Positions 1 through 64,000 of a stretch of DNA of 64,000 bases are shown here, piece after piece. The DNA is taken from assembly GCF_015624425.1 (NCBI RefSeq), contig NZ_CP049919.1, positions 5,270,001 through 5,334,000 on the forward strand, given 5' to 3'. The stretch is from Roseateles sp. DAIF2. Lineage in GTDB: Bacteria > Pseudomonadota > Gammaproteobacteria > Burkholderiales > Burkholderiaceae_C. Below the pieces are notes generated by a model. The model worked only from the letters and a program-made list of their open reading frames with translations, did no database searches and was not told the origin of the DNA. Within the stretch, counting starts at the first letter, position 1; each line of letters begins with the position of its first letter. The position numbers and the translations under genes were made by a program.

Positions 1-402
1 CGGCACCGTGCTGGCGCCGCTGATCGCCACCCGGCCGCAGGCCTTAAAGCGCGCGTCCAGCCGGGCCTGGAAGTCGCAGACGAAGCGCCGGCCATCGGCC
101 AGGTCGATGTAATGCGCGCCGGCCGCCGCCGCGGCCTCGGCCACGCCATAGTCCTGCTGCTGGAAGGGCCCGGCGGTGTGGATCAACAGCCCGACCCGCT
201 GCCGGCGCAGCTGCGCGGCGAAGTCGGGCGCGGCCATGTCGATCGCCAGGCCCTCGGCACCGCCGCCCAGCCCGGCCGCGAAGGCGGCTGCCCTGGCGCC
301 ATCGCGCCCGCCCACCAGCAGCCGCAGCGCCGGATCGCCGGCCAGCGCCCGCGCGATGCGCGCGCCGAAATTGCCGTAGCCACCCAGCACCAGAACCCTC
401 AT
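1..402 (-). CDS. Saccharopine dehydrogenase-like NAD(P)-binding protein (partial, C-terminus outside window)
   Basis: The reverse strand reads 134 codons from an ATG at 402 to the window edge without a stop. The protein opens with a Rossmann nucleotide-binding turn (MRVLVLGGYGNFGARIARAL), then an acidic-end strand and GRD segment. A later HTAGPFQQQDYGVAEAA stretch is typical of the saccharopine dehydrogenase/trans-acting enoyl reductase family. These are cytoplasmic oxidoreductase-like proteins with varied or unknown substrates, so no reaction is assigned. It is transcribed away from icmF across a 183-bp gap that holds a perfect palindrome, so the two genes may share regulation. Confidence 0.7.
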   Translation of the reverse strand, partial: MRVLVLGGYGNFGARIARALAGDPALRLLVGGRDGARAAAFAAGLGGGAEGLAIDMAAPDFAAQLRRQRVGLLIHTAGPFQQQDYGVAEAAAAAGAHYIDLADGRRFVCDFQARLDARFKACGRVAISGASTVP

Positions 403-477
403 GCCGCTCCCCGCCATCCCTTGTAGCGCCCGATTATCGGCAGGCCGGCGCACCGTCCTCCCGAACATCCGGACAAA

Positions 478-499
478 TTGACGTTTACGTAAACGTCAA
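478..499. promoter_or_regulatory. 22-bp perfect palindrome, likely operator upstream of icmF
   Basis: Each arm reads TTGACGTTTAC and the second arm is its exact complement, with no spacer. It lies 86 bp before the icmF start. TTTACG (484-489), 18 bp and TAGAAT (508-513) could form a promoter overlapping the palindrome. The shape resembles, from memory, operators of MerR-type LiuR, which controls branched-chain amino acid breakdown. That fits the isobutyryl-CoA mutase downstream but is an inference; no regulator gene is in the window. Confidence 0.7.
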
Positions 500-585
500 T
501 CAAACCCTAGAATCCGGCCATCCATGCTGATAGAAAGACGTGGAGCGCTGTATCAACAGCGGCGCCCGCGCAGGAGACATAAGCC

Positions 586-3500
586 ATGACCGACCTGTCC
601 GCCGAGTACAAGGCCCTGGCCGCGTACCGCCCCACCCACAAGGTGCGCTTCGTGACCGCCGCCAGCCTGTTCGACGGGCATGACGCGGCGATCAACATCA
701 TGCGGCGCATCCTGCAGGGCATGGGCGCCGAGGTGATCCACCTGGGCCACAACCGCTCGGTCGACGAGGTGGTCAACGCCGCGCTGCAGGAGGATGCCCA
801 GGGCATCGCGATCAGCAGCTACCAGGGCGGCCATGTCGAGTACTTCAAGTACATGGTGGAGCTGCTGCGCGCGCGCGGCGGCCAGAACATCCAGGTCTTC
901 GGCGGCGGCGGCGGCGTGATCGTGCCGGCCGAGATCCGCGACCTGCACGAGCATGGCGTGCGCATCTACAGCCCCGAGGACGGCCAGCGCATGGGCTTGG
1001 CCGGCATGATCGGCGAGATGCTGATGCGCTGCGACCGCGACATCTCGGCCGACGCGCCCAAGGCGCTCTCTGCGATCCAGGGTCATGGCGAGGCCGCCTG
1101 GCGCGCGCTGGCCCAGCTGATCACGGCGCTGGAGAACGGCAAGGCCGACGCGGCCCTGGTCGCCGAGCTGCAGGCCGCCGCCAAGACCATCCAGACCCCC
1201 GTGCTGGGCATCACCGGCACCGGCGGCGCCGGCAAGTCCAGCCTGACCGACGAGCTGATCCGCCGCCTGCGCCTGGACCAGGGCGACGCGCTGCGCGTCG
1301 CCGTGATCTCGATCGACCCCTCGCGCCGCAAGAGCGGCGGCGCGCTCTTGGGCGACCGCATCCGCATGAATGCGATTTCGCCCTGGGGCCAAGGCCCACG
1401 CGTCTTCATGCGCAGCCTGGCCACGCGCGATTTCGGCAGCGAGATCTCGCAGGCCCTGCCCGATGTGGTCGCCGCGGCCAAGGTGGCCGGCTTCGACCTG
1501 GTGATCGTCGAGACCTCGGGCATCGGCCAGGGCGATGCCGCCATCGTGCCGCATGTCGACGTGCCGATGTATGTGATGACGCCGGAGTTCGGCGCCGCCA
1601 GCCAGCTCGAGAAGATCGACATGCTGGACTTCGCCGAGTTCGTCGCGATCAACAAGTTCGACCGCAAGGGCGCGCTGGACGCGCTGCGCGACGTGGCCAA
1701 GCAGGTGCAGCGCAACAAGGAGGCCTTCACCAAGCGCCCCGAGCAGATGCCGGTGTTCGGCACCATGGCCAGCCGCTTCAACGACGACGGCGTCACCGCG
1801 CTGTACCAGGCGCTGAAGCCGCGCCTGGCCGAGCTGGGCCTGGCCTTTGGCGAGGCGCGCCTGCCGCTGGTCGACACCCGCCACAGCACCCACCAGACCC
1901 CCATCGTGCCGGCCGCGCGCAGCCGCTACCTGGCCGAGATCAGCGACACCCTGCGCGGCTACAAGAAGGCCGCCCGCGCCCAGGCCCGCATCGCCCGCGA
2001 GGCCCAGCAGCTGCGCGCCTCGATCGCGATGCTGCAGGCCGACAACCCGGACAAGACCGGCGCCGTCACCGCGCTCGGCGAGCTGGCCGCGCAGCGCGAG
2101 AGCGCGCTCGACAAGGTCGCCGCCCAGCTGATCGCGCAATGGCCGGCGATGCAGAAGGCCTACGCCGGCGACGAATACGTCGTGAAGATCCGCGACAAGG
2201 AGATCCGCACCGCGCTGGTCTCGACCAGCCTCTCCGGCACCAAGATCCGCAAGGTGGTGCTGCCGGGCTACGAGTGCCATGGCGAACTGCTGAAGTGGCT
2301 GCTGCTGGAGAACGTGCCGGGCAGCTTCCCCTACACCGCCGGCGTGTTCGCCTTCAAGCGCGAGGGCGAGGACCCGACCCGCATGTTCGCCGGTGAGGGC
2401 GACGCCTTCCGCACCAATCGCCGCTTCAAGCTGGTCAGCGAGGGCATGCCCGCCAAGCGCCTCTCGACCGCCTTCGACTCGGTGACCCTGTACGGCGCCG
2501 ACCCCGATCCGCGGCCGGACATCTACGGCAAGGTCGGCAACTCCGGCGTCAGCATCGCCACCCTGGACGACATGAAGGTGCTGTACGACGGCTTCGACCT
2601 GTGCAACCCCAGCACCTCGGTCTCGATGACGATCAACGGCCCCGCGCCCTCGATCCTGGCGATGTTCATGAACACCGCGATCGACCAGAACCTGGCCAAG
2701 TTCAGGACCGACAACGGCCGCGAGCCGACCCCCGACGAGGCCGCCAAGATCAAGGACTGGGTGCTGGCCAATGTGCGCGGCACCGTGCAGGCCGACATCC
2801 TGAAGGAAGACCAGGGCCAGAACACCTGCATCTTCTCGACCGAGTTCTCGCTCAAGGTGATGGGCGACATCGCCGAGTACTTTGTGCACCACCAGGTGCG
2901 CAACTTCTACTCGGTCTCGATCAGCGGCTATCACATCGCCGAGGCCGGTGCGAACCCGATCTCGCAGCTGGCGCTGACGCTCTCCAACGGCTTCACCTTC
3001 GTCGAAGCCTATCTGGCGCGCGGCATGCACATCGACGACTTCGCGCCGAATCTGAGCTTCTTCTTCAGCAACGGCATGGACCCGGAGTACACCGTGCTGG
3101 GCCGCGTCGCGCGCCGCATCTGGGCGGTGGCGATGCGCGACAAGTACGGCGCCAACGAACGCAGCCAGAAGCTCAAGTACCACATCCAGACCTCGGGCCG
3201 CAGCCTGCACGCGCAGGAGATCGCCTTCAACGACATCCGCACCACGCTGCAGGCGCTGATCGCGATCTACGACAACTGCAACAGCCTGCACACCAACGCC
3301 TACGACGAGGCGATCACGACACCCACCGAGGAATCGGTGCGCCGCGCGATGGCGATCCAGCTGATCATCAACCGCGAGTGGGGCCTGGCCAAGAACGAAA
3401 ACCCCTCGCAGGGCGCCTTCATCATCGAGGAGCTGACCGAGCTGGTCGAGGAAGCGGTGCTGACCGAGTTCGAGCGCATCGCCGAACGCGGCGGCGTGCT

Positions 3501-3876
3501 CGGCGCGATGGAGACCGGCTACCAGCGCGGCCGCATCCAGGAGGAGAGCATGCATTACGAGATGCTCAAGCACACCGGCGAGTACCCCATCATCGGCGTC
3601 AACACCTTCCGCAACCCGCATGGCGACCCGGTGCCGGAACACATCGAGCTGGCCCGCTCCACCGAGGACGAGAAGCAGAGCCAGCTCTCCCGCCTGGCCG
3701 ACTTCCACCAGCGCAACGCCGCCGTCAGCGGCGCCATGCTGCAGCGCCTGCAACAAGCCGTGATCGAGAACCGGAACGTGTTCGAGGTGCTGATGGACGC
3801 GGTGCGCGTCTGCTCGCTGGGTCAGATCACCTCTGCGCTGTTCGAGGTGGGTGGGCAGTACCGGCGCAGCATGTGA
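586..3876 (+). CDS. icmF: Fused isobutyryl-CoA mutase IcmF (B12-dependent mutase with built-in G-protein chaperone)
   Basis: At 1096 residues this has the known IcmF order. A B12-binding domain comes first, with D30-G-H32 and GGGGG further on. A MeaB-like GTPase follows, with P-loop GTGGAGKS at 211-218. The C-terminal half is the acyl-CoA mutase barrel ([18 protein letters not shown] near 577-593; [20 protein letters not shown]). IcmF interconverts isobutyryl-CoA and n-butyryl-CoA using adenosylcobalamin, and the GTPase part loads and protects the cofactor. The Phe in the GVFAFK segment (about 588) sits where IcmF has Phe in place of the Tyr of methylmalonyl-CoA mutase, which supports a non-carboxylated substrate. 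The ATG follows CAGGAGACATAAGCC, a good ribosome site. No partner genes are adjacent. Confidence 0.96.
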
Positions 3877-3878
3877 GG

Positions 3879-4084
3879 CCCCGGCCAGCGGCAGGATGAA
3901 GCGCGTCTTGTCCAGCGAGCGCGCGCCCTCGCGCAGGTAGAAGCGCCGCGCGTCCTCGTTCCAGGCCGGCGTCTGCCATTGCAGTTCCGCACAGCCGGCC
4001 TCGGCCGCGCCCCGCTTCGCCCGGGCCAGCAGCCGCACGCCCAGCCCGCGGCCGAGCGCGGCCGCCAGCGCTCGGCCCGGGCCT
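3879..4084 (-). pseudogene. GNAT acetyltransferase remnant (C-terminal piece only)
   Basis: The reverse strand encodes the end of a GNAT fold: a GRALAAALGRGLGVRLLARA pyrophosphate-binding segment, then WNEDARRFYLREGARSLDKT, the typical last strand and helix. There is no start codon or N-terminal half: upstream the frame runs straight into the end of a rhodanese fragment. Downstream the frame has no stop and runs on antisense through icmF. Both ends are therefore lost and the piece is almost certainly not functional. Confidence 0.7.
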
Positions 4085-4267
4085 TCAGCATTCGCAGCCG
4101 ATCAGATCCTCCGGCCGCAGGCTGCCCGGCGCCGCGCCGGTCGCGACCGGATGGCCGTCGCGCTTCCAGAAGTCCAGGCCGCCCAGCATCTCCTTGACCG
4201 AGAAGCCCAGCGCGGCCAGCTTGTAGGCGCCCTTGGCGGAGTCATTGCAGCCGATGCCGGCGCTGCA
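4085..4267 (-). pseudogene. Rhodanese-domain remnant (C-terminal piece)
   Basis: The reverse strand reads CSAGIGCNDSAKGAYKLAAL, then GFSVKEMLGGLDFWKRDG, and ends LIGCEC-stop at 4085. This is the usual C-terminal third of a single-domain rhodanese, beginning just at the active-site cysteine loop. Everything before it is missing. The break lies at about 4252-4267, where the opposite strand becomes a MocR-type sequence, so this looks like a deletion or rearrangement junction. Confidence 0.7.
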
Positions 4268-4681
4268 GGGATTGGACGAGGCCGGCCGCGTGCTCTACCT
4301 CGGCACCTTCTCCAAGGTGCTGTTCCCCTCGCTGCGCCTGGCCTATCTGGTGCTGCCGCCGGCCCTGGTCGCGCCCTTCGCCCAGGCGCGCAGCATCCAG
4401 GACGGCCACAGCGCCCAGCTCGCGCAGGCGGTGACGGCCGACTTCATCGCCCAGGGCCATTTCGCCGCCCATCTGCGCCTGATGCGCAAGCTCTACCGCC
4501 AGCGCCGCGAGGCGCTGCTCGGCGCGCCGCGGCGGCGCAGAGCATCGCCACGCCCTCACTGAGCCGGCTCTATCTGTCGGCGCCGCGCCAGGACGGCTGG
4601 CTGCTCGGCTATGCGGCGCTGACGCCCGAAGAGATCCGCCAGGCCGCCGCAACCCTGGCGCGCGCGCAGCCGCGCCGCTGA
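4252..4681 (+). pseudogene. MocR/PdxR-type regulator remnant (aminotransferase-domain piece, frame-shifted)
   Basis: The + strand encodes PALQGLDEAGRVLYLGTFSK, followed by FPSLRLAYLVLPPAL and LMRKLYRQRREALLG. This is the PLP-binding part of a MocR-type GntR/aminotransferase regulator; the Lys of GTFSK is the usual cofactor lysine. The frame ends after a few odd residues (stop at 4561). The C-terminus reappears in another frame as IATPSLSRLYLSAPRQDGWL, ending at 4681, so about 50 residues and the frame are lost. The N-terminal winged helix and first half of the fold are absent. Confidence 0.75.
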
Positions 4682-4698
4682 CGTCGCTTCCTCTTCGT

Positions 4699-6801
4699 TC
4701 AGCGCGCCGTCACCGCGGGCGTCCCGATGCGCAGCGACGGCACCGCGGGCGCAATCCCGAGCGCGCCCAGCAGCTCGTCAGGCGCATAGGCCGCACCGCC
4801 CTTGAACACCAGGCTGACGCGGCGCAGCTGAGCGATGTCGCGCGTCGGGTCGCCATCGACCAGCACCAGATCGGCGCGCTTGCCCGGCGTGATCGTGCCG
4901 CTGTCCTGCAGGCGGTCGCTGTAGCGGGCGCCGTTGTAGGTGGCGATCTTCAGCGCCTCGGCGGCCGGGATGCCGGCCTCGACATAGAGCTCCAGCTCGC
5001 GCTGCAACAGAAAGCCGGGCAGGCCGTCGGTGCCGGCCACCAGCGGCACGCCGGCGCGATGCAAGCGCCCCACCAGATCGCGCATGAAGCGCCAGGAGGC
5101 CGCGAAGCGCTGGCCGCGCGCCGCGTCCAGGTCCACCTCGGCCTTCAGCAGGCCGCGCTGGAAGGCCGCCGGCATGCGCGCCGCCACGCTGGAGAAGCTG
5201 GGATGCGGCTGGCCGCTGCGCTGCAGGAACATGCCCTCGAACACCGCCAGGGTCGGGTCGACCACGGTGCCGCGCGCCTTCAGCCGGACGATGAACTCGC
5301 GCACGCGCGCCTCATTGGGGCGCAGCTTGTGCGCCTCGTCGCCGACCAGATAAAAGCGCAGCAGGGTGCGCGTGTCGTCCTCGCGCTTGACCAGGAAGTT
5401 CAGGGTCAGCTGGTTGATGTGATGCAGCTCGTCATAGCCCTGCGCCACCGCCTGGCTCGCGGTCATGAAGGCCGGCACATGGCCGCCGACCCGCAGCCCC
5501 TGGCGATGCGCATGCCGCACGATCGGCCCCACCCATTCCGGCCGGATCGAGTTGTAGAGCTTGAGCTGGCGCACGCCGCGCGCCGCATACCCGTCCACGC
5601 CGGCCAGCGCTTCCTCCAGCGTGCCGGCGACGACGCCACCGGTCGCTGCATGCGGGCTGGCCCCCTCGATAAAGCCGTTGGCGGCGATGCGCGGGCCGAG
5701 CAGCTCGCCGCGCTCGATGCGCTCGCGCAGCTGCTCCAGCCGCTGGTTGTTGCCGCCCAGGTCGCGCGTCGAGGTCACGCCATTGGCCAGGTGCAGCAGC
5801 TCCTGGTCCTCCCAGGCATGGGTGTGCATGTCGAACAGGCCCGGCAGCAGGCTGCGCCCGCGGCCCTCGATGCGCTGCGTGACGCCGGCCACCGCCGTGC
5901 CCGGCGCGCGGATCGAGGCGATGCGCCCCTGGTAGAGATAGATGTCGGCCGGGCCGCGCATGCGCGCCGCCTGGGCATCGAACCAGCGCACATCGGCGAT
6001 CAGGGTCAGGCCCGGCAGCGGCCGCGTCAGGCGCTGCGCCAGCTCGCGCAGGCGCTCACCATGGGCCTGCCGCTGCGCCGCCTCCAGGCGCGGCCAGAGC
6101 GCCTCGCGCCCCTCGGCGATCACGCCGAGGAAGCCCGGATACATCCAGGCGAACAGCGCCCGCTCGCGCTCCTCGTCGAGCCAGACATATTCGGTGTTCA
6201 GGCTCAGGCCGCTGAGCGCATAGAGCCCCAGGCGCAGCGCGCCCGGCGGCGCGTCCAGCCGCAACTCGGTCAGCTTGTGCACCGCAAACTGCCCGGCCGG
6301 CAGGCCCGGCGCCCGCCCCTCCGGGCGCAGCAGCAGGCTGCGCGCCAGCTGGGCCAGCCAGGCCGGCGTGTACTCGACCGGCAGGTACAGCGCCTCGGCG
6401 GGCGCCTCGCGCTCGCCGCGGTCCACCGCCGATTGCCAGCTCACCCGGCCCGCCGCATCACGCTCGAAGCGGTCGCTGATCGCGCTGCCGAAGGTCGCCT
6501 TGCCCTGGGTCGCATAGGCCTGCAGCCGGCCCTGCGCATCGACGCGGAACTGCTCGTCCTGATCCGGACCCCGGCCGTTCTCGCGGTAGCTGAAGCGCAC
6601 CCGCTGCTCGCCATCGGGCGCGGCCGCCGGCGTGATCCGCAGCTCGCCGGCGCGCCGGCCGTCAAACAGCATGCTGTAGCGCTGCTCCGCCGGCGGCTCC
6701 TGGGCCAGCGCCAATGCCGGCAACAGCAGCAGCAGCACCAGCCCACCCAGGAACGCCGCCCATCGGGCGCGCAGGTCCGACCTCCTCCCCATCCCTGCCA
6801 T
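4699..6801 (-). CDS. Secreted metal-dependent amidohydrolase with long N-terminal extension
   Basis: The 700-residue protein starts with a hydrophobic signal segment ending ALALAQ, so it is exported. The C-terminal 430 residues are an amidohydrolase-superfamily barrel. The metal ligands are visible: DMHTHAW, the bridging lysine in QLKLYNS, the histidines in GGHVP and ELHHINQ, and the catalytic Asp in AGTDG. The end has the usual GKRADLVLVDGDP beta-sandwich. The first about 260 residues (after RYSMLFDGRRAGEL) belong to no domain I can name; most relatives lack them. The substrate is unknown; imidazolonepropionase- and prolidase-like hydrolases are the nearest type. GGAGG lies 8 nt before the ATG. 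Confidence 0.85.
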   Translation of the reverse strand: MAGMGRRSDLRARWAAFLGGLVLLLLLPALALAQEPPAEQRYSMLFDGRRAGELRITPAAAPDGEQRVRFSYRENGRGPDQDEQFRVDAQGRLQAYATQGKATFGSAISDRFERDAAGRVSWQSAVDRGEREAPAEALYLPVEYTPAWLAQLARSLLLRPEGRAPGLPAGQFAVHKLTELRLDAPPGALRLGLYALSGLSLNTEYVWLDEERERALFAWMYPGFLGVIAEGREALWPRLEAAQRQAHGERLRELAQRLTRPLPGLTLIADVRWFDAQAARMRGPADIYLYQGRIASIRAPGTAVAGVTQRIEGRGRSLLPGLFDMHTHAWEDQELLHLANGVTSTRDLGGNNQRLEQLRERIERGELLGPRIAANGFIEGASPHAATGGVVAGTLEEALAGVDGYAARGVRQLKLYNSIRPEWVGPIVRHAHRQGLRVGGHVPAFMTASQAVAQGYDELHHINQLTLNFLVKREDDTRTLLRFYLVGDEAHKLRPNEARVREFIVRLKARGTVVDPTLAVFEGMFLQRSGQPHPSFSSVAARMPAAFQRGLLKAEVDLDAARGQRFAASWRFMRDLVGRLHRAGVPLVAGTDGLPGFLLQRELELYVEAGIPAAEALKIATYNGARYSDRLQDSGTITPGKRADLVLVDGDPTRDIAQLRRVSLVFKGGAAYAPDELLGALGIAPAVPSLRIGTPAVTAR

Positions 6802-6892
6802 CGCAAGTACCTCCCGGATCGTCGTTATCGTGCCGGTGAGGCTAGCATCAGCCCCGGTTCAATGCCATGGGCCTAACGAGGCACCCGCCACC

Positions 6893-7564
6893 ATGATCAC
6901 CCTGTTCCACTGCCTCAGCGCCCGCAGCTTCCGGCCCTTGTGGGCCCTGGAAGAGCTGGGGCTGCGCTACGAGCTGCGCCTGCTGCCCTTTCCGCCGCGC
7001 GTGCATGACAAGAGCTATTTCTCGCACAACCCGCTGGGCACGGTGCCGCTGCTGGTGGACGGCGAGACGCGCATCAGCGAATCGGCCGCGACCTGCCAGT
7101 ACCTGGCGGCAAGACATGACCCCGGCGGCCTGGATGTCGGGGCCGCCGAGCCCGACTTCGGCGCCTATCTGAACTTCCTGCATTTCGGCGAGGCCACCCT
7201 GACCTTCCCGCAGTCCCTGGTGCTGCGCTACCGCCATTTCGAGGTGCCCGAGCGGCGCCTGCCCCAGGTGGCCGAGGACTATGCCAAATGGTTCCACGCG
7301 CGCCTGCGCAGCCTGGAGCCACGCTTGGCGGAGCGCGAATGGTTGTGTGCCGGGCGCTTCACCGCGGCCGACATCTCGGTCGGCTATGCGCTGCTGCTGG
7401 CCCGACATCTGGAGCTGCATGGACAGTTCACGCCGGCGGTGGCCGACTATTGGGAGCGCCTGCAGCAGCGAGCGGCCTACCAGCGCGCCCAGGCCCTGCA
7501 GTTCGAGGCCGCGGCGGCCCAGGGCGTCGCGCCGGTCGCCGCGCCCGATCTGCGGCCCTGCTGA
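6893..7564 (+). CDS. Glutathione S-transferase family protein
   Basis: The protein has 223 residues. It opens with a thioredoxin-like N-terminal domain (MITLFHCLSARSFRPLWALE; NPLGTVPLLVDG with the cis-Pro; ESAATCQYLA for the glutamate-binding turn). An all-helical C-terminal domain follows, with GRFTAADISVGYAL, the conserved N-capping box. GSTs conjugate or reduce small electrophiles with glutathione in the cytoplasm; the substrate cannot be read from sequence. I chose the ATG at 6893 because homology starts there; the frame stays open further upstream. It is divergent from the amidohydrolase gene. Confidence 0.9.
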   Translation: MITLFHCLSARSFRPLWALEELGLRYELRLLPFPPRVHDKSYFSHNPLGTVPLLVDGETRISESAATCQYLAARHDPGGLDVGAAEPDFGAYLNFLHFGEATLTFPQSLVLRYRHFEVPERRLPQVAEDYAKWFHARLRSLEPRLAEREWLCAGRFTAADISVGYALLLARHLELHGQFTPAVADYWERLQQRAAYQRAQALQFEAAAAQGVAPVAAPDLRPC

Positions 7565-7642
7565 GCGGCTTCCCTGCGTCGGGAACTGTCTGCACAATCG
7601 CGGCAAACAGACCAGTCTTGGCATGCAGAGGGAGGATCGAGG

Positions 7643-9532
7643 ATGGATGACGCTCGTTTCGAGCAGATGGTGGCGCGCCTGGAACAAGAAAGCCTGGCCG
7701 CGCCACGCAGTTATCAGCTGAAGGTCGCACTGCTGGCGTTGCTCGGCCTGGGGGTGCTGGCGCTGATCGTCGGCATCGCCGGCCTCGGCCTGCTGATCCT
7801 GGCCGGCCTGGCGCTGGCGGTGCTGCTCAGCGGCGGCAAGGCATTGATCCTGCTCGTCAAGTTCGGCAAGCTGCTGCTGCTGGCGGTGCCGCTGTGGCTG
7901 CTGGTGCGCAGCGCCTTCAAGGCGCTGTTCCTGCGCCTGCCGGCGCCGCAAGGCCTGGCGCTGCAGCGCCGCGACGCGCCGGAGCTGTTCGCCGCCATCG
8001 ACCGGATGCGCCGCCAGATGAAGGGGCCGCGCTTTCATCAGGTGCTGATCACCGACGAGGTCAACGCCGCCGTCGTGCAGCGCCCGCTGCTGGGCCTGAT
8101 CGGTTTCCCGCGCAACTACCTGATCCTCGGACTGCCGCTGCTGGAGAGCCTGTCGCCCGAGGAGGCCCTGGCGGTCGTGGCTCATGAGTACGGCCACCTG
8201 GCCGGCTCGCACAGCCGTTTCGCCGCCTTCATCTATCGATTGCGGCTCAGCTGGGCCAACATCCAGGCCCTCGGCCAGCAGTGGCAGGGCTGGAGCGGCC
8301 GACTGCTGCAGCGCATCGTCGACTGGTACGCGCCCTACTTCAACGCCTACACCTTCGTGCTGGCGCGCGCCAACGAATATCAGGCCGATCGGGCCAGCGC
8401 CGAGCTGGTGGGCGCCGAGGTCGCGGCGCGGGCACTGAAGCGGGTCAACCTGGCCGCGCCGCAGTACCAGGCCTTCATGCAGGACACGCTGGCCGGCATC
8501 CGGCACGCGCCGGTGCCGCCGGAGGACCTGGCCCGTCGCTGGGCCGAGACCGCGCGCCAGACGCCGCCCGAAGCCACCAGCCACCAGTGGCTGCAATCCG
8601 CCCTGCAGCGCCAGTCCCAGGCGCAGGACACGCATCCGGTGCTGAGCCTGCGCCTGCAGGCCCTACCGGGCGAGGCACAGCGGCTCGAGGAACTGCCGCC
8701 GCCGCCGGAGCGCTCGGCCGCCGACGTCTGGCTGGGCGAGACCGGTCCCGCCCTGCGCCAGCGCCTGGGCCTGCAATGGTGCGAGCAGGTCGGCACGGCC
8801 TGGGCGGAACGCCATGCCGAACTGGCGGAGCAGGCCAAGCGCCTGGCCGAACTGAGCCTGCTGGAGGCGCCGGACCGCGAGCAACACCTGACCCTGCTGC
8901 AACTGCGGCGCGAGCTGGAGCCCGAGACCGATGCGGTGGCCGCCTATGCCGCCTTCAATGCCCAATACCCGGACGACAGCGTCGGGCTCTTCCTCGAGGG
9001 CGTCAGCCGCCTGAAGCGCGACGACGAGCAGGGCCTGGCACTGCTGGAGCGGGCGATAGTCCTCGACGAGGCCGCCATCCTGCCCGCCTGCGAAAGCGCC
9101 TGCAACTTCTTCGGCGCTCGCAACGACGCCGAGCGGGCCAAGTCCTGGGCGCAGCGCTGGCACGCGCGCCAGGCCTTCGAGCAGGGGCGCGAACGGGAAC
9201 GCGACGAACTCGATCCGCGCCACGAACTGCGCCCGGCCGGGCTGGATGCCGAGGCGCTCGAACGGGTGCGCGGCCTGCTGCAGCGGCATGGCCAGGGTGT
9301 GGAACGCGCCTACCTGGCACGCCGCGTACTGCCCACAGATCCCACCTTGCCTACCTATGTGCTGGGCCTGCAGCTCGGCCTGTGGGCGAGGCTGCGCAAG
9401 CGGCAGCAGGCGATCGTGGACGCACTGGCCCGCGACGAATGGCCCGACCACACCATCATCTGCGTGCTGCAGGACCGCTACAAGCCGCTGCGCAAGAAGC
9501 TGGCGGCCGTCCCCGGCGCCCGGCTGATCTGA
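7643..9532 (+). CDS. Membrane-anchored M48-family metallopeptidase
   Basis: This 629-residue protein has two hydrophobic segments near the N-terminus (about 30-60 and 68-90). The zinc site HEYGH is at 181-185 and the third ligand is probably Glu245 in NEYQAD; all three match the M48 (Ste24/HtpX-like) family. The C-terminal 250 residues resemble a helical, TPR-like region (YAAFNAQYPDDSVGLFLEGVS) and may bind substrates. The family degrades or processes membrane and secreted proteins. The ATG follows GAGGATCGAGG. No obvious operon partner. Confidence 0.88.
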   Translation: MDDARFEQMVARLEQESLAAPRSYQLKVALLALLGLGVLALIVGIAGLGLLILAGLALAVLLSGGKALILLVKFGKLLLLAVPLWLLVRSAFKALFLRLPAPQGLALQRRDAPELFAAIDRMRRQMKGPRFHQVLITDEVNAAVVQRPLLGLIGFPRNYLILGLPLLESLSPEEALAVVAHEYGHLAGSHSRFAAFIYRLRLSWANIQALGQQWQGWSGRLLQRIVDWYAPYFNAYTFVLARANEYQADRASAELVGAEVAARALKRVNLAAPQYQAFMQDTLAGIRHAPVPPEDLARRWAETARQTPPEATSHQWLQSALQRQSQAQDTHPVLSLRLQALPGEAQRLEELPPPPERSAADVWLGETGPALRQRLGLQWCEQVGTAWAERHAELAEQAKRLAELSLLEAPDREQHLTLLQLRRELEPETDAVAAYAAFNAQYPDDSVGLFLEGVSRLKRDDEQGLALLERAIVLDEAAILPACESACNFFGARNDAERAKSWAQRWHARQAFEQGRERERDELDPRHELRPAGLDAEALERVRGLLQRHGQGVERAYLARRVLPTDPTLPTYVLGLQLGLWARLRKRQQAIVDALARDEWPDHTIICVLQDRYKPLRKKLAAVPGARLI

Positions 9533-9541
9533 CGATTCGGA

Positions 9542-10024
9542 TCAGCCCGGCCGCTGGAACTCGTTCTCCACCCAGGCCGTCGCGCTGGCGCGGCTGAGCT
9601 TGAAGTTCGGCCGCACCTTGACCTCGGCGAGTTGATCCCCGCCGCCCGGCTCGTGCGCGCTCAGCAGCGCGTAGGGATCGTCCTCGTCGGGCACGATGTC
9701 CAGCCGCACCTCGATGGTCGCGTCGCCGACATTGACGACCAGACTCTGGTGCAGCTGCGCATGCAGCTGCTGCTCATGCCGGCGCAGCACCTCGGACGCG
9801 GTCTTCACCAGGGTGTTGAAGGCATTGACATCCAGCGGCTTGGGGTTCTTCTTGTCGCGTCCCATGGTCCAGGGGCCGACCAGGGCCGGCTCGGCCTCGC
9901 CGACCAGGGTCATCGCGACGGCCCAGCCCTCGTCGTCCTCGTTCTTGATCACCGTCGCGGTCCAGCGTTCGTCCTGCCAGAGGCGGGCTTCCTGGATGAT
10001 CGGGCGGTCTTCGGCGGCGGACAT
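9542..10024 (-). CDS. Hypothetical protein
   Basis: The 160-residue soluble protein (from ATG at 10024) is acidic, with short alternating strands (EARLWQDERWTATVIKNEDD) and a central helical part rich in Gln and His. No signal peptide, membrane helix or known catalytic motif was recognised. A TTG four codons upstream (10036) is an alternative start; neither has a strong ribosome site. It lies tail-to-tail with the M48 peptidase gene (9 bp apart) and upstream of the Bug receptor on the opposite side. Function unknown. Confidence 0.65.
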   Translation of the reverse strand: MSAAEDRPIIQEARLWQDERWTATVIKNEDDEGWAVAMTLVGEAEPALVGPWTMGRDKKNPKPLDVNAFNTLVKTASEVLRRHEQQLHAQLHQSLVVNVGDATIEVRLDIVPDEDDPYALLSAHEPGGGDQLAEVKVRPNFKLSRASATAWVENEFQRPG

Positions 10025-10072
10025 GGCGAGGCTCAAGCAACAACAAGGGGGCGCGAAGCATACCCCGAGCGC

Positions 10073-11089
10073 TCAGTTGTCCGGCCGCACCTTGGCGCGC
10101 AGCAGCACCGGCTTCCAGCGCTGCTGCTCCTGGGCGATGAACTTGGCGAAGTCGGCCGGCGTGCTGCCGACCGCGATCGCGGCCTCCTTGGACAGATGCT
10201 CGGTCGCGACCGGGCTCAGCACCGCCTTGGACGCGGCCTGCGCCAGGATCGCGCTGGCCGGCGCGGCCAGATTGGCCGGCGCCAGCAGGCCGTACCACTG
10301 CGTCATCTCGAAGCCCGGGAAGCCCTGCTCGGCCACGGTCGGCACATCGGGCAGCTGCGGCAGGCGCTGCGGCGTGCCGGTCGCGATGCAGCGCAGCTTG
10401 CCGGTCTTGATGAACTGCATCACCGCCGGCGCGCCGACCGAGGCCGCCTCCAGCCGGCCGGCCAGCAGGTCGGTCAGCTGCGGGCCGGTGCCGCGGTAGG
10501 GCACATGCACGATGAAGGTGTTGGTGGCCATCTTCAGGTACTCGAAGGCCAGGTGGCCGGCGCTGCCGTTGCCGGCCGAGCCGTAGTTCATGCGGCCGGG
10601 CCTGGACTTGGCCAGCGCGATGAACTCCTTCAGGTTGTTGGCCGGCACGCTGGGATGCACCAGGTACAGGCTCGGCACCTTGGCCAGCAGCGAGATCGGC
10701 TTGAAGTCCTTGTTCGGGTCGTAGGGCAGCTTGTCGAAGATGAAGGGGTTCACCGCCAGGGTGCCGATATGGCCCAGGATCAGGGTGTGCTGGTCCTCGG
10801 CGCGCGCCACCTCCTGCATCGCCACATTGCCGGCCGCGCCGGGCTTGTTGTCGACATAGACGCTCTGGCCCAGCAGCTTGGCCATCTCGGCCGCGGTGGC
10901 GCGCGCGACAATCTCCGAGCTGCCACCCGGCGCGAAGGGCACGACGAAACGCACAGACTTGCTGGGCCAGGCCGCCGGCTGGGCCAGCGCCGCGCCCGGC
11001 CAGGCCGCCACGGCACCCAGGCCCAGGCTGCCGCCCAGCAGCCGGCGCCGGCTCAGCGGGAAGTCAACATTGTCCAGATCCTGCGTCAT
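10073..11089 (-). CDS. Bug/TctC-type periplasmic solute-binding receptor with Tat-like signal
   Basis: The 338-residue protein has a twin-arginine-type leader (SRRRLLGGSLGLGAVAAW...ALAQ). The tripartite-tricarboxylate receptor fold follows: VRFVVPFAPGGSSEIVARA, VDNKPGAAGNVA, MNYGSAGNGSAGHLA and LPDVPTVAEQGFPGFEMTQW. Bug receptors bind carboxylates or other small acids in the periplasm. No TctA/TctB transporter genes are nearby, as is common in Burkholderiales, where many Bug genes are orphans. It is divergent from a TctD-like regulator across a symmetrical operator, so it is probably a target of that system. Confidence 0.92.
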   Translation of the reverse strand: MTQDLDNVDFPLSRRRLLGGSLGLGAVAAWPGAALAQPAAWPSKSVRFVVPFAPGGSSEIVARATAAEMAKLLGQSVYVDNKPGAAGNVAMQEVARAEDQHTLILGHIGTLAVNPFIFDKLPYDPNKDFKPISLLAKVPSLYLVHPSVPANNLKEFIALAKSRPGRMNYGSAGNGSAGHLAFEYLKMATNTFIVHVPYRGTGPQLTDLLAGRLEAASVGAPAVMQFIKTGKLRCIATGTPQRLPQLPDVPTVAEQGFPGFEMTQWYGLLAPANLAAPASAILAQAASKAVLSPVATEHLSKEAAIAVGSTPADFAKFIAQEQQRWKPVLLRAKVRPDN

Positions 11090-11141
11090 CGCTTGTCTCC
11101 ATTGTTGTGGGGGTGATGGCAGCCATGCTGCCGGCGTCGAC

Positions 11142-11184
11142 CTTTCAAGCCGCTTTCAATGCTGGGTTGAAAGGCAATTGAAAG
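11142..11184. promoter_or_regulatory. Symmetrical four-half-site operator between Bug receptor and tctDE-like genes
   Basis: CTTTCAA occurs at 11142-11148 and 11153-11159, 11 bp apart. Its complement TTGAAAG occurs at 11167-11173 and 11178-11184, again 11 bp apart. The two pairs are mirror images about a 7-bp centre. Direct half-sites one helical turn apart are typical of OmpR-family response regulators, and a regulator of that family starts at 11238. The arrangement suggests control of both divergent genes by that regulator (inference). Confidence 0.75.
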
Positions 11185-11237
11185 CCTGGCGCGGCCGCCG
11201 GCATGGACAATGCCGACTCCCGCCGGCGGAACTCCCG

Positions 11238-11948
11238 ATGACGATGCGCATCCTCCTGGTCGAAGACGAACACCAGCTCGCCACCTGGCTCAGCAAGGCG
11301 CTGCAGCAATCGGGTTTCCGGGTCGACTGGGTCGACCATGGCGGCCTGGCCGAACGCGCGCTGGCCGCCGCCCATGACTACGACGCGCTGGTGCTGGACC
11401 TGGGCCTGCCGGGGCGCAGCGGTCGCCAGCTGCTGCAGAGCCTGCGCGCGCGCGACCTGCGCCTGCCGGTGCTGATCCTGACCGCGCGCGACTCGCTGGC
11501 CGAGCGGGTCGATTCGCTCAACGAGGGCGCCGACGATTTCCTGGCCAAGCCCTTCGCGCTGGCCGAACTGGAGGCACGCCTGACCGCGCTGGTGCGGCGC
11601 GCGCGCGGCAGCGAGCATCCGCGCCTGGCCTGCGGGCCGCTGAGCTACGACACGGTGACGCGCCAGTTCCTGCTGGAGCGCGAGCCGCTGGCGCTGTCGC
11701 CGCGCGAGCAGGCCCTGCTGCGCGCGCTGCTGCAGCGCAGCGGCGAGCCGCTGTCCAAGCAGCAGATCATCGACCGCGTGTTCTCCGACGACGACGATGT
11801 GCTGCCCTCCGCGATCGACGTGCTGGTGCACCGGCTGCGCAAGCGGCTGGAGCAGCGCGGCGTGCACATCGCCACCTACCGGGGCCTGGGCTATGCGCTG
11901 GAAGAAGATGCGCGGCAAAAGCAGCAGCAGCAGCCGCCTGACGCTTAG
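11238..11948 (+). CDS. tctD: OmpR-family response regulator, TctD-like
   Basis: The 236-residue protein has a receiver domain (acidic pocket VEDEHQ; phospho-Asp in LVLDLGLPG; Lys in FLAKPFALAELEARL). An OmpR-type winged helix follows (LSPREQALLRALLQRSGEPLS; SAIDVLVHRLRKRLE; TYRGLGYAL). Together with the kinase and the TctC-like binding protein downstream, it matches the TctDE/BctDE systems that sense tricarboxylates or related acids. The subtype is assigned from context. It overlaps the kinase gene and faces a four-half-site operator that it probably binds. Confidence 0.82.
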   Translation: MTMRILLVEDEHQLATWLSKALQQSGFRVDWVDHGGLAERALAAAHDYDALVLDLGLPGRSGRQLLQSLRARDLRLPVLILTARDSLAERVDSLNEGADDFLAKPFALAELEARLTALVRRARGSEHPRLACGPLSYDTVTRQFLLEREPLALSPREQALLRALLQRSGEPLSKQQIIDRVFSDDDDVLPSAIDVLVHRLRKRLEQRGVHIATYRGLGYALEEDARQKQQQQPPDA

Positions 11949-13332
11949 GACCCGGGTCCTGGCCCTGCTGCTGCCCGGCATCGCCGCGATCCTGGCGGTC
12001 GAGCTGTGGCTGGCGCGCGCCGATGCGCTGGAGGCCGCCAACGCGGCCTACGACCGCTCGCTGCTGGGCGCGATCCGCTCGATCGACCTGAACGTCTCGA
12101 CCGAGTCCGGCGGCCTGGCGATCGAACTGCCCTACCGCCTGTTCGAGATCTTCCAGCTGACCGCGGCCGGCAATGTCTATTTCCGCGTCGCCAGCGCCGA
12201 TGGCCTGGTCGAGATCGGCAGCCCCGATCTGCCCGCGCCGCCGCAGGCGCCGACCCTGGGCGTGCCGGTGTTCTACGACGCCGAGTATTTCGGCGAGACC
12301 ATGCGCGTCGGCACCTATGTGCGCGCGCTGGACCGGCCGCTGGGCAGCAGCGGCTCGCGCGAGCTGGTGATCCAGGTGGCCGAGAACGCGGTCGGCCGGC
12401 ACCAGTTCGTCGACAGCTTCGTGCGCCGCGCGGTGCTGCGCGACGGCTCGCTGATCGCGCTGGTCGGCCTGGCGCTGGCGGCGCTGACCGCGCTGGCGCT
12501 GCGCCCGCTGGGCCGGCTGGCGCGCCAGGTCGCGCAGCGCAGCCCGGACGACCTGCGCCCGCTGCGCAGCGCCGAGCTGCCGGCCGACATCCGGCCGCTG
12601 GTCGGGGCGGTCAACCAGCAGATGGAACGCACCCGCCTGGTGCTGGCGCGCGAGCGCGCCTTCCTCGACGATGCCTCGCACCAGCTGCGCACGCCGCTAG
12701 CCACCCTGCGCGCCCAGATCGACTACGGCCTGCGCGAGGCCGACCCGCAGCAGCTGCGCACCACGCTGGAGGCGCTGTCCGCGCAGCTGGACGATGCCGT
12801 GCGCGCCACCAACCAGCTGCTGACCCTGGCGCGCAGCGACACCGCCGCGCTGCAGCGCGAGGCGCTGGACCTGGAGGCGCTGTGCCGCGAGGTGGCGCTG
12901 AAGCTGCTGCCGCTGGCGCGCGCGAAGCAGCTGGACTTCGGCGTGCAGGTGCACAACAGCCCCTGCGGCGCCGAGGGCGACCCGGCGCTGCTGCGCGAGG
13001 CCCTGTCCAACCTGGCCCACAACGCGATCCTGCACACCCCCACCGGCGGCGAGGTCACCCTGGAGGCCGCCAGCGACGCGCTGGGCTACCGCCTGGCGGT
13101 GCGCGACAGCGGCCCCGGTCTGCCGCCCGAGGTGCAGGCGGCCGCGCCCGGCGCGCGCTTCGTCAAGGGCCGCGGCAGCAACGGCGCGGGCCTGGGCCTG
13201 TCGATCGCCCACACGATCGCCGAGCGCCATCGCGGCCGGCTGCGCCTGCAGCCGCGCGAGGACGGGCCGGGCCTGCTGGCCTCGCTGTGGTGGCCGCGCC
13301 AGCGCCCGGCCGAGGAAGGCCCGACTCCATGA
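11908..13332 (+). CDS. tctE: Sensor histidine kinase, TctE-like
   Basis: About 474 residues. A transmembrane helix (LALLLPGIAAILAVELWL) is followed by a periplasmic sensor of about 130 residues, a second helix (LIALVGLALAALTALAL) and a HAMP-like linker. The H-box is FLDDASHQLRTPLATLRAQI, with the phospho-His in SHQLRTP, and the ATPase domain has N (NLAHNAI), G1 (DSGPGLP) and G2 (GAGLGLSI) boxes. The periplasmic part has the TctE shape. Starts at 11893 and 11908 are both possible; the latter has GGAAGA just upstream. It overlaps the regulator by 41 bp, and its stop overlaps the ATG of the binding-protein gene. Confidence 0.85.
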   Translation: MRGKSSSSSRLTLRTRVLALLLPGIAAILAVELWLARADALEAANAAYDRSLLGAIRSIDLNVSTESGGLAIELPYRLFEIFQLTAAGNVYFRVASADGLVEIGSPDLPAPPQAPTLGVPVFYDAEYFGETMRVGTYVRALDRPLGSSGSRELVIQVAENAVGRHQFVDSFVRRAVLRDGSLIALVGLALAALTALALRPLGRLARQVAQRSPDDLRPLRSAELPADIRPLVGAVNQQMERTRLVLARERAFLDDASHQLRTPLATLRAQIDYGLREADPQQLRTTLEALSAQLDDAVRATNQLLTLARSDTAALQREALDLEALCREVALKLLPLARAKQLDFGVQVHNSPCGAEGDPALLREALSNLAHNAILHTPTGGEVTLEAASDALGYRLAVRDSGPGLPPEVQAAAPGARFVKGRGSNGAGLGLSIAHTIAERHRGRLRLQPREDGPGLLASLWWPRQRPAEEGPTP

Positions 13333-14285
13333 GACGCTGGCTCACTTCATTGCTGCTGATCGCCGGCACCGCCGCCGGCGCCACCACCGGTACTGCGCCG
13401 GAATGCGTAGTGCCGGCCAAGCCGGGCGGCGGCTTCGAGCTGACCTGCCGGCTGGCCCAGGCCATGCTGGACGAGGGGCCGGCGCTGCGCCTGAGCTATC
13501 TGCCGGGCGGCATCGGCGCGGTCGCCTTCAATGCCTTCGCCGGCCCGCGCGCGGCCGAGGAGCAGGCCCTGGTGGCCTTCTCGGCCGGCTCGCTGCTGAA
13601 CCTGGCCCAGGGCCGCTTCGGCCGGCACAGCGAGCGCGATGTGCGCTGGCTGGCCGCGATCGGCACCGACTACGGCGTGATCGCGGTGGCGCGCGATTCG
13701 CCGCTGCGCAACCTGGCCGACGTGGTGCAGGCGCTGCGCACCCGGCCCAATGCCCTGGTGTTCGGCGCCGGCGGCACGATCGGAAGCCAGGACTGGGTCA
13801 AGGCGGCCCTGGTGGCGCGCGCCGCCGGGGTCAGCCACAAGATCATCCGCTTCGTCGCCTTCGAGGGCGGCGGCGACGCACTGGCCGCGCTGGAGGGCGG
13901 CCATGTGCAGATCTTCGCCGGCGACGCGGCCGAGCTGTCCCAGCACCTGCGCCGCAGCCAGGGCGTGCGGGTGATCGCGGTGCTGTCGGAGCGGCGCCTG
14001 CCCGGGCTGCTGGCCCAGGTGCCGACCGCGCGCGAGCAGGGCTTCGACATCCAATGGGCGACCCTGCGCGGCCTCTACCTCGGCGCCAGGGTCAGCGAGG
14101 CCGGCTACCGCCACTGGCTGGCCGCGCTGGAGCGGGCGCGCCAGCGCCCCGGCTTCGCGGCGCGCCAGGCCGAGCTGGGCCTGTACCCGCTGTGGCTCAG
14201 CGGCCCGGAGCTGGAGCGCCATATCGAACGCAGCATGACCGAGTACCGCCGCCTGGCCACCGAATTCCAGCTCGGTACCCGTTGA
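13329..14285 (+). CDS. TctC/Bug-like periplasmic binding protein in the tctDE-like operon
   Basis: The 318-residue protein begins with a signal peptide ([14 protein letters not shown]). Its fold is a divergent tripartite-tricarboxylate receptor: [53 protein letters not shown] and [19 protein letters not shown]. It overlaps the kinase stop by ATGA, so it is translationally coupled to the two-component genes. No TctA/TctB genes follow. It probably acts as a periplasmic sensing partner for the kinase, as proposed for Bordetella BctC, rather than in transport (inference). Confidence 0.85.
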
Positions 14286-14352
14286 GCTTCTGGCGCGTGG
14301 CACATATCCTGCGAGTGCGATCCGCATCATGTGCACTTCCGGGAGACTCGTC

Positions 14353-15897
14353 ATGCAAAAAAGCCTGCGCACCCTGGGAATCGGGCTGCGTCTGACCCTG
14401 GCCTTCGGCCTCGTCCTGCTGCTGCTGATCGGCGTCACGCTGTTCGGCATGCAGGGCAGCGGCCGCGTCTTCGCCGCGTTGAAAACCATCTACGAGGACC
14501 GCACGATCCCGATCAAGCAGATCGGCGCGATCGACGGCCTGATGCTGCGCAACCGCATCCTGGTGATGGAGATGCTGCGCGACCCGGCCGAGCTGCCGGC
14601 GCTGGACAGCCAGCTGCAGGCCAATATCGCCGAGGTCAGCAGCACCTGGAAGGCCTATATGGCCACCTTCCTGACGCCGGAGGAGCGGCGCCTGGCCGAG
14701 GCCTTCACCGAGGTGCGCGGCGCCTATGTGCGCCAGGGCCTGCTGGCGGCGCGCGACGCGCTGAAGGCCGGCGAGCCCGAGCGCGCCCAGCAGATCTACC
14801 GCGAGCAGATCCAGCCCCGGGGCGTCGCGGCCAAGGAGGCGATCGACCGGCTGATCAAGCTGCAGATGGAAGTCGCAGCCCAGGCCTATGCCGAGGCCGA
14901 GGCCACGCGCAACCAGGTCTGGCTCTGGAGCGCGCTGTTCAGCGGCGCCGCGGTGCTGGTGGCGCTGGCGGCCGCGCTGGCCAGCACCCGCTCGATCACC
15001 GCGCCGATGCGCGAGGCGGTCAGCTTCGCGCAGACGGTGGCGGCCGGCGACCTGCGCTCCCAGGCCTCGGTGCTGGGGCGCGACGAGGCGGCCCAGCTCT
15101 CCAGCGCGCTGAACCAGATGAACGGCTCGCTGGCGCGCATCGTCGGCCAGGTGCGCGACAGCAGCGAGAGCATCGCCACCGGCTCGCGCGAGATCGCCAC
15201 CGGCAGCATGGACCTGAGCCAGCGCACCGAGGAGCAGGCCAGCAATCTGCAGCAGACCGCGGCCTCGATGGAGCAGCTCTCCAGCACCGTCCGGCACAAC
15301 GCCGACACCGCCAGCCGCGCCAATGCGGTGGCGGCGCAGGCGGCCGATGCCGCGGTGCAGGGCGGCACGGTGGTCGGCCAGGTGGTGGACACGATGCAGG
15401 GCATCGCCGCCGCCTCGAAGAAGATCGCCGACATCATCGGCACGATCGACGGCATCGCCTTCCAGACCAATATCCTGGCCTTGAACGCCGCGGTCGAGGC
15501 CGCGCGCGCCGGCGAGCAGGGTCGCGGCTTCGCGGTGGTGGCCGGCGAGGTGCGCAGCCTGGCCCAGCGCGCGGCCGGCGCGGCGCGCGAGATCAAGGGC
15601 CTGATCGGCGACAGCGTCAGCCGGGTCGAGTCCGGCAGCCGGCTGGCCGACGATGCCGGCGCCGCGATGGACGGCATCGTCAACCAGGTGCGCCAGGTCA
15701 GCCAGCTGATCGGCGAGATCGCCGGCGCCAGCCAGGAGCAGTCCAAGGGCATCGCCCAGATCGGCGACGCGGTCAACCAGCTCGACCAGGTGACCCAGCA
15801 GAACGCGGCCCTGGTCGAGCAGAGCACCGCGGCGGCCGAGAGCCTGCAGCACCAGGCGGCGGAGCTGGCGCGGCTGGTCAGCGTGTTCAAGATCTGA
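14353..15897 (+). CDS. Methyl-accepting chemotaxis protein (Tar-like four-helix sensor)
   Basis: The 514-residue protein has an N-terminal transmembrane helix ([18 protein letters not shown]), a periplasmic four-helix-bundle sensor of about 150 residues, and a second helix ([17 protein letters not shown]). HAMP and a long signalling coiled coil follow. The kinase-contact tip is canonical ([20 protein letters not shown], then [19 protein letters not shown]). It would relay ligand binding to CheA/CheW. No receptor-tail pentapeptide for CheR is seen; the protein ends RLVSVFKI. The ATG at 14353 has GGGAGA 6 nt upstream. No che genes are nearby. Confidence 0.93.
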
Positions 15898-15940
15898 GGG
15901 CGGCGGCGCGCGCGGCCGGGCTCGGCCACAATCGCGCGCC

Positions 15941-16951
15941 ATGGATTCCCTCTCACAGATCGCGCTCGGCGCGGCGGTCGGCGTGGCCGTGCTGGGGCGG
16001 CGCACCGCCTTGTGGAAGGCGGCGCTGTGGGGCGCGGTCTGCGGCACTCTGCCGGACCTGGACGCCTTCATCGACCATGGCGACCCGCTCAGCAATATGG
16101 TGCTGCACCGGGGCAACAGCCATGCGCTGTTCTGGCTCAGCCTGCTGGCGCCGCCGCTGGGCCTGGCGATCGCCGCGCTGCAGCGCGAATGGGGCCTGCG
16201 CGGGCGCTGGATGCTGGCGGTCTGGCTGGCGCTGATCACGCATCCGCTGCTGGACTGGATGACGGTCTACGGCACCCAGCTGCTGCGCCCCTTCAGCAGC
16301 GAGCCGCTGGGCCTGGGCAGCATCTTCATCATCGACCCGCTCTACACCCTGCCGCTGCTGATCGGCACCGGCGTCGCGCTGCGCGGCGGGCCGCGGGCGC
16401 TGCGCTGGAACGCCGCCGGCCTGCTGCTGTCCTGCGCCTACCTGGCCTGGAGCGCGCTGGCCCAGCAATGGGTGCTGGAGCGCGCCCGCGCCAGCCTGGG
16501 CGAGCCGGCGCAGCGCCTGCTGGCCACGCCGACGCCCTTCAACACCCTGCTGTGGCGCATCGTCGCGCTGGCGCCGGACGGCCGCAGCTACCAGGAGGGC
16601 TTCCACTCGCTGCTGGACCCGCCCGGCCCGATCCGCTTCCAGCGCCATGAGCGCGGCGCGGCGCTCGAGCCAGCGCTGCGCGAGCATGCGCCGGCGGCCG
16701 CGCTGGCGCGTTTTACCGGTGGTTTCTACAAGCTGGAGCGGCGCACCGACGGCGCGGTGCTGATCACCGACCTGCGCATGGGCTTCGAGCCGCATTACAG
16801 CTTCGCCTTCGTGGTGGCGCGGCAGCCCGACCCGGCCACCGCGCCGCAGCCGCTGGCCCCGCCGCAGGCGGCCGGTACGCGCCCGCCGCTGGGCCCGGCG
16901 CTCGATTGGCTGTGGCGGCGCCTGCGCGGCCCGCAGGCGCCCCCGACATAG
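15941..16951 (+). CDS. YdjM/DUF457-family inner-membrane metal-dependent hydrolase
   Basis: The 336-residue protein has three to four membrane helices (LNMVLHRG..., WLALITHPLLDWMTV, ALRWNAAGLLLSCAYLAW). Conserved metal-binding segments are LPDLDAF, HRGNSHA and THPLLDWMTVYG. These define the YdjM/LexA-regulated metal-dependent hydrolase family. The C-terminal 140 residues are soluble and end in a proline-rich tail. The reaction is unknown. It follows the chemoreceptor gene by 43 bp but has no evident functional link. Confidence 0.85.
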   Translation: MDSLSQIALGAAVGVAVLGRRTALWKAALWGAVCGTLPDLDAFIDHGDPLSNMVLHRGNSHALFWLSLLAPPLGLAIAALQREWGLRGRWMLAVWLALITHPLLDWMTVYGTQLLRPFSSEPLGLGSIFIIDPLYTLPLLIGTGVALRGGPRALRWNAAGLLLSCAYLAWSALAQQWVLERARASLGEPAQRLLATPTPFNTLLWRIVALAPDGRSYQEGFHSLLDPPGPIRFQRHERGAALEPALREHAPAAALARFTGGFYKLERRTDGAVLITDLRMGFEPHYSFAFVVARQPDPATAPQPLAPPQAAGTRPPLGPALDWLWRRLRGPQAPPT

Positions 16952-17012
16952 CCTTGCCACGGGTTTGGGTGTAAAAGGAAACCAGCACGCACAAGCCGCC
17001 AAGGAGTTCATC

Positions 17013-17369
17013 ATGGCCTGGATGTCACAGTTGCTGCCCGCCGAGACGCCCCTCGCGATGACCGAGCCGGCGGCGGCCCCGCCGGAGCTGCCCGCCATGG
17101 CGCTGCTGCTCGATGTGCGCTCCTATGCCGAGTTCATGTCCGGCCATCTGCCCGGCGCCCACAGCCTGCCGCTGCCGCAGCTGGAGCGCGAGGTGATGCA
17201 GCGCGCGCCGGATCGGCATGCGCCGCTGGTGCTCTATTGCTCGACCGGCGCGCGCGCCGAGCAGGCGCTGGGCCTGCTGCAGCACATGGGCTATAGCGAC
17301 GCGCACAACGGCGGCGCCGCGGTGGCGCTCGCGCGCCGCCTCGGCGTGGAACTGCAGCGCGGCCTGTGA
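17013..17369 (+). CDS. Single-domain rhodanese-like protein
   Basis: The 118-residue protein contains LLDVRSYAEFMSGHLPGAHS and the active-site loop LYCSTGARAEQAL, with the catalytic cysteine and arginine both present. It is probably a sulfur-carrying or sulfurtransferase protein in the cytoplasm. The ATG at 17013 has AAGGAG at 17001-17006. Its stop overlaps the GTG start of the methyltransferase gene, so the two are co-translated. Confidence 0.88.
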   Translation: MAWMSQLLPAETPLAMTEPAAAPPELPAMALLLDVRSYAEFMSGHLPGAHSLPLPQLEREVMQRAPDRHAPLVLYCSTGARAEQALGLLQHMGYSDAHNGGAAVALARRLGVELQRGL

Positions 17370-17983
17370 CCGCGCCGACCGCCGAGCTGTACCGCTGGCG
17401 CGCTCCGGTCTATGACCTGGAGCTGCTGCCCTTCGAACCGCTGCGCCGCGCCTGCATCGAGGCCCTGGCGCTGCAGCCGGGCGACAGCGTGCTGGACCTG
17501 GGCTGTGGCACCGGGCTGAGCCTGCCGCTGCTGCAGCGCCGCGTCGGCCCGGGCGGGCGCATCGTCGCGGTCGAGCAATGCCCGCAGATGCTGGCACGCG
17601 CCCGCGCGCGCGTCGCACGGGCCGGCTGGCGCAATGTGGAGCTGGTGCAGGCGCCGGTGGCCGAGGCGGCCTGGGCCGGCCGCTCCGATGCCGCGCTGTT
17701 CCTGTTCACCCACGACATCCTGCAGGACCGCGCCGCGCTGGCCCGCGTCGGCCGCGGCCTGAAGCCCGGCGCGCGGGTCGCCGCCACCGGCCTGCACTGG
17801 GCGCCGCCCTGGGCCTGGCCGGTCAATCTCTTCGTGCTCGGCGCGGCGCTGCATTCGGTGGCCTCGCTGCGCGGGCTGGACCGGCCCTGGGCCGCGCTGC
17901 AGGCCTGCTGCGAGGGCGCGGCGCTGCAGCTGCGCCACCCGCTGCCCGGCGGCTTCTTCGTCGCCAGCGGGCGCTGGCGCTGA
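17366..17983 (+). CDS. Class I SAM-dependent methyltransferase
   Basis: The 205-residue protein has motif I VLDLGCGTGLSLPLL, an acidic residue at the end of strand 2 (IVAVEQCP), and motif-IV-like FLFTHDILQ. It starts at GTG 17366, overlapping the rhodanese stop by 4 bp. The substrate is not evident. The close coupling to a rhodanese hints at sulfur-, selenium- or thiol-related chemistry (inference). Confidence 0.86.
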   Translation: MTAPTAELYRWRAPVYDLELLPFEPLRRACIEALALQPGDSVLDLGCGTGLSLPLLQRRVGPGGRIVAVEQCPQMLARARARVARAGWRNVELVQAPVAEAAWAGRSDAALFLFTHDILQDRAALARVGRGLKPGARVAATGLHWAPPWAWPVNLFVLGAALHSVASLRGLDRPWAALQACCEGAALQLRHPLPGGFFVASGRWR

Positions 17984-17985
17984 GC

Positions 17986-19680
17986 TCAGCCTTGCTGCGG
18001 CAGCCAGCGCAGCAGGGTCTCGTAGAGGATCTCGGGCGCCACCGGCTTGGCGATATGGTCGTTCATGCCGGCCGCCAGGCTGCCGGCGCGGTCCTCGGCG
18101 AAGGCATCGCCGGTGACGGCGAGGATCGGCGTGCGCGCATGGCGCGGCAGGCGGCGGATCTGCCGGCAGGCCTCAATGCCGTCCAGCACCGGCATCTGCA
18201 GGTCCAGCAGGATCGCCGCATAGTCGCCGGCGGCCGCGGCGCGCACCGCGGCCGCGCCGTCGTCCACCAGGTCGACCTCCAGGCCCGCGGCCTGCAGCAG
18301 CGACCAGGCCACCATCTGGTTGACCGCATCGTCCTCCGCCAGCAGCAGGCGCTGGCCAGCATGGTGGGCGCGCAGGCGCAGCTCGGCCGGGTGCAGCGGC
18401 ATCAGCGGCGGCAGGCGCTCGCGCTGCTCGGCGCCGCGCTCCAGCCAGACCGTGAACCAGAAGCGGCTGCCCCGCCCCGGCACGCTGCTGGCGCCGACAT
18501 CGCCGCCCATCTTGCGCGCCAGATGCCGGGTGATCGACAGGCCCAGGCCGGTGCCGCCGAAGCGCCGCGAGGTCGAGGCATCGGCCTGCTCGAAGGCCTC
18601 GAACAGGCGACCCAGTTGCTCGGGCGGCACGCCGATGCCGCTGTCCTCGACGGCCACCCGCAGTTCGACCCGGTCGCGCTCCTCGCTCAGCACCTCGGCG
18701 CGCAGCGCGACCCGGCCGCGCTCGGTGTACTTGATCGCGTTGCTGAGCAGGTTCAGCAGCATCTGCGTCAGGCGCATCGCGTCGCCGCGCAGCAGGCGCG
18801 GCAGGCCCTCTGCTGCGATCTCCAGGGCCAGGCCCTTGGCCCGCGCCGCCTCGGCCAGCTGCGCCGCGGCGCGCTGCACCAGCTGGCGCGGCTCGAACTC
18901 GTCGCGCTCCAGCACCAGCTTGCCGGCCTCGATCTTGGACATGTCGAGCACGTCGTTGAGGATCTGCAGCAGATGCTGCGCCGCCTGGTCGACATCGTGC
19001 AGGCGCTGCAGGCTCAGCGCGTCCTGCGTGCCGCGTTGCAGCAGGTGGGTCAGGCCGACGATCGCGTTCATCGGCGTGCGGATCTCGTGGCTCATATGGG
19101 CCAGGAAGGCGCTCTTGGCGCGGCTGGCCGACTCGGCGCGGTCGCGCGCGCGCTCCAGCTCGGCATGGCCGGCCAGCGCGGCCAGCTCGGCGCGCTTGCG
19201 CGCGGTGATGTCCAGCGCCAGCACGACGAAGCCCATCACCTGGCCATGGCGGATGTCGGGCACGTACTGCACCCAATGCCAGGCCTGCTCGCCCTGGCTG
19301 CTGACCGCCTCGCGCTCGAAGCTCTGCGCGCGCCCGCTCAGCACGCCGCGCACATAGGGCTCGTTGGCCTGCCAGTAGCGGTGGTCGAAGATCTCGAAGA
19401 TGCGCCGGCCCAGCACCTGCTCGGGGCCCAGCCCGAACCAGTCGAAATAGCCCTGGTTGGCGAACAGGCAGCGCAACTCGCGGTCCCAGTAGACGACGCG
19501 GCCGGGGATATGGTTGGCGATCAGGCCCGCGAACAGCTCGGCCTGCTCGCGCTGGCGCGTCGCGCCATCCAGCTCGCGGCTGTGGCGGTCGCGCTGGCGG
19601 GCAAGTTCGGCCGCATGGCGGGCCGCCACGCGCGCACCCAGCCGGCGTCGGCCGACGCCCTGGCTCGAGCCTCTTTGCAC
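17986..19680 (-). CDS. PAS-containing hybrid sensor histidine kinase with receiver domain
   Basis: About 564 residues from GTG 19680. An N-terminal Arg-rich helix leads into a PAS domain ([36 protein letters not shown]). Then come HisKA ([20 protein letters not shown]), a HATPase ([26 protein letters not shown]) and a C-terminal receiver ([10 protein letters not shown]; phospho-Asp in [12 protein letters not shown]; Lys in HIAKPV). There are no membrane helices, so it senses a cytoplasmic signal. A TTG at 19767 is in frame, but the GTG has GGGAGAG upstream and better composition. No output regulator is adjacent. Confidence 0.9.
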
Positions 19681-19813
19681 TGTCGCTCTCCCCTGGCCCG
19701 CGGCGCGGCCTCGCGACCGCCTGCGTGCTTGATCCGCAATATGCGCCCGGACCGGGCGGCCGTGCAAGCCCGGGTGTTGCGCCGGGGCCAGGTCTTGCGG
19801 CCCACCCCCTCAT

Positions 19814-21448
19814 TCAGGGGTCGCTGCGCCACACCGCCAGGAAGGCGCGCCACTTGTAGCCCGTGCCGACGCGCTCGTCGGACAGCACGTCCAGGAAATC
19901 CGACAGGCGCTTGGACTTGGCCATCGTGTAGACCGTCAGCGCCACCGTCGCGACCAGGGTCAGGCCGAACACCAGCACCCGCTTGCCCAGCGGCGCGTCG
20001 GCCTCGGCCAGCAGGTTCATGCCGAGAAAGCCGGTCGTGATGGTGCCGATCAGGCCGAAGATGGTGACGACGGTCAGCCGCACCACCGTGTTGGCCTGAC
20101 GCCGGATGCTGTCGGTCTCGAGGTAGTCGCTCATGTCGCTGATGCGGGTCTTGACCTCGGCGTACAGCGCCTGCAGCTCCAGGTGCCGCGCGCTCATGCG
20201 GTAGAGCGCGCGGCTCTGCGCCTGCTCGGCGACCGCGTGGAACCAGTAGCGGTGCGAGAAACGCAGGAAGCCCTCGAAGGCGGCGCGGATCGCGCGCTTG
20301 AAGCGCCGCACATTGTCGGCATCGCTGATGTTGAGCCGGCGCAGCGCCTCCACCAGCCGGTCCGAGAACATCAGCAGGGCCGCCTTCTGGAAATGCGCGA
20401 TCAGGAACACCAGGAAATGCTGGTGCCGGAACTGCGCCAGCACGCCGCGGTCGCGGCAGCAGAAGAACTCCGCGTCCGCCCGCCCCACCACCACCAGCGC
20501 ATGGCCGCTGCACAGGTAGCGGGTATGCGGCGCGGCGCCGCCGGCATGCCAGAAGCGGTCGTAGCAGTAGTCGCGCTCGAAGTCCTGCAGATGGCTGTCG
20601 GCAAAGGGCAGGCCCGCGCCCGGCGCGCCCCCGTCCTGCATGCCGGTGACCAGGCCCAGGCGCACGAAATCGGCGCGGCTCAGGCGCTGCGGATCGTCCA
20701 GCGCCAGCCAGGCCATCATCGGCATGCGGTAGTACTCGGTCTGGCGAAAGCTCAGCAGGCCCGGCGTTTCGGCATGCTCGCTGGCCAGCGGGCGCAGCAG
20801 GAAGTCCCAATGCGCCGCCAGGCGCGGCGCGCGGCGCCCGCCGACATGGGCCAGAAAGCGCTCGCGTTCGCGCGCGTCGGAGCGCGCCAGCACGCGGCCG
20901 TCCGGCGCCAACCACTCTGCCTCGGCCAGGGTGTGCAGCGGCAAGCCCTGCGCGTCCCAGCCCGAGGGGTAGGCGCGGCCCAGCCGGTACAGCAGCTCCT
21001 GCGCGGCCCCCAGCCCCAGGTCGCCGCAAGCCAGCTCGACATTCAGCAGCACCACGTCGACATCGAAGAAGAAATAGAGGTCGACATGGATCACCTCCAG
21101 GGTCAGCCGCGGCGCATCGGGCCGGGTGCGCAGGCGCAGGCCCGCCACATCGTCGCGCCGCAGCACCTTCATGCCGGCCTCGCCGCCGCGCCCCTCGCCA
21201 TAGAGGAAGCGCTGCACATAGGGCAGGAAGGTGACGAACTCCTGGTAATGGCGCTCGTGAAAGCGCGCGGTCTCGCCGGTGTACTCGTCCACCACCTCGC
21301 GCCAGGGCTGCTCGGGCGCGGCCAGCAGCAGCTCCCAGGGCCGCGCCGGCGCGCCGGGCGCATCGCCGATCGGCATCAGGCGCAGCGGCCACAGCAGGAT
21401 CTGGTGCAGGCGCCGCAGCCGCGGCTCGATGGGGCCTTCTTCGCTCAT
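19814..21448 (-). CDS. CorA-like membrane protein (large cytoplasmic domain, GMN motif)
   Basis: The 544-residue protein has a long soluble N-terminal domain and two C-terminal transmembrane helices joined by FLGMNLLAEA. GMN at the end of the first helix is the CorA-family ion-selectivity signature. Before it lies the long helical stalk (LQALYAEVKTRISDMSDYLE). CorA proteins are pentameric Mg2+/Co2+ channels. This one is much longer than classical CorA (about 320) and its N-terminus is not typical, so an ion channel role is likely but the substrate is open. The ATG 21448 follows AAGGAGA. Confidence 0.8.
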   Translation of the reverse strand: MSEEGPIEPRLRRLHQILLWPLRLMPIGDAPGAPARPWELLLAAPEQPWREVVDEYTGETARFHERHYQEFVTFLPYVQRFLYGEGRGGEAGMKVLRRDDVAGLRLRTRPDAPRLTLEVIHVDLYFFFDVDVVLLNVELACGDLGLGAAQELLYRLGRAYPSGWDAQGLPLHTLAEAEWLAPDGRVLARSDARERERFLAHVGGRRAPRLAAHWDFLLRPLASEHAETPGLLSFRQTEYYRMPMMAWLALDDPQRLSRADFVRLGLVTGMQDGGAPGAGLPFADSHLQDFERDYCYDRFWHAGGAAPHTRYLCSGHALVVVGRADAEFFCCRDRGVLAQFRHQHFLVFLIAHFQKAALLMFSDRLVEALRRLNISDADNVRRFKRAIRAAFEGFLRFSHRYWFHAVAEQAQSRALYRMSARHLELQALYAEVKTRISDMSDYLETDSIRRQANTVVRLTVVTIFGLIGTITTGFLGMNLLAEADAPLGKRVLVFGLTLVATVALTVYTMAKSKRLSDFLDVLSDERVGTGYKWRAFLAVWRSDP

Positions 21449-21485
21449 CGGCTCGGTCTCCTTGTCGTTCTTGTGCTTCGATGGA

Positions 21486-22691
21486 TCAGGGAACGTCGGG
21501 CAGCAGCGGCAGCCCCGCCGGCTCGGTGTCGCCGAGCAGCACGCAGTTGCGCCCATGGTCCTTGGCGCGGTAGAGGGCTGCATCGGCCAGCGCATAGAGG
21601 CGGTCGGCGCTCAGGCCGGCCTGCGGCTCTGCCACCGCGACCCCGGCCGACATGGTCAGCCGAATCCCGCCGCCATCGGCCGCGCAGCCCGGCAGCTCCA
21701 GCGCGGCCACCGCGCGGCGCACCTCCTCGATCAGGCGCGCGGCGCCGGGGCCGTCGGTGCCCGGCAGGATGATGCCGAACTCCTCGCCGCCGACCCGCCC
21801 CAGCACATCGGAGGCGCGCAGGCGCGAGCGCACCTCGGCCGCGAAGGCGCGCAGCGCCGCGTCGCCGGCGCGATGGCCATGGGCATCGTTGATCTGCTTG
21901 AAATGGTCCAGGTCCAGCAGCGCGAAGGCCACCGGCTCGCCCTCGCGTCGGCCGCGCTCCAGGGTGTGCTCCAGCAAGGTGTCGGTGGTGCTGCGGTTCA
22001 GGCAGCCGGTCATGCCGTCCAGCGCCGCCATCTCCTCCATGCGCCGCGCCAGCCGCTCGAAGCAGGCCAGCACGAAGCCGAAGCCCGAGCCCAGCAGCGC
22101 GATGAAGCCGATCATGAAGGTCAGGCCCTGGCTCAGGCCGCCCTGCAGCAGCGAGTCGTAGGCGGCCGGCCGCCACCAGGCGTCCAGCGCGCGCGCCAGC
22201 ATAGCCAGGCTGGTCAGGCCCAGGGTCAGGCCGACGATGCGCAGCGAGGTCTCGGCCTGCCAGCCATGGCGCAGCAGCAGCAGCACGCTGGGCAGGGTGA
22301 AGCCGGCCAGCAGCAGCGACACACCGCAGCTGCGCGCCGCGGGCGACCAGTCGCGCAGCAGGGTCCACGCCAGCCAGCCGCAGGCCAGCGCCAGCGCGCC
22401 CCACATCCGCGCCGGCGGGTGCCGCTGCAGCAGGTGCTGGGAGAGCGCGCGGTGGAACAGCAACAGGCCCAGCATGATCAGGCCGTTGCCCAGCAGCACC
22501 GAGACCCCATAGGGCAGGAACAGGCGCGCGCCCAGCATCGCGAAGCCGAACAGCATCGCCCAGCAGCCCTGGGCCCAGGTGCGCAGCGCGGGCTGGTGCA
22601 GGTCCCGCCGCTGCGCCGCCGCCAACTGCAGGGTCAGCAGCAGAAAGCCCATCAGCAGGGCCAGCAGCAGGGTCGGGACATGGATCTGCAC
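21486..22691 (-). CDS. Membrane diguanylate cyclase (GGDEF)
   Basis: The 401-residue protein has six or seven transmembrane helices in its first about 210 residues, then a GGDEF domain. The active site is intact (RVGGEEFGII), with LLDLDHFKQINDAHGHRAGD for metal and GTP binding. An inhibitory RxxD site (R-A-S-D) sits five residues before GGEEF. It should make cyclic di-GMP with product feedback. The start is a GTG at 22691 with GGGAG upstream. The membrane part is of an unassigned type. Confidence 0.9.
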   Translation of the reverse strand: MQIHVPTLLLALLMGFLLLTLQLAAAQRRDLHQPALRTWAQGCWAMLFGFAMLGARLFLPYGVSVLLGNGLIMLGLLLFHRALSQHLLQRHPPARMWGALALACGWLAWTLLRDWSPAARSCGVSLLLAGFTLPSVLLLLRHGWQAETSLRIVGLTLGLTSLAMLARALDAWWRPAAYDSLLQGGLSQGLTFMIGFIALLGSGFGFVLACFERLARRMEEMAALDGMTGCLNRSTTDTLLEHTLERGRREGEPVAFALLDLDHFKQINDAHGHRAGDAALRAFAAEVRSRLRASDVLGRVGGEEFGIILPGTDGPGAARLIEEVRRAVAALELPGCAADGGGIRLTMSAGVAVAEPQAGLSADRLYALADAALYRAKDHGRNCVLLGDTEPAGLPLLPDVP

Positions 22692-22738
22692 ACCGCGCTC
22701 CCGGCGCCGCAGGCGCGGCGACCTGGGAGCGAGTGTAC

Positions 22739-23539
22739 TCAGCGCAGGCGTTCGATCAGCGCCATCGCCGCGGCCGGCGCGCGCTCCTTGGCGCCGCTGA
22801 TGAAATACATGAACACGTCGCGCGGCGCACTGCCCTCCCGCAGCTCCGGTTCGACCAGCGGCAGCCCGACCGGCGTGCCGCCCTCGCGCCAGCGGCGCGC
22901 GCTGGCCGCCAGCGCGTCCAGCACCTCGACCGTGCAGCCCTGCGGCAGCTCGCTGTGGGTCCGCATGATGCGGCTGTAGATGAAGGGGCCGGTCGCATCG
23001 GCGATGGCCGGATAGTCGTCCGACTCGGTAAACACGGTGGCCGCGCCATGGCGCCGCGCCAGCGCGAGGAACTCGGCGCTCCGGAAGCTCTCGTGCCGCA
23101 CATCCAGCGCATGGCGCAGCGGCACGCCGGCCACCGCGCCGGGCAGCAGCTTCAGGAAGGCCTCGAAATCGACCGGATCGAAGCGCTTGGTCGGCGCGAA
23201 TTGCCAGACGATCGGCCCCAGCTTGTCGCCCAGCTCGGCGATGCCGCTGTCGATGAAGCGCTGCACCGATTCGCCCGCCTCGGCCAGCACGCGCCGGTTC
23301 GTCGCGAAGCGGTTCGCCTTCAGCGAGAACATGAAGCCCGCCGGCGTGCTGTCGCGCCATTTGGCGAAGGTCGGCGGCTTGAAGGTGCTGTAGTAGGTGC
23401 CGTTGACCTCGATCGCCGTCAGCTGGCGGCTGGCGTATTCCAGCTCGCGCGCGGCCGGCAGGCCCGGCGGATAGAAGGTCTGGCGCCAGGGCTCGAAGTT
23501 CCAGCCGCCAATGCCCACATAGATGCTGCCCTCGCTCAT
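22739..23539 (-). CDS. DUF72 family protein
   Basis: The 266-residue protein has the DUF72 TIM-barrel pattern: YVGIGGWNFEPWRQTFYPPG at the start, YASRQLTAIEVNGTYYSTFK, FMFSLKANRFATNRR, and RHALDVRHESF in the middle. The biochemical role of the family is unknown; a UV- or radical-related activity has been suggested only loosely. Its ATG overlaps the stop of the ArsR-type regulator gene by 4 bp, so both are made from one mRNA. Confidence 0.88.
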   Translation of the reverse strand: MSEGSIYVGIGGWNFEPWRQTFYPPGLPAARELEYASRQLTAIEVNGTYYSTFKPPTFAKWRDSTPAGFMFSLKANRFATNRRVLAEAGESVQRFIDSGIAELGDKLGPIVWQFAPTKRFDPVDFEAFLKLLPGAVAGVPLRHALDVRHESFRSAEFLALARRHGAATVFTESDDYPAIADATGPFIYSRIMRTHSELPQGCTVEVLDALAASARRWREGGTPVGLPLVEPELREGSAPRDVFMYFISGAKERAPAAAMALIERLR

Positions 23540-24249
23540 CGTGCATTCGCTCCCAGCAGTTGCTCCAAGGCGCCCAGGCCGCGCCGGGTCGGGCGCAGCG
23601 CGCGGCTGTCCAGTTCGGCGCGCAGCCAGCCCTGCTCGAGCAGGGCCTGCAGCCAGGCCGCGCCGATCGCGCCGCCCAGGTGCGGGCGGCGTTCGCTCCA
23701 GTCCATGCAGGCGCAGGCCAGACGCCGGCGCCGCGCGGCGCGGGCCGCGTCCACGTCGACGCCCAGCCCGGCCAGCGCGCTCACGCCGGCCTCGGTCAGC
23801 GCATAGTCGCGCGGCGCGGCCGCGGGCGGCACGACGATCCAGCGCCGCAGCAACGCATGGTCGTGCAGGCGCACGCCCCAATGGCCGGCCAGATGGTCGT
23901 AGCAGCGCCGCGCCTCGCGCAGCGGCTCGGGCGTGCTGGGCTCGAAGCGCGGCCGCGGCTGGCCGGCCAGCACCAAGAGCGACTCCAGCGCCTGACCCAC
24001 CTCGGCACCGGCCAGGCGGTAGTAGCGATGCTTGCCCTGGGCCAGGCATTCGACCAGCCCCTGCTTCAGCAGCCGCGCCAGATGCGCGCTGGCGGTCGAG
24101 GCCGCGACCTCGCCGACGGCGGCCAGCTCGGTGGCGGTGCGCGCATGGCCGTCCATCAAGACGCACAGCATGCGCGCCCGCACCGGCTCGGCCATGCTGG
24201 CGGCGATATGGGCCAGCGCCTGATCGGCGCTGTCGGTGGCGACATCCAT
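23536..24249 (-). CDS. ArsR-family transcriptional regulator
   Basis: The 237-residue protein has an N-terminal winged helix (MAEPVRARMLCVLMDG; ELAAVGEVAASTASAHLARL; GLVECLAQGKHRYYRL) of the ArsR type. It has no obvious Cys metal site in the recognition helix, and a long C-terminal part. It is probably a repressor of its own DUF72 operon and of the divergent P450-like/ABM genes. A GCTTCG...CGAAGC inverted repeat lies directly upstream of its ATG. The ligand is unknown. Confidence 0.86.
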   Translation of the reverse strand: MDVATDSADQALAHIAASMAEPVRARMLCVLMDGHARTATELAAVGEVAASTASAHLARLLKQGLVECLAQGKHRYYRLAGAEVGQALESLLVLAGQPRPRFEPSTPEPLREARRCYDHLAGHWGVRLHDHALLRRWIVVPPAAAPRDYALTEAGVSALAGLGVDVDAARAARRRRLACACMDWSERRPHLGGAIGAAWLQALLEQGWLRAELDSRALRPTRRGLGALEQLLGANAR

Positions 24250-24269
24250 GCTTCGATGCTAGACGAAGC
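24250..24269. promoter_or_regulatory. Inverted repeat, candidate ArsR-type operator
   Basis: GCTTCG (24250-24255) and CGAAGC (24264-24269) are complementary around an 8-bp spacer. The repeat touches the ArsR-type start codon and lies 57 bp before the divergent P450-like start. Its place and symmetry suit autoregulation and control of both operons (inference). Confidence 0.5.
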
Positions 24270-24325
24270 GTGCGCTGGTGTCGAAAGGCACAGTCGCGCC
24301 ATCGCCACCACCGAGACCGTTTCGC

Positions 24326-25381
24326 ATGTGCCCCTATTCCCATTCGAGCCCTCTGCGCCGCGACGAACGCAGCGGCCTGTGGCAGGCCGACGACCCGGCC
24401 CTGAGCCTGGCCCTGCTGGCGCGCGGCGACGGCGCGCTGGCGGTGCGCCCGCCGGGCCAGCCGCTGCCGCCGCATCTGGCCACACCGACCTCCGCGCTCG
24501 GCGCGCTGTTCGGCCGCTGGCTGCGCCAGCGCGACGATGCCGGCCATGCGGCACAGAAGGCGGCGCTACAGCGGGCGCTGGCCGCCGTGCCGGCCGAGGC
24601 GGTGCGCGCCGCGACCCGGCGCCAGGCCGCGCTGGCCCGCGGCGACTGGAACCATTGGGCCGGCTGCCTGAGCGCCGCCAGCATCGCGGACCTGCTGGGC
24701 CTGGCGCTCGACACGCCCGCCGCGCAGGCGGCGCTGCGCGAGCGGCTGCGAGCCCTCGCGCAAGGCCTGACCCCGGGCGCCTCGGCCGAGGTGGTCCAGG
24801 CTGCCGATGCGGCGGTCGAGCAGTTGCTGGCCGCGCTGCGCCGGGCCGATCCGGCCGCGCCGCTGCAGGCCGCGCTGGCCGCCCATGCGCCGCCGGCGCT
24901 GTGGGGCGATGCCGAGACCTTCGAGGCGAATCGGTTGGCCCTGCTGTGGCAGAGCTTCGAGGCCGGCGCGGCCCTGCTGGCCCATGCGCTGAAGCGCCTG
25001 GGCGAGACCCCGGCGTTGCGTGCCGCCGGTACATCGCCACGCGACTGGATCGCCGCGCTGCCGGATGCCGGCGGCGCGGTGCGCAACACGCGGCGCTTCG
25101 TGCAGCAGCAGCAGCAGGCCGGGCTGGCAATCGGCGGCGCGCGCCTCGCGCCCGGCGATGGCCTGCTGCTGAACCTGACCGGTGCCGGGGCCGGCTTCGG
25201 CGCCGGGGCGCATCGCTGCCCCGGGCAAGACCTGGCCCTGGACATCGCCGCCGCGGCCGTCGCCCAGTTGCAGGACGATCCCCCCGCCCCCTGGCCGCAG
25301 GCCCTGCCGCCCGAGCATGACCTGTTGCTGCCGAACGCCCGCATCCCCCAGTTCCCCCCGCATCCGGAGACCCAGCCATGA
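24326..25381 (+). CDS. Cytochrome P450-like protein, short and divergent
   Basis: The heme-ligand loop FGAGAHRCPG matches the P450 signature with the axial cysteine. A helix before it (LLWQSFEAGAALLAHALKRL) could be helix I, but it lacks the usual acid-Thr pair. No clear ExxR is seen. Between the last beta segment (DGLLLNLTGAG) and the heme loop, the usual 20-30-residue meander is missing. With about 351 residues it is 50-80 shorter than normal bacterial P450s. It may use an unusual oxygen chemistry or act as a heme-binding non-oxygenase. Its stop overlaps the ATG of the next gene. Confidence 0.75.
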   Translation: MCPYSHSSPLRRDERSGLWQADDPALSLALLARGDGALAVRPPGQPLPPHLATPTSALGALFGRWLRQRDDAGHAAQKAALQRALAAVPAEAVRAATRRQAALARGDWNHWAGCLSAASIADLLGLALDTPAAQAALRERLRALAQGLTPGASAEVVQAADAAVEQLLAALRRADPAAPLQAALAAHAPPALWGDAETFEANRLALLWQSFEAGAALLAHALKRLGETPALRAAGTSPRDWIAALPDAGGAVRNTRRFVQQQQQAGLAIGGARLAPGDGLLLNLTGAGAGFGAGAHRCPGQDLALDIAAAAVAQLQDDPPAPWPQALPPEHDLLLPNARIPQFPPHPETQP

Positions 25382-25734
25382 TCGCCGTCATCTTCGAAGT
25401 GATTCCCGCGGCCGAGGGCCGCCAGCGCTACCTGGACCTGGCCGCCGAGCTGAAGCCGCTGCTGGAGCGGATCGACGGCTTCCTCAGCATCGAGCGCTTC
25501 CAGAGCCTGGCCGATCCGGACAAGCTGCTGTCGCTATCCTTCTGGCGCGACGAGGCCGCCGTGCTGGCCTGGCGCAATCTGGAGGCGCATCGCGCGGCGC
25601 AGGGCGAGGGCCGCGCCGGCGTGTTCGCCGACTACCGCCTGCGCGTCGCCGCGGTGCAGCGCGACTATGGCCTGAGGGCGCGCGACGAGGCACCGGCCGA
25701 CAGCCGCGCGCGCCACCGCGATACCGCGGGGTGA
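25378..25734 (+). CDS. Antibiotic biosynthesis monooxygenase (ABM)-domain protein
   Basis: The 118-residue protein has the ABM ferredoxin-like dimer fold: MIAVIFEVIPAAEGRQRYLD, IDGFLSIERFQSL and LLSLSFWRDEAAVLAWRN. ABM proteins include cofactor-free oxygenases and heme-degrading IsdG types. The final 20 residues are Arg- and Asp-rich and probably disordered. It overlaps the P450-like gene by ATGA, so the two likely act in one oxidative step. Confidence 0.85.
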   Translation: MIAVIFEVIPAAEGRQRYLDLAAELKPLLERIDGFLSIERFQSLADPDKLLSLSFWRDEAAVLAWRNLEAHRAAQGEGRAGVFADYRLRVAAVQRDYGLRARDEAPADSRARHRDTAG

Positions 25735-25761
25735 TACCGTCGGGCCGAAGCGAGGACCGCC

Positions 25762-26043
25762 ATGTGCCGCAACATCAAGACCCTGTTCAACTTCGCGCCG
25801 CCCGCCACCGAGCTGGAGATCCGCGACGCGGCGCTGCAGTTCGTGCGCAAGCTCAGCGGCTTCAACGTGCCGTCCAAGGCCAACGAGGACGCGTTCGAGC
25901 GCGCGGTCGAGGAGGTCGCGGCCTCGGCGCGCGGCCTGATCGGCGCGCTGACGACCAGCGCCGAGCCGCGCAGCCGCGAGGTCGAGGCGGCCAAGGCGCG
26001 GGCGCGCAACGCGCTGCGCTTCGGTAGCTCGGGCGCGGACTAG
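25762..26043 (+). CDS. DUF2277 family protein
   Basis: The 93-residue protein begins MCRNIKTLFNFAPPATELEI, the fixed opening of DUF2277, and continues with ALQFVRKLSGFNVPSKANE. It is small, helical and cytoplasmic; members may bind DNA or RNA, but function is unknown. The gene starts 27 bp after the ABM gene and overlaps the stop of the convergent reductase-like gene by 4 bp. Confidence 0.88.
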   Translation: MCRNIKTLFNFAPPATELEIRDAALQFVRKLSGFNVPSKANEDAFERAVEEVAASARGLIGALTTSAEPRSREVEAAKARARNALRFGSSGAD

Positions 26044-26597
26044 CGCGCGCGCCGGTAATGCATCGCGACCGCGCCGTTGCGCAGCGGCGTCGCCGAGATC
26101 AGCTCGAGCTCTCGCGTGTCGGGCAGACCGCTCTCGTACAGGGTCGGGCCGTGGCCGGCGATCCTGGGGTGGACGAGGAAGCGGTATTCGTCGATCAGCG
26201 CCAGCCGGTCCAGCGCGGCCGCCAGCTTGCCGCTGCCGAGCAGCACGCCGTTCGGGGTCGCGTCCTTGAGCCGCTGCACGCCCGCGCGCAGCTCGCCGGC
26301 GATGTGGTGGCTGTGGGTCCAGGGAAAGGCCGTGCGCGTCGACGACACCACGTACTTCGGCTTGGCCTCCAGCTTGGTCGCCCACTCGCGCATCGCCGGC
26401 GGCGCGGCCATGTCGCCGCGGGCGACCGCCGGCCAGTAGCGCTCCATCATCTCGTAGGTGATGCGGCCCCACAGCATCGCCCCGCACTCGTCCATCAGGC
26501 GGGTGAAGAAGGCATGCGTCTCGTCGTCGGCGATGCCCTCCTGGTGGTCGACGCAGCCGTCCAGGGTGAGATTGATGCTGAAGCTCAGGAGTCCCAT
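26040..26597 (-). CDS. Dihydrofolate reductase-like (RibD C-terminal) protein
   Basis: The 185-residue protein has the RibD C-terminal/DHFR-like fold: [42 protein letters not shown] and [20 protein letters not shown]. These small reductase-like proteins bind NADPH and are widespread, and most have unknown substrates. It is convergent with the DUF2277 gene. Confidence 0.87.
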
Positions 26598-26683
26598 GGC
26601 GGCAAGTCTATTACCGGCCGGACAAGCCGTCGGCGGATGCCGGTAGAGTGCGGGGCGATGCGATGCCGCAAGGAGTTCACGAC

Positions 26684-27157
26684 ATGAGGAAATTCAGCGT
26701 CCCGGGCCTGCTGGCCCTGCTCACCCTGGCCGCCTGCGTGCGCGCCGATTCGGTGGGCGAGGTGGACACGGTGTTCAAGTTCATCGGCCCGGATCACAAG
26801 ATCGTCGTCGATGCCTATGACGACCCGAAGGTGGCCGGCGTGACCTGCTATGTCTCGCGCGCCAAGACCGGCGGCATCAAGGGCGCCCTGGGCCTGGCCG
26901 AGGACAAGAGCGAGGCCTCGATCGCCTGCCGCCAGGTGGCGCCGATCGTGATCGACAAGCCGCTGCCCAAGCAGGAAGAGGTGTTCAGCGAGCGCATCTC
27001 GCTGGTGTTCAAGCGCCTGCGCATCGTCCGCATGGTCGACGCCAAGCGCAACACCCTGGTCTACCTGACCTACTCCGACCGCGTGATCGAGGGCTCGCCG
27101 CAGAACAGCGTCACCGCGGTGCCGGTGGACCGCGCGACGCCGATTCCGCTGCGCTGA
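26684..27157 (+). CDS. creA: CreA family periplasmic protein
   Basis: The 157-residue protein has a signal peptide with a lipobox-like LLTLAAC, then the CreA pattern: [38 protein letters not shown] and [17 protein letters not shown]. Function is not established; family members are secreted. The ATG at 26684 has AAGGAG upstream. It is convergent with the first TonB receptor gene, with a strong hairpin between them. Confidence 0.92.
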
Positions 27158-27165
27158 GGAAAGGA

Positions 27166-27188
27166 GCGCGGCGGCCTCGCCGCCGCGC
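27166..27188. terminator. GC-rich hairpin between creA and TonB receptor gene
   Basis: Two perfectly complementary 10-bp arms (GCGCGGCGGC and its complement) enclose CTC, exactly between two convergent stop codons (27157 and 27204). No T-tract follows on either side, so it is a weak candidate for two-way intrinsic termination. Confidence 0.55.
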
Positions 27189-27203
27189 CCGCTCGGCCTC
27201 GGG

Positions 27204-29873
27204 TCAGAACTGCGCCCGCACGCCGAAGTAGAACTGGCGCCCGCTGTTGTAGAGCGCGCGCATCTGGTCCTTGCTGTTGGCGTAGTACTTCAGGGTCGGG
27301 TTGTTCAGGTTGAGCGCGTCGAAGGTGAAGCTCAGCCGATCGCTGTACTTGTAGCTCAGCGAGGCCGACAGGGTGCCGGTGGCGTCCATGTGCTGGGCGA
27401 AGCTGCGATCGATGCCGGCCAGGAAGGAGCTGCGGTAGGTGTAGGCCAGCCGCGCGTTCCAGGTCGCGTCCTCGTAGTAGGCGCCGAGGTTGTAGGTGTG
27501 CTTGGAGGCGCCGACCAGGGCCTGGCCGGCGCTGTCCTCACCGTCGGCGAAGGTGTAGTTGGCATTGCCGCCGAAGTTGCCGAACAGCGGCGCCTGCACG
27601 CCCAGCTCCAGCCCCTTGTTCTTGGCCGACACATTGACCGGCGCGGTCACCGTGTAGCTGCGCACCGCGCCCTGCTTGTCGTTGAAGAAATCGGCCTTGT
27701 AGCTGCCGTAGCTGACATAGGAACCCATGTCCATGTAGAACACCCCCGCCGACAGCAGCGAGCGCGGCGCGAAGTACCACTCGGCCGACAGATCGAAGTT
27801 GTTGGAGCGCACCGGGTTGAGATTGGGGTTGCCACCCGAGGCCGTCAGCGTGTCGTCGTTCAGGCCCACCGAGCCGCCCAGCGCGCTGAAGTCGGGGCGG
27901 GTCATCGTGCGCGAGGCCGAGGCGCGCAGCACCAGGTTGCGGTCCAGCTCGTAGCGCAGGCTGGCGCTGGGCAGGTAGTCGGTATAGCTGCGCTCGTTGC
28001 GCACCTGGCTGTATTTGCCCCAGGCCGAGCCGACGATCGGGTTCGCGCCGCCGGCCACATTGATCAGGGTCTCCTGCGTGGTCTTGACCACGCGCAGGCC
28101 CACATTGCCGCGCCAGCCGCTGCCCGACAGATTGGCCATCACATAGCCGGCCCGGGTGTCCTCCTTCAGCTCGAACTCGGCCGGCCATTCATGCCGCGCC
28201 ACCGGGTCGGCATAGCGGTTGGCCAGCGACCAGCTGCGGATGGCCGCCGGGTCAAGCAGCCACAGGTCCTTCAGCAGGCTGCCGCCCAGGCCGCCGCCGA
28301 AATCGCCGGGGTATTTGCCGCCCGACCAGGCCGGTGCGCCCTTGACCCCGTCCAGCGCGGGACGCGCCTGGATCGGCACGCGGACATCGCGCTCATGCGA
28401 GGCGAAGCGGGCGCCGAATTTGACCGACTCCAGCACTCCGCGGTCCAGCGCCAGGTCGGCATCGATCTGGCCGTAGCTCTCGCTGTCCAGCGACTTGGTC
28501 TTGCGACCCCACAGCCAGTTGAAGCCGGTCTGGCCGAAGTCGGCCGGGTTGGCGCCGGGGAAGGCCACGGCGGCCGGCTTGAGCCCCTTGAGCGCGAAGC
28601 TCAGGCCCGCGTTGGCCAGGTCGGCGGCATAGGCATGCTCCTCGGCGGTTTCGCCGACGCCGCGGGTATGGCCCAGCTGGCCGCTCAGGACCAGCGCGTC
28701 GCTGAACTGCCATTTGCCGTCCAGGTTCAGATAGGAGCTCTCTGCCTTGGAGCCGGGGCGGTAGATGCTGTCGACCTCGGCCACCGCCTTGTCGGTCTTG
28801 GCCCAGGTGGCGCCGACCAGGGTGCCGTTGCGCAGGCTGACCTCGCTGGGCGCCACGCCCTGATCGTTGATCAGGCGATCCGGCCGGGCCAGGGAGTTGA
28901 CGTTGTAGTTGGAGGCGTCGAGCCTGGAGTAGAAGCCGCTCAGCCCCAGGGTCAGCGCGCCGCCGAAGCGGCCCTGCAGCTCGAAGGCGCCGCCCTGGCG
29001 CTTGCGCTCCTGCTGGAACAGGCTGGAGCCGATCATGGTCGGGAAGATCGCGCCGGCCAGGTCCGGCCGGGCAGCGATCACCGCCGCATGGCCCGGCTGG
29101 CTGCCGTCGATGGTGTTGTAGCCCAGGATCTCCTGGCCGTCGCGGCGCACGCTGCGGGTCTGCGAGAACACCTGGAACAGCGCGCCCAGGTCGCCAGAGG
29201 CGTTCTTGATGTTGACCAGGGCGGCCAGCTGCGGATCGGTCTTGCCGGCCTTGTCCGAATGCACGGCCTGGGCCGAGGCGAGCACGGTCAGCGCCTGCTT
29301 GAAGTCCAGCGGCTTGCGGGTCTCGACATTGACGGTGCCGGCCGTGCCGCCCTCGCTCAGGTCGGCGCGCGAGCTCTTGTGCACGGTGACCTTGCCGACC
29401 AGCTCGGAGGGCAGCAGCGAGAAGCTGGCGCTGCGCCCCACCGAGCCGAACTGGTTCAGGATGAACCAGTCGCCGGTGCCGATCGCATGGCCGTTGATCA
29501 GGGTCTGGGTCAAGGTGGGCGTGGTGCCGCGGATGCTGACGCGGTCGTTCTCGTCGAAGCCGCCCTCGCCGCCGGCGGCCGAGCTGATGTTGATGCCGGG
29601 CAGGCGCTGGATCGAATCGGCGACGTTCTTGTCGGGCATCTTGCCCACATCCTCGGCCGTCAGCACCTCGACCAGGCCATCGGCCTGGCGCTTCTGGTTC
29701 AGCGCCTGCTCCAGCGCGGCGCGGATGCCGGTCACGACCACGGCGTCCAGCGCGGTCGGCTTGGCCGCGGGGGCCTGCGGCGCCGGTTGCGCCTGCGCGA
29801 TGCCGGCGCTCAGGGCCAGGCCGGCGGCCAGGGCCAGGGCGGTCTTGTTGTGATGTTCGAAAGCGTGTCTCAT
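27204..29873 (-). CDS. TonB-dependent outer-membrane receptor 1
   Basis: The 889-residue protein has a signal peptide (ALALAAGLALSAGIAQAQ), a TonB-box region (DAVVVTGIRAAL), a plug (DVGKMPDKNVADSIQRLPGI; RVSIRGTTPTLTQTLINGHA) and a 22-strand barrel with an aromatic last residue. It is of the TonB-Xanth-Caul carbohydrate type. The upstream four-hexamer array (29999-30053) is shared with the chitin genes, so I infer chitooligosaccharide or amino-sugar import. It is divergent from a response regulator gene. A 125-nt leader precedes the ATG. Confidence 0.9.
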   Translation of the reverse strand: MRHAFEHHNKTALALAAGLALSAGIAQAQPAPQAPAAKPTALDAVVVTGIRAALEQALNQKRQADGLVEVLTAEDVGKMPDKNVADSIQRLPGINISSAAGGEGGFDENDRVSIRGTTPTLTQTLINGHAIGTGDWFILNQFGSVGRSASFSLLPSELVGKVTVHKSSRADLSEGGTAGTVNVETRKPLDFKQALTVLASAQAVHSDKAGKTDPQLAALVNIKNASGDLGALFQVFSQTRSVRRDGQEILGYNTIDGSQPGHAAVIAARPDLAGAIFPTMIGSSLFQQERKRQGGAFELQGRFGGALTLGLSGFYSRLDASNYNVNSLARPDRLINDQGVAPSEVSLRNGTLVGATWAKTDKAVAEVDSIYRPGSKAESSYLNLDGKWQFSDALVLSGQLGHTRGVGETAEEHAYAADLANAGLSFALKGLKPAAVAFPGANPADFGQTGFNWLWGRKTKSLDSESYGQIDADLALDRGVLESVKFGARFASHERDVRVPIQARPALDGVKGAPAWSGGKYPGDFGGGLGGSLLKDLWLLDPAAIRSWSLANRYADPVARHEWPAEFELKEDTRAGYVMANLSGSGWRGNVGLRVVKTTQETLINVAGGANPIVGSAWGKYSQVRNERSYTDYLPSASLRYELDRNLVLRASASRTMTRPDFSALGGSVGLNDDTLTASGGNPNLNPVRSNNFDLSAEWYFAPRSLLSAGVFYMDMGSYVSYGSYKADFFNDKQGAVRSYTVTAPVNVSAKNKGLELGVQAPLFGNFGGNANYTFADGEDSAGQALVGASKHTYNLGAYYEDATWNARLAYTYRSSFLAGIDRSFAQHMDATGTLSASLSYKYSDRLSFTFDALNLNNPTLKYYANSKDQMRALYNSGRQFYFGVRAQF

Positions 29874-29998
29874 GAGCTCTTATGCGTGTGTTGGATGGCG
29901 GGACCAAGGCCTCGGACGACGAGGCCTTGCGGCGGTCACTGCAAAGCCGGTCGCCGCCCGCCTGCGGACCGGACGACAACTGGTTTTGAAGTGGTAGC

Positions 29999-30053
29999 AA
30001 TATCGCCAGCCAGTTTTCAGGCTTCTTGTGCTCCGTCTTAAGAGCTCATTAAG
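29999..30053 (-). promoter_or_regulatory. Regulator array A: four 11-bp-spaced hexamers and -10 of TonB receptor 1
   Basis: Read on the + strand, hexamers begin at 30015 (TTTCAG), 30026 (TTGTGC, weak), 30037 (CTTAAG) and 30048 (ATTAAG), each 11 bp apart. On the minus strand the array is followed after 10 bp by GATATT (30004-29999), a good -10 for the receptor gene. On the + side ATTAAG is followed after 10 bp by TACATT (30064-30069), a possible -10 for the regulator gene at 30076, whose mRNA would then be nearly leaderless. Confidence 0.8.
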
Positions 30054-30075
30054 AGCCGTCGGCTACATTGGCCGC

Positions 30076-30747
30076 ATGAGGGTATGTTTGGTCGAGGACG
30101 ATCTGGCGCTGGGGCGGGCCCTGCAGGCCGCGCTGCAGGAGTCCGGTCACGAAGTGGTATGGGTTCGGCTGAGCGCCGATGCCCGCGCCTGGGTGCAGGA
30201 CGAGCCCTTCGACGCGCTGGTGCTGGACCTGGGCCTGCCCGACGGCGACGGCCTGGATCTGCTGCGCCGGCTGCGCGCCCATGGCAAGCAGGTGCCCATC
30301 CTCGTGATCACCGCGCGCGACGGCGTCGAGGACCGGCTCAACGGCCTGGACATGGGCGCCGACGACTACCTCGTCAAGCCCTTCGTGATCCCGGAGCTGC
30401 TGGCGCGCCTGCGCGCGGTGACGCGCCGCGCCGGCCGCTGGAGCGACAGCGATGCCGGCCACCGCTGGGCCTGCAAGGACCTGGTGATGGACGAGGGCCG
30501 CATGATGCTGACCCGCGCCGGCGAGGCCGTGAACCTGTCGCGCACCGAGTTCCTGCTGCTGCAGATCCTGATGCGCCATCCCGACCGCGTGCTGACCCGG
30601 CGCGAGCTCGAGTCGCGCGTGCTGCCGCACAGCGAGGGCGCGGCCCTGGATGTGCATATCTCCAATCTGCGCAGGAAGCTCGGCGACGGCTATGTGCGCA
30701 CGGTGCGAGGCATCGGCTTCGTCGTCGACAGCGGTAACGCCACATGA
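30076..30747 (+). CDS. OmpR-family response regulator 1, QseB/PmrA-like
   Basis: The 223-residue protein has a receiver (VEDDLALG; phospho-Asp in LVLDLGLPDGDG; Lys in YLVKPF) and an OmpR winged helix. The recognition helix is SEGAALDVHISNLRRKLG, followed by YVRTVRGIGFVV. Its nearest relative in the window is the regulator at 50502, with an almost identical recognition helix. It lies 22 bp from array A and overlaps its kinase gene by ATGA. I infer that it binds the CTTAAG-type arrays; PmrA/QseB relatives bind CTTAA-N5/6-CTTAA repeats. Confidence 0.88.
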   Translation: MRVCLVEDDLALGRALQAALQESGHEVVWVRLSADARAWVQDEPFDALVLDLGLPDGDGLDLLRRLRAHGKQVPILVITARDGVEDRLNGLDMGADDYLVKPFVIPELLARLRAVTRRAGRWSDSDAGHRWACKDLVMDEGRMMLTRAGEAVNLSRTEFLLLQILMRHPDRVLTRRELESRVLPHSEGAALDVHISNLRRKLGDGYVRTVRGIGFVVDSGNAT

Positions 30748-32198
30748 ACCCGCTGGCATCGCCGCAGGGCCGCCGCCCCAGCCTGCTGGGCCGCATGCTG
30801 AAGGGCTTCGCGGCGGTGCTGCTGCTGGCCTGGAGCCTGCTGATCGCGCGCGAGGTCTACGACGTCAAGGTCAGCCAGCAGCGCTATGCCAAGGCCGACA
30901 ACGAGCACCTCGCGCGCGGCGTCCTGCTGCTGATCGAGCCGCTCAAGGACCTGCCGCCACAGCGGCTGGCCGAGGCCCTGGCCGCCCATGAGCGCCTGCG
31001 CCACGACTTCTGGCAGGCCAAGGGCTACAACGCCCCCTGGGCCCTGATGCAGATCTGGCTGGACGGCCGCCAGGTCCATGCCGACACGCCGGCGCTGCGC
31101 AGCGCGCGGCCGGCCGAACTGACACCGCCGCCGGCCCTGCCCGAGGACCGCGACTGGAACCAGGTCCAGGTGGGCAGCGCCGATGGCCGGCTCCTGATAC
31201 GGCGCTGGCAGGAGGTGCCGGGCTACTGGCATTTCAGCAATACCGGCATGGCCTACTACGCGCGGCCCCTGCTGATGAGCCTGCCCCTGCTGCTGCTGCC
31301 GGCCTGGCTGATCCTGCGCCGGGGGCTGCGGCCGCTGCGCCAGATCGGCCACCAGATCGAGCACCGCGACGCCCGGGACCTGACGCCGCTGCCCGACACG
31401 CCCTATGCGGAGCTGGCCCCGGTCGTCGACGCGGTGAACCGGCTGATGGCGCGGCTCTCGCAGCGCCTGAACTGGGAGCGTGAATTCCTGGTGGACGCGG
31501 CCCATGAGCTGAAGACACCGCTGGCGGTCATCGAAGCCAATGCCTACCGCCTGCAGTGCGCCGCGCCGCAGCCGGCCGCGGCGCTCGCCCGCGAGGGCCT
31601 GCATGAGGGCGTGCAGCGCATCACCCACACGGTGCACCAGCTGCTGTCGCTGATGCGCTCGGGCGCCGATGCCGCGGCCGCCAGCGAGGCCCAGAGCCGT
31701 CGGGACTTCGCCGCGCTGCTGCGCGACCGCCTGGCCCTGCTGGCGCCGCTGGCGCACCGCCGCGGCGTCGAGCTGGAGTTGCAGGGGCCCGAGCAGGCCG
31801 GCCTGAAGCTGGACCGCGAAGGCATGGCCTCCCTGCTCGACAACCTGATCGACAACGCGATCAAGTACGCCGCCACCCAGGTGCTGGTGCGGCTGGAGGG
31901 CAGCGAGGCCGCGGGCTGGCGGCTCAGCGTCTGCGACGACGGCCCCGGCATCCCGCCGCAGCTGCATGCCAAGGTGTTCGAGCGCTTCTACCGCCTGCCC
32001 GGCCAGGAGCAGCCGGGCAGCGGCCTCGGCCTAGCGATCGTCGAGCAGGTGGCGGCGCGCCACCACGCCACGATCGCCCTGGGCACCGGCCTGGACGGCC
32101 GGGGCCTCGGCGTCACGCTGGTGTTCGCGCCGGATCCAGGCTCAGCACAGCTCCAGCACCAGGCCGGCCTGGCTCGCCAGCCGGTAGCTCTGGCTTAG
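30744..32198 (+). CDS. Sensor histidine kinase 1, QseC-like
   Basis: The 484-residue protein has helices at about 19-38 and 170-188 enclosing a sensor of about 130 residues, then HAMP. The H-box is EFLVDAAHELKTPLAVIEA, and the N (NLIDNAIKYA), G1 (DDGPGIP) and G2 (GSGLGLAI) boxes are present. The sensor shares AREVYDVKV, RRWQEVPG and YYARPLL with the kinase at 51161, so they are paralogues and may sense related ligands. Its last 57 bp overlap the convergent GntR gene. Confidence 0.88.
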   Translation: MNPLASPQGRRPSLLGRMLKGFAAVLLLAWSLLIAREVYDVKVSQQRYAKADNEHLARGVLLLIEPLKDLPPQRLAEALAAHERLRHDFWQAKGYNAPWALMQIWLDGRQVHADTPALRSARPAELTPPPALPEDRDWNQVQVGSADGRLLIRRWQEVPGYWHFSNTGMAYYARPLLMSLPLLLLPAWLILRRGLRPLRQIGHQIEHRDARDLTPLPDTPYAELAPVVDAVNRLMARLSQRLNWEREFLVDAAHELKTPLAVIEANAYRLQCAAPQPAAALAREGLHEGVQRITHTVHQLLSLMRSGADAAAASEAQSRRDFAALLRDRLALLAPLAHRRGVELELQGPEQAGLKLDREGMASLLDNLIDNAIKYAATQVLVRLEGSEAAGWRLSVCDDGPGIPPQLHAKVFERFYRLPGQEQPGSGLGLAIVEQVAARHHATIALGTGLDGRGLGVTLVFAPDPGSAQLQHQAGLARQPVALA

Positions 32199-32894
32199 CA
32201 CCAGGGCCTGGCCCTGCCGGCCATAGCTCTGGCGCGTGACATGCAGCAGCGCCACCCCGGGCGGCTGCCCCAGCAGCTGCGCCAGCTCCGGCGTCGCGTT
32301 GCAGGCGCGCAGGCGCTGCAGCTCGCGCACCGGGGTCAGGTCTTGCTCGGCCAGCCAGTCCTCGAAAGGCTGCTCGAACTGCTGCGGCCGCGGTAGCAGT
32401 TGCAGGGCCAGACAGCGCGTCTCCAGCGCGGCCCAGGGCCCGGGGGCTCCCGGGGTCGCGGCCTCGCGCCACTGCAGTCGCGCCACTTGCGTGCGTGGCG
32501 ACAAGCCCAGCGCGAACAGCTCCTCCGGCGTGGCCACATCGGCCTGGCGCGCCAGCCACTGCCGCGCGGCAGGGCTGGCGGGCGCCTGGCTCGTCACCCG
32601 CGCCGCCGCCGGCGCTGCGGCCCGCTTGGCCTCGGCCGCGGCCTCCACCAGCGGCCGGGCCAGATAGGTGCCCGAGCCGCGCCGGCGCTCCAGCATGCCG
32701 CGCTGGCACAGCAGGTCGAGCGCGCGCCGCGCCGTATGCCGCGACACCGACAAGCGGTGCGAGAGCTTGCGCTCGGACGGCAGGCCGGTCTGCCAGCGGC
32801 CCTGGCGGACCTCGTCCAACAGTTGCTGCATCAGACGCAGATAGAGCGGCTGGCCGGCGGAGGAATCGATTTCAAGAAGCGGTTGCGACGACAT
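32142..32894 (-). CDS. GntR/HutC-family regulator 2 (UTRA domain)
   Basis: The 250-residue protein has a GntR winged helix (LPSERKLSHRLSVSRHTARR; MLERRRGSGTYLARP) and a C-terminal UTRA ligand-binding domain (QRLRACNATPELAQLLG; TRQSYGRQGQALVLSQSY). UTRA regulators such as DasR and NagR sense GlcNAc or its phosphate, which suits the island. It is a paralogue of the next GntR gene. The predicted -10 in array C leaves only about 2-3 nt before its ATG, suggesting a leaderless transcript. Confidence 0.88.
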   Translation of the reverse strand: MSSQPLLEIDSSAGQPLYLRLMQQLLDEVRQGRWQTGLPSERKLSHRLSVSRHTARRALDLLCQRGMLERRRGSGTYLARPLVEAAAEAKRAAAPAAARVTSQAPASPAARQWLARQADVATPEELFALGLSPRTQVARLQWREAATPGAPGPWAALETRCLALQLLPRPQQFEQPFEDWLAEQDLTPVRELQRLRACNATPELAQLLGQPPGVALLHVTRQSYGRQGQALVLSQSYRLASQAGLVLELC

Positions 32895-32903
32895 GATGGT
32901 CGC

Positions 32904-32958
32904 ACTGTCGCAGGCGGGTTTTCAGCCCGGCTCAAGGCTCTTCAAAGGCTGGCTTAAG
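32904..32958 (-). promoter_or_regulatory. Regulator array C: four 11-bp-spaced hexamers and -10 of GntR gene 2
   Basis: On the + strand hexamers begin at 32920 (TTTCAG), 32931 (CTCAAG), 32942 (TCAAAG, weak) and 32953 (CTTAAG), exactly 11 bp apart. On the minus strand, 10 bp further, GACAGT (32909-32904) is the -10-like element. It lies between the two GntR genes. Confidence 0.78.
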
Positions 32959-32965
32959 GCTGCGC

Positions 32966-33634
32966 TCAGATCTCCAGCTCCAGCATCAGTCCCGGCGTCG
33001 CGCCGGCCTGCAGGCGCTCGCCCAGCAGCAGCACCTGGCCATGGCGGCCGTAGCTGAGCGTGCGGGTGCCCAGCAGCGCGTCGCCCGGCTTCAGGCCCAG
33101 CAGGCGCGCCTGCTCGGGCGTCGCGTTGCAGGCGCGCAGGCGCTGCAGGCGGCGCACCGGCGCCTGGTCCAGCGCGGCCAGGTGCGTGTCCAGGTCCAGG
33201 CTCTGCATCGCCTCGGGATAGGGCAGCAGGGTCCGGCTCAGGCAATGGCTCTCCAGCAGCAGGGCGCCGTCGGCATCGCCGCGCAGCCATTGCAGCCGTG
33301 CCACCGCGCTGCCGGGCGACAGGCCCAGGCTCAGCAGCTCGTCGGCATCGGCCAGGCCGGTCTCGCGCTGCAGCCAGCGCTCCGGCACCGGCCAGGCCGC
33401 GTCGACCGGATAGGTGCCGGAGCCGCGCCGGCGCTCCAGCAGGCCGCGCTGGCACAGCAGGTCCAGCGCCTTGCGCGCCGCGTGGCGCGACACCGCCAGG
33501 CTGTCGGAGAGCTTGCGTTCGGAAGGCAGGCCGCTGGGCCAGCGGCCCGCGCTGAGCGCGGCCTGCAGCTGCTGGGCCAGGCGCTGGTAGAGGCCTTCGT
33601 CGGGGTAGAGGGCAGTACTGCTGTTGTTCATCAT
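32966..33634 (-). CDS. GntR/HutC-family regulator 1 (UTRA domain)
   Basis: The 222-residue protein has the same layout as its neighbour: winged helix (LPSERKLSDSLAVSRHAARK; LLERRRGSGTYPV) and UTRA (QRLRACNATPEQARLLGLKP; TLSYGRHGQVLLLGERLQ). It is shorter in the linker. The ATG lies 7 nt after the -10-like GACAGT of array D, so the transcript probably begins at or next to the start codon. It is a possible amino-sugar-responsive repressor, under two-component control through the array. Confidence 0.87.
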   Translation of the reverse strand: MMNNSSTALYPDEGLYQRLAQQLQAALSAGRWPSGLPSERKLSDSLAVSRHAARKALDLLCQRGLLERRRGSGTYPVDAAWPVPERWLQRETGLADADELLSLGLSPGSAVARLQWLRGDADGALLLESHCLSRTLLPYPEAMQSLDLDTHLAALDQAPVRRLQRLRACNATPEQARLLGLKPGDALLGTRTLSYGRHGQVLLLGERLQAGATPGLMLELEI

Positions 33635-33641
33635 GCGCTCC

Positions 33642-33697
33642 ACTGTCGCCGAGGCCGGCTTCAGGGCGCGTCAAGATCCGATTAAGGGCGCATTAAG
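33642..33697 (-). promoter_or_regulatory. Regulator array D: four 11-bp-spaced hexamers and -10 of GntR gene 1
   Basis: On the + strand CTTCAG (33659), GTCAAG (33670), ATTAAG (33681) and ATTAAG (33692) are spaced exactly 11 bp apart. On the minus strand GACAGT (33647-33642) follows after 11 bp. The outermost hexamer contains the stop codon of the lactonase-like gene, so the array overlaps coding sequence by a few bases. Confidence 0.82.
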
Positions 33698-34886
33698 ACG
33701 CGGTGGGCGCGCCCGGCAGGAAGGCCAGCGCCGCCGGGCTGCCGACCGCCGCGTACTGATCGGCGAAGCGCAGCGCGCCATCGGCCTCGCGGCGGAACAC
33801 GGCCAGATGGTCGCTGCGCTCGTTGCAGACGATCAGCCAGCGCCCGCTCGGGTCCAGGCCCAGGCTGCGCGGATACGAGCCGCGGGTCCATTCGATGCCG
33901 CGCTGGCGCGGCCGGCCGTCGGCCGCATCGAGCTCGAAGCTGGCAATGCTGTCGTGCAGGCGGTTCAGCGCGTACAGGCGCCGCCCGTCCGGCGCGATCA
34001 AGAGGCCGGAGGCGAAGCTGGTGCCCTTGAAGCCGGCCGGCAGGGTGCTGATCTCCTCGCCCAGCGGCAGCAGCCGGCCCTCGCGCGCATCCAGGCGCAG
34101 CCAGGCCAGGGTCGAGGCCTCCTCGTTGAGCGCATAGCAGAGCTCGGGCCGCGTCGGGTGGAAGGCGAAATGGCGCGGCCCGGCGCCGGCCGAGACCGCG
34201 CTCGTCTGCGGCCGGCCGAGCCGGCCGGTGGCGGCGTCGAAGGGCCAGACCAGCAGCAGGTCGCGGCCCAGGTCGGTCGCGACCAGGAAGCGCCCGCTCG
34301 GGTCGGGCGCGGCCATGTGCACATGCGAGGCCTCATGGCCGCTGATCGCGAAGCTGCCCGGCGGCGCCAGCGCCGCGACGCGGGCGCCATGCAGGGGGCG
34401 CTCGGTCGGCGGCGCGGCCTGCCGCTCCAGCGGCGCGCCGGGGCGGCCCTCGGCGTCCAGCGGCAGCACCGCGGCATTGCCCGCGCCGTAGTTGGCGACG
34501 AACAGATGCCGGCCCGCCGGATGCAGGCTCAGATGCACCGGACCGGCACCGCCGGCCTCGGCCGCGGCCAGCGGCGCCAGCGCGCCGTCCGGCCCCACCG
34601 CATAGGCGCCGACCGTGCCGGCGCCCTCGTTGGCGCTGTACAGGCGCCGCCCGCCCGCATCCAGCGCCAGCCAGCTGGGGTTGGCGCTGCTGGGGGTCAG
34701 GCCTTGCTCCTGCAGCGCACCGCTGGCCGGGTCGAGCGCGAAGCGATGGATGCCGCGGCCCTTGGGGCCATAGCTGCCGACATAGACCAGCGTGGGGTGG
34801 GCGGAGGCAGCGGCGGAGGCGATCGAGCTCATGGGCAGGGCGGCGAGGGTCAGCAGGGCATGGCGACGGTGCATGGCGGGGCCCAT
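33693..34886 (-). CDS. Secreted lactonase-like seven-bladed beta-propeller protein
   Basis: The 397-residue protein has a signal-like start (LLTLAALPMSSIASAAASA) and repeated propeller blades (LYSANEGAGTVGAYAV; HLFVANYGAGNAAVLPLD; FAFHPTRPELCYALNE; LIVCNERSDHLAVFR). This is the YbhE/Pgl 6-phosphogluconolactonase-like family. Its presumed export argues against the cytoplasmic Pgl reaction, so it may act on a sugar lactone or bind sugar in the periplasm. It starts 4 nt after the ABC ATPase stop, the last gene of that operon. ATG 34874 is an alternative start. Confidence 0.82.
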   Translation of the reverse strand: MGPAMHRRHALLTLAALPMSSIASAAASAHPTLVYVGSYGPKGRGIHRFALDPASGALQEQGLTPSSANPSWLALDAGGRRLYSANEGAGTVGAYAVGPDGALAPLAAAEAGGAGPVHLSLHPAGRHLFVANYGAGNAAVLPLDAEGRPGAPLERQAAPPTERPLHGARVAALAPPGSFAISGHEASHVHMAAPDPSGRFLVATDLGRDLLLVWPFDAATGRLGRPQTSAVSAGAGPRHFAFHPTRPELCYALNEEASTLAWLRLDAREGRLLPLGEEISTLPAGFKGTSFASGLLIAPDGRRLYALNRLHDSIASFELDAADGRPRQRGIEWTRGSYPRSLGLDPSGRWLIVCNERSDHLAVFRREADGALRFADQYAAVGSPAALAFLPGAPTAS

Positions 34887-34890
34887 TGTG

Positions 34891-35994
34891 TCAGCCCAGG
34901 CGCAGGCCGGTGCTGGGGTCGAACAGCGAGGGCTCGTGCGGCAGCACGTCCAGCCACATCGGCTCGCCGACCACGGCCGGGCAGCTGGGCTGGACGCGGC
35001 AGGTCAGGCGCTGGCCGTCCAGCGAGGCGACCACATAGGTGTCGGCGCCGGTCGGCTCGACCAGCTCCACCGGCGCGCGAAAACGCAGGCCGCCCTCGGG
35101 CACGGCCTCGCCGCGCGCGTTGACGATGTGCTCCGGCCGCAGGCCCAGCAGCACCTCGCGGCCGGCCCAGGCGGCCAGGCGCGCATTGGCCAGCGGCAGG
35201 CGCAGGCGCGAGCCCTCCTGGGCCAGGCGCAGCAGCGGCACGCCCTCCTCCACCACGATGCGCGCGCGCAGGATGTTGATCGCCGGCGCGCCCATGAAGC
35301 CGGCGACGAAGAGATTGGCCGGGCGCTGGTAGATCTCGTCGGGGGTGCCGAACTGCTGGATCTCGCCGTCCTTCATCACCGCGATCTTGTGGCCCAGGGT
35401 CATGGCCTCGACCTGGTCATGCGTCACATAGACCGCGGTGGTCTTCAGGCGCTGGTGCAGCAGCTTGATCTCGGCGCGCATCTCGACGCGCAGCTTGGCA
35501 TCCAGGTTGGACAGCGGCTCGTCGAACAGGAAGACCTTGGGCTGGCGCGCCAGCGCGCGCCCCATCGCAACGCGCTGGCGCTGGCCGCCGGAGAGCTGGC
35601 CGGGGCGGCGCGACAGCAGCGGGGTCAGCTGCAGCATCTCGGCCACGCGCGCGACCATGGCCTCGCGCTCGGGGCGCGGCACCTTGCGCATCTCCAGGCC
35701 GAAGCCGAGGTTCTGCGCCACCGTCATGTTCGGGTAGAGCGCATAGCTCTGGAACACCATCGCGATGTCGCGCTCCTGCGGGCTCAGGTGCTCGCTGCGC
35801 TTGCCGGCGATATGGATCTCGCCCGCGTCCGGCCGCTCCAGCCCCGCGATCAGGCTCAGCAGGGTGGACTTGCCGCAGCCCGAGGGCCCGACCAGGATCA
35901 GGAACTCGCCCTCGGCGATCTCCAGCTCGATGTTCTTCAGCACCGCCAGGGAACCGAAGCCCTTGCTGAGGTTCTTGACTGCCAGACCCGTCAT
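34891..35994 (-). CDS. Sugar ABC transporter ATP-binding protein (MsmK/UgpC type)
   Basis: The 367-residue protein has Walker A GPSGCGKST, the Q-loop (MVFQSYALYP), signature LSGGQRQRVAMGRAL, Walker B VFLFDEPLSNLDAKLR and the H-loop in VTHDQVEAMT. A C-terminal TOBE-like domain of about 130 residues follows (LLGLRPEHI). It is the CUT1 type that energises di- and oligosaccharide importers. It follows the second permease gene by 16 bp and is part of the operon headed by the hexosaminidase. Confidence 0.95.
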   Translation of the reverse strand: MTGLAVKNLSKGFGSLAVLKNIELEIAEGEFLILVGPSGCGKSTLLSLIAGLERPDAGEIHIAGKRSEHLSPQERDIAMVFQSYALYPNMTVAQNLGFGLEMRKVPRPEREAMVARVAEMLQLTPLLSRRPGQLSGGQRQRVAMGRALARQPKVFLFDEPLSNLDAKLRVEMRAEIKLLHQRLKTTAVYVTHDQVEAMTLGHKIAVMKDGEIQQFGTPDEIYQRPANLFVAGFMGAPAINILRARIVVEEGVPLLRLAQEGSRLRLPLANARLAAWAGREVLLGLRPEHIVNARGEAVPEGGLRFRAPVELVEPTGADTYVVASLDGQRLTCRVQPSCPAVVGEPMWLDVLPHEPSLFDPSTGLRLG

Positions 35995-36010
35995 CGTTTC
36001 GTTCTCATTT

Positions 36011-36829
36011 TCATCCCTTGACAGCGCCCGCCACCAGGCCGCGCGTGAAATGCTTGCCGGCCAGCAGATAGACCGCCAGGGTCGGCAGCGCGGCCAGCAG
36101 GGCCGCGGCCATCTCGACGTTGTAGTCGCGCACGCCGCCCTCGCCGGTCGCGCCCAGCTGGGCCAGCGCGGCGGTGATCGGCCGGCCGTCGGCCTCGGTG
36201 AACACCAGGCCGAACAGGTACTCGTTCCAGATCGTCGTGAACTGCAGGATCACGACCACGACGAACACCGGCTTGGACAGCGGCAGCACGATGCGCAGGA
36301 ACAGGGCCCAGAAGCCCGCGCCATCGATGCGCGCGGCGCGCAGCAGCTCGTCCGGGAAGCCCAGGTAATGGTTGCGGAAGAACAGGGCCAGCGGCAGGCT
36401 GTAGATCACATGGATCGCGATCAGCACGCCCAGCGACTTGCCCAGGCCCAGCTTCGCGAGGCTGATCGCCAGCGGCAGCAGATAGACCTTGATCGGCAGG
36501 AACAGCGCGACCAGCAGGCCGATGAAGACCAGCTCGCTGCCGCGGAAGCGGAACTTGCACAGGATGAAGCCGTTCAGCGCCGCCAGCAGGCTGGACAGGG
36601 TCACGACCGGCACCGCCAGCAGCAGGCTGTTGACGAAGCTGCCGCCTAAAGCGTCCCAGGCGGCGCGCCAGGCCGACAGCTCGGGCGCGCGCGGCCAGGC
36701 CAGGAAGGCGCCGTCGCGCAGCTCGGCCGAGCTCTTCAGCGAGTTCAGCAGCATGAAGGCGAGCGGCAGCGCGAAGTACAGCGCGAACAGCGCCAGCAGG
36801 GCATAGATCAGGCTGCGCTTAAGCATCAT
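36011..36829 (-). CDS. Sugar ABC transporter permease 2 (MalG-like)
   Basis: The 272-residue protein has six transmembrane helices and the EAA loop ELLRAARIDGAGFWALFLRIVLP. The C-terminus ends in a membrane helix region (LLAGKHFTRGLVAGAVKG), as in CUT1 MalG-type proteins. It pairs with the upstream permease, whose stop it overlaps by 11 bp. The transported sugar is inferred, from the neighbouring GH20, to be chitobiose or GlcNAc. Confidence 0.94.
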   Translation of the reverse strand: MMLKRSLIYALLALFALYFALPLAFMLLNSLKSSAELRDGAFLAWPRAPELSAWRAAWDALGGSFVNSLLLAVPVVTLSSLLAALNGFILCKFRFRGSELVFIGLLVALFLPIKVYLLPLAISLAKLGLGKSLGVLIAIHVIYSLPLALFFRNHYLGFPDELLRAARIDGAGFWALFLRIVLPLSKPVFVVVVILQFTTIWNEYLFGLVFTEADGRPITAALAQLGATGEGGVRDYNVEMAAALLAALPTLAVYLLAGKHFTRGLVAGAVKG

Positions 36830-37715
36830 GGCCGCGCCCCTTTCGTCCGCGTGCGTAGGCGTAAGGAATCGCGATCGCCAGCACCATCATCAGCATCACC
36901 ATCGAGCTGGCCGCGCCCAGGCCCAGGCGGCTGCGCTCGAAGGCCATCTGGAACATATACAGCGCCGGCAGCTCGCTGGACTGCCCCGGGCCGCCATCGG
37001 TCAGCGCGACCACCAGGTCGAAGCTCTTGATCGCGGCCGGCAGCAGCACCAGCAGGGCCGAGAACAGGCTCGGGCCCAAGGTCGGCAGCACGATGCGGCG
37101 GTACAGGGTGAAGCCGCTGGCACCGTCCAGCCGCGCGGCCTGCAGCACCGCGTCGTCCACCGCGCGCAGCCCGGCCAGGAACACCGCCATCACGAAGCCG
37201 GTGATCTGCCAGACCGCGGCGATCACCAGGGTGTAGAGCGCCATCTCCTCGTCGGCCAGCCAGTCGAGCCTGAAGCTCGCGAAACCCAGCTGCCGCACAC
37301 CCTGGGCCAGGCCCAGTTCGGGATCGAGCAGCCAGCGCCAGACGGTGCCGGTGACGATCAGGGACAGCGCCATCGGGTGCAGATAGATCAGGCGCAGCGC
37401 GCCTTCCGCGCGCAGCTTCTGGTCCAGCAGGATGGCCAGGGCCAGGCCAAGCAGCAGCGGGATCGCGACGAACAGGCCGGCGAAGCGCAGCAGATTGCCC
37501 AGCGCATGCAGCCAGCGCTCATCTAGAAACAGGCGCTGATACTGCAGCAGGCCGACGAACTCGTTGCTGGGCAGCAGGCTGGAACGGGTCATCGAGAGCC
37601 AGCCGGTCCACAGCATGAAGCCGTAGAAGAACAGCAGGCCGATGGCCAGCGAGGGCAGCAGCAGCAGCTCCGGCCGGTCCAGGTAGCGCCGCAGGGCGCT
37701 GGTCGTCGTCGTCAT
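36819..37715 (-). CDS. Sugar ABC transporter permease 1 (MalF-like)
   Basis: The 298-residue protein has six transmembrane helices and an EAA-like loop (AVLQAARLDGASGFTLYRRIVLP). It is the CUT1 MalF partner. Its ATG at 37715 shares one base with the stop of the binding-protein gene, so the two are translationally coupled. The TTG immediately before the ATG is not needed as a start. Confidence 0.94.
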   Translation of the reverse strand: MTTTTSALRRYLDRPELLLLPSLAIGLLFFYGFMLWTGWLSMTRSSLLPSNEFVGLLQYQRLFLDERWLHALGNLLRFAGLFVAIPLLLGLALAILLDQKLRAEGALRLIYLHPMALSLIVTGTVWRWLLDPELGLAQGVRQLGFASFRLDWLADEEMALYTLVIAAVWQITGFVMAVFLAGLRAVDDAVLQAARLDGASGFTLYRRIVLPTLGPSLFSALLVLLPAAIKSFDLVVALTDGGPGQSSELPALYMFQMAFERSRLGLGAASSMVMLMMVLAIAIPYAYARGRKGRGHDA

Positions 37716-38971
37716 CAATCCACCACCCGCGCGGCCTTGATCAGGCGCGCCTGCGCCTGCTCGGCCGTCATCTTGTCGCTGGCCCAGAAGGCCGAGACCA
37801 CGTCGCGGATCGCGCCGTAGCTGGCCTCGGGCAGCTGCGCGCCCAGCGCCAGCACGCGCGTCCCGCTGCGGAAATCCGCCGAGGACTGGCGGGCGCAGGC
37901 ATTGAAGCCGCCCAGCTCCGCATCGCTGCGCACCGGGATGCCGCCCTTCAGGCGCGCGAAACGCGTCGAGGCCTCGCGCTGCATCAGCGCGGCGGCCAGG
38001 CGGCGCTGCTCATCGGCCTGCTTGGCGTTGGCGGGCTGGAAGAACAGGATGCGGTCGAACTCGAAGTAATGCAGGCCCGCGCTGCCCTCGCCGCCATGGC
38101 CCGGCGCCGGGCTGCATTCGAAATCACGTCCGGCGCTCAGGCCGGCCTTCTGGAATTCGCCATTGGCCCAGTCGCCGGTGAACTGCATCGCGGCGCGGCC
38201 CTGGATCACCAGCGCGGTCGCGACCGACCAGTCGCGCCCGGCCTGCCCGGCATCGGTATAGCGCTTGATGCGCTTGAAGTCGCGCAGCATCCCGAGCATC
38301 TGCGGCCCGCCGATCAGCGCGGCATCGCGCTGCACCAGAGCGCGCTGGAAGAAGTCCGCCCCGCCCTGCCCCAGCACGACATTGGCGAACACGCTGAACT
38401 TCTGGCCGGCCGAGCCGCCGATCGCCAGCGGCAGCACGCCGGCGGCCTGCAGCTTGTCGGCCACGGCGAAGAACTCGTCCCAGCTGCGCGGTACCGCCAG
38501 GCCATGGCGCTGCAGCAGCGCGCGGTTGCTCCACAGGGTGTTGAGCCGGTGCACATTGATCGGCACCGCGGCCACCTTGCCGCGGAACCGCAGCTCCCGC
38601 GCGATCTCGGGCGGCAAGACCTGGCCCCAGCGCTGCGCTTCGGCCACGCCGCTCAGGTCGGCCAGCGGCACCACCTCGCCCCAGACCGAGACCGCCTTGT
38701 CCAGCTGAGCCAGGGCCGGCGGGTTGCCGGACAGGAAGCGGGTCTTCAGCAGGGTGTTGGCATTGCCAGCGCCGGCCACCGGCGATTCCTGCCAGCGCAC
38801 ACCGGCCGCCAGCGCGGTGCGGCGCAGTTCGGCCAGGGTCTGGGCCTCGCTGCCGGCGGTCCACCAATGCAGGAAATCCAGCGGCTGGGCGCGCAGGGTC
38901 GGCGGCGCCAGCAGCAGCAACATCGACAACAGGGCCGGCAACCCGGTGGCCCGCGGGCTCAGGCAGCGCAT
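37715..38971 (-). CDS. Extracellular sugar-binding protein of ABC transporter
   Basis: The 418-residue protein has a signal peptide (LLSMLLLLAPPTLRAQ) and the CUT1 solute-binding fold: FLHWWTAGSEAQTLAELRRT, AVPINVHRLNTLWSNRALLQ, FTGDWANGEFQKAGL. Aromatic residues in these segments likely stack on sugars. GGAGG lies 7 nt before the ATG at 38971. It overlaps the end of the hexosaminidase gene by 13 bp. Confidence 0.93.
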   Translation of the reverse strand: MRCLSPRATGLPALLSMLLLLAPPTLRAQPLDFLHWWTAGSEAQTLAELRRTALAAGVRWQESPVAGAGNANTLLKTRFLSGNPPALAQLDKAVSVWGEVVPLADLSGVAEAQRWGQVLPPEIARELRFRGKVAAVPINVHRLNTLWSNRALLQRHGLAVPRSWDEFFAVADKLQAAGVLPLAIGGSAGQKFSVFANVVLGQGGADFFQRALVQRDAALIGGPQMLGMLRDFKRIKRYTDAGQAGRDWSVATALVIQGRAAMQFTGDWANGEFQKAGLSAGRDFECSPAPGHGGEGSAGLHYFEFDRILFFQPANAKQADEQRRLAAALMQREASTRFARLKGGIPVRSDAELGGFNACARQSSADFRSGTRVLALGAQLPEASYGAIRDVVSAFWASDKMTAEQAQARLIKAARVVD

Positions 38972-41289
38972 AAGCGAGCCTCCAGCAGTTGTTCCAGCGC
39001 CGGCGCCAGGGCCAGCACCACCTCGTCCACCATCGTGCTGGCGGCGTCCAGCCGGTGCCGCGCCGCGTCGATGGCGTAGCCGTCCAGCGCCTCGCGATCC
39101 AGCAGCTCCAGCCCCAGCGCGCACAGCGCCGGCAGATGGACGGCCAGCGGGCGCAAGGCCTGCAGCCCGGGCGTGGCTTCCAGCAGCGCCAGCAGCGCCG
39201 GCTGGTCGGCCTGGATCTGGCCCAGCAAAGCCCGCCAGCGCTGCGGGTCGGCCAGCGGCGCGCGTGCCAGGTCTTGCATGGCCCGGTTCTCGGCCGGCAG
39301 GGTGTCGGCCAGGCGGTTCAGCGGCTCGTCCAGGTGGTAGCGGCCGGCGGCCTTCTTGCTGTGCTGGCGCGCGTAGTACTGGCCCGGCTCCAGCAGCGCC
39401 GCGAAGCGCTGCAGCAGCTCGAAGCGCTGCGACGACGATGCCTCGTTGATCAGACGGCGCAGGCCCTCGAGCCGCTGGGCCTCGTGGTGCAGGCCCAGGG
39501 CCTGCACCGACCAGGCCGAGATCTGGTCCAGGCGGCGGTACAGATCGGCCTCGTCGCCACCATCCTCATCCGGCAATGGCGACCAGAAGCGCTCGGCCAC
39601 CGCGAACAGGCGCGGCCACAGGCGCAGATCCAGTTGCTCCGGGCCGACCAGCTCGGCCCACAGCGCGGCCTCGCCGCCCTGCACGCGCGCGGCGCTCTCC
39701 GCATCCCAGGCCGGGGCCGGCGGCGGCGCGGCCGGCTCGTCCGGCAGCGGGGTGCCGGTGGCGGCATAGCGCACATTGCCGATGCGCAGATGGCCCGACA
39801 GGCCGCCCTCCGCCCCCGCCCGGCGCAGCACGGCGCGGGTCTCGCCCATCCAGGTGTCGAGCGCCAGGCGCAGCTCGCCTTCCCCATCCGGAGAGGGCTC
39901 GACCCGGCAAGCCAGCGGCGCCTGCTGGTCAAAGACCAGGCAGGCGCCCGCCTCCTTGTCCCACAGCAGCAGCCGCGCGCGCAGGGTCATCACCGGCAGG
40001 GCAATCTCCAGCTGCCAGCCCTGGCTGGGCCGGCCGGCTGGCAGCGGCGCGGGGTCCGCGACGATGGGCCGGCGCCAGTGGAAGGCGCTGGCCTGCGGCT
40101 GGTCCAGGTAGAAGCCGGCCGACAGCAGCACCGGATGGCCGCGCCGCGCCAGGCGCTGCAGATGGTCCGGCCCGCGCCAGGACTGCAGCAGCAGCTCGGC
40201 CGGCGCAAGACCCGCAGCCTCGCCCTCGCCGACCTCATCCCAGCCGACCAGGCGTTTGCCATGGTGCGCCAGGATCGCGGCCAGGCGGGCGTTGAAGGCC
40301 GCATGGGCGACCTGCGGGTCCAGGCCCAGCGCTTCACGCCAATGCGTCGGCTCGACCTCGTCGCCGCCGATGTGCAGACAGGGATCGGGAAACACCGCCG
40401 CCCATTCGGCGACGATGTGTTCGAGGAACTCGTAGACCTCCGGCTTGCGCGGATCCAGACAGGGCTTGAACACGCCGAAGCCGCGCTCCGGCTGGTAGGG
40501 CCCCGGCGCGCTGAACAACTCGGGATGGGCCGCGCCCAGCGCGGTGGTGTGACCGGGCACGTCCAGCTCCGGCACGACGCGGATGCCGCGCTCGGCGGCA
40601 TAAGCGACCAGCTGGCGCGCCTCGTCCAGCGTGTAGCAGCAGCCGTCGGCATTGGCATGGCTCTGCAGGCGCGGATAGCGCGTCGAGGCCAGACGCCAAG
40701 CCTGGTCGTCGGTCAAATGCCAGTGCAGCACATTGAGCTTGGCCGCGGCCATGCCGTCCAGCTGGCGCTTCAGCGCGTCCAGCGGCAGATAGCGCCGCGC
40801 GCAGTCGAGCAGCAGGCCGCGCCAGGGAAAGCGCGGGGCATCGTCGATCTTCAGCGCGGGCAGCGGTTGGCCGGAGGGCGTCAGGTCGCGCAGCTGGCGC
40901 AGGGTCTCCAATCCGCGCAGGGCGCCGAACACGCTGTGCGCGCGCAGCTCGACCGTCGATTCGCCGCGCGCCGCGTCGATCTGCAGGCGGTAGCCCTCGT
41001 TCATGCCGGGCAGCGGCGGCGCGCCATCGTCGGGCTGGTCCAGGCTCAGGGCCAGCGGCAGGGCGGACAGGCCGAGGCGCTCGATCGCGCGCTGCAGGCG
41101 CGGACCGGGCGGCTGCGGGCGGGTGACCAGGAAGTCGCCCAGCGCGGCGCCGGGCGCATGCCTGCCGCTTCGATGTCCCGCCAGCTGCTGCAGCAGCTGC
41201 ACGCGGCGGGGCCAGGGCATCAGGGGCGGAAGGGTTGCGATGGGCGCGGCCTCTCCCCTTGTTCCTCCTCCTCCGTCTCGACCAGTCAT
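38959..41289 (-). CDS. Family GH20 beta-N-acetylhexosaminidase, cytoplasmic
   Basis: The 776-residue protein has an N-terminal GH20b domain, then the catalytic barrel: LDCARRYLPL, LNVLHWHLTDDQAWRL and VVPELDVPGHTTA. The catalytic pair HIGGDEVEP is D310-E311, where the Asp assists the substrate acetamido group and the Glu is the acid. It removes terminal GlcNAc from chitooligosaccharides. No signal peptide is seen, which fits hydrolysis after import by the ABC transporter encoded just downstream. The ATG at 41289 was chosen over the in-frame GTG at 41313. A 190-nt leader and array B precede it. Confidence 0.94.
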   Translation of the reverse strand: MTGRDGGGGTRGEAAPIATLPPLMPWPRRVQLLQQLAGHRSGRHAPGAALGDFLVTRPQPPGPRLQRAIERLGLSALPLALSLDQPDDGAPPLPGMNEGYRLQIDAARGESTVELRAHSVFGALRGLETLRQLRDLTPSGQPLPALKIDDAPRFPWRGLLLDCARRYLPLDALKRQLDGMAAAKLNVLHWHLTDDQAWRLASTRYPRLQSHANADGCCYTLDEARQLVAYAAERGIRVVPELDVPGHTTALGAAHPELFSAPGPYQPERGFGVFKPCLDPRKPEVYEFLEHIVAEWAAVFPDPCLHIGGDEVEPTHWREALGLDPQVAHAAFNARLAAILAHHGKRLVGWDEVGEGEAAGLAPAELLLQSWRGPDHLQRLARRGHPVLLSAGFYLDQPQASAFHWRRPIVADPAPLPAGRPSQGWQLEIALPVMTLRARLLLWDKEAGACLVFDQQAPLACRVEPSPDGEGELRLALDTWMGETRAVLRRAGAEGGLSGHLRIGNVRYAATGTPLPDEPAAPPPAPAWDAESAARVQGGEAALWAELVGPEQLDLRLWPRLFAVAERFWSPLPDEDGGDEADLYRRLDQISAWSVQALGLHHEAQRLEGLRRLINEASSSQRFELLQRFAALLEPGQYYARQHSKKAAGRYHLDEPLNRLADTLPAENRAMQDLARAPLADPQRWRALLGQIQADQPALLALLEATPGLQALRPLAVHLPALCALGLELLDREALDGYAIDAARHRLDAASTMVDEVVLALAPALEQLLEARLCAA

Positions 41290-41336
41290 CTCAATACGTC
41301 TCCATCGCCGCACAGGGGCCGGAGGATGGTCCGCAT
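41286..41336 (-). other. Possible 16-codon leader ORF before GH20 gene
   Basis: The reverse strand reads ATG at 41336, 16 codons (MRTILRPLCGDGDVLR) and a TGA that overlaps the GH20 ATG as ATGA. AAGGA lies 9-10 nt before the ATG. It could couple translation to the first gene of the transport operon, but short ORFs of this kind arise by chance. Confidence 0.3.
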
Positions 41337-41485
41337 GCCGGCTTTTCCTTCATCTTCATCAATCACGATCGTCGGGCCGTTCCGTCCCTCGCGCAGCGAG
41401 GCCTCTGGCCCCGATGGGGTCAGGTATTGACCACCGCCTCATCCAGGAGAGGACCGCCGACCTTTTCCCTTGCAAACAGGTCGCC

Positions 41486-41541
41486 ACTGTCGCAGCCCCG
41501 CGCTTCAGGCCGGCTCAAGGTTGGATTAAGGTCGGCTTAAG
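41486..41541 (-). promoter_or_regulatory. Regulator array B: four 11-bp-spaced hexamers and -10 of GH20-ABC operon
   Basis: On the + strand CTTCAG (41503), CTCAAG (41514), ATTAAG (41525) and CTTAAG (41536) lie exactly 11 bp apart. On the minus strand, 11 bp after the last hexamer, GACAGT (41491-41486) forms the -10-like element. The GH20 ATG is about 190 nt downstream. Apart from this array, the candidate leader ORF and the hairpin at 41698, I see nothing else in the 440-bp gap 41290-41729. Confidence 0.84.
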
Positions 41542-41697
41542 GCGCGGAACCGACGCCGGGCTCCTTGCCGCCGAGACACCCGGCAGCAGCAACGGCGGGA
41601 CTTCCTGGAAAAATGCCCCAATTCGCGCCGAACAGCAAAGCACGGCGGGATCGGGGCATCAAAGGCAAAGTCCGGTCGCGACCGAAGCAAGGGAGCG

Positions 41698-41718
41698 AAA
41701 GCGGCCTCGCAGGGCCGC
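41698..41718 (-). terminator. Probable terminator of TonB receptor 2 gene
   Basis: GCGGCC and GGCCGC (41701-41706, 41713-41718) form a 6-bp stem with a 6-nt loop, 12 bp after the receptor stop. On the minus strand it is followed by TTTCGCT, a short T-run. Confidence 0.45.
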
Positions 41719-41729
41719 CGCCCGCTCCA

Positions 41730-44483
41730 TCAGTAGTAGTAGGTGGCGCGCACGCCGTACTGCCGTGGAGGATTGAAGCCGGCTGCAATCCCCGAGGCGT
41801 CTCGGGTGTTGTCCAGCCAATTCTTCACCAGCTCGTCAGTCAGGTTGGTGCCCCACAACTCGACATCCCACTTGCCACTATTGGCGGCCAGCTTGACCGA
41901 CGCATTCAGCATGCCGTACGAGTCCTGCTGGGTGCCGTAGTTCTTGTGATCCAGGTTGAGCGCACGCAGGAACATGCGGCTCTGCCAACGGTAGCCGACC
42001 GTGGGTGTCAGGGTCAGATCGTTGGGCAGACCAAACTCATGCGAGTAATTCACCGAGAACGAATACTTCGGCGAGCGCGGCAGCGACTTGCCGCGCATGT
42101 CGACATTCCGCAGACCAGCGGTTGCGGGATTACTTCCGGCACCACTGGGCAAACGGGGCGGGCAGGCGATATCGCCGGTGCGAACACCACAAAGCCAGCC
42201 ATCGTCGTAGGCGGCCCATTCCTTGATCTTGGAATCCAGCAACGAAACATAGCCCGACAGGAGGCCGCCCTTCCACGGCAAGGCCTTGTAGTCGATCTCA
42301 ATACCGCGAACGGTCGACTTTCCAATGTTGGTGGTGATCCAACCACGCAGCGCGCAGTTGTCCCCACCAATCGAAACAGAGTCCCAACTCGATCCAGCAC
42401 ACCTTCTGCCTGACGTATCCACATAGGCCCCAAAGGTCTGGGTTTCTGTGTAATGCAGGCCACGGAAATCGGTGTTGAAGACGGTAACGCCAAGATCCAG
42501 CTTCTTGTCGAGGAGTTTGCCCTTGTAGCCCAACTCAAAGTTGCGCGTGGTCTCTTCGTCGTAATCCCGGAAGAAGATGCGCTTGGGCTCCATTGCTGGA
42601 TCCATGCACGGCATGCCGGTCTTGCAACGATCAGTTCGGTCCGTGAAGCCACCGGGCCGGTAGGCAGTGGCGACCGAGGCATAGACCATTTGGTTCTTGT
42701 CCAACTCGTAGCCCAGACCGAGCCGGTAGCTGAAGTTCTTGTAGTTGGCCTTGTGCTTTCCACCACCCACGACAACATTTGGCATCTGGCTGATCGGCAA
42801 GTACGGAGCCATATCCATCGTCAGGTCATCGCCGTTATGCCCGGGAACGCCAGGACTGCTACCGGGTTTGAACTTGCCGTTGTAGTAGAAGAGTCCATCG
42901 CTACCGTAGTTTTCACTGGTTGTTCCGCCCTTGTCCTCGCGGGTATCCCAGCTTTGGCGGATGCCCAGCGTAGCGGTCAGTTTTGGCAGCACCTTCAGAT
43001 CGCCCTGCGCAAACAATGCACGCGAACTCACGCGACGATCGGGCTGGTCATACAGATGGGCCGTCGGATTTCCCAAGTTGCCGGCAGACACATCGTTCAG
43101 GGCATAGAGAATGGAATTTTTCTCGGCCAGAGAGAACAAGCCCACGACATAGCGCCAGTTCTTCTCCTCCTGCTTCAGCTGCAGCTCATGAACGGTGGAG
43201 CGGAATTTGGAGTCGAAGGTATGGGTTGAGCGCTCGTCGACCGGGTTGGCCGAAGTACCCGGCACCGTGACAAGCTGTAGGGTCGCGGGGTTGATAACAC
43301 GGATGTACTGCTCTGCCGGGTGCAAGCCGCCATCGGTGTCGGTAACTTGCTGACGCGTCTGTACAGAGTAGGCCGTTCGCAGCTGTACATCGATGGTTGG
43401 GGTGATATTCCAGGTCAACAGACTGCGCCAGTTGTCCAGCGTCATGTCCACCTTGCCGGGTGTGTTGATCTTGGCGTCCCATTGCCCCATCGAGCCGCAG
43501 TCCTGCGGCGTTCCCTTTGCCATCTTGCAGTCGCGCATCAGGATCTCTCCGGCCCCATTGTTCTGGAACCGGTCGAAAGCGCCCTGCCATTCGAGCTGCG
43601 GCGAGATGGCCCAGCGCGCGCTCAGCCGGCCGGCCCATTGGTCGGAGTTGCCATAGGAGTCCGCGCGGCTGACCTCCTTGTTGAGGCGCTGGTCCACATC
43701 GGGACGGCCGTTGGGCGTCAACACATAGCCGCCCTTTCCGTCGGAAACGCGGAAGCCACGGTCCGTCAGGTCGCGCTGCTGCCGCACGAAGCCATCACGC
43801 TTGTCGATCATGACAGCGCCGCGCAGCGCAAAGTTATCGCCGAGAGACTTGTTGTACACGCTGCGGAACTGGCGACCGTTGAAGTTACCAAGTTGCAGCG
43901 ACGACCAGCCGTAGTCGGACTTGAAGTCCGGCTTCGCGGGGTTGACGTTGATGACGCCTGCCGTGGAGTTGCGGCCGAACAGCGTGCCCTGCGCGCCACG
44001 CAGCACCTCGACGTTTTCCACATCGAACATCAGCGCTAAAGCGCCTTGCGGACGCGGCGAGTAGACACCATCCACGTGCACGCCCACGGCCGGGTCAGCC
44101 AGCTCGCTGAACGCAGAGGAGCTGATACCGCGAATCGACATCAGCACACCCGAGTCGGATGGCGAGAGGCCGATCTGCACGTTCGGCACCACGCCGCTGA
44201 GATTGCGAATCTCCTTGATGTTGTCGCGCACCAGGTCTTCGCCGCTGATGGCTGACACGGCCACCGGTGTCTTCATCACATCCGTCTTGCTGCGTGTTGC
44301 CGTCACGACAACCTGCGGCAACTCGTTCCTGTCGCTCTTTTCCTTCTTCTCGGCTTCCTTGCCGGCCTCGCTCTGCGCCCACGCCGCCTGGCTCATCGCC
44401 AGCACGACGAACACGGCCAGTTGCGTCGCGCTCGGGCGGTGATGCTTGTTGGTACTGCTGCTGTTGATCTTCTTCCTGCTCAC
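41730..44483 (-). CDS. TonB-dependent outer-membrane receptor 2
   Basis: The 917-residue protein starts with a GTG at 44483 (AGGAG upstream). It has a signal peptide (LAVFVVLAMSQAAWAQ), a TonB-box-like LPQVVVTATRSKTDV, a plug (RNLSGVVPNVQIGL; LMSIRGISSSAF; VLRGAQGTLFGRNSTAGVIN) and a barrel ending GVRATYYY. It is the longer, TonB-siderophore/vitamin-like plug type, different from receptors 1 and 3. It lies 62 bp after the GH19 gene in the array E operon. Its base composition is visibly lower in G+C (about 58% in two sampled 60-base lines) than its surroundings, suggesting acquisition. Confidence 0.9.
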   Translation of the reverse strand: MSRKKINSSSTNKHHRPSATQLAVFVVLAMSQAAWAQSEAGKEAEKKEKSDRNELPQVVVTATRSKTDVMKTPVAVSAISGEDLVRDNIKEIRNLSGVVPNVQIGLSPSDSGVLMSIRGISSSAFSELADPAVGVHVDGVYSPRPQGALALMFDVENVEVLRGAQGTLFGRNSTAGVINVNPAKPDFKSDYGWSSLQLGNFNGRQFRSVYNKSLGDNFALRGAVMIDKRDGFVRQQRDLTDRGFRVSDGKGGYVLTPNGRPDVDQRLNKEVSRADSYGNSDQWAGRLSARWAISPQLEWQGAFDRFQNNGAGEILMRDCKMAKGTPQDCGSMGQWDAKINTPGKVDMTLDNWRSLLTWNITPTIDVQLRTAYSVQTRQQVTDTDGGLHPAEQYIRVINPATLQLVTVPGTSANPVDERSTHTFDSKFRSTVHELQLKQEEKNWRYVVGLFSLAEKNSILYALNDVSAGNLGNPTAHLYDQPDRRVSSRALFAQGDLKVLPKLTATLGIRQSWDTREDKGGTTSENYGSDGLFYYNGKFKPGSSPGVPGHNGDDLTMDMAPYLPISQMPNVVVGGGKHKANYKNFSYRLGLGYELDKNQMVYASVATAYRPGGFTDRTDRCKTGMPCMDPAMEPKRIFFRDYDEETTRNFELGYKGKLLDKKLDLGVTVFNTDFRGLHYTETQTFGAYVDTSGRRCAGSSWDSVSIGGDNCALRGWITTNIGKSTVRGIEIDYKALPWKGGLLSGYVSLLDSKIKEWAAYDDGWLCGVRTGDIACPPRLPSGAGSNPATAGLRNVDMRGKSLPRSPKYSFSVNYSHEFGLPNDLTLTPTVGYRWQSRMFLRALNLDHKNYGTQQDSYGMLNASVKLAANSGKWDVELWGTNLTDELVKNWLDNTRDASGIAAGFNPPRQYGVRATYYY

Positions 44484-44545
44484 TGACGTTCTCCTGTTGT
44501 TCTACTGCTTGTTGTTGATCACGGTGATGTGATGGCCGATCGTCC

Positions 44546-45310
44546 TCAGCAGCCCAGGTTCGGGCCCATCGGAACATCGAGGACCCGGGTGGTCCGGGTG
44601 TAGTACGCGAGCCGATCCGCGAGGTGGCGCTGCGCTCGGGCGTCGTTGGGCTTGTCGCACTCGATCACGCCGTTGATCGCGCGGATCGTGGCGCCGAAGC
44701 CGGCGCCGCGGCCGATGGCCTCGTGCGGCGTCATCAGACTGGGACCGGTCTGCGACATCCAGTACCAGAGCGCGGTCTGCCAGGCGACGGTCGCATTGGT
44801 CGCGACCAGCTCCGGGTTGCCCCAGAGATCCAGACCCAGCGCCTTGCCGGCGGCCAGGTAGTTGTAGTTCCAGCTCAGCTGGATCGGACCGCGGCCGTAG
44901 TACTGCTGGCCCGGCGCGCAGCTCTCATTCGGTCCCTGGCGGCAGTACTGGTCGTGTAGCGCCTTGTTGTACTCGCGCACCGCGCGCAGGCTGTCCGACT
45001 CCTGCATCAGATTGGCCAGGAAGGCCGCCATCTCCTGGCGGTCGCGCTGCACGTCGCCCGAGTTCGCGAACGCCGGATAGGCCACGGCCGCCGCGACCAG
45101 GCCCTCGTAGGTATAGAAGGGAATGCGATCCGGGAACAGCTGCTCGAACTGGGCCCGGCTGAGCGTGAAGGCCCTGCTGCTGCTGCTGCCGCTGCTGTTG
45201 GACTCAGCGGCCGAGGGCTCGGGCTCGCCGGGCCCAGCGCAGGCCATCAGGGCGATGGCGATGGACAGCGAGGCCAGCAGCGGGAACAGCGGGGTCAGGT
45301 ATTGCTTCAT
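44546..45310 (-). CDS. Family GH19 chitinase lipoprotein A
   Basis: The 254-residue protein has a lipobox LMAC with Cys24 and a Ser-rich linker, so it is a membrane-anchored lipoprotein. The GH19 domain has Glu104 (MQESDS) and Glu113 (VREYNK), nine residues apart as in bacterial ChiC-type GH19 enzymes. It also has YYGRGPIQLSWNYNYLAAGK and FGATIRAINGVIECD. GH19 enzymes cut chitin endo-fashion with inversion. It is the first gene of the array E operon, followed by TonB receptor 2. Outer-face display is likely but not proven. Confidence 0.92.
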   Translation of the reverse strand: MKQYLTPLFPLLASLSIAIALMACAGPGEPEPSAAESNSSGSSSSRAFTLSRAQFEQLFPDRIPFYTYEGLVAAAVAYPAFANSGDVQRDRQEMAAFLANLMQESDSLRAVREYNKALHDQYCRQGPNESCAPGQQYYGRGPIQLSWNYNYLAAGKALGLDLWGNPELVATNATVAWQTALWYWMSQTGPSLMTPHEAIGRGAGFGATIRAINGVIECDKPNDARAQRHLADRLAYYTRTTRVLDVPMGPNLGC

Positions 45311-45350
45311 CGCGACAGGGGCCGGTGGCGGACCGATTGATCAGGCCGCC

Positions 45351-45406
45351 ACTGTCGCAGTGCCGCGCTATAGGGATTCTCTAGCTTCGATTAACGCCGG
45401 CTTAAG
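45351..45406 (-). promoter_or_regulatory. Regulator array E: four 11-bp-spaced hexamers and -10 of GH19-A operon
   Basis: On the + strand CTATAG (45368), CTCTAG (45379), ATTAAC (45390) and CTTAAG (45401) lie 11 bp apart. On the minus strand GACAGT (45356-45351) follows after 11 bp. The GH19-A ATG is about 35 nt downstream of the expected start of the mRNA. Confidence 0.8.
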
Positions 45407-45426
45407 GTCCGTTTTTGATCACATCA

Positions 45427-46599
45427 CTAGACCCGCAGGCGCACGCCGCGCGCACCCAGCACCCGCACCAGCCACAGCACGAACAGCAGGAACACGCAAC
45501 CGGCCAGCACGCCAACAAGGCCGTGCTGCAGCGCCTGCGGCGGCCATGCCAGCCCCAGCAGCGGCAGCAGCGCGGCGATCGCAAACGGCAGCAGATAGGT
45601 CAGCAGCGGATGCGCCGCCACCGGTGCCAGCCAGCGCCAGCCGGGCATGCCGCGGCGCGCCACATCCAGCCAGGCATGCAGGCCGTAGAAGGCCAGCACG
45701 CTGAGCGCCGAGCAGTACAGGATCCAGCTCGGCGAGGCGTAGATCTTGGAGATCGGATAGGCGGGCCGCAGCCCGGTCGCCAGCAGGGCCATCACGAGCG
45801 CGAAGCCCAGTGCCAGCGCGCGCCGCCGCGCCAGGGACAGCGACAAACCCTGGTCGTAGAACAGCAGCATGGTCACCGCGCCGGCCAGCACGATCAGCGC
45901 ATGGGCCGCATGGCCATCGCCCCAGCCCGGCAGCAGCATGCGCCAGGCCAGCACCACGCCCATCGCCAGCAGCAACAGCACCAGGCGCCCGCGCAGCGCC
46001 AGATAGGCCAGGCAGGCGATGCCATAGGCCCAGCCGATCAGGCCCAGGATGCCCCACCATTGCGGCGCGATGCGCGCGCCTCCGTCGGCACCACCGCGCC
46101 AGACCCAGGCCAGCCCGATCAGCAGCGCGACGCCCGCGGCGCGCCAGGGCCAGGCCAGCGCCGCACCGCCCGACAGCGAGCCCCAGACCAGGAAGAAGCC
46201 CAGGCAGCTCAGCGCCGCCCAGGCCTGGATCGACAGGGGCATCGCCGCCGCGGCAAAGGAGCCGCTCTCGGTGCTGACCATCAGCACACCCAGCACCAGC
46301 AGGCCCAGCCAGCGCAGCGCCACATTGCCCAGCACCGCGCCGAGGCCGCGCGGCAGGCGCGCCTGCAGCGCCGGCGGGATGGACATGCCGACGATGAACA
46401 GGAAGGACGGGAACACGATGTCGGCGACGCTCATCGCGTCGGCATCGGCCGGGTAGTGGCGCAGCCACTGCGGCACGCCGCTGACGCCATGCCACTGGTT
46501 GACCAGCAGCATCGCGACGATGGTCAGGGCGCGCAGCACATCGATGCTGAGGCAGCGCTCGCCGCTCAGGCGCGGCCAGGATGCGGAACTCAAAGACAT
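45427..46599 (-). CDS. nagX: NagX-like (HGSNAT/DUF5009 family) membrane protein
   Basis: The 390-residue protein has about 10-11 transmembrane helices. Its start, SIDVLRALTIVAMLLVN, and VADIVFPSFLFIVGMSIPPA are the family core, with a His in WLRHYP at the place of the HGSNAT active His. NagX genes accompany GlcNAc and chitin catabolism in many proteobacteria. A role in moving or acetylating amino sugars at the inner membrane is proposed, but unproven. It starts 111 bp after the TonB receptor 3 stop, with an intrinsic terminator in between, so it may be expressed by read-through or from its own promoter. Its ATG has no clear ribosome site. Confidence 0.8.
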   Translation of the reverse strand: MSLSSASWPRLSGERCLSIDVLRALTIVAMLLVNQWHGVSGVPQWLRHYPADADAMSVADIVFPSFLFIVGMSIPPALQARLPRGLGAVLGNVALRWLGLLVLGVLMVSTESGSFAAAAMPLSIQAWAALSCLGFFLVWGSLSGGAALAWPWRAAGVALLIGLAWVWRGGADGGARIAPQWWGILGLIGWAYGIACLAYLALRGRLVLLLLAMGVVLAWRMLLPGWGDGHAAHALIVLAGAVTMLLFYDQGLSLSLARRRALALGFALVMALLATGLRPAYPISKIYASPSWILYCSALSVLAFYGLHAWLDVARRGMPGWRWLAPVAAHPLLTYLLPFAIAALLPLLGLAWPPQALQHGLVGVLAGCVFLLFVLWLVRVLGARGVRLRV

Positions 46600-46639
46600 G
46601 GCGGGACTCGGCAGGCAGGGCGAAGACGCCGGAAACGAC

Positions 46640-46667
46640 AAAAACGGGCCTGGAATTCCAGGCCCGT
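46640..46667 (-). terminator. Rho-independent terminator after TonB receptor 3
   Basis: A perfect 24-bp palindrome (arm ACGGGCCTGGAA, 46644-46667) is followed on the minus strand by TTTTT then GTCGTTT. It lies 43 bp after the receptor stop and 41 bp before the NagX-like start. Confidence 0.85.
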
Positions 46668-46709
46668 CGCGGGGCAGGCGGGGCAACGCGTGCGCGTTGC
46701 CGGTCTGCG

Positions 46710-49628
46710 TCAGTAAGAGTAGCGCAGCGTGGCCATGTAGCGGCGGCCGGTCTTGTAGATGCCGCGGGTCAGCTTCTCGGTGTTCGCCACGCCCGGCACC
46801 TCGGCGTAGGAGCGGTACTCGCTGTCCAGCAGGTTCATGCCATCCAGCCCCAAGGTCAGCTGATCGGTGATCTTGAAGTTGACGCTGGCTTCCAGCGAGT
46901 CATAGTCGTCGGTGACCAGGTAGTTGCCGCGGTCGGCCTGGGTGTAGTACTTCGAGCGCCAGGAGTAGGTCGTGCGCACGCTCCAACGATCGGTCTCGTA
47001 GAACGGGCTGAACGTCACCTGATGCTTGGAGTTGAACGGCAGGCGGGCGCCGCTGGCGGCCTTGGCATCGGCATAGGTGTAGTTGGTCTGCACACCGAAG
47101 CCGTAGGCCAGGTTGGTCTGGAGCGCCGCCGTGAAGCCCTTGATGGTGGCGGAGCCCATATTGGCCGGGCGCGAGATGTCGTAAATCGTGTCCCTCGTCT
47201 GGTTCTGGTTGTAGTGCGTTTCCTTCTCGGTCTTGGTCAGGATGTAGTTGTCCACCTTCTTGTAGAAGGCCGTGCCGCCCAGGATGGCGTTCTTGGCGAA
47301 GTACCACTCGGCCGAGAAGTCCAGGTTGGTGGACTTGTAGGGCTTCAGGTCCGGGTTGCCGCCGCCGCCCGTCAGGGTCTGGTCGCTCAGCCACAGGTAG
47401 TTGGACATGTCGCCGTAGTTCGGCCGCGAGATGACCTTGGCCACCGAGCTGCGCAGCACCAGGCTGTCGCTGTAGTCGTAGGTCAGGTTGAGGTTGGGCA
47501 GCAGGTCGCGGTACTTCTTCTCGACGTTGGTGGTCAGGTAGCCGCGCGTATCCGGGCAGTTGGGATCGGTCGCCTTGCGGCAGGCCTTCCAGCCGATGCT
47601 GTTCGACGTGGTCTCCACCAGTCGCGCGCCGACGTTGCCGCGCAGCTTCCCGTAGCTGAAGTCGCCCTGCACATAGCCCGCGTTCACATCCTCGTCCACC
47701 GTCCAGGTGTTGGTGGCGTAGGTCGAGTCGTTGAAGATGCTGGGCGCGGGCATGGTCTGCCACGGGGCCAGCCACTTGCCGCTGTTGATGTAGTCGCCCA
47801 GGGCCCAGCCGTCGACCATGAAGCGGTTGCTCAGGCCACCCACATTGCCGAAGCCGGACAGGTAGTTGCTCGGCATCGACTGCGGCTTGAACTCGGCCGC
47901 GGTCGGATCGCCATAACCCCGGATGGAGGCCAACCCCACGCCGGCCATCAGCTGGCTGGTGCTGTGCTCGCGACGCTTGACGCCGAAGCGCACCTGATGG
48001 AACGGCGAGTCCTCGAACTGCACGCCGAAGTCGAGCTGCAGGTACTTCTCCTCATCCTTGCTCGGCTTGTTGACGATATTGCCGCCCCAGCCCGCGCTCC
48101 AGTTGTTGGCGTTCGGCGGATTGGTGTGCCAGGGACTGGGGTTGCCGCCGTTCGGGCGGAAGGCCGTCGGATCGGTGAAGGGGCTGCCCTGGTGGGTCGG
48201 CGTGAAGGAGGGGTTGACCTCCATCACGCGCTCCGTCTGGTAGGCGCTGAAGTTCAGCACCGGCACCTTCCCGGTCAGGTCATAGCTGTAGTTGGCCTTG
48301 TTGAGGAACTCGCCGAACACCTGGCGGTCGGTGCCGCCGGTGGCCTTGGAGGTGCCCGCGTGGAACTTGGCGAACCAGTTCTTCTCCTTCCAGGTGCCCT
48401 TCAGGTCGTAGGAATCCGTGTCCACCTGGGAGCGGCGGTTGATCAGGTCATACACGGTCAGCGCATTGCGGAACGCGGCCTTGGTGATGACGCCGCCGTC
48501 CACGGTCAGGTCGGTCATCGTGTTCAGCGAGTTCCAGACGTTGCCGTTGAAGGCGAACATCGAATGCGTGACGTTGTCGTACTTGGCCTTGATGTTCAGC
48601 GTGTTGAACTCGAGGTCCAGCTTGTCGTGCGGCTTGGCCTGCAGCGACAGCGACAGGGTGTCGCGCTTGCGGGTCTGGTCGAAGTAATGCGCGCTGATCG
48701 CATTGGGGGCCACGGCGTTCGGGTTGGCCTTCAGCGTGGTCGCGCAAGCACCCACGCAGCTCGGCGGCTTGACGCCCGGTGGATTGGTGCTCCAGTCGGT
48801 GTAGGTGGTGGTGATGGAGTTGTTGTTGCTCTCGCGACCGGTCATGTAGTCATTGCCGGTGACGGTGCCGTAGGACTCGATGCCGTCGCGGCGGATGCGC
48901 TCCTCCGAGCTCTGCGCCGACAGCAGCACGCCGAAGGTCTTGGCCTCGTTCTTCCAGCCGAACAGGCCCGACATGGTCGGCTTGCCGCTCTTGCTGCGGT
49001 CGTTGTAGAGATAGCTCGCCGTGCCGGACAGGGTCAGGCCGCTCTTCATCTCCAGCGGCTTGCGGGTGGTGATGTTGACCGTGCCGCCGATCGAGCCCTC
49101 GTCCAGCCAGGCTTCCGGCGACTTGTAGACCTCGACCTTGCTGACCAGCTGCGGCGCCAGCAGGGTGTAGTTGAAGGTGCGGCCCTGCTGCTCGGAGAAG
49201 AACCAGTCGCCCGAGGCCACGGCTTGGCCGTTCAGCAGGGTGCGGTTCAGCGCCGGGTCGGTGCCGAGGATCGAGATCTTCTCGCCCTGGCCGAAGGCCT
49301 TGTCGACGGTCACGCCCGGCAGGGTGGTGAGCGCCTCGGCCACGTTGGTGGCGGGCAGCTTGCCCACGTCCTCGGCGGTGATGACGTCGATGATGGCGTC
49401 GGCTTCGCGCTTGGCGTCGAGCGCCTTCTGCAGGCTGGCGCGGATGCCGGTGACGACGACGGTGTCCAGCTTCTTCGCGTCCTCGTCCTTCTTCGGGGCC
49501 TGCTGCTGCGCCTGCGCCGGCAGGCTCAGCGCCAGCAGCGCGCAGACCGCCGCATGGGTGGCGCTCAGGCGCACCGGGCGGCCGGGCTGCTCGGTACAAC
49601 GACGACCATTGCTCTTCTTCTTACTCAC
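46710..49628 (-). CDS. TonB-dependent outer-membrane receptor 3
   Basis: The 972-residue protein starts at GTG 49628 with AAGGAGA upstream. It has a signal peptide (AVCALLALSLPAQAQ), a TonB-box region (LDTVVVTGIRASLQKALDAK), a plug (DVGKLPATNVAEALTTLPGV; LNGQAVASGDWFFSEQQGRT) and a barrel ending ATLRYSY. It is the TonB-Xanth-Caul carbohydrate type. It is 40 bp downstream of the GH19-B gene and within the array F operon, so import of chitin fragments is inferred. Confidence 0.93.
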   Translation of the reverse strand: MSKKKSNGRRCTEQPGRPVRLSATHAAVCALLALSLPAQAQQQAPKKDEDAKKLDTVVVTGIRASLQKALDAKREADAIIDVITAEDVGKLPATNVAEALTTLPGVTVDKAFGQGEKISILGTDPALNRTLLNGQAVASGDWFFSEQQGRTFNYTLLAPQLVSKVEVYKSPEAWLDEGSIGGTVNITTRKPLEMKSGLTLSGTASYLYNDRSKSGKPTMSGLFGWKNEAKTFGVLLSAQSSEERIRRDGIESYGTVTGNDYMTGRESNNNSITTTYTDWSTNPPGVKPPSCVGACATTLKANPNAVAPNAISAHYFDQTRKRDTLSLSLQAKPHDKLDLEFNTLNIKAKYDNVTHSMFAFNGNVWNSLNTMTDLTVDGGVITKAAFRNALTVYDLINRRSQVDTDSYDLKGTWKEKNWFAKFHAGTSKATGGTDRQVFGEFLNKANYSYDLTGKVPVLNFSAYQTERVMEVNPSFTPTHQGSPFTDPTAFRPNGGNPSPWHTNPPNANNWSAGWGGNIVNKPSKDEEKYLQLDFGVQFEDSPFHQVRFGVKRREHSTSQLMAGVGLASIRGYGDPTAAEFKPQSMPSNYLSGFGNVGGLSNRFMVDGWALGDYINSGKWLAPWQTMPAPSIFNDSTYATNTWTVDEDVNAGYVQGDFSYGKLRGNVGARLVETTSNSIGWKACRKATDPNCPDTRGYLTTNVEKKYRDLLPNLNLTYDYSDSLVLRSSVAKVISRPNYGDMSNYLWLSDQTLTGGGGNPDLKPYKSTNLDFSAEWYFAKNAILGGTAFYKKVDNYILTKTEKETHYNQNQTRDTIYDISRPANMGSATIKGFTAALQTNLAYGFGVQTNYTYADAKAASGARLPFNSKHQVTFSPFYETDRWSVRTTYSWRSKYYTQADRGNYLVTDDYDSLEASVNFKITDQLTLGLDGMNLLDSEYRSYAEVPGVANTEKLTRGIYKTGRRYMATLRYSY

Positions 49629-49668
49629 TGACGATCTCCTTGGTTCTACTGCTTGTTGTCGATGGGTT

Positions 49669-50382
49669 TTAGCAGCCCAGATTCGGGCCCACAGGAACTT
49701 CGAGGACGCGCGCGGCCTGCGTGTAGAAGGCGACGCGGCGTGCGATGCGGCGCTCGGCGGTGGCGTCGCCGGGCTTGTCGCATTCGACGATGCCGTTGAT
49801 CGCGCGGATGGTGCCGCCGAAGCCGATGCCGCGATGCATGGCCTCGTGGGCCGTCATCGGCGCGGGACCGGGGCGCTCCATCCAGTACCAGAGCGCGGTC
49901 TTCCAGGCGACGGTGGCGTCGGTCGCCACCAGATCCGGATTGGCCCAGAGATCCAGGCCCAGGGCCTGGCCGGCGAGCAGGTAGTTGTAGTTCCAGCTCA
50001 GCTGGATCGGGCCGCGTCCGTAGTACTGCTGGCCCGGCGCGCAGCTCTCGCCCGGCCCCTGGCGGCAGTAATGGTCATAGGCGGCCTTGTTGTACTCGCG
50101 CACCGCACGCAGGCTGTCCGACTCCTGCATCAGGTTGGCCAGGAAGGCCGCCATCTCCTGGCGGTCGCGCTGCGCATCGCCGTTGTTGGCGAAGCGCGGA
50201 TAGGCCGAGGCGGCCGCCACCAGGCCCTCGTAGGTGTAGAAGGGAATGCGCTGCGGGAACAGCTGCTCGAACTGGGCCCGGCTCAGCATGAAGGCCTGCG
50301 TGGTGGGCGCTTTGGCGACCGGCGGTGCGCTGGCGCAAGCGCCCAGCAGCAGACACAGGGAAACAGCGGAGATGCTCTTCAT
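49669..50382 (-). CDS. Family GH19 chitinase lipoprotein B
   Basis: The 237-residue protein from ATG 50382 has lipobox LLGAC with Cys16. It has the same GH19 domain as its paralogue at 44546: Glu87 and Glu96 (MQESDSLRAVREYNK), QQYYGRGPIQLSWNYNYLLA and FGGTIRAINGIVECD. It differs in a short linker and a few loops. The in-frame GTG three codons upstream is less likely. It is the first gene of the array F operon. Duplication with its downstream receptor type differs from copy A, whose receptor is unrelated. Confidence 0.92.
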   Translation of the reverse strand: MKSISAVSLCLLLGACASAPPVAKAPTTQAFMLSRAQFEQLFPQRIPFYTYEGLVAAASAYPRFANNGDAQRDRQEMAAFLANLMQESDSLRAVREYNKAAYDHYCRQGPGESCAPGQQYYGRGPIQLSWNYNYLLAGQALGLDLWANPDLVATDATVAWKTALWYWMERPGPAPMTAHEAMHRGIGFGGTIRAINGIVECDKPGDATAERRIARRVAFYTQAARVLEVPVGPNLGC

Positions 50383-50399
50383 CGGGGGCACAGCACAAT

Positions 50400-50419
50400 T
50401 GGTTTTGAACTGGTAACAA
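50400..50419. repeat. 20-bp leader element shared with TonB receptor 1
   Basis: TGGTTTTGAACTGGTAACAA is present here and, with two changes (TGGTTTTGAAGTGGTAGCAA), at 29981-30000. Both sit just downstream of the -10 of arrays F and A. TGGT repeats 11 bp apart within the element, so it may be a second operator, for example for the GntR/UTRA regulators (inference). It is absent from arrays B-E. Confidence 0.6.
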
Positions 50420-50474
50420 CTGTCGCTGCCGCTTCCTTCAGGCTAGATAAATTCTTTATTAATGCCGGCTTAAG
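50419..50474 (-). promoter_or_regulatory. Regulator array F: four 11-bp-spaced hexamers and -10 of GH19-B operon
   Basis: On the + strand CTTCAG (50436), ATAAAT (50447), ATTAAT (50458) and CTTAAG (50469) lie 11 bp apart. On the minus strand GACAGT (50424-50419) follows after 11 bp. It ends 27 bp before the response regulator gene at 50502; no convincing -10 is seen on that side. Confidence 0.84.
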
Positions 50475-50501
50475 GCGGCGGCGCGGCACGGAAAAGCTGT
50501 C

Positions 50502-51164
50502 ATGAGAGTTTGTTTGGTGGAAGACGACCTGACCCTGGGGCGCTCGCTGCAATCGGCGCTGCAGGACTCCGGTCACGAAGTGGTCTGGGTGCGACGCGCG
50601 GCCGATGCGCGCTACTGGGTGCAGGAAGACACCTTCGATGCGCTGCTGCTGGACCTGGGCCTGCCGGACGGCAATGGCATGGATCTGCTGCGTCACTTCC
50701 GCACCACACACCGGCAGCTGCCCATCCTCGTGATCACCGCGCGCGACAGCATCGAGGACCGCCTGTCCGGCCTGGACGGCGGCGCCGACGACTACCTGAT
50801 CAAGCCCTTCGTCGCCTCCGAGCTGCTGGCGAGACTGCGCGCGGTGATCCGCCGCTCCGGCCAGGCCAGCGAGGACAGCGCCGAGGTGCATTGGCGCGCC
50901 AAGGACCTGCTGCTGGACGAGCGCCGCATGGTGCTGACGCGCGCCGGCGCGCCGGTCGCGCTGTCCAAAACCGAGTTCGCGCTGCTGCACACGCTGATGC
51001 GCTATCCCGACCGCGTGATGACGCGCCGCGAGCTGGAGAGCCGAGCGCTGCCGCACAGCGAGGGCCAGGCGCTGGACGTGCACATGTTCAACCTGCGCAA
51101 GAAGATCGGCGACGGCTATATCCGCACCGTGCGCGGCGTCGGCTACATGGTCGAGCGCGAATGA
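50502..51164 (+). CDS. OmpR-family response regulator 2, QseB/PmrA-like
   Basis: The 220-residue protein has a receiver (VEDDLTLG; phospho-Asp in LLLDLGLPDGNG; Lys in YLIKPF) and winged helix with recognition helix SEGQALDVHMFNLRKKIG. It is closely similar to regulator 1 (30076) throughout, including CLVEDD, SGHEVVWVR and VITARD. It is divergent from array F and overlaps its kinase gene by ATGA. It probably binds the same kind of hexamer array. Confidence 0.88.
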   Translation: MRVCLVEDDLTLGRSLQSALQDSGHEVVWVRRAADARYWVQEDTFDALLLDLGLPDGNGMDLLRHFRTTHRQLPILVITARDSIEDRLSGLDGGADDYLIKPFVASELLARLRAVIRRSGQASEDSAEVHWRAKDLLLDERRMVLTRAGAPVALSKTEFALLHTLMRYPDRVMTRRELESRALPHSEGQALDVHMFNLRKKIGDGYIRTVRGVGYMVERE

Positions 51165-52567
51165 GCGGCGCCACCGCGCCCGAGGCGCCGCCCGTTGCCG
51201 CCGCGCCGCACCGCTCGCTGTTCGGCCTGATGCTGGGCGGCTTCGCGCTGGTGCTGTTCCTGGTCTGGCTGGGCCTGATGGCGCGCGAGGTCTACGACGT
51301 CAAGGTGCTGCAAAAGCGCTATGGCGAGGCCGACAACCGCCAATGGGCCGACCAGGTGCGGCTGCAGGTCGAGCTGCTGCGCGACAAGCCGGCCGAGCAG
51401 ATCTCCGATTCGCTGACCCGGCTCGAGCAGCTGCGCCGCGGCGGCTGGTGGGACACCGGCTACCGCGCGCCGCATGTGCTGCTGCAGGTCTTCCTCGACG
51501 GCCGCCTGATCCACCAGGCCGGCCCGCATGGCCTGGCCGAGGACCGCCGCCCGCCCGACACCACGAAGCTGCACAACACCGCGGAATGGCTGTACCACGA
51601 GGTGCAGGACCCCGGCCACGGCATCCTGCTGCGGCGCTGGCAGGAGGTGCCGGGCACCTGGCATTTCAGCTTCCACGGCCTGTCCTACTACGCGCGTCCG
51701 CTGCTGCTGAGCATCCCGCTGCTGCTGCTGCCGGCCTGGCTGATCCTGGGCCGCGGCCTGCGCCCGCTGCGCCAGATCGGCCGCCAGATCGAGGGCCGCT
51801 CGGCCAGCGACCTCTCGCCGCTGCCCGCCAGCCCCTACCGCGAGCTGGCACCGCTGGTCAGCGCGGTGAACCGCCTGCTGGCGCGGCTGAACGAGCGCAT
51901 CCAGCGCGAGCATGAGTTTCTGCTCGATGCCGCGCATGAGCTGAAGACGCCGCTGGCGGTGATGCAGCTGAATGCCGAGGCCGTGCTCGACGCGCCCGAC
52001 CCGGCGCGCCGCGGCGCCGCGCGCGAGCGCCTGCAGGAAGGCCTGCAGCGCGCCACCCACACGGTGCACCAGCTGCTGTCGCTGGCACGCTCCGGCGCCG
52101 CGGCCGACGACAGCCAGCTGCGCCCGCATGACCTGGTCGCGCTGGTCGGCGACCGCATGGCCCTGTCCAGCCAGCTGGCGCTGGCGCGCGGCATCGAGCT
52201 GGAACTGCTGGCGCCGGAAAGCTGCGAGCTGCCGCTGCACCGAGAGAGCATGGCTGCGCTGATCGACAACCTGCTGGACAACGCGGTCAAGTACTCGCCG
52301 CCCGACAGCCGCGTCGAGGTGCGCATCACGCCGGCCGAGGGCGAGACGCCGGCCCTGCTCAGCGTCGCCGACGAGGGCCCGGGCATCCCGCCCGAGCTGC
52401 ATCCGCAGGTGTTCCGGCGCTTCTACCGCATGCCCGGCCAGGACCAGGCCGGCAGCGGCCTCGGGCTGGCCATCGTCGAGAGCGCGGCCGCGCGCCACCA
52501 GGCCCGCATCAGCCTCGGCACGGGGCTGGGCGGGCGCGGGCTGTCGGTCCAGCTCAGCTTCGCCTAG
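51161..52567 (+). CDS. Sensor histidine kinase 2, QseC-like
   Basis: The 468-residue protein is a paralogue of kinase 1: helices at about 21-40 and 180-197, a sensor with AREVYDVKVLQKRYGEADN, H-box EFLLDAAHELKTPLAVMQ, N-box NLLDNAVKYS, G1 DEGPGIP and G2 GSGLGLAI. The sensor regions have the same edges but a different middle, so ligands may differ. Its stop overlaps the convergent LysR stop. Confidence 0.88.
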   Translation: MSGATAPEAPPVAAAPHRSLFGLMLGGFALVLFLVWLGLMAREVYDVKVLQKRYGEADNRQWADQVRLQVELLRDKPAEQISDSLTRLEQLRRGGWWDTGYRAPHVLLQVFLDGRLIHQAGPHGLAEDRRPPDTTKLHNTAEWLYHEVQDPGHGILLRRWQEVPGTWHFSFHGLSYYARPLLLSIPLLLLPAWLILGRGLRPLRQIGRQIEGRSASDLSPLPASPYRELAPLVSAVNRLLARLNERIQREHEFLLDAAHELKTPLAVMQLNAEAVLDAPDPARRGAARERLQEGLQRATHTVHQLLSLARSGAAADDSQLRPHDLVALVGDRMALSSQLALARGIELELLAPESCELPLHRESMAALIDNLLDNAVKYSPPDSRVEVRITPAEGETPALLSVADEGPGIPPELHPQVFRRFYRMPGQDQAGSGLGLAIVESAAARHQARISLGTGLGGRGLSVQLSFA

Positions 52568-53475
52568 CCACCGAAGGCCGCCAGCGCCTCCAGCACCGCC
52601 TGCGCGCCGGGCGGCAGCAGCTCGCGCCGGCGGTGCACGATGCTCAGCTCGCGCGTCAGCGGCGGGTCCAGCGGCCGCATCTGGATGCGCTCATGCGCGG
52701 CCAGCTGGTGCGGCGCGGCCGCCGCGCCGCCCGCCTGCTCCAGCGGCAGCACCGCCGCGCCATAGCCGGCCGCCACCAGGCTCTTCATCGCCTCGGTGAA
52801 GTTCAGCTCGATGCGCGCGCTGGGGCTGAAGCCGGCCGCGCCGAACCAGGCCATCGTCAGCCGGTACATCTGGGTGCGGTTGTCGTTGAACACCAGCGGC
52901 CGCGCCGCCAGCCAGGCCGGATCGATCACGGCCGGCGCCTCCCAGCCCGGCGGCAGGAAGGCCATCATCGGATCGCTGCGCCAGGGCTGCAGGCTCAGGC
53001 CCGGCCGCGGCGCCAGCGGCTGCGCCACCAGGCCGATGTCCAGGCTGCCTGCCTCCAGCCGCGCCAGGGTGTCCAGCGAGCCGAGCACCTGCACCTCGAC
53101 CTCGATCTCCGGATAGTCGGCCGCCAGCCGCTCCAGCACCTGCGGCAGCAGGTAGACCACGACGCCGGTGGCCGTGCCCAGCCGCACCTTGCCGGCCAGG
53201 CCCTGGGCATGGCGGCGCACCAGGCCCTCGGCCTCCTCGGCATCGCGCAGCAGCTGGCGGCCGCGCTGCACCAGGGCGGCGCCGGCCGCGGTCGGCTGCG
53301 CACCGCCGCGCTTGGCGCGCAGCAGCAGGGCCGCGCCCAGGCGCGCCTCCAGCTCGCTGATATGCAGGCTGACGGTGGGCGGCGCCAGGTGCAGGGCCTG
53401 GGCCGCCGCGGCGAAGCTGCCCAGGTCGGCGATCGCGATCAGGGTGCGCAGCTGGTCCAGGTTCAGGCTTCTCAT
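52564..53475 (-). CDS. LysR-family transcriptional regulator
   Basis: The 303-residue protein has a LysR winged helix (LDQLRTLIAIADLGSFAAAA; LHLAPPTVSLHISELEARLG) and an effector-binding periplasmic-type domain (VRLGTATGVVVYLLPQVLER). It is divergent from the DUF1127 gene, and a TGAAT-N5-ATTCA repeat lies between them. The target is unknown. Confidence 0.93.
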   Translation of the reverse strand: MRSLNLDQLRTLIAIADLGSFAAAAQALHLAPPTVSLHISELEARLGAALLLRAKRGGAQPTAAGAALVQRGRQLLRDAEEAEGLVRRHAQGLAGKVRLGTATGVVVYLLPQVLERLAADYPEIEVEVQVLGSLDTLARLEAGSLDIGLVAQPLAPRPGLSLQPWRSDPMMAFLPPGWEAPAVIDPAWLAARPLVFNDNRTQMYRLTMAWFGAAGFSPSARIELNFTEAMKSLVAAGYGAAVLPLEQAGGAAAAPHQLAAHERIQMRPLDPPLTRELSIVHRRRELLPPGAQAVLEALAAFGG

Positions 53476-53484
53476 CAGTTTTCC

Positions 53485-53499
53485 TGAATTAATGATTCA
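53485..53499. promoter_or_regulatory. LysR-type operator candidate
   Basis: TGAAT-N5-ATTCA is a perfect inverted repeat containing a T-N11-A core, 10 bp upstream of the LysR ATG. This is the usual autoregulatory place. Confidence 0.55.
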
Positions 53500-53545
53500 G
53501 ATCATTCAACTTCTCAAATCTTAGTCCGGCGCCGAGCATCTGGCC

Positions 53546-53776
53546 ATGGACACCTCGCTCACCACCTCATCGCCCCGCCCCGTCTTCTCGTCGCCGCTGC
53601 TGAGCCCGCACCGCTGGCTGGCCGCGCTGCGCCGGCTCTGGGCGGCCCGGCGCCGGCGCGCCATCGACCGCGCCCAGCTGCTGGCGCTGGACGAACGCGA
53701 GCTGCGCGACCTGGGCCTGGGCCGCGACGAGATCGAGCGCTGGCTGGAGCAGCCCGCCGGCCGGCCGCGCCGCTGA
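53546..53776 (+). CDS. DUF1127 small protein
   Basis: The 76-residue protein ends with a DUF1127 (YjiS-like) segment: RRAIDRAQLLALDERELRDL, GLGRDEIERWL. Such basic helical proteins are small; some bind RNA or affect phosphate and carbon metabolism. It is divergent from the LysR gene. Confidence 0.87.
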   Translation: MDTSLTTSSPRPVFSSPLLSPHRWLAALRRLWAARRRRAIDRAQLLALDERELRDLGLGRDEIERWLEQPAGRPRR

Positions 53777-53840
53777 TCGGCGTCAAGTGGCCGGTGCCGG
53801 GTCTTGCCCCGGCGGGCGCGCGGCGCGCCACAATCGCCCC

Positions 53841-55367
53841 ATGTCGACCGATCACCTCCGAGCCCCGCTGCGCCAGGCGCCCTTCTACGCGCCCGAGTCC
53901 TTCACCGATGCCGCGGCCGCGCTGGCCCGCGCACGCGAGATCTACGAGCAGGGAACCGCCTGCCTGCGCGACGCGCTGCAGCGCTTCGTCGCCGGCGAGG
54001 ACATCGGCCCGGTGCGCGCCTGCTACCCCTTTGTGCGCGTGCGCACCGACACGGTGGCCCGCGCGGTCTCGCGCCTGGCCTACGGCTTCGTCGCCGGCCC
54101 CGGCAGCTACGAGACCACGCTGACCCGGCCCGAGCTGTTCACCGACTACTACCTGGAGCAGTTCCGCCTGCTGCTGGACAACCATGGCGAGCCGCTGGAG
54201 GTGGGCAGCAGCCACCAGCCGATCCCGCTGCATTTCGCGCTCTCCGAGCATGAGCATGTCGAGGGCAGCCTGAGCCCCGAGCGGCGCCTCTTGATGCGCG
54301 ACCTGTTCGACCTGCCCGACCTGGCCGCGATGGACGACGGCATCGCCAACGGCACGCACAAGACCCGCCCCGGCGAGGCCGAGCCGCTGGCCCTGTTCAC
54401 CGCGCCGCGCGTCGACTACTCGCTGCACCGGCTGCGCCATTACTGCGGCAGCTCGCCGGAGCATTTCCAGAACTTCGTGCTGTTCACCAACTACCAGTTC
54501 TACATCGACGAGTTCTGCCGCCTGGGCCATGAGCTGATGCGGCGCGCGCCCGATCCGGCCGCGCCGCACGAGCAGGACGACTGCATCGCCTTCGTCGAGC
54601 CCGGCAATATCGTCACGCGCCGCGCCGGCCTGGCCGCGGAGGACGGCGACGCACTGGGTCAGGTCTTGCCCCGGCTGCCGCAGATGCCGGCCTACCACCT
54701 GATCCGGCGCGACCGCAGCGGCATCACGATGGTGAACATCGGCGTCGGCCCGGCCAATGCCAAGACCATCAGCGACCATATCGCGGTGCTGCGCCCGCAT
54801 GCCTGGCTGATGCTGGGCCATTGCGCCGGCCTGCGCAACAGCCAGGCGCTGGGCGACTATGTGCTGGCCCATGCCTATGTGCGCGAGGACCATGTGCTGG
54901 ACGAGGAGCTGCCGCTGTGGGTGCCGATCCCGCCGCTGGCCGAGATCCAGCTGGCGCTGGAGGCCGCGGTGGGCCAGGTCACCGGCCTGGCCGGCGCGGA
55001 GCTGAAGAAGATCTTCCGCACCGGCACCGTCGCCTCCACCGACAACCGCAACTGGGAGCTGCTGCCCTACCCCGGCCCGGAGCGCCGCTTCAGCCAGAGC
55101 CGCGCGGTGGCGCTGGACATGGAGAGCGCCACCCTGGCGGCCAACGGCTTCCGCTTCCGCGTGCCCTACGGCACCCTGCTGTGCGTCTCCGACAAGCCGC
55201 TGCACGGCGAGATCAAGCTGCCCGGCATGGCCAACCAGTTCTACCGCGAGCGGGTCGACCAGCATCTGCGCATCGGCCTGCGCGCGGTCGAGCTGCTGCG
55301 CGCCCAGCATCTGGACCAGCTGCACAGCCGCAAGCTGCGCAGCTTCGCCGAGGTCGCCTTCCAGTAA
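53841..55367 (+). CDS. amn: AMP nucleosidase
   Basis: The 508-residue protein has the Amn N-terminal domain (YPFVRVRTDTVARAVSRLAY; GSSHQPIPLHFALSEHEHVE) and the nucleoside phosphorylase-like catalytic half (MLGHCAGLRNSQALGDYVL; GTVASTDNRNWELLP; VALDMESATLAANGFRFRVP with the catalytic Asp-Met-Glu segment). It splits AMP into adenine and ribose 5-phosphate in purine balance. The ATG at 53841 was chosen from homology. Confidence 0.95.
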   Translation: MSTDHLRAPLRQAPFYAPESFTDAAAALARAREIYEQGTACLRDALQRFVAGEDIGPVRACYPFVRVRTDTVARAVSRLAYGFVAGPGSYETTLTRPELFTDYYLEQFRLLLDNHGEPLEVGSSHQPIPLHFALSEHEHVEGSLSPERRLLMRDLFDLPDLAAMDDGIANGTHKTRPGEAEPLALFTAPRVDYSLHRLRHYCGSSPEHFQNFVLFTNYQFYIDEFCRLGHELMRRAPDPAAPHEQDDCIAFVEPGNIVTRRAGLAAEDGDALGQVLPRLPQMPAYHLIRRDRSGITMVNIGVGPANAKTISDHIAVLRPHAWLMLGHCAGLRNSQALGDYVLAHAYVREDHVLDEELPLWVPIPPLAEIQLALEAAVGQVTGLAGAELKKIFRTGTVASTDNRNWELLPYPGPERRFSQSRAVALDMESATLAANGFRFRVPYGTLLCVSDKPLHGEIKLPGMANQFYRERVDQHLRIGLRAVELLRAQHLDQLHSRKLRSFAEVAFQ

Positions 55368-55389
55368 AAGCCCAACGGGACCGCCAGCC

Positions 55390-56565
55390 ATGCACTTCGA
55401 CATCGCCACGCTGTTCAGCCTGCTCGTGATCCAGGCCCTGGCCCTGGCCCTGCTGCTGCCGGTGCTGATGGGCTGGCGCCAGGCCAGCTCCGGCGCGCGC
55501 CATGCGCAGCTGGCGATGGGCCTGCAGGGCGCGGGCTGGCTGGCGCTGCTGGCCACCGCGCTGGCGGCCGAGCGCCTGCTGGGCACGCTGGCGATGGGCC
55601 TGATCAGCGCCTCGCTGAGCGCGCTGTGGCTGGCGATGCGCGACTGGCTGGGCCCGCGCCGCGGCCGGCGCCTGATGCTGGCGCTGCCGCCGCTGGTGGC
55701 GCTGGCCTATCTGGCCGTCTACGACAGCTATGCGCTGCGCGTCGGCGGCAGCAATGCGGTGTTCGGCCTGCAGCTGCTGATGATCTGCTGGATGCTGTCG
55801 CGCCCCGCCAAGGCCCTGCTGCCCGAGCTGATTCGCTCCAGCCGGCGCTGGCGCGGTCTGCTGCTCGCCTGCCTGGCCCTGCTGGCCCTGCTGACCCTGT
55901 GGCGCGGCGCGCTGGCCGCCTTCGACACCAGCGCCTACCCGAGCTTCTACACGCCGCATCCGGTCAATGTGCTGGCCGCGGTGCTCTGCAATGTCGCGGT
56001 GACCCTGAGCCTGGCGGCCATCCTGGTGGCCTGGCGCGGCGAGACCGAGGGCGACTTCCTGCGCCTGACCCAGAGCGATGCGCTGACCGGGCTGCCGAAC
56101 CGGCGCGCCTTCACGGCCCGCGCGGTCGACATGATCTCGATGGCGCGCCGCTACCAGGAACCGCTGCTGCTGATGAGCCTGGACCTGGACGGCTTCAAGG
56201 CGCTGAACGAGCAGCATGGCCACGAGGTCGGCGACCGCGCGCTGCAGCTGTTCGCGCGCTGCCTGCGCGAGCAGATGCGCCTGGGCGACCTGCTCGGACG
56301 CCTGGACGGCGAGGAGTTCGCGGTGCTGATGGCGCGCAGCGACAAGCAGGGCCCGGCCGCGATGGACAAGCGCATGCGCGATGCGCTGGCCGTGGCCGCG
56401 CCGCGCGAGCTGGGCTTCCCGCTCGGCTTCAGCGCCGGCTGGGCCCAGCTGCGCCATGGCGACCGCAATATCGAGGACCTGCTGCGCCGCGCCGACGCCG
56501 CGCTGTACGAGGCCAAGCGCGAGGGCCGCGGGCGCCTGGTGGCGGAGCCGGGCGCAGAGCAGTAA
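55390..56565 (+). CDS. Membrane GGDEF protein with DGEEF variant active site
   Basis: The 391-residue protein has six transmembrane helices in the first 220 residues, then a GGDEF domain (SDALTGLPNRRAFTARAVDM; LMSLDLDGFKALNEQHGHEV). The signature reads RLDGEEFAVL, so the first Gly is Asp. An I-site R-L-G-D precedes it by five residues. Such a change may reduce activity or leave it intact; the rest of the site is complete. It starts 23 bp after amn. Confidence 0.9.
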   Translation: MHFDIATLFSLLVIQALALALLLPVLMGWRQASSGARHAQLAMGLQGAGWLALLATALAAERLLGTLAMGLISASLSALWLAMRDWLGPRRGRRLMLALPPLVALAYLAVYDSYALRVGGSNAVFGLQLLMICWMLSRPAKALLPELIRSSRRWRGLLLACLALLALLTLWRGALAAFDTSAYPSFYTPHPVNVLAAVLCNVAVTLSLAAILVAWRGETEGDFLRLTQSDALTGLPNRRAFTARAVDMISMARRYQEPLLLMSLDLDGFKALNEQHGHEVGDRALQLFARCLREQMRLGDLLGRLDGEEFAVLMARSDKQGPAAMDKRMRDALAVAAPRELGFPLGFSAGWAQLRHGDRNIEDLLRRADAALYEAKREGRGRLVAEPGAEQ

Positions 56566-56610
56566 GGCCGGCGCCGCACTGGCACGGCGCTTGCTCAGGG
56601 ATTACCAGGC

Positions 56611-56637
56611 CCCGGCCGGTCCAGAAGATCGGCCGGG
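56611..56637. terminator. Hairpin downstream of GGDEF gene
   Basis: CCCGGCCG and CGGCCGGG form an 8-bp stem with an 11-nt loop, 46 bp after the GGDEF stop. No T-tract follows, so termination is uncertain. Confidence 0.35.
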
Positions 56638-56672
56638 TTCATGAGTTGCCCGACCCGAGCCCTTGCCACGCC

Positions 56673-57350
56673 ATGTTCTTCCGCTCCGCCGCCCAGCCCG
56701 CCGCCACCCCGATCGACCTCGGCTTCCAGGCCGCGCGCTACGAGCGCACCACCCTCGCGCCACCGCGCCTGGTCGCGCCGACGGTTCAGCATCAGCCGCG
56801 CGGCCGCTCCGAGCTCAGGCGCCTGAGCTCGCGCGACCTGCAATGGCTGCCGGCCCTGTGCGAGCTGCTGACCGACAGCGTGCACCATGGCGCGACCCTG
56901 GGCTTCCTGGCCCCGATGTCGCGCTATGCCGCGCTGGACTACTGGCATGGCGTGTTCGCCCGCCTGGGCCCGCACCTGAGCCTGTGGATCGCCTGCGAGG
57001 GCGACGACGACGGGCAGCAACGCCCGGCCCAGCTGCAGGGCGCGGCCCAGCTCTCGCTGTGCCCGCAGGCCAATGCCCATCACCGCGGCGAGGTGCAGGG
57101 CCTGATGGTGCACAGCCGCGCGCGCGGCCGCGGCATCGCCAGCCAGCTGATGACCGGCCTGGAATGCGCCGCGCTGCAGCAGGGCCGCACCCTGCTGGTG
57201 CTTGACACGCCGGCCGGCTCGCAGGCCGAGGCGGTCTACGCCCATCTGGGCTGGCAGCGCGCCGGCGAGATCCCCGACTACGACAGCTGCGCCGAGGGCC
57301 GGCTGCATCCCACCGCGCGCTACTACAAACGTCTACAAATGCCGCGCTGA
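56673..57350 (+). CDS. GNAT family N-acetyltransferase
   Basis: The 225-residue protein has an unusual 45-residue N-terminal extension, then a GNAT fold: acetyl-CoA-binding VQGLMVHSRARGRGIASQLM (R/Q-x-x-G-x-A like RGRGIA), and TLLVLDTPAGSQAEAVYAHL near the end. It is a paralogue of the GNAT ending at 59226. The substrate is unknown. Confidence 0.88.
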   Translation: MFFRSAAQPAATPIDLGFQAARYERTTLAPPRLVAPTVQHQPRGRSELRRLSSRDLQWLPALCELLTDSVHHGATLGFLAPMSRYAALDYWHGVFARLGPHLSLWIACEGDDDGQQRPAQLQGAAQLSLCPQANAHHRGEVQGLMVHSRARGRGIASQLMTGLECAALQQGRTLLVLDTPAGSQAEAVYAHLGWQRAGEIPDYDSCAEGRLHPTARYYKRLQMPR

Positions 57351-57401
57351 AGCTGGCTAGGATCGCGGCTCCGTCACAGCGCCGCAGGCTGCGGCCATCC
57401 C

Positions 57402-57863
57402 ATGCCACTTGACCATGATCCCGTCCGGCTCGCGCTGCTGAGCGACAAGGCCATCCATTGGGCCGAGGCGCGCATCGGCGATGCGGACTACCAGTTCGAA
57501 TGCCTCGGCTTCGTCGAGGATGCCTATGAGCAGAGCAACGACCTCGAGATGTTCGGTGGCGACAGCGCCGCCGAGTCCGCGGCCCGGTACGCGCCGCTGA
57601 ACCCGGGCGAGCCACCGCGCGGCGCCTTCGCCTTCTACCGCTGCGAGGGCGAGCTGGACGGCCGCTACCAGGACTGGGGCCATGTCGGCCTGGCGACCGG
57701 CTCCGGCCGGATCATCCATACCTGGGACCGCATCCGCGCCGACCATTACCTGCAGGTCGAGCGGCTCGACAACGCACCGGGCTGGACCCGGCCGGTCTAC
57801 CTCGGCTGGGTCGCGCCGCAGCGCTTCCTGCAGGGCAGCAGGCCCGGCCGCCCCGGCACCTAA
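57402..57863 (+). CDS. NlpC/P60-like cysteine hydrolase-fold protein
   Basis: The 153-residue protein has a possible catalytic Cys in DADYQFECLGFVEDAYEQ and His in DWGHVGLATGSGRIIHTWD, the usual NlpC/P60 pair. No signal peptide is seen. The fold is inferred from these short motifs; peptidoglycan or amide hydrolysis would be typical. It overlaps the convergent TetR gene by 4 bp. Confidence 0.6.
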   Translation: MPLDHDPVRLALLSDKAIHWAEARIGDADYQFECLGFVEDAYEQSNDLEMFGGDSAAESAARYAPLNPGEPPRGAFAFYRCEGELDGRYQDWGHVGLATGSGRIIHTWDRIRADHYLQVERLDNAPGWTRPVYLGWVAPQRFLQGSRPGRPGT

Positions 57864-58603
57864 GCGGCGCTCAGCCAGCGCGCCAGCGCCTCGATGCGCG
57901 CCGGCAGCTCGCGCCAGGGCGGGCCGCCCTCGCTGCCGGCCTGCGCCTGCTCGATCTCCAGCAGCGCCGCGCCATGCAGCGCGGCCCACCAGGTCTGCGC
58001 GCGCAGCTCGGCATCGCCACCCTCAGCCGCCGCCAGCCCGCGCAGCAGCGCATAGACCGCGCCCGCCGCCCCGGGCTGCTGCATCAGCAGCCGGTAATGG
58101 TGCGGATGCGCGGCGGCCCAGCGCAGATAGACCGCCACCACCCGCGCCAGCGAGCCGGGCCGGTCCGCCGCCTCGATCTGCGCGGCCAGGCGCTCGGCGA
58201 AATCCCGCCCCGCCTCCTCGACCAGCCGCGCCAGCAGCTCGGCCTTGTCGCTGAAGAAGCTGTAGATCGTCGCGTGCGAGTAGCCGACCGCCGCGGCCAC
58301 CTCGCGCAGGGTCACCGCCTCCTGGCCGCGCTCGACGAACAGGCCGCGCGCCGCCTCGACGATGCGCGTCTCCAGGTCCGCCTTGTGCGCCGCGCGGCGC
58401 TGCGCCGAGGCGCTCTGCTTCTTCAGCGGTCCCTCGGGCTTGGGCGTCTTCTGGCGCTGGCGCGGCTGCGGCTTGGCCTGCGGCTTCTGCGGCGCGTCCG
58501 CACCCGGCGCCGGCGCCACCACGCCCGCGCCGCGGTGCATGCCCTTGGCGCCGCTGGGCCGCGGCGGCGGGTTCAGAAATGGAATTGCAGTTTTGCTAAC
58601 CAT
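57860..58603 (-). CDS. TetR-family transcriptional regulator
   Basis: The 247-residue protein has a 65-residue basic, Pro/Ala/Lys-rich N-terminal extension, then a TetR helix-turn-helix (ARGLFVERGQEAVTLREVAA; GYSHATIYSFFSDKAELLA) and a ligand-binding domain. Its start codon lies inside a perfect inverted repeat, so autoregulation and control of the divergent GNAT gene are likely. Confidence 0.9.
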   Translation of the reverse strand: MVSKTAIPFLNPPPRPSGAKGMHRGAGVVAPAPGADAPQKPQAKPQPRQRQKTPKPEGPLKKQSASAQRRAAHKADLETRIVEAARGLFVERGQEAVTLREVAAAVGYSHATIYSFFSDKAELLARLVEEAGRDFAERLAAQIEAADRPGSLARVVAVYLRWAAAHPHHYRLLMQQPGAAGAVYALLRGLAAAEGGDAELRAQTWWAALHGAALLEIEQAQAGSEGGPPWRELPARIEALARWLSAA

Positions 58604-58610
58604 TGGTTAG
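58596..58610. promoter_or_regulatory. TetR operator candidate between tetR and GNAT genes
   Basis: CTAACCA, one T, TGGTTAG is a perfect inverted repeat covering the TetR start codon. A related TTGGTT...AAACCC pair lies at about 58620-58636. Binding would block both divergent genes (inference). Confidence 0.7.
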
Positions 58611-59226
58611 TATTTTGTCGTTGGTTGACAAACCCAAATCTACACCATCACCCGCCCAGCCCGAAAGGACCCCCGCCCATGAGCGCCCTGCCCGCCCCCG
58701 TCCCGCCACCGGATTGCAGCTCGAGACCGTCGCGCCTGGCGACCCGAGCGCCCTGCCCGCGCTGGCGGCCCTGCTGCAGGACGTGGTCGCCCACGGCGCC
58801 TCGCTGGGCTTCCTGGCCGCGCTGGACGAGGCCGAGGCGCGCGCCTACTGGCAGGGCGTGCTGGACAGGCTGGGGCCGGCGCAGCTGCTGTGGACCCTGT
58901 CCGACGCCGAGGGCCGGCTGCTCGGTACCGTGCAGCTGGCCCGCTGCGAGAAACCCAATGGCCGGCACCGCGCCGAGGTGCAGAAGCTGATGGTGCACAG
59001 CGGCGCGCGCGGCCGCGGTCTGGCCAGCAGGCTGCTACGCGCGCTGGAGGCCGCGGCGCGCGCCATGGGCTGCAGCCTGCTGGTGCTGGACACCGAGGCC
59101 GGCTCCGCCGCCGAGGCCGTCTACACACATCTGGGCTGGAGCAAGGCCGGCGAGATCCCGCATTTCGCTGCCAGCCCCGACGGCGTGCTGCAGCCCACCG
59201 CGCTGTACTACAAGCTGCTCGGCTGA
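58603..59226 (+). CDS. GNAT family N-acetyltransferase, start uncertain
   Basis: The GNAT domain is clear from about 58726 (LQLETVAPGDPSALPALAAL; VQKLMVHSGARGRGLASRLL; LLVLDTEAGSAAEAVYTHLG) to 59226. The frame is open back to a TTG at 58603, inside the TetR operator, with low-quality sequence (KSTPSPAQPERTPAHERPAR). A better ATG with AAAGGA upstream lies at 58679, but it is one base out of frame (MSALPAPVPPPDCSS). Either a 1-bp insertion/deletion is present or a rare start is used. The paralogue is at 56673. Confidence 0.75.
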   Translation: MVSILSLVDKPKSTPSPAQPERTPAHERPARPRPATGLQLETVAPGDPSALPALAALLQDVVAHGASLGFLAALDEAEARAYWQGVLDRLGPAQLLWTLSDAEGRLLGTVQLARCEKPNGRHRAEVQKLMVHSGARGRGLASRLLRALEAAARAMGCSLLVLDTEAGSAAEAVYTHLGWSKAGEIPHFAASPDGVLQPTALYYKLLG

Positions 59227-60035
59227 AGCGCCTCGAGCGCCTGCCGCAGCGCCCGCCAGTACGCGTCGAAGTCCTGCAGATCGTTGTGGCCGGCCCCGGC
59301 GATGCGCTGCAGGCGGGCGCCGGGCGCCAGGGCCTGCAGGCGTTCGCTGTGGGCCAGCGGGATCAGCGCGTCGCGCTCGCCATGCAGCAGCAGCACCGGG
59401 CCGCGCTGGCGCGCGAGGTCGGCGCCGGTGTCCAGCGGATAGCGCAGCAGCGCGGCGGGCACGAAGGGGTAATGCTCGGCCATCAGCGCGCCCATGCTGA
59501 GATAGGGCGAGACCAGCACCGTCAGCTCCGGCCGCAGTTCGGCGGACAGACGCGCCGCCAGCGCCGTGCCCAGCGAGCGCCCCAGGATCACCCGCGGCAG
59601 CCCCGCATAGCGCGGCGCCAGCGCGTGCCAGACGGCGCGCACATCGGCATGCAGTTGGGCCTCGCTCTCGATGCGGCCGCTGCTCTTGCCATAGCCGCGG
59701 TAGTCCAGCATCACCAGCTCGTAGCCGGCGGCGCGGTAGAAATCGGCGCGGCCGAACCAGCCCTGCAGATTGCCGGCATTGCCATGCAGGAAGAACACCA
59801 CGCCGCGCGGCTGCGGCAGGCGCAGCTGCAGCACCGACAGGCGCGCGCCGCTCACCTCGACCGCATGCTCCTGCACATCCGGGCCGAACTCGAAGCGGTG
59901 CGCGGCCGGCAACGGCTCGGGCATGAAGATCAGCCGCTCCTGCTGCCAGTAGAGCCAGGCCAGCAGCGCGCCATACAGCAGCAGGGCCGACAACGCCAGG
60001 CCCAGCAGCAGGCGCAGCGCGCCCATCATCTTCAT
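59208..60035 (-). CDS. Alpha/beta hydrolase (BEM46-like), membrane-anchored
   Basis: The 275-residue protein has an N-terminal membrane helix (LLLGLALSALLLYGALLAWLYW). An alpha/beta hydrolase domain follows, with HGNAGN (oxyanion), nucleophile GRSLG, LLHGERDALIP (Asp) and GAGHNDL (His). The substrate is unknown. Its ATG overlaps the upstream methyltransferase stop; its own 3' end overlaps the convergent GNAT gene by 19 bp. Confidence 0.9.
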   Translation of the reverse strand: MKMMGALRLLLGLALSALLLYGALLAWLYWQQERLIFMPEPLPAAHRFEFGPDVQEHAVEVSGARLSVLQLRLPQPRGVVFFLHGNAGNLQGWFGRADFYRAAGYELVMLDYRGYGKSSGRIESEAQLHADVRAVWHALAPRYAGLPRVILGRSLGTALAARLSAELRPELTVLVSPYLSMGALMAEHYPFVPAALLRYPLDTGADLARQRGPVLLLHGERDALIPLAHSERLQALAPGARLQRIAGAGHNDLQDFDAYWRALRQALEALQPSSL

Positions 60036-60841
60036 CAGGCGGCCGGCCGACCGATCATCGCCACCGTGCGGTAGGGCACGCCGAGGGTCGGCGCGCCGGC
60101 CGCGAACTCGGCGAACAGCGTGGCCAGCGCCGCCGACACCGCCCGACCCGCCGCGCCCTCGCGCGCCGGCATGTAGGAGCGCGAGAACACCAGCGCCTCC
60201 AGCCCGGCGGCATCGAGCCGGTGCTCATGCGGCCAGGCCCGCTCCTCGACCCGCGCCGCGCCGAAGAAGCGCGGCACCTCGTGGCGCTCCTCATGGGCCA
60301 GCAGGGCCGCACGCTTGGCGCCGCCGAACTCGGCGAACAGCTCGTCCAGCGCGCGGTGCAGCGGCGCCTCGATCACGCGGTCGTTCCAGATCAGCGCCAC
60401 CGCGCCATCCGGCTTCAGCACGCGCAGCGCCTCGGCGCGCGCGGCCTCGATCTCGAACCAGTGGAAGGCCTGGGCCGCGGTCAGCAGGTCCAGGCTGCCC
60501 TCGGCCAGCGGCAGGGCCTCGGCCCGGCCCGCCTGGCTGCGGTAGCCGGCCCGCCCGCCCAGCCAGGCGTCGCAGGCCGCGCGCATCTCCTCGTTGGGCT
60601 CGATCGCATCGACCCGCCAGCCACGCGCCAGCAGGCCCGCGGTCAGGAGGCCGGTGCCGGCGCCGATGTCGGCGATGCGCGCGTCCCGCGCCGGCAGCCA
60701 GCCGGCCAGCGCCTCGAACAGCGCCGCCGGATAGTCGGGCCGCGAGGCCGCATAGTCCCGCACCTTGGGGCCGAAGATCGCGCCGGTACCGCCGGCATGC
60801 TGGGCGCGCAGCGCGGCGCCGGTATCGGATGGGTTTTGCAT
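60035..60841 (-). CDS. Class I SAM-dependent methyltransferase
   Basis: The 268-residue protein has motif I IADIGAGTGLLTAGLLARG, an acidic motif II (VDAIEPNEEM) and motif-IV AQAFHWFE, typical of UbiE/Tam-like methyltransferases. The substrate is unknown. It is co-translated with the hydrolase gene. Confidence 0.88.
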   Translation of the reverse strand: MQNPSDTGAALRAQHAGGTGAIFGPKVRDYAASRPDYPAALFEALAGWLPARDARIADIGAGTGLLTAGLLARGWRVDAIEPNEEMRAACDAWLGGRAGYRSQAGRAEALPLAEGSLDLLTAAQAFHWFEIEAARAEALRVLKPDGAVALIWNDRVIEAPLHRALDELFAEFGGAKRAALLAHEERHEVPRFFGAARVEERAWPHEHRLDAAGLEALVFSRSYMPAREGAAGRAVSAALATLFAEFAAGAPTLGVPYRTVAMIGRPAA

Positions 60842-60852
60842 GAGCCCGGATG

Positions 60853-62049
60853 CTAGCGCGCCAGGCGCATCAGCTTGCCGCTGTCGGTCAGCAGCAGCAG
60901 CGCGCCGTCCGGCGCCTGGCGCACGTCGCGAAAGCGCTCGCCCAGGCTGCCGAACATCGCCTCGCGCGCAACCACCTGGTTGCCGTTGAGCTGCAGCCGC
61001 CACAGCGCCTGGCCGGCCAGCGAGCCGGAGAACAGCTGGCCGCGCCACTCGGGGAACATGGCGCCGGTGTAGAAGACCAGGCCGGCCGGCGCGATCGAGG
61101 TCGGCACCCAGTAGGAGAGCGGCTCGACATAGGCCGGCGCATGGGTGCCGCCGCCGATGCGGCAGGCCTCGCCGACCGGGTCGCCGTAGTTGCAGCCATA
61201 GCTCTTGACGGGCCAGCCGTAGTTGGCGCCGGCGCGCGCGATATTGATCTCGTCGCCGCCCTGCGGGCCATGCTCGCTGAGCCACAGCTCGCCGCTGTCC
61301 GGATGCAGGGCCGCGCCCTGCGGGTTGCGGTGGCCGTAGCTCCAGATGCCCGGCAGCGCGCCCGCGCCCAGGCTCGGGTTGCCGGCCGCCGGCAGGCTGC
61401 CGTCGCGCTGGATGCGCACCACCTTGCCCAGGGTCTGTGCCAGGTCTTGCGCCGGGCTGCCCTTCATGCGCTCGCCCAGGGTGATGAACAGGGTCTTGTC
61501 GCGGCCGAACACCAGGCGCGAGCCGTAATGGCCGCCGCCGCTGACCTTGGGGGCCTGGCGGAAGATCACCGCCACCTCCTGCAGCGTGTCGCCGACCAGG
61601 CGGCCGCGCAGCACCGCGGTGCCGCTGCGCCCGGCCTCGGCGCCGCGGCCCGGCTCGGCATAGCTCAGGTAGACCCAGGGGCTGCCACTGCCGAAGTCCG
61701 GATCGATCGCCACATCCAGCAGCCCGCCCTGCCCGTTGGCATCGACCGCCGGCAGGCCCGTGATCGTCGCCAGGGTGCGGCGCCCGTCGGCCGCCAGGCG
61801 CAGCAGGCTGCCGGCCTTCTGCGTCACCAGCATCTCGCCGTTCGGCAGCAGGGCCAGGCCCCAGGGGCTGGACAGGCCGCTGTGCAGGGTGGCGAGCTGC
61901 GGCGCGGGGCTGCCGGGAGCGCCCGGCGTACCGCCATCACCGGTCGCGCCGTTGCCACCGCCACCGCAGGCGATGATCACCAGGGCGGCGGCCAGGGCCA
62001 CCAGGATCAGGTCCGCCTTGCCGAGCGATGCATGCCTTTCTTTCACCAT
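60853..62049 (-). CDS. PQQ-type soluble glucose/sorbosone dehydrogenase lipoprotein
   Basis: The 398-residue protein has a lipobox VIIAC followed by Gly-rich linker. The GSDH/sorbosone propeller follows: LSSPWGLALLPNGEMLVTQK, GLLDVAIDPDF, GGGHYGSRLVFGRD, SYGHRNPQGAALHPDSGELW and GPQGGDEINIARAGANYGWP. Such enzymes oxidise aldoses with PQQ and calcium in the periplasm. The ATG at 62049 has GGGAG upstream. No PQQ synthesis genes are here. Confidence 0.92.
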   Translation of the reverse strand: MVKERHASLGKADLILVALAAALVIIACGGGGNGATGDGGTPGAPGSPAPQLATLHSGLSSPWGLALLPNGEMLVTQKAGSLLRLAADGRRTLATITGLPAVDANGQGGLLDVAIDPDFGSGSPWVYLSYAEPGRGAEAGRSGTAVLRGRLVGDTLQEVAVIFRQAPKVSGGGHYGSRLVFGRDKTLFITLGERMKGSPAQDLAQTLGKVVRIQRDGSLPAAGNPSLGAGALPGIWSYGHRNPQGAALHPDSGELWLSEHGPQGGDEINIARAGANYGWPVKSYGCNYGDPVGEACRIGGGTHAPAYVEPLSYWVPTSIAPAGLVFYTGAMFPEWRGQLFSGSLAGQALWRLQLNGNQVVAREAMFGSLGERFRDVRQAPDGALLLLTDSGKLMRLAR

Positions 62050-62084
62050 GATGGCGACTCCCGTCTTCACGTCGATGCCGCAGT

Positions 62085-63488
62085 CTAGTGTGATGTGCGC
62101 AGGGCCACCGGAATGCGCTCCGGCGCCTCGGCCGCCACCGCGGCCAGCACCGCCGGCGTGTAGCGCGACAGCGGGATCCACTGCGCGTCATTGCCCCACC
62201 AATCGTGGATGCAGCGCAGCAGGAAATCCTCGGTCCAGAAACATTCCCACACCATCATCAGCCCGTCCGCCGTGCGGTAGACCGAGGCCTTGTCGTGCAG
62301 CGCCTGCGCATGCACCGGGCGGCCCTGCAGGCTGTGGCGCCAGTAGTCGAGACCATGGCGCTCCAGCAGCGCCGGCCAGTCGGGATGCCCGCCATGCAGG
62401 CGTTGCGCATGCTCGAACAGCGCCGCATCGAAGAAGTAGCCGGGGATCAGGCCCAGGTGCACGAAGCTCGCATCGACCGCCCGCCGCAGCACCGCCGCGC
62501 GCTCGGCCGCCGGATCCTCGCTGATCAGGTCCTCCAGGTAGAACAGGCAGTCGGCGCCGCCGCTGTCCAGATGGGCCAGCATATAGGCCGGCCGCAGATG
62601 GCGCTGGCGCGGCAGGCTGCGATAAAAGCGCGGGCACAGCCGGGTCAGGGCCAGCAGCAGCGCATCATCGCGGCGCAGGGTGGGCGGCACCAGGCGCAGG
62701 GTGAACCATTCGTCGACGCTGGCCCGCTCCAGGCAGTCCTGCGCGTCGAGCGGCCGGACATGGCGCGGCGGCGCCGGCCACAGGCGCACCCGCTCGGCGC
62801 GCACCACCGAGCGGTCCTGGCACAGCAGGCGCCAGATATCGCCATAGGCCAGCACATGGTCGGCCAGCAGGCCGCGCAGGCGCTGCGGCAGCCAGGCCTC
62901 GACGCTGCCGAGCAGGTCCATCTCGCCGCCGTCGCGGCGCGGCTCGTAGGTGGCCATGGCCTCGATCTCGCCGGCATGCAGCATATGGCCGTCGCGGATC
63001 AGCACCGTGGTGCGCAGGCGCTGCGCCACATCCAGCCCGCCATGGTTGTCGCGGCCGATCACGCATTCGGCGATATGCGCACAGCCCTCGACGATGATCG
63101 CGGCGCCGCCATTGACCAGGGCCCGCGCCATCAGATGGCCGCGCACCGCCAGAAAGGGCGCATCGTTCAGGTCCGCATTGATCAGCGCGCCGTCGATCTG
63201 CAGGTCGCCGAGCACCAGCAGGCCGGCGATCCGCTCCGTCTCGGCCAGCGCCCCCTCCGGCAGCACGATGCCCAGCCGCGCGCGCCAGGCCGCATCGCCC
63301 CAGCCCTCGGCCCAGTCCAGCCGCAGGGTGGCCGGCAGCACCCAGTCGCCCTCGCAGACCAGCACCGGCCGGTCCGCCAGCTGGTCCAGGTCGAGCAGGC
63401 CGGAGGCGCCCAGATTGATCTCGTAACGGGCACCGGCCTCGCGGCAGGTCAGCAGGGAAAACGGAGGCTTGGTCACAACAACCTTCAT
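62085..63488 (-). CDS. Hypothetical protein with beta-helix-like N-terminal half
   Basis: The 467-residue protein has strand-rich turns (GLLVLGDLQIDGALINADLN; GHLMARALVNGGAAIIVEGC; AHIAECVIGRDNHG) like a polymer-forming or parallel beta-helix segment. A mostly helical C-terminal half follows (LYFRSLPRQRHLRPAYML...). It has no signal peptide. I do not recognise a named family or catalytic motif. The C-terminal part includes many Trp/His (CFWTEDFLLRCIHDWWGND). Confidence 0.65.
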   Translation of the reverse strand: MKVVVTKPPFSLLTCREAGARYEINLGASGLLDLDQLADRPVLVCEGDWVLPATLRLDWAEGWGDAAWRARLGIVLPEGALAETERIAGLLVLGDLQIDGALINADLNDAPFLAVRGHLMARALVNGGAAIIVEGCAHIAECVIGRDNHGGLDVAQRLRTTVLIRDGHMLHAGEIEAMATYEPRRDGGEMDLLGSVEAWLPQRLRGLLADHVLAYGDIWRLLCQDRSVVRAERVRLWPAPPRHVRPLDAQDCLERASVDEWFTLRLVPPTLRRDDALLLALTRLCPRFYRSLPRQRHLRPAYMLAHLDSGGADCLFYLEDLISEDPAAERAAVLRRAVDASFVHLGLIPGYFFDAALFEHAQRLHGGHPDWPALLERHGLDYWRHSLQGRPVHAQALHDKASVYRTADGLMMVWECFWTEDFLLRCIHDWWGNDAQWIPLSRYTPAVLAAVAAEAPERIPVALRTSH

Positions 63489-63569
63489 GCGGGCGGGAGC
63501 TATCGCTGTCGCGGCGCATGCTAACGAGGACGCCACATGCCCAAAGTCATGCGGCGGCTGTGCGCCGAT

Positions 63570-64000
63570 TCAGCCCGGCTCGCCGGCCTGCGCGTCGATC
63601 ACGTAGCCGACGCCGCGCACCGTGCGCACATAGCCGGGCCCGATCTTGCGGCGCAGGTTGGAGATATGCACGTCCAGCGCATTGCTCTCGTTGTTCAGCC
63701 CGCCCGGCAGCACGCTTTCCTCCAGCGCGCGGCGCGTGACGACGCGGCCGATGCGCTTGAGCAGCAGGGCCAGCAGCTCGAACTCGCAGCGCGACAGCTC
63801 GACCGGCTGGCCGTCCACCGCGGCCCAGCGCATGCCCTCGTGCAGGCTCAGACCGCGCAGATTGACCGTGCCGTCCTCCACCAGCCCGTAGCTGCGCCGC
63901 GCCAGCGCGCGCACGCGCGACAGCAGCTCGGCCAGCGCGAAGGGCTTGACCAGGTAATCGTCGGCCCCCTCGTCCAGCCCGCGCAGCCGGTCCGACAGCG
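63570..64000 (-). CDS. OmpR-family response regulator (partial, N-terminus outside window)
   Basis: The reverse strand from the window edge reads the end of a receiver (GLDEGADDYLVKPFALAELL) and a winged helix. The recognition helix NNESNALDVHISNLRRKIG is followed by YVRTVRGVGYVI. The helix is close to those of the two island regulators at 30076 and 50502, so it may recognise related DNA. Its start and receiver phospho-Asp lie beyond 64000. Confidence 0.88.
   Translation of the reverse strand, partial: LSDRLRGLDEGADDYLVKPFALAELLSRVRALARRSYGLVEDGTVNLRGLSLHEGMRWAAVDGQPVELSRCEFELLALLLKRIGRVVTRRALEESVLPGGLNNESNALDVHISNLRRKIGPGYVRTVRGVGYVIDAQAGEPG

What the first reader, a model, noticed from the sequence alone, without database searches (positions are those of the whole stretch)
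29999..50474. Six identical-format regulator arrays define a chitin regulon
Six arrays (at 29999, 32904, 33642, 41486, 45351 and 50419) share four hexamers related to CTTAAG/CTTAAT at exact 11-bp intervals, then 10-11 bp, then GACAGT (GATATT in one). All point to minus-strand genes: TonB receptor 1, both GntR genes, the GH20-ABC operon and both GH19-TonB receptor operons. Two PmrA/QseB-like regulators with nearly the same recognition helix sit next to two arrays. Known PmrA/QseB boxes have two such hexamers; four suggest two dimers per promoter. A single two-component-governed chitin regulon of this shape is, to my knowledge, not described.
Basis: partly seen in the sequence, partly recalled or inferred. 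Interest (0 to 1): 0.88.

Follow-up and report, generated by a model that had tools for sequence, protein, structure and literature searches.

The report
Local chitin-gene switch with four-repeat promoters
Six promoters in a chitin-use gene cluster of a freshwater bacterium carry the same four-fold binding pattern, which also occurs beside the matching regulator genes in related bacteria, so one pair of sensor-regulator systems probably switches on the cluster and at least one of its own regulators.

Summary
Six arrays of four hexamers at 11-bp steps, then 10-11 bp, then GACAGT/GATATT, lie at the stated coordinates. A matrix from any five finds the sixth far above background. A six-array profile finds these six and no other full array in the 6.01-Mb chromosome, by length Kinneretia sp. 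DAIF2, and hits 5 of 399 family genomes, all among the 21 carrying the adjacent response regulator. In relatives, arrays again precede GH19, TonB-receptor or GntR genes beside it.

New: in 20 of 27 regulator genes examined, a second -10 (TAnAnT) lies 6-9 nt before the regulator's ATG, in 18 of them 10-11 bp from the array, so divergent arrays look like bidirectional promoters. Own RR1 has this; own RR2 does not.

Best reading: PmrA/QseB-like regulators activate these promoters in PhoB class-II geometry. Binding, activation and chitin as signal are inferred. Three GH18 genes elsewhere lack arrays, so this is a cluster-local regulon. New variant of a known kind.

The parts
29999..30053 (-). Array A1: CTTAAT, CTTAAG, (GCACAA), CTGAAA at 11-bp steps, 10 bp, GATATT; upstream of TonB receptor 1 and of divergent RR1
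30064..30069 (+). RR1-facing -10 TACATT, 10 bp from the array edge, 6 nt before the RR1 ATG
29981..29996 (-). TACCACTTCAAAACCA box just downstream of the A1 -10; one of two in the genome under the pattern used
32904..32958 (-). Array A2: CTTAAG, CTTTGA, CTTGAG, CTGAAA, 10 bp, GACAGT; 9 nt before the GntR-a ATG
33642..33697 (-). Array A3: CTTAAT, CTTAAT, CTTGAC, CTGAAG, 11 bp, GACAGT; 7 nt before the first GntR-b ATG
41486..41541 (-). Array A4: CTTAAG, CTTAAT, CTTGAG, CTGAAG, 11 bp, GACAGT; upstream of the GH20-ABC operon
45351..45406 (-). Array A5: CTTAAG, GTTAAT, CTAGAG, CTATAG, 11 bp, GACAGT; upstream of GH19-b and TonB receptor 2
50419..50474 (-). Array A6: CTTAAG, ATTAAT, ATTTAT, CTGAAG, 11 bp, GACAGT; upstream of GH19-a, TonB receptor 3 and a NagX-like gene; divergent RR2
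50400..50415 (-). TACCAGTTCAAAACCA box just downstream of the A6 -10
27204..29873 (-). TonB-dependent receptor 1 (TIGR01782)
30076..30747 (+). Response regulator RR1, OmpR family, PmrA/QseB-like
30744..32198 (+). Histidine kinase HK1, QseC/PmrB-like
32142..32894 (-). GntR-UTRA regulator a, closest solved YvoA and DasR
32966..33634 (-). GntR-UTRA regulator b
33693..41289 (-). Presumed operon: GH20 (no signal peptide seen by eye), solute-binding protein, two permeases, ABC ATPase (MsmX-like, name recalled), lactonase-type propeller
41730..45310 (-). GH19-b (lipoprotein-like N-terminus, by eye) and TonB receptor 2
45427..50382 (-). GH19-a (lipoprotein-like N-terminus, by eye), TonB receptor 3, NagX-like membrane protein (name recalled; no Pfam match)
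50502..51164 (+). Response regulator RR2, 70% identical to RR1
51161..52567 (+). Histidine kinase HK2, 57% identical to HK1

Best explanation
The six arrays are activator-dependent promoters of one cluster-local regulon for chitin or chitooligosaccharide use, governed by two paralogous PmrA/QseB-like two-component systems. Phosphorylated regulator dimers bind four tandem half-sites: a strong pair (hexamers 1-2, TTAA core) and a weaker pair (hexamers 3-4). The second pair ends 10-11 bp upstream of a GACAGT-type -10 and stands in for the -35, as in PhoB class-II promoters. The same array format switches on surface GH19 chitinase plus TonB uptake, cytoplasmic GH20 plus ABC import, and two NagR/DasR-like GntR genes, probably a negative feedback. 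Where the regulator gene is divergent, hexamers 1-2 usually also lie 10-11 bp from the regulator's own -10 (so for RR1, not for RR2), so such an array is a bidirectional promoter and the system activates itself. Shown: sequence, spacing, confinement, conservation, co-occurrence. Inferred: binding, activation, signal, dimer count, protein location, feedback.
For: Leave-one-out recovery of each array with wide separation. Only these six full arrays in the genome. Profile trained on these six only: 5 of 399 family genomes hit, all 5 inside the 21 with the regulator; without the own genome 4 of 4 within 20 of 398, hypergeometric p 5e-6. In 12 of 16 relatives fetched at least one place scores 25 or more, before GH19-TonB, TonB or GntR genes in the regulator's neighbourhood, even where gene order has changed: in G075 GH20 directly follows TonB3 with no array between. 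Half-site columns hold 0.99-1.56 bits on average and the -10 1.56, all other columns 0.27. No -35-like hexamer 16-18 bp from the -10 (read). The GntR ATG lies 7-10 nt after the -10 in 5 of 8 GntR genes printed, as in leaderless mRNA. Regulator-side -10 in 20 of 27 regulators, against 0 of 81 control windows. Closest solved relative of RR2 is BasR/PmrA (8jo2, 4s04); PmrA half-sites are CTTAAG/CTTAAT-type, 5 bp apart (PMC3973317 passages). Of the base-touching residues of PmrA (PMC4660055 passages), Asn196, Val192 and Arg210 are kept in RR1 and RR2.
Against: No binding or expression data. Two PmrA contact residues differ (Asn188 to Gln in RR2 and Ala in RR1; His195 to Phe in RR2 and Ser in RR1). 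Of the 21 genomes with the regulator, 8 show no array at E 1e-4 or better, 3 of them none at E 0.1. Of 16 relatives fetched, G227, G356 and G013 show no place above 17, nor do three Duganella/Massilia loci. 7 of 27 regulators, own RR2 among them, lack the regulator-side -10. Own RR3 (62% identical) has no CTTAA-type array. The third hexamer of A1 does not fit. Hexamer 3 holds a TTGA that resembles a -35, though 21 bp from the -10. In three relatives the GntR ATG is far from the -10 (G252, G228, G062). Three GH18 genes are outside.
Confidence: 0.75

Rival explanations
1. The arrays are bound by the regulators, but as repressor sites, or with RR1 and RR2 each serving different promoters, so there is no single activated regulon.
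For: RR1 and RR2 differ at the PmrA His195-equivalent contact (Ser against Phe). The A1 array with its odd third hexamer has a close counterpart next to the RR1 orthologue in G077, which suggests an RR1-specific form.
Against: The -10 elements have no well-placed -35 and sit at activator spacing. Genomes with a single such regulator at E 1e-65 (G365, G036, G161, G296; in G150 with a poor first half-site) carry the same array type.
Confidence: 0.15
2. A third OmpR-family regulator encoded elsewhere binds the arrays, and the adjacent systems are only targets.
For: A 62% paralogue exists at 613763 in the own genome, and the first look gave tens to over two hundred candidate regulators per listed genome.
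Against: Arrays track the adjacent regulator across 399 genomes and lie beside it. The paralogue has no CTTAA-type array.
Confidence: 0.06
3. The arrays look alike because promoter segments were copied recently within the cluster, not because four half-sites are selected.
For: GH19, TonB and regulator-kinase modules of the cluster are paralogous.
Against: Non-site columns have diverged (0.27 bits) while half-sites and -10 have not (0.99-1.56 bits) over 27 arrays from 12 genomes.
Confidence: 0.04

Closest known systems
PmrA (BasR) and its two-half-site PmrA box
   Same: Closest solved relative of RR2; hexamer type and 5-bp spacer the same (PMC3973317 passages); several base contacts kept.
   Different: Four half-sites instead of two; different targets; below the NCBIfam PmrA cut-off (RR2 177 and RR1 171 of 330 bits).
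QseB/QseC
   Same: Best NCBIfam match of RR1 and of both kinases.
   Different: Below cut-off (RR1 176 and RR2 164 of 345; HK1 183 and HK2 185 of 475 bits); targets differ.
PhoB class-II promoters (pho box)
   Same: Tandem half-sites overlapping the -35 (phoA promoter, PMC3348028 passages). Promoters with consecutive pho boxes, hence four 11-bp half-sites, are known (recalled).
   Different: Different regulator subfamily, half-site and regulon; apparent bidirectional use in regulator-facing arrays.
ChiS/ChiR of Streptomyces coelicolor
   Same: A two-component system regulating a chitinase, ChiC, in response to chitin (PMC9739842 passages).
   Different: ChiR is NarL-type and the review names one target; here OmpR-type with a whole uptake cluster.
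ChiS of Vibrio cholerae
   Same: Sensor kinase governing chitin genes (PMC6237886 and PMC10455584 passages).
   Different: Non-canonical orphan kinase; no PmrA-like partner is named in the passages seen.
NagR/YvoA and DasR GntR regulators
   Same: Closest solved relatives of GntR-a.
   Different: Here their own promoters carry the arrays; no TGGTCTAGACCA-type site lies at an array promoter.

Membership tests
OmpR/PhoB-family response regulators | Receiver domain plus winged-helix Trans_reg_C domain | tested here: met
   PF00072 and PF00486 above cut-off in RR1 and RR2
PmrA orthologues | Score above the curated NCBIfam PmrA cut-off | tested here: not met
   177.2 (RR2) and 171.2 (RR1) against 330 bits
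QseB orthologues | Score above the curated NCBIfam QseB cut-off | tested here: not met
   164.0 (RR2) and 175.8 (RR1) against 345 bits
PmrA-type DNA recognition | CTTAAG/CTTAAT half-sites with 5-bp spacer | tested here: met
   hexamers 1-2 of most arrays; definition from PMC3973317
PmrA-type DNA recognition | Base-contact residues Asn188, Asn196, Arg210 | tested here: inconclusive
   Asn196 and Arg210 kept, Asn188 changed to Gln or Ala
PmrA-type DNA recognition | Demonstrated binding of the phosphorylated dimer | not testable with these tools
   needs footprinting
Class-II activated promoter (PhoB type) | Regulator site overlaps the -35 position, -10 present, no well-placed -35 | tested here: met
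   (sequence only)
Chitin-utilisation cluster | Chitinase, hexosaminidase and oligosaccharide uptake genes | tested here: met
   GH19-a close to bacterial chitinases 2cjl and 1wvu; GH20, ABC and TonB genes; activity not tested
Genome-wide chitin regulon | Other chitinase genes of the genome share the site | tested here: not met
   three GH18 genes, no array nearby

The most novel reading that the evidence does not exclude
One four-half-site array works as a two-way activator platform: near-palindromic TTAA half-sites let a regulator that normally reads direct repeats serve two divergent promoters, with the pair next to each -10 replacing its -35. Operon and regulator are thereby locked into one self-amplifying switch with leaderless regulator mRNA, while co-induced GntR repressors set a threshold. 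A PmrA/QseB-type system as master of a chitin regulon in Burkholderiales would be new as far as my searches reach.
Probability: 0.4. Interest if true: 0.65.

Novelty: new variant of a known kind. Interest (0 to 1): 0.55.

Why it matters
It gives a concrete, testable wiring plan for how some freshwater and soil Burkholderiales may decide to eat chitin, in a regulator subfamily known mainly from polymyxin resistance and signalling (recalled). It supplies a promoter profile with which the regulon can be recognised in unannotated genomes, and a natural set of four-half-site and bidirectional promoters for asking how many regulator dimers a class-II promoter uses.

Tried and rejected
Arrays elsewhere in the genome: the best extra profile hit (chromosome 96043-96086, E 0.011) has a single hexamer plus GACAGTGG and lies shortly upstream of an open frame that looks like an alpha/beta hydrolase by eye; taken as chance. 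Four relaxed-pattern hits at 0.59, 1.10 and 2.13 Mb were not followed.

GntR operators: the NagR/DasR-type consensus TGGTCTAGACCA (recalled) gives 5 places with up to 2 mismatches in the window, more than the 0.5 expected (0 of 100 shuffles reach 5). None is at an array promoter: three lie inside TonB1, GH19-b and TonB3, two outside the cluster. I did not follow this excess. A different box, TACCA-N7-ACCA, follows the -10 of A1 and A6 only; its binder is unknown.

Sensor domain of HK2: AlphaFold2 model from 25 sequences (mean pLDDT 81, pTM 0.46). The 50 Foldseek rows shown (of 681 matches) are, by title and length, mostly kinase-core matches; nothing points to the sensor, so the signal stays unknown.

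Range: the 27-array profile hits only the own genome among 369 genomes sampled across the class, which held few genomes of the same family. Its E-values for 27 of the 30 strong places in the family are not independent, because those places trained it; the three G175 places did not. At E 0.001-0.01 it also hits two genomes without the regulator (G149, G045), one with it (G143) and two more places in G228, about what chance would give over 399 genomes.

Paper searches for a PmrA/QseB-type chitin regulon or four-half-site PmrA boxes (open-access library only; two searches returned no paper) showed no such description. Only PMC7909077 was read whole; PMC4660055, PMC3973317, PMC3348028, PMC10455584, PMC9739842 and PMC6237886 were seen as passages; all others as listings with the start of the abstract.

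Mended on checking against the calls: relatives' arrays precede GntR, not the NagX-like gene; GH20 genes of relatives carry only a variant repeat; the relaxed pattern misses A1; a statement on missing paralogy of GntR and GH20 promoters was dropped.
Full report
What was checked. The window lies at 5270001-5334000 of a single 6,010,585-bp chromosome. That length equals the published chromosome of Kinneretia sp. DAIF2, a freshwater-pond isolate (PMC7909077, whole text). The poorest element is the third hexamer of the first array.

More than chance. With a matrix built from five arrays, the sixth scores 29.4-58.8; the best other place in the window scores 12.7-19.0 and 6 Mb of first-order random sequence reaches 19.7. 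A strict pattern hits 4 places in the chromosome, all of them arrays here (A3-A6), with 1 for the reversed control. A relaxed one hits 11, of which 7 fall on five arrays, with 2 for the control. The six-array profile hits its six training arrays and one partial match at E 0.011 that is not an array.

What the arrays serve. Downstream genes are a TonB receptor (A1), two GntR-UTRA regulators (A2, A3), a GH20-ABC-propeller operon (A4), GH19-TonB (A5) and GH19-TonB-NagX-like (A6). The GH19 proteins begin like lipoproteins, judged by eye, and GH19-a is closest to solved bacterial GH19 chitinases (2cjl, E 3e-64; 1wvu, E 3e-63), far above endolysins (best E 7e-9). GntR-a is closest to YvoA and DasR. 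Chitin or its oligomers is therefore the likely substrate. Three GH18 genes lie at 0.74, 2.336 and 2.339 Mb without arrays, so this is a cluster-local regulon.

Conservation and co-occurrence. The profile trained on the window's six arrays hits 5 of 399 family genomes at E 0.001; all 5 are among the 21 that hold the response regulator at E 1e-65. Without the own genome that is 4 of 4 within 20 of 398, p 5e-6. Regions of 16 relatives around the regulator were fetched. With the six-array matrix, 12 of 16 have at least one place scoring 25 or more (G075, G077, G036, G252, G175, G228, G096, G296, G062, G150, G365, G161), a thirteenth (G143) has 23.2, and G227, G356, G013 have none above 17; neither do the Duganella and Massilia loci. 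Most places precede GH19-TonB, TonB or GntR genes. Before GH20, only a CTTGAG/CTTCAG-type variant is seen, in G036, G161 and G228. In G075 GH20 directly follows TonB3 with no array between, and two arrays remain, at GntR and at GH19-TonB. A 27-array profile finds 30 places at E 1e-4 or better in 13 of 399 genomes, all 13 with the regulator and every place within about 9 kb of one; this is not independent, since 27 of the 30 places trained it. At weaker E it also hits G149 and G045, which lack the regulator. Of the 21 regulator-bearing genomes, 18 show a match at E 0.1 and 3 none.

Promoter anatomy. Over 27 arrays from 12 genomes, half-sites 1 to 4 average 1.49, 1.56, 1.21 and 0.99 bits per column, the -10 1.56 and all other columns 0.27. 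Hexamers 1-2 mostly keep a TTAA core, hexamer 3 is mostly CTTGA-, hexamer 4 mostly CTGAA-. No -35-like hexamer sits 16-18 bp from the -10 (read); the TTGA in hexamer 3 lies about 21 bp away. This is the PhoB class-II layout, in which PhoB sites overlap the -35 (PMC3348028 passages). The -10 stands 7-10 nt before the GntR ATG in 5 of 8 genes printed (both own genes, G075, G077, G296; not G252, G228, G062), which fits leaderless mRNA and supports the -10 call.

A second promoter. Where the regulator gene is divergent, its ATG usually lies 22-27 bp from the array. In 20 of 27 regulators examined (of 31 matches; those of G182, G084, G067 and G007 were not included) a TAnAnT hexamer lies 6-9 nt before that ATG, against 0 of 81 control windows. 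Its gap from the nearest TTAA hexamer is 10-11 bp in 18, 22 bp in one (G096) and not measurable in one (G075 RR1, which has no TTAA there). Misses: own RR2 and RR3, G075 RR2, G077 c, G150, G227, G143. Divergent arrays of this kind are thus flanked by a -10 on both sides. Since CTTAAG is its own reverse complement, the same strong pair could serve the regulator's promoter.

The regulators. RR1 and RR2 are 70% identical. Their best NCBIfam matches are QseB and PmrA, both below the curated cut-offs. The closest solved relatives of RR2 are BasR/PmrA chains (8jo2, 4s04, E 3e-38 to 4e-38); that 4s04 is the K. pneumoniae PmrA-DNA complex is recalled and fits the residue numbers. PmrA boxes hold two half-sites, CTTAAG and NTTAAT, 5 bp apart (PMC3973317 passages). 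PmrA reads bases with Asn188, Asn196 and Arg210 and touches them with Thr187, Val192 and His195 (PMC4660055 passages). Asn196, Val192 and Arg210 are kept; Thr187, Asn188 and His195 are changed, the last two differently in RR1 and RR2.

Mechanism proposed. A signal from chitin breakdown or its uptake (unknown) acts on HK1 and HK2. Phosphorylated RR dimers fill hexamers 1-2, then 3-4, and recruit polymerase to the GACAGT -10. The cell then makes surface GH19, TonB receptors, ABC importer and cytoplasmic GH20, more regulator from divergent arrays such as A1, and GntR repressors that may cap expression, perhaps through the TACCA-N7-ACCA box after the A1 and A6 -10 (two copies in the genome under the pattern used, reversed-pattern control none). 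Shown: anatomy, confinement, conservation, co-occurrence. Inferred: binding, activation, signal, feedback.

Known and new. Two-component control of chitinase exists (Streptomyces ChiS/ChiR, a NarL-type regulator; Vibrio ChiS, an orphan kinase). Consecutive pho boxes with four half-sites exist for PhoB (recalled). In ten open-access searches I saw no PmrA/QseB-type chitin regulon and no four-half-site PmrA-type promoter; most papers were seen as listings only. Hence: new variant of a known kind.

Noticed in passing
window 29981-29996 and 50400-50415 (minus strand): TACCA-N7-ACCA box just downstream of the -10 of A1 and A6, only two copies in the genome under the pattern used, and present beside an array in six of eight relatives searched (also at other places in G096, G077 and G228): a candidate operator of a second regulator.
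   Followed up: partly
own chromosome 613763-614419 (L152, L172): A third paralogous regulator-kinase pair (62% identical to RR2). It has no CTTAA-type array, but 34 bp upstream stand TTTAGC, TATAGG, CATAGC, CATAGG at 11-bp steps: perhaps a diverged four-repeat array of its own.
   Followed up: no
L143 (G007), L023-L025 (Duganella and Massilia): More distant regulators of this group have CTTCAG-type repeats at 11-bp steps upstream (four in G007, pairs in the others), which suggests that half-site and regulator changed together.
   Followed up: no
L117 position 2107, L171 position 1566, L157 position 2239 (G036, G161, G228): A GH20 gene has a CTTGAG/CTTCAG-type repeat array upstream instead of the CTTAAG type.
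   Followed up: no
L153-L154 (G252), L155 (G175), L165-L166 (G062): Two or three paralogous regulator-kinase pairs stand in one cluster, each beside its own array and GH19 or TonB operon: repeated local duplication of regulator with target.
   Followed up: partly
L114 11754 (G075 RR1): Upstream of this regulator the TTAA half-sites are absent and no TonB1 homologue was found in the two regions searched at the thresholds used, yet the regulator-side -10 TACATT is intact.
   Followed up: partly
window 28079, 44797, 47609 (also 2216, 62344): Five near-matches to the recalled NagR/DasR operator TGGTCTAGACCA, more than shuffles give, three of them inside TonB1, GH19-b and TonB3.
   Followed up: no
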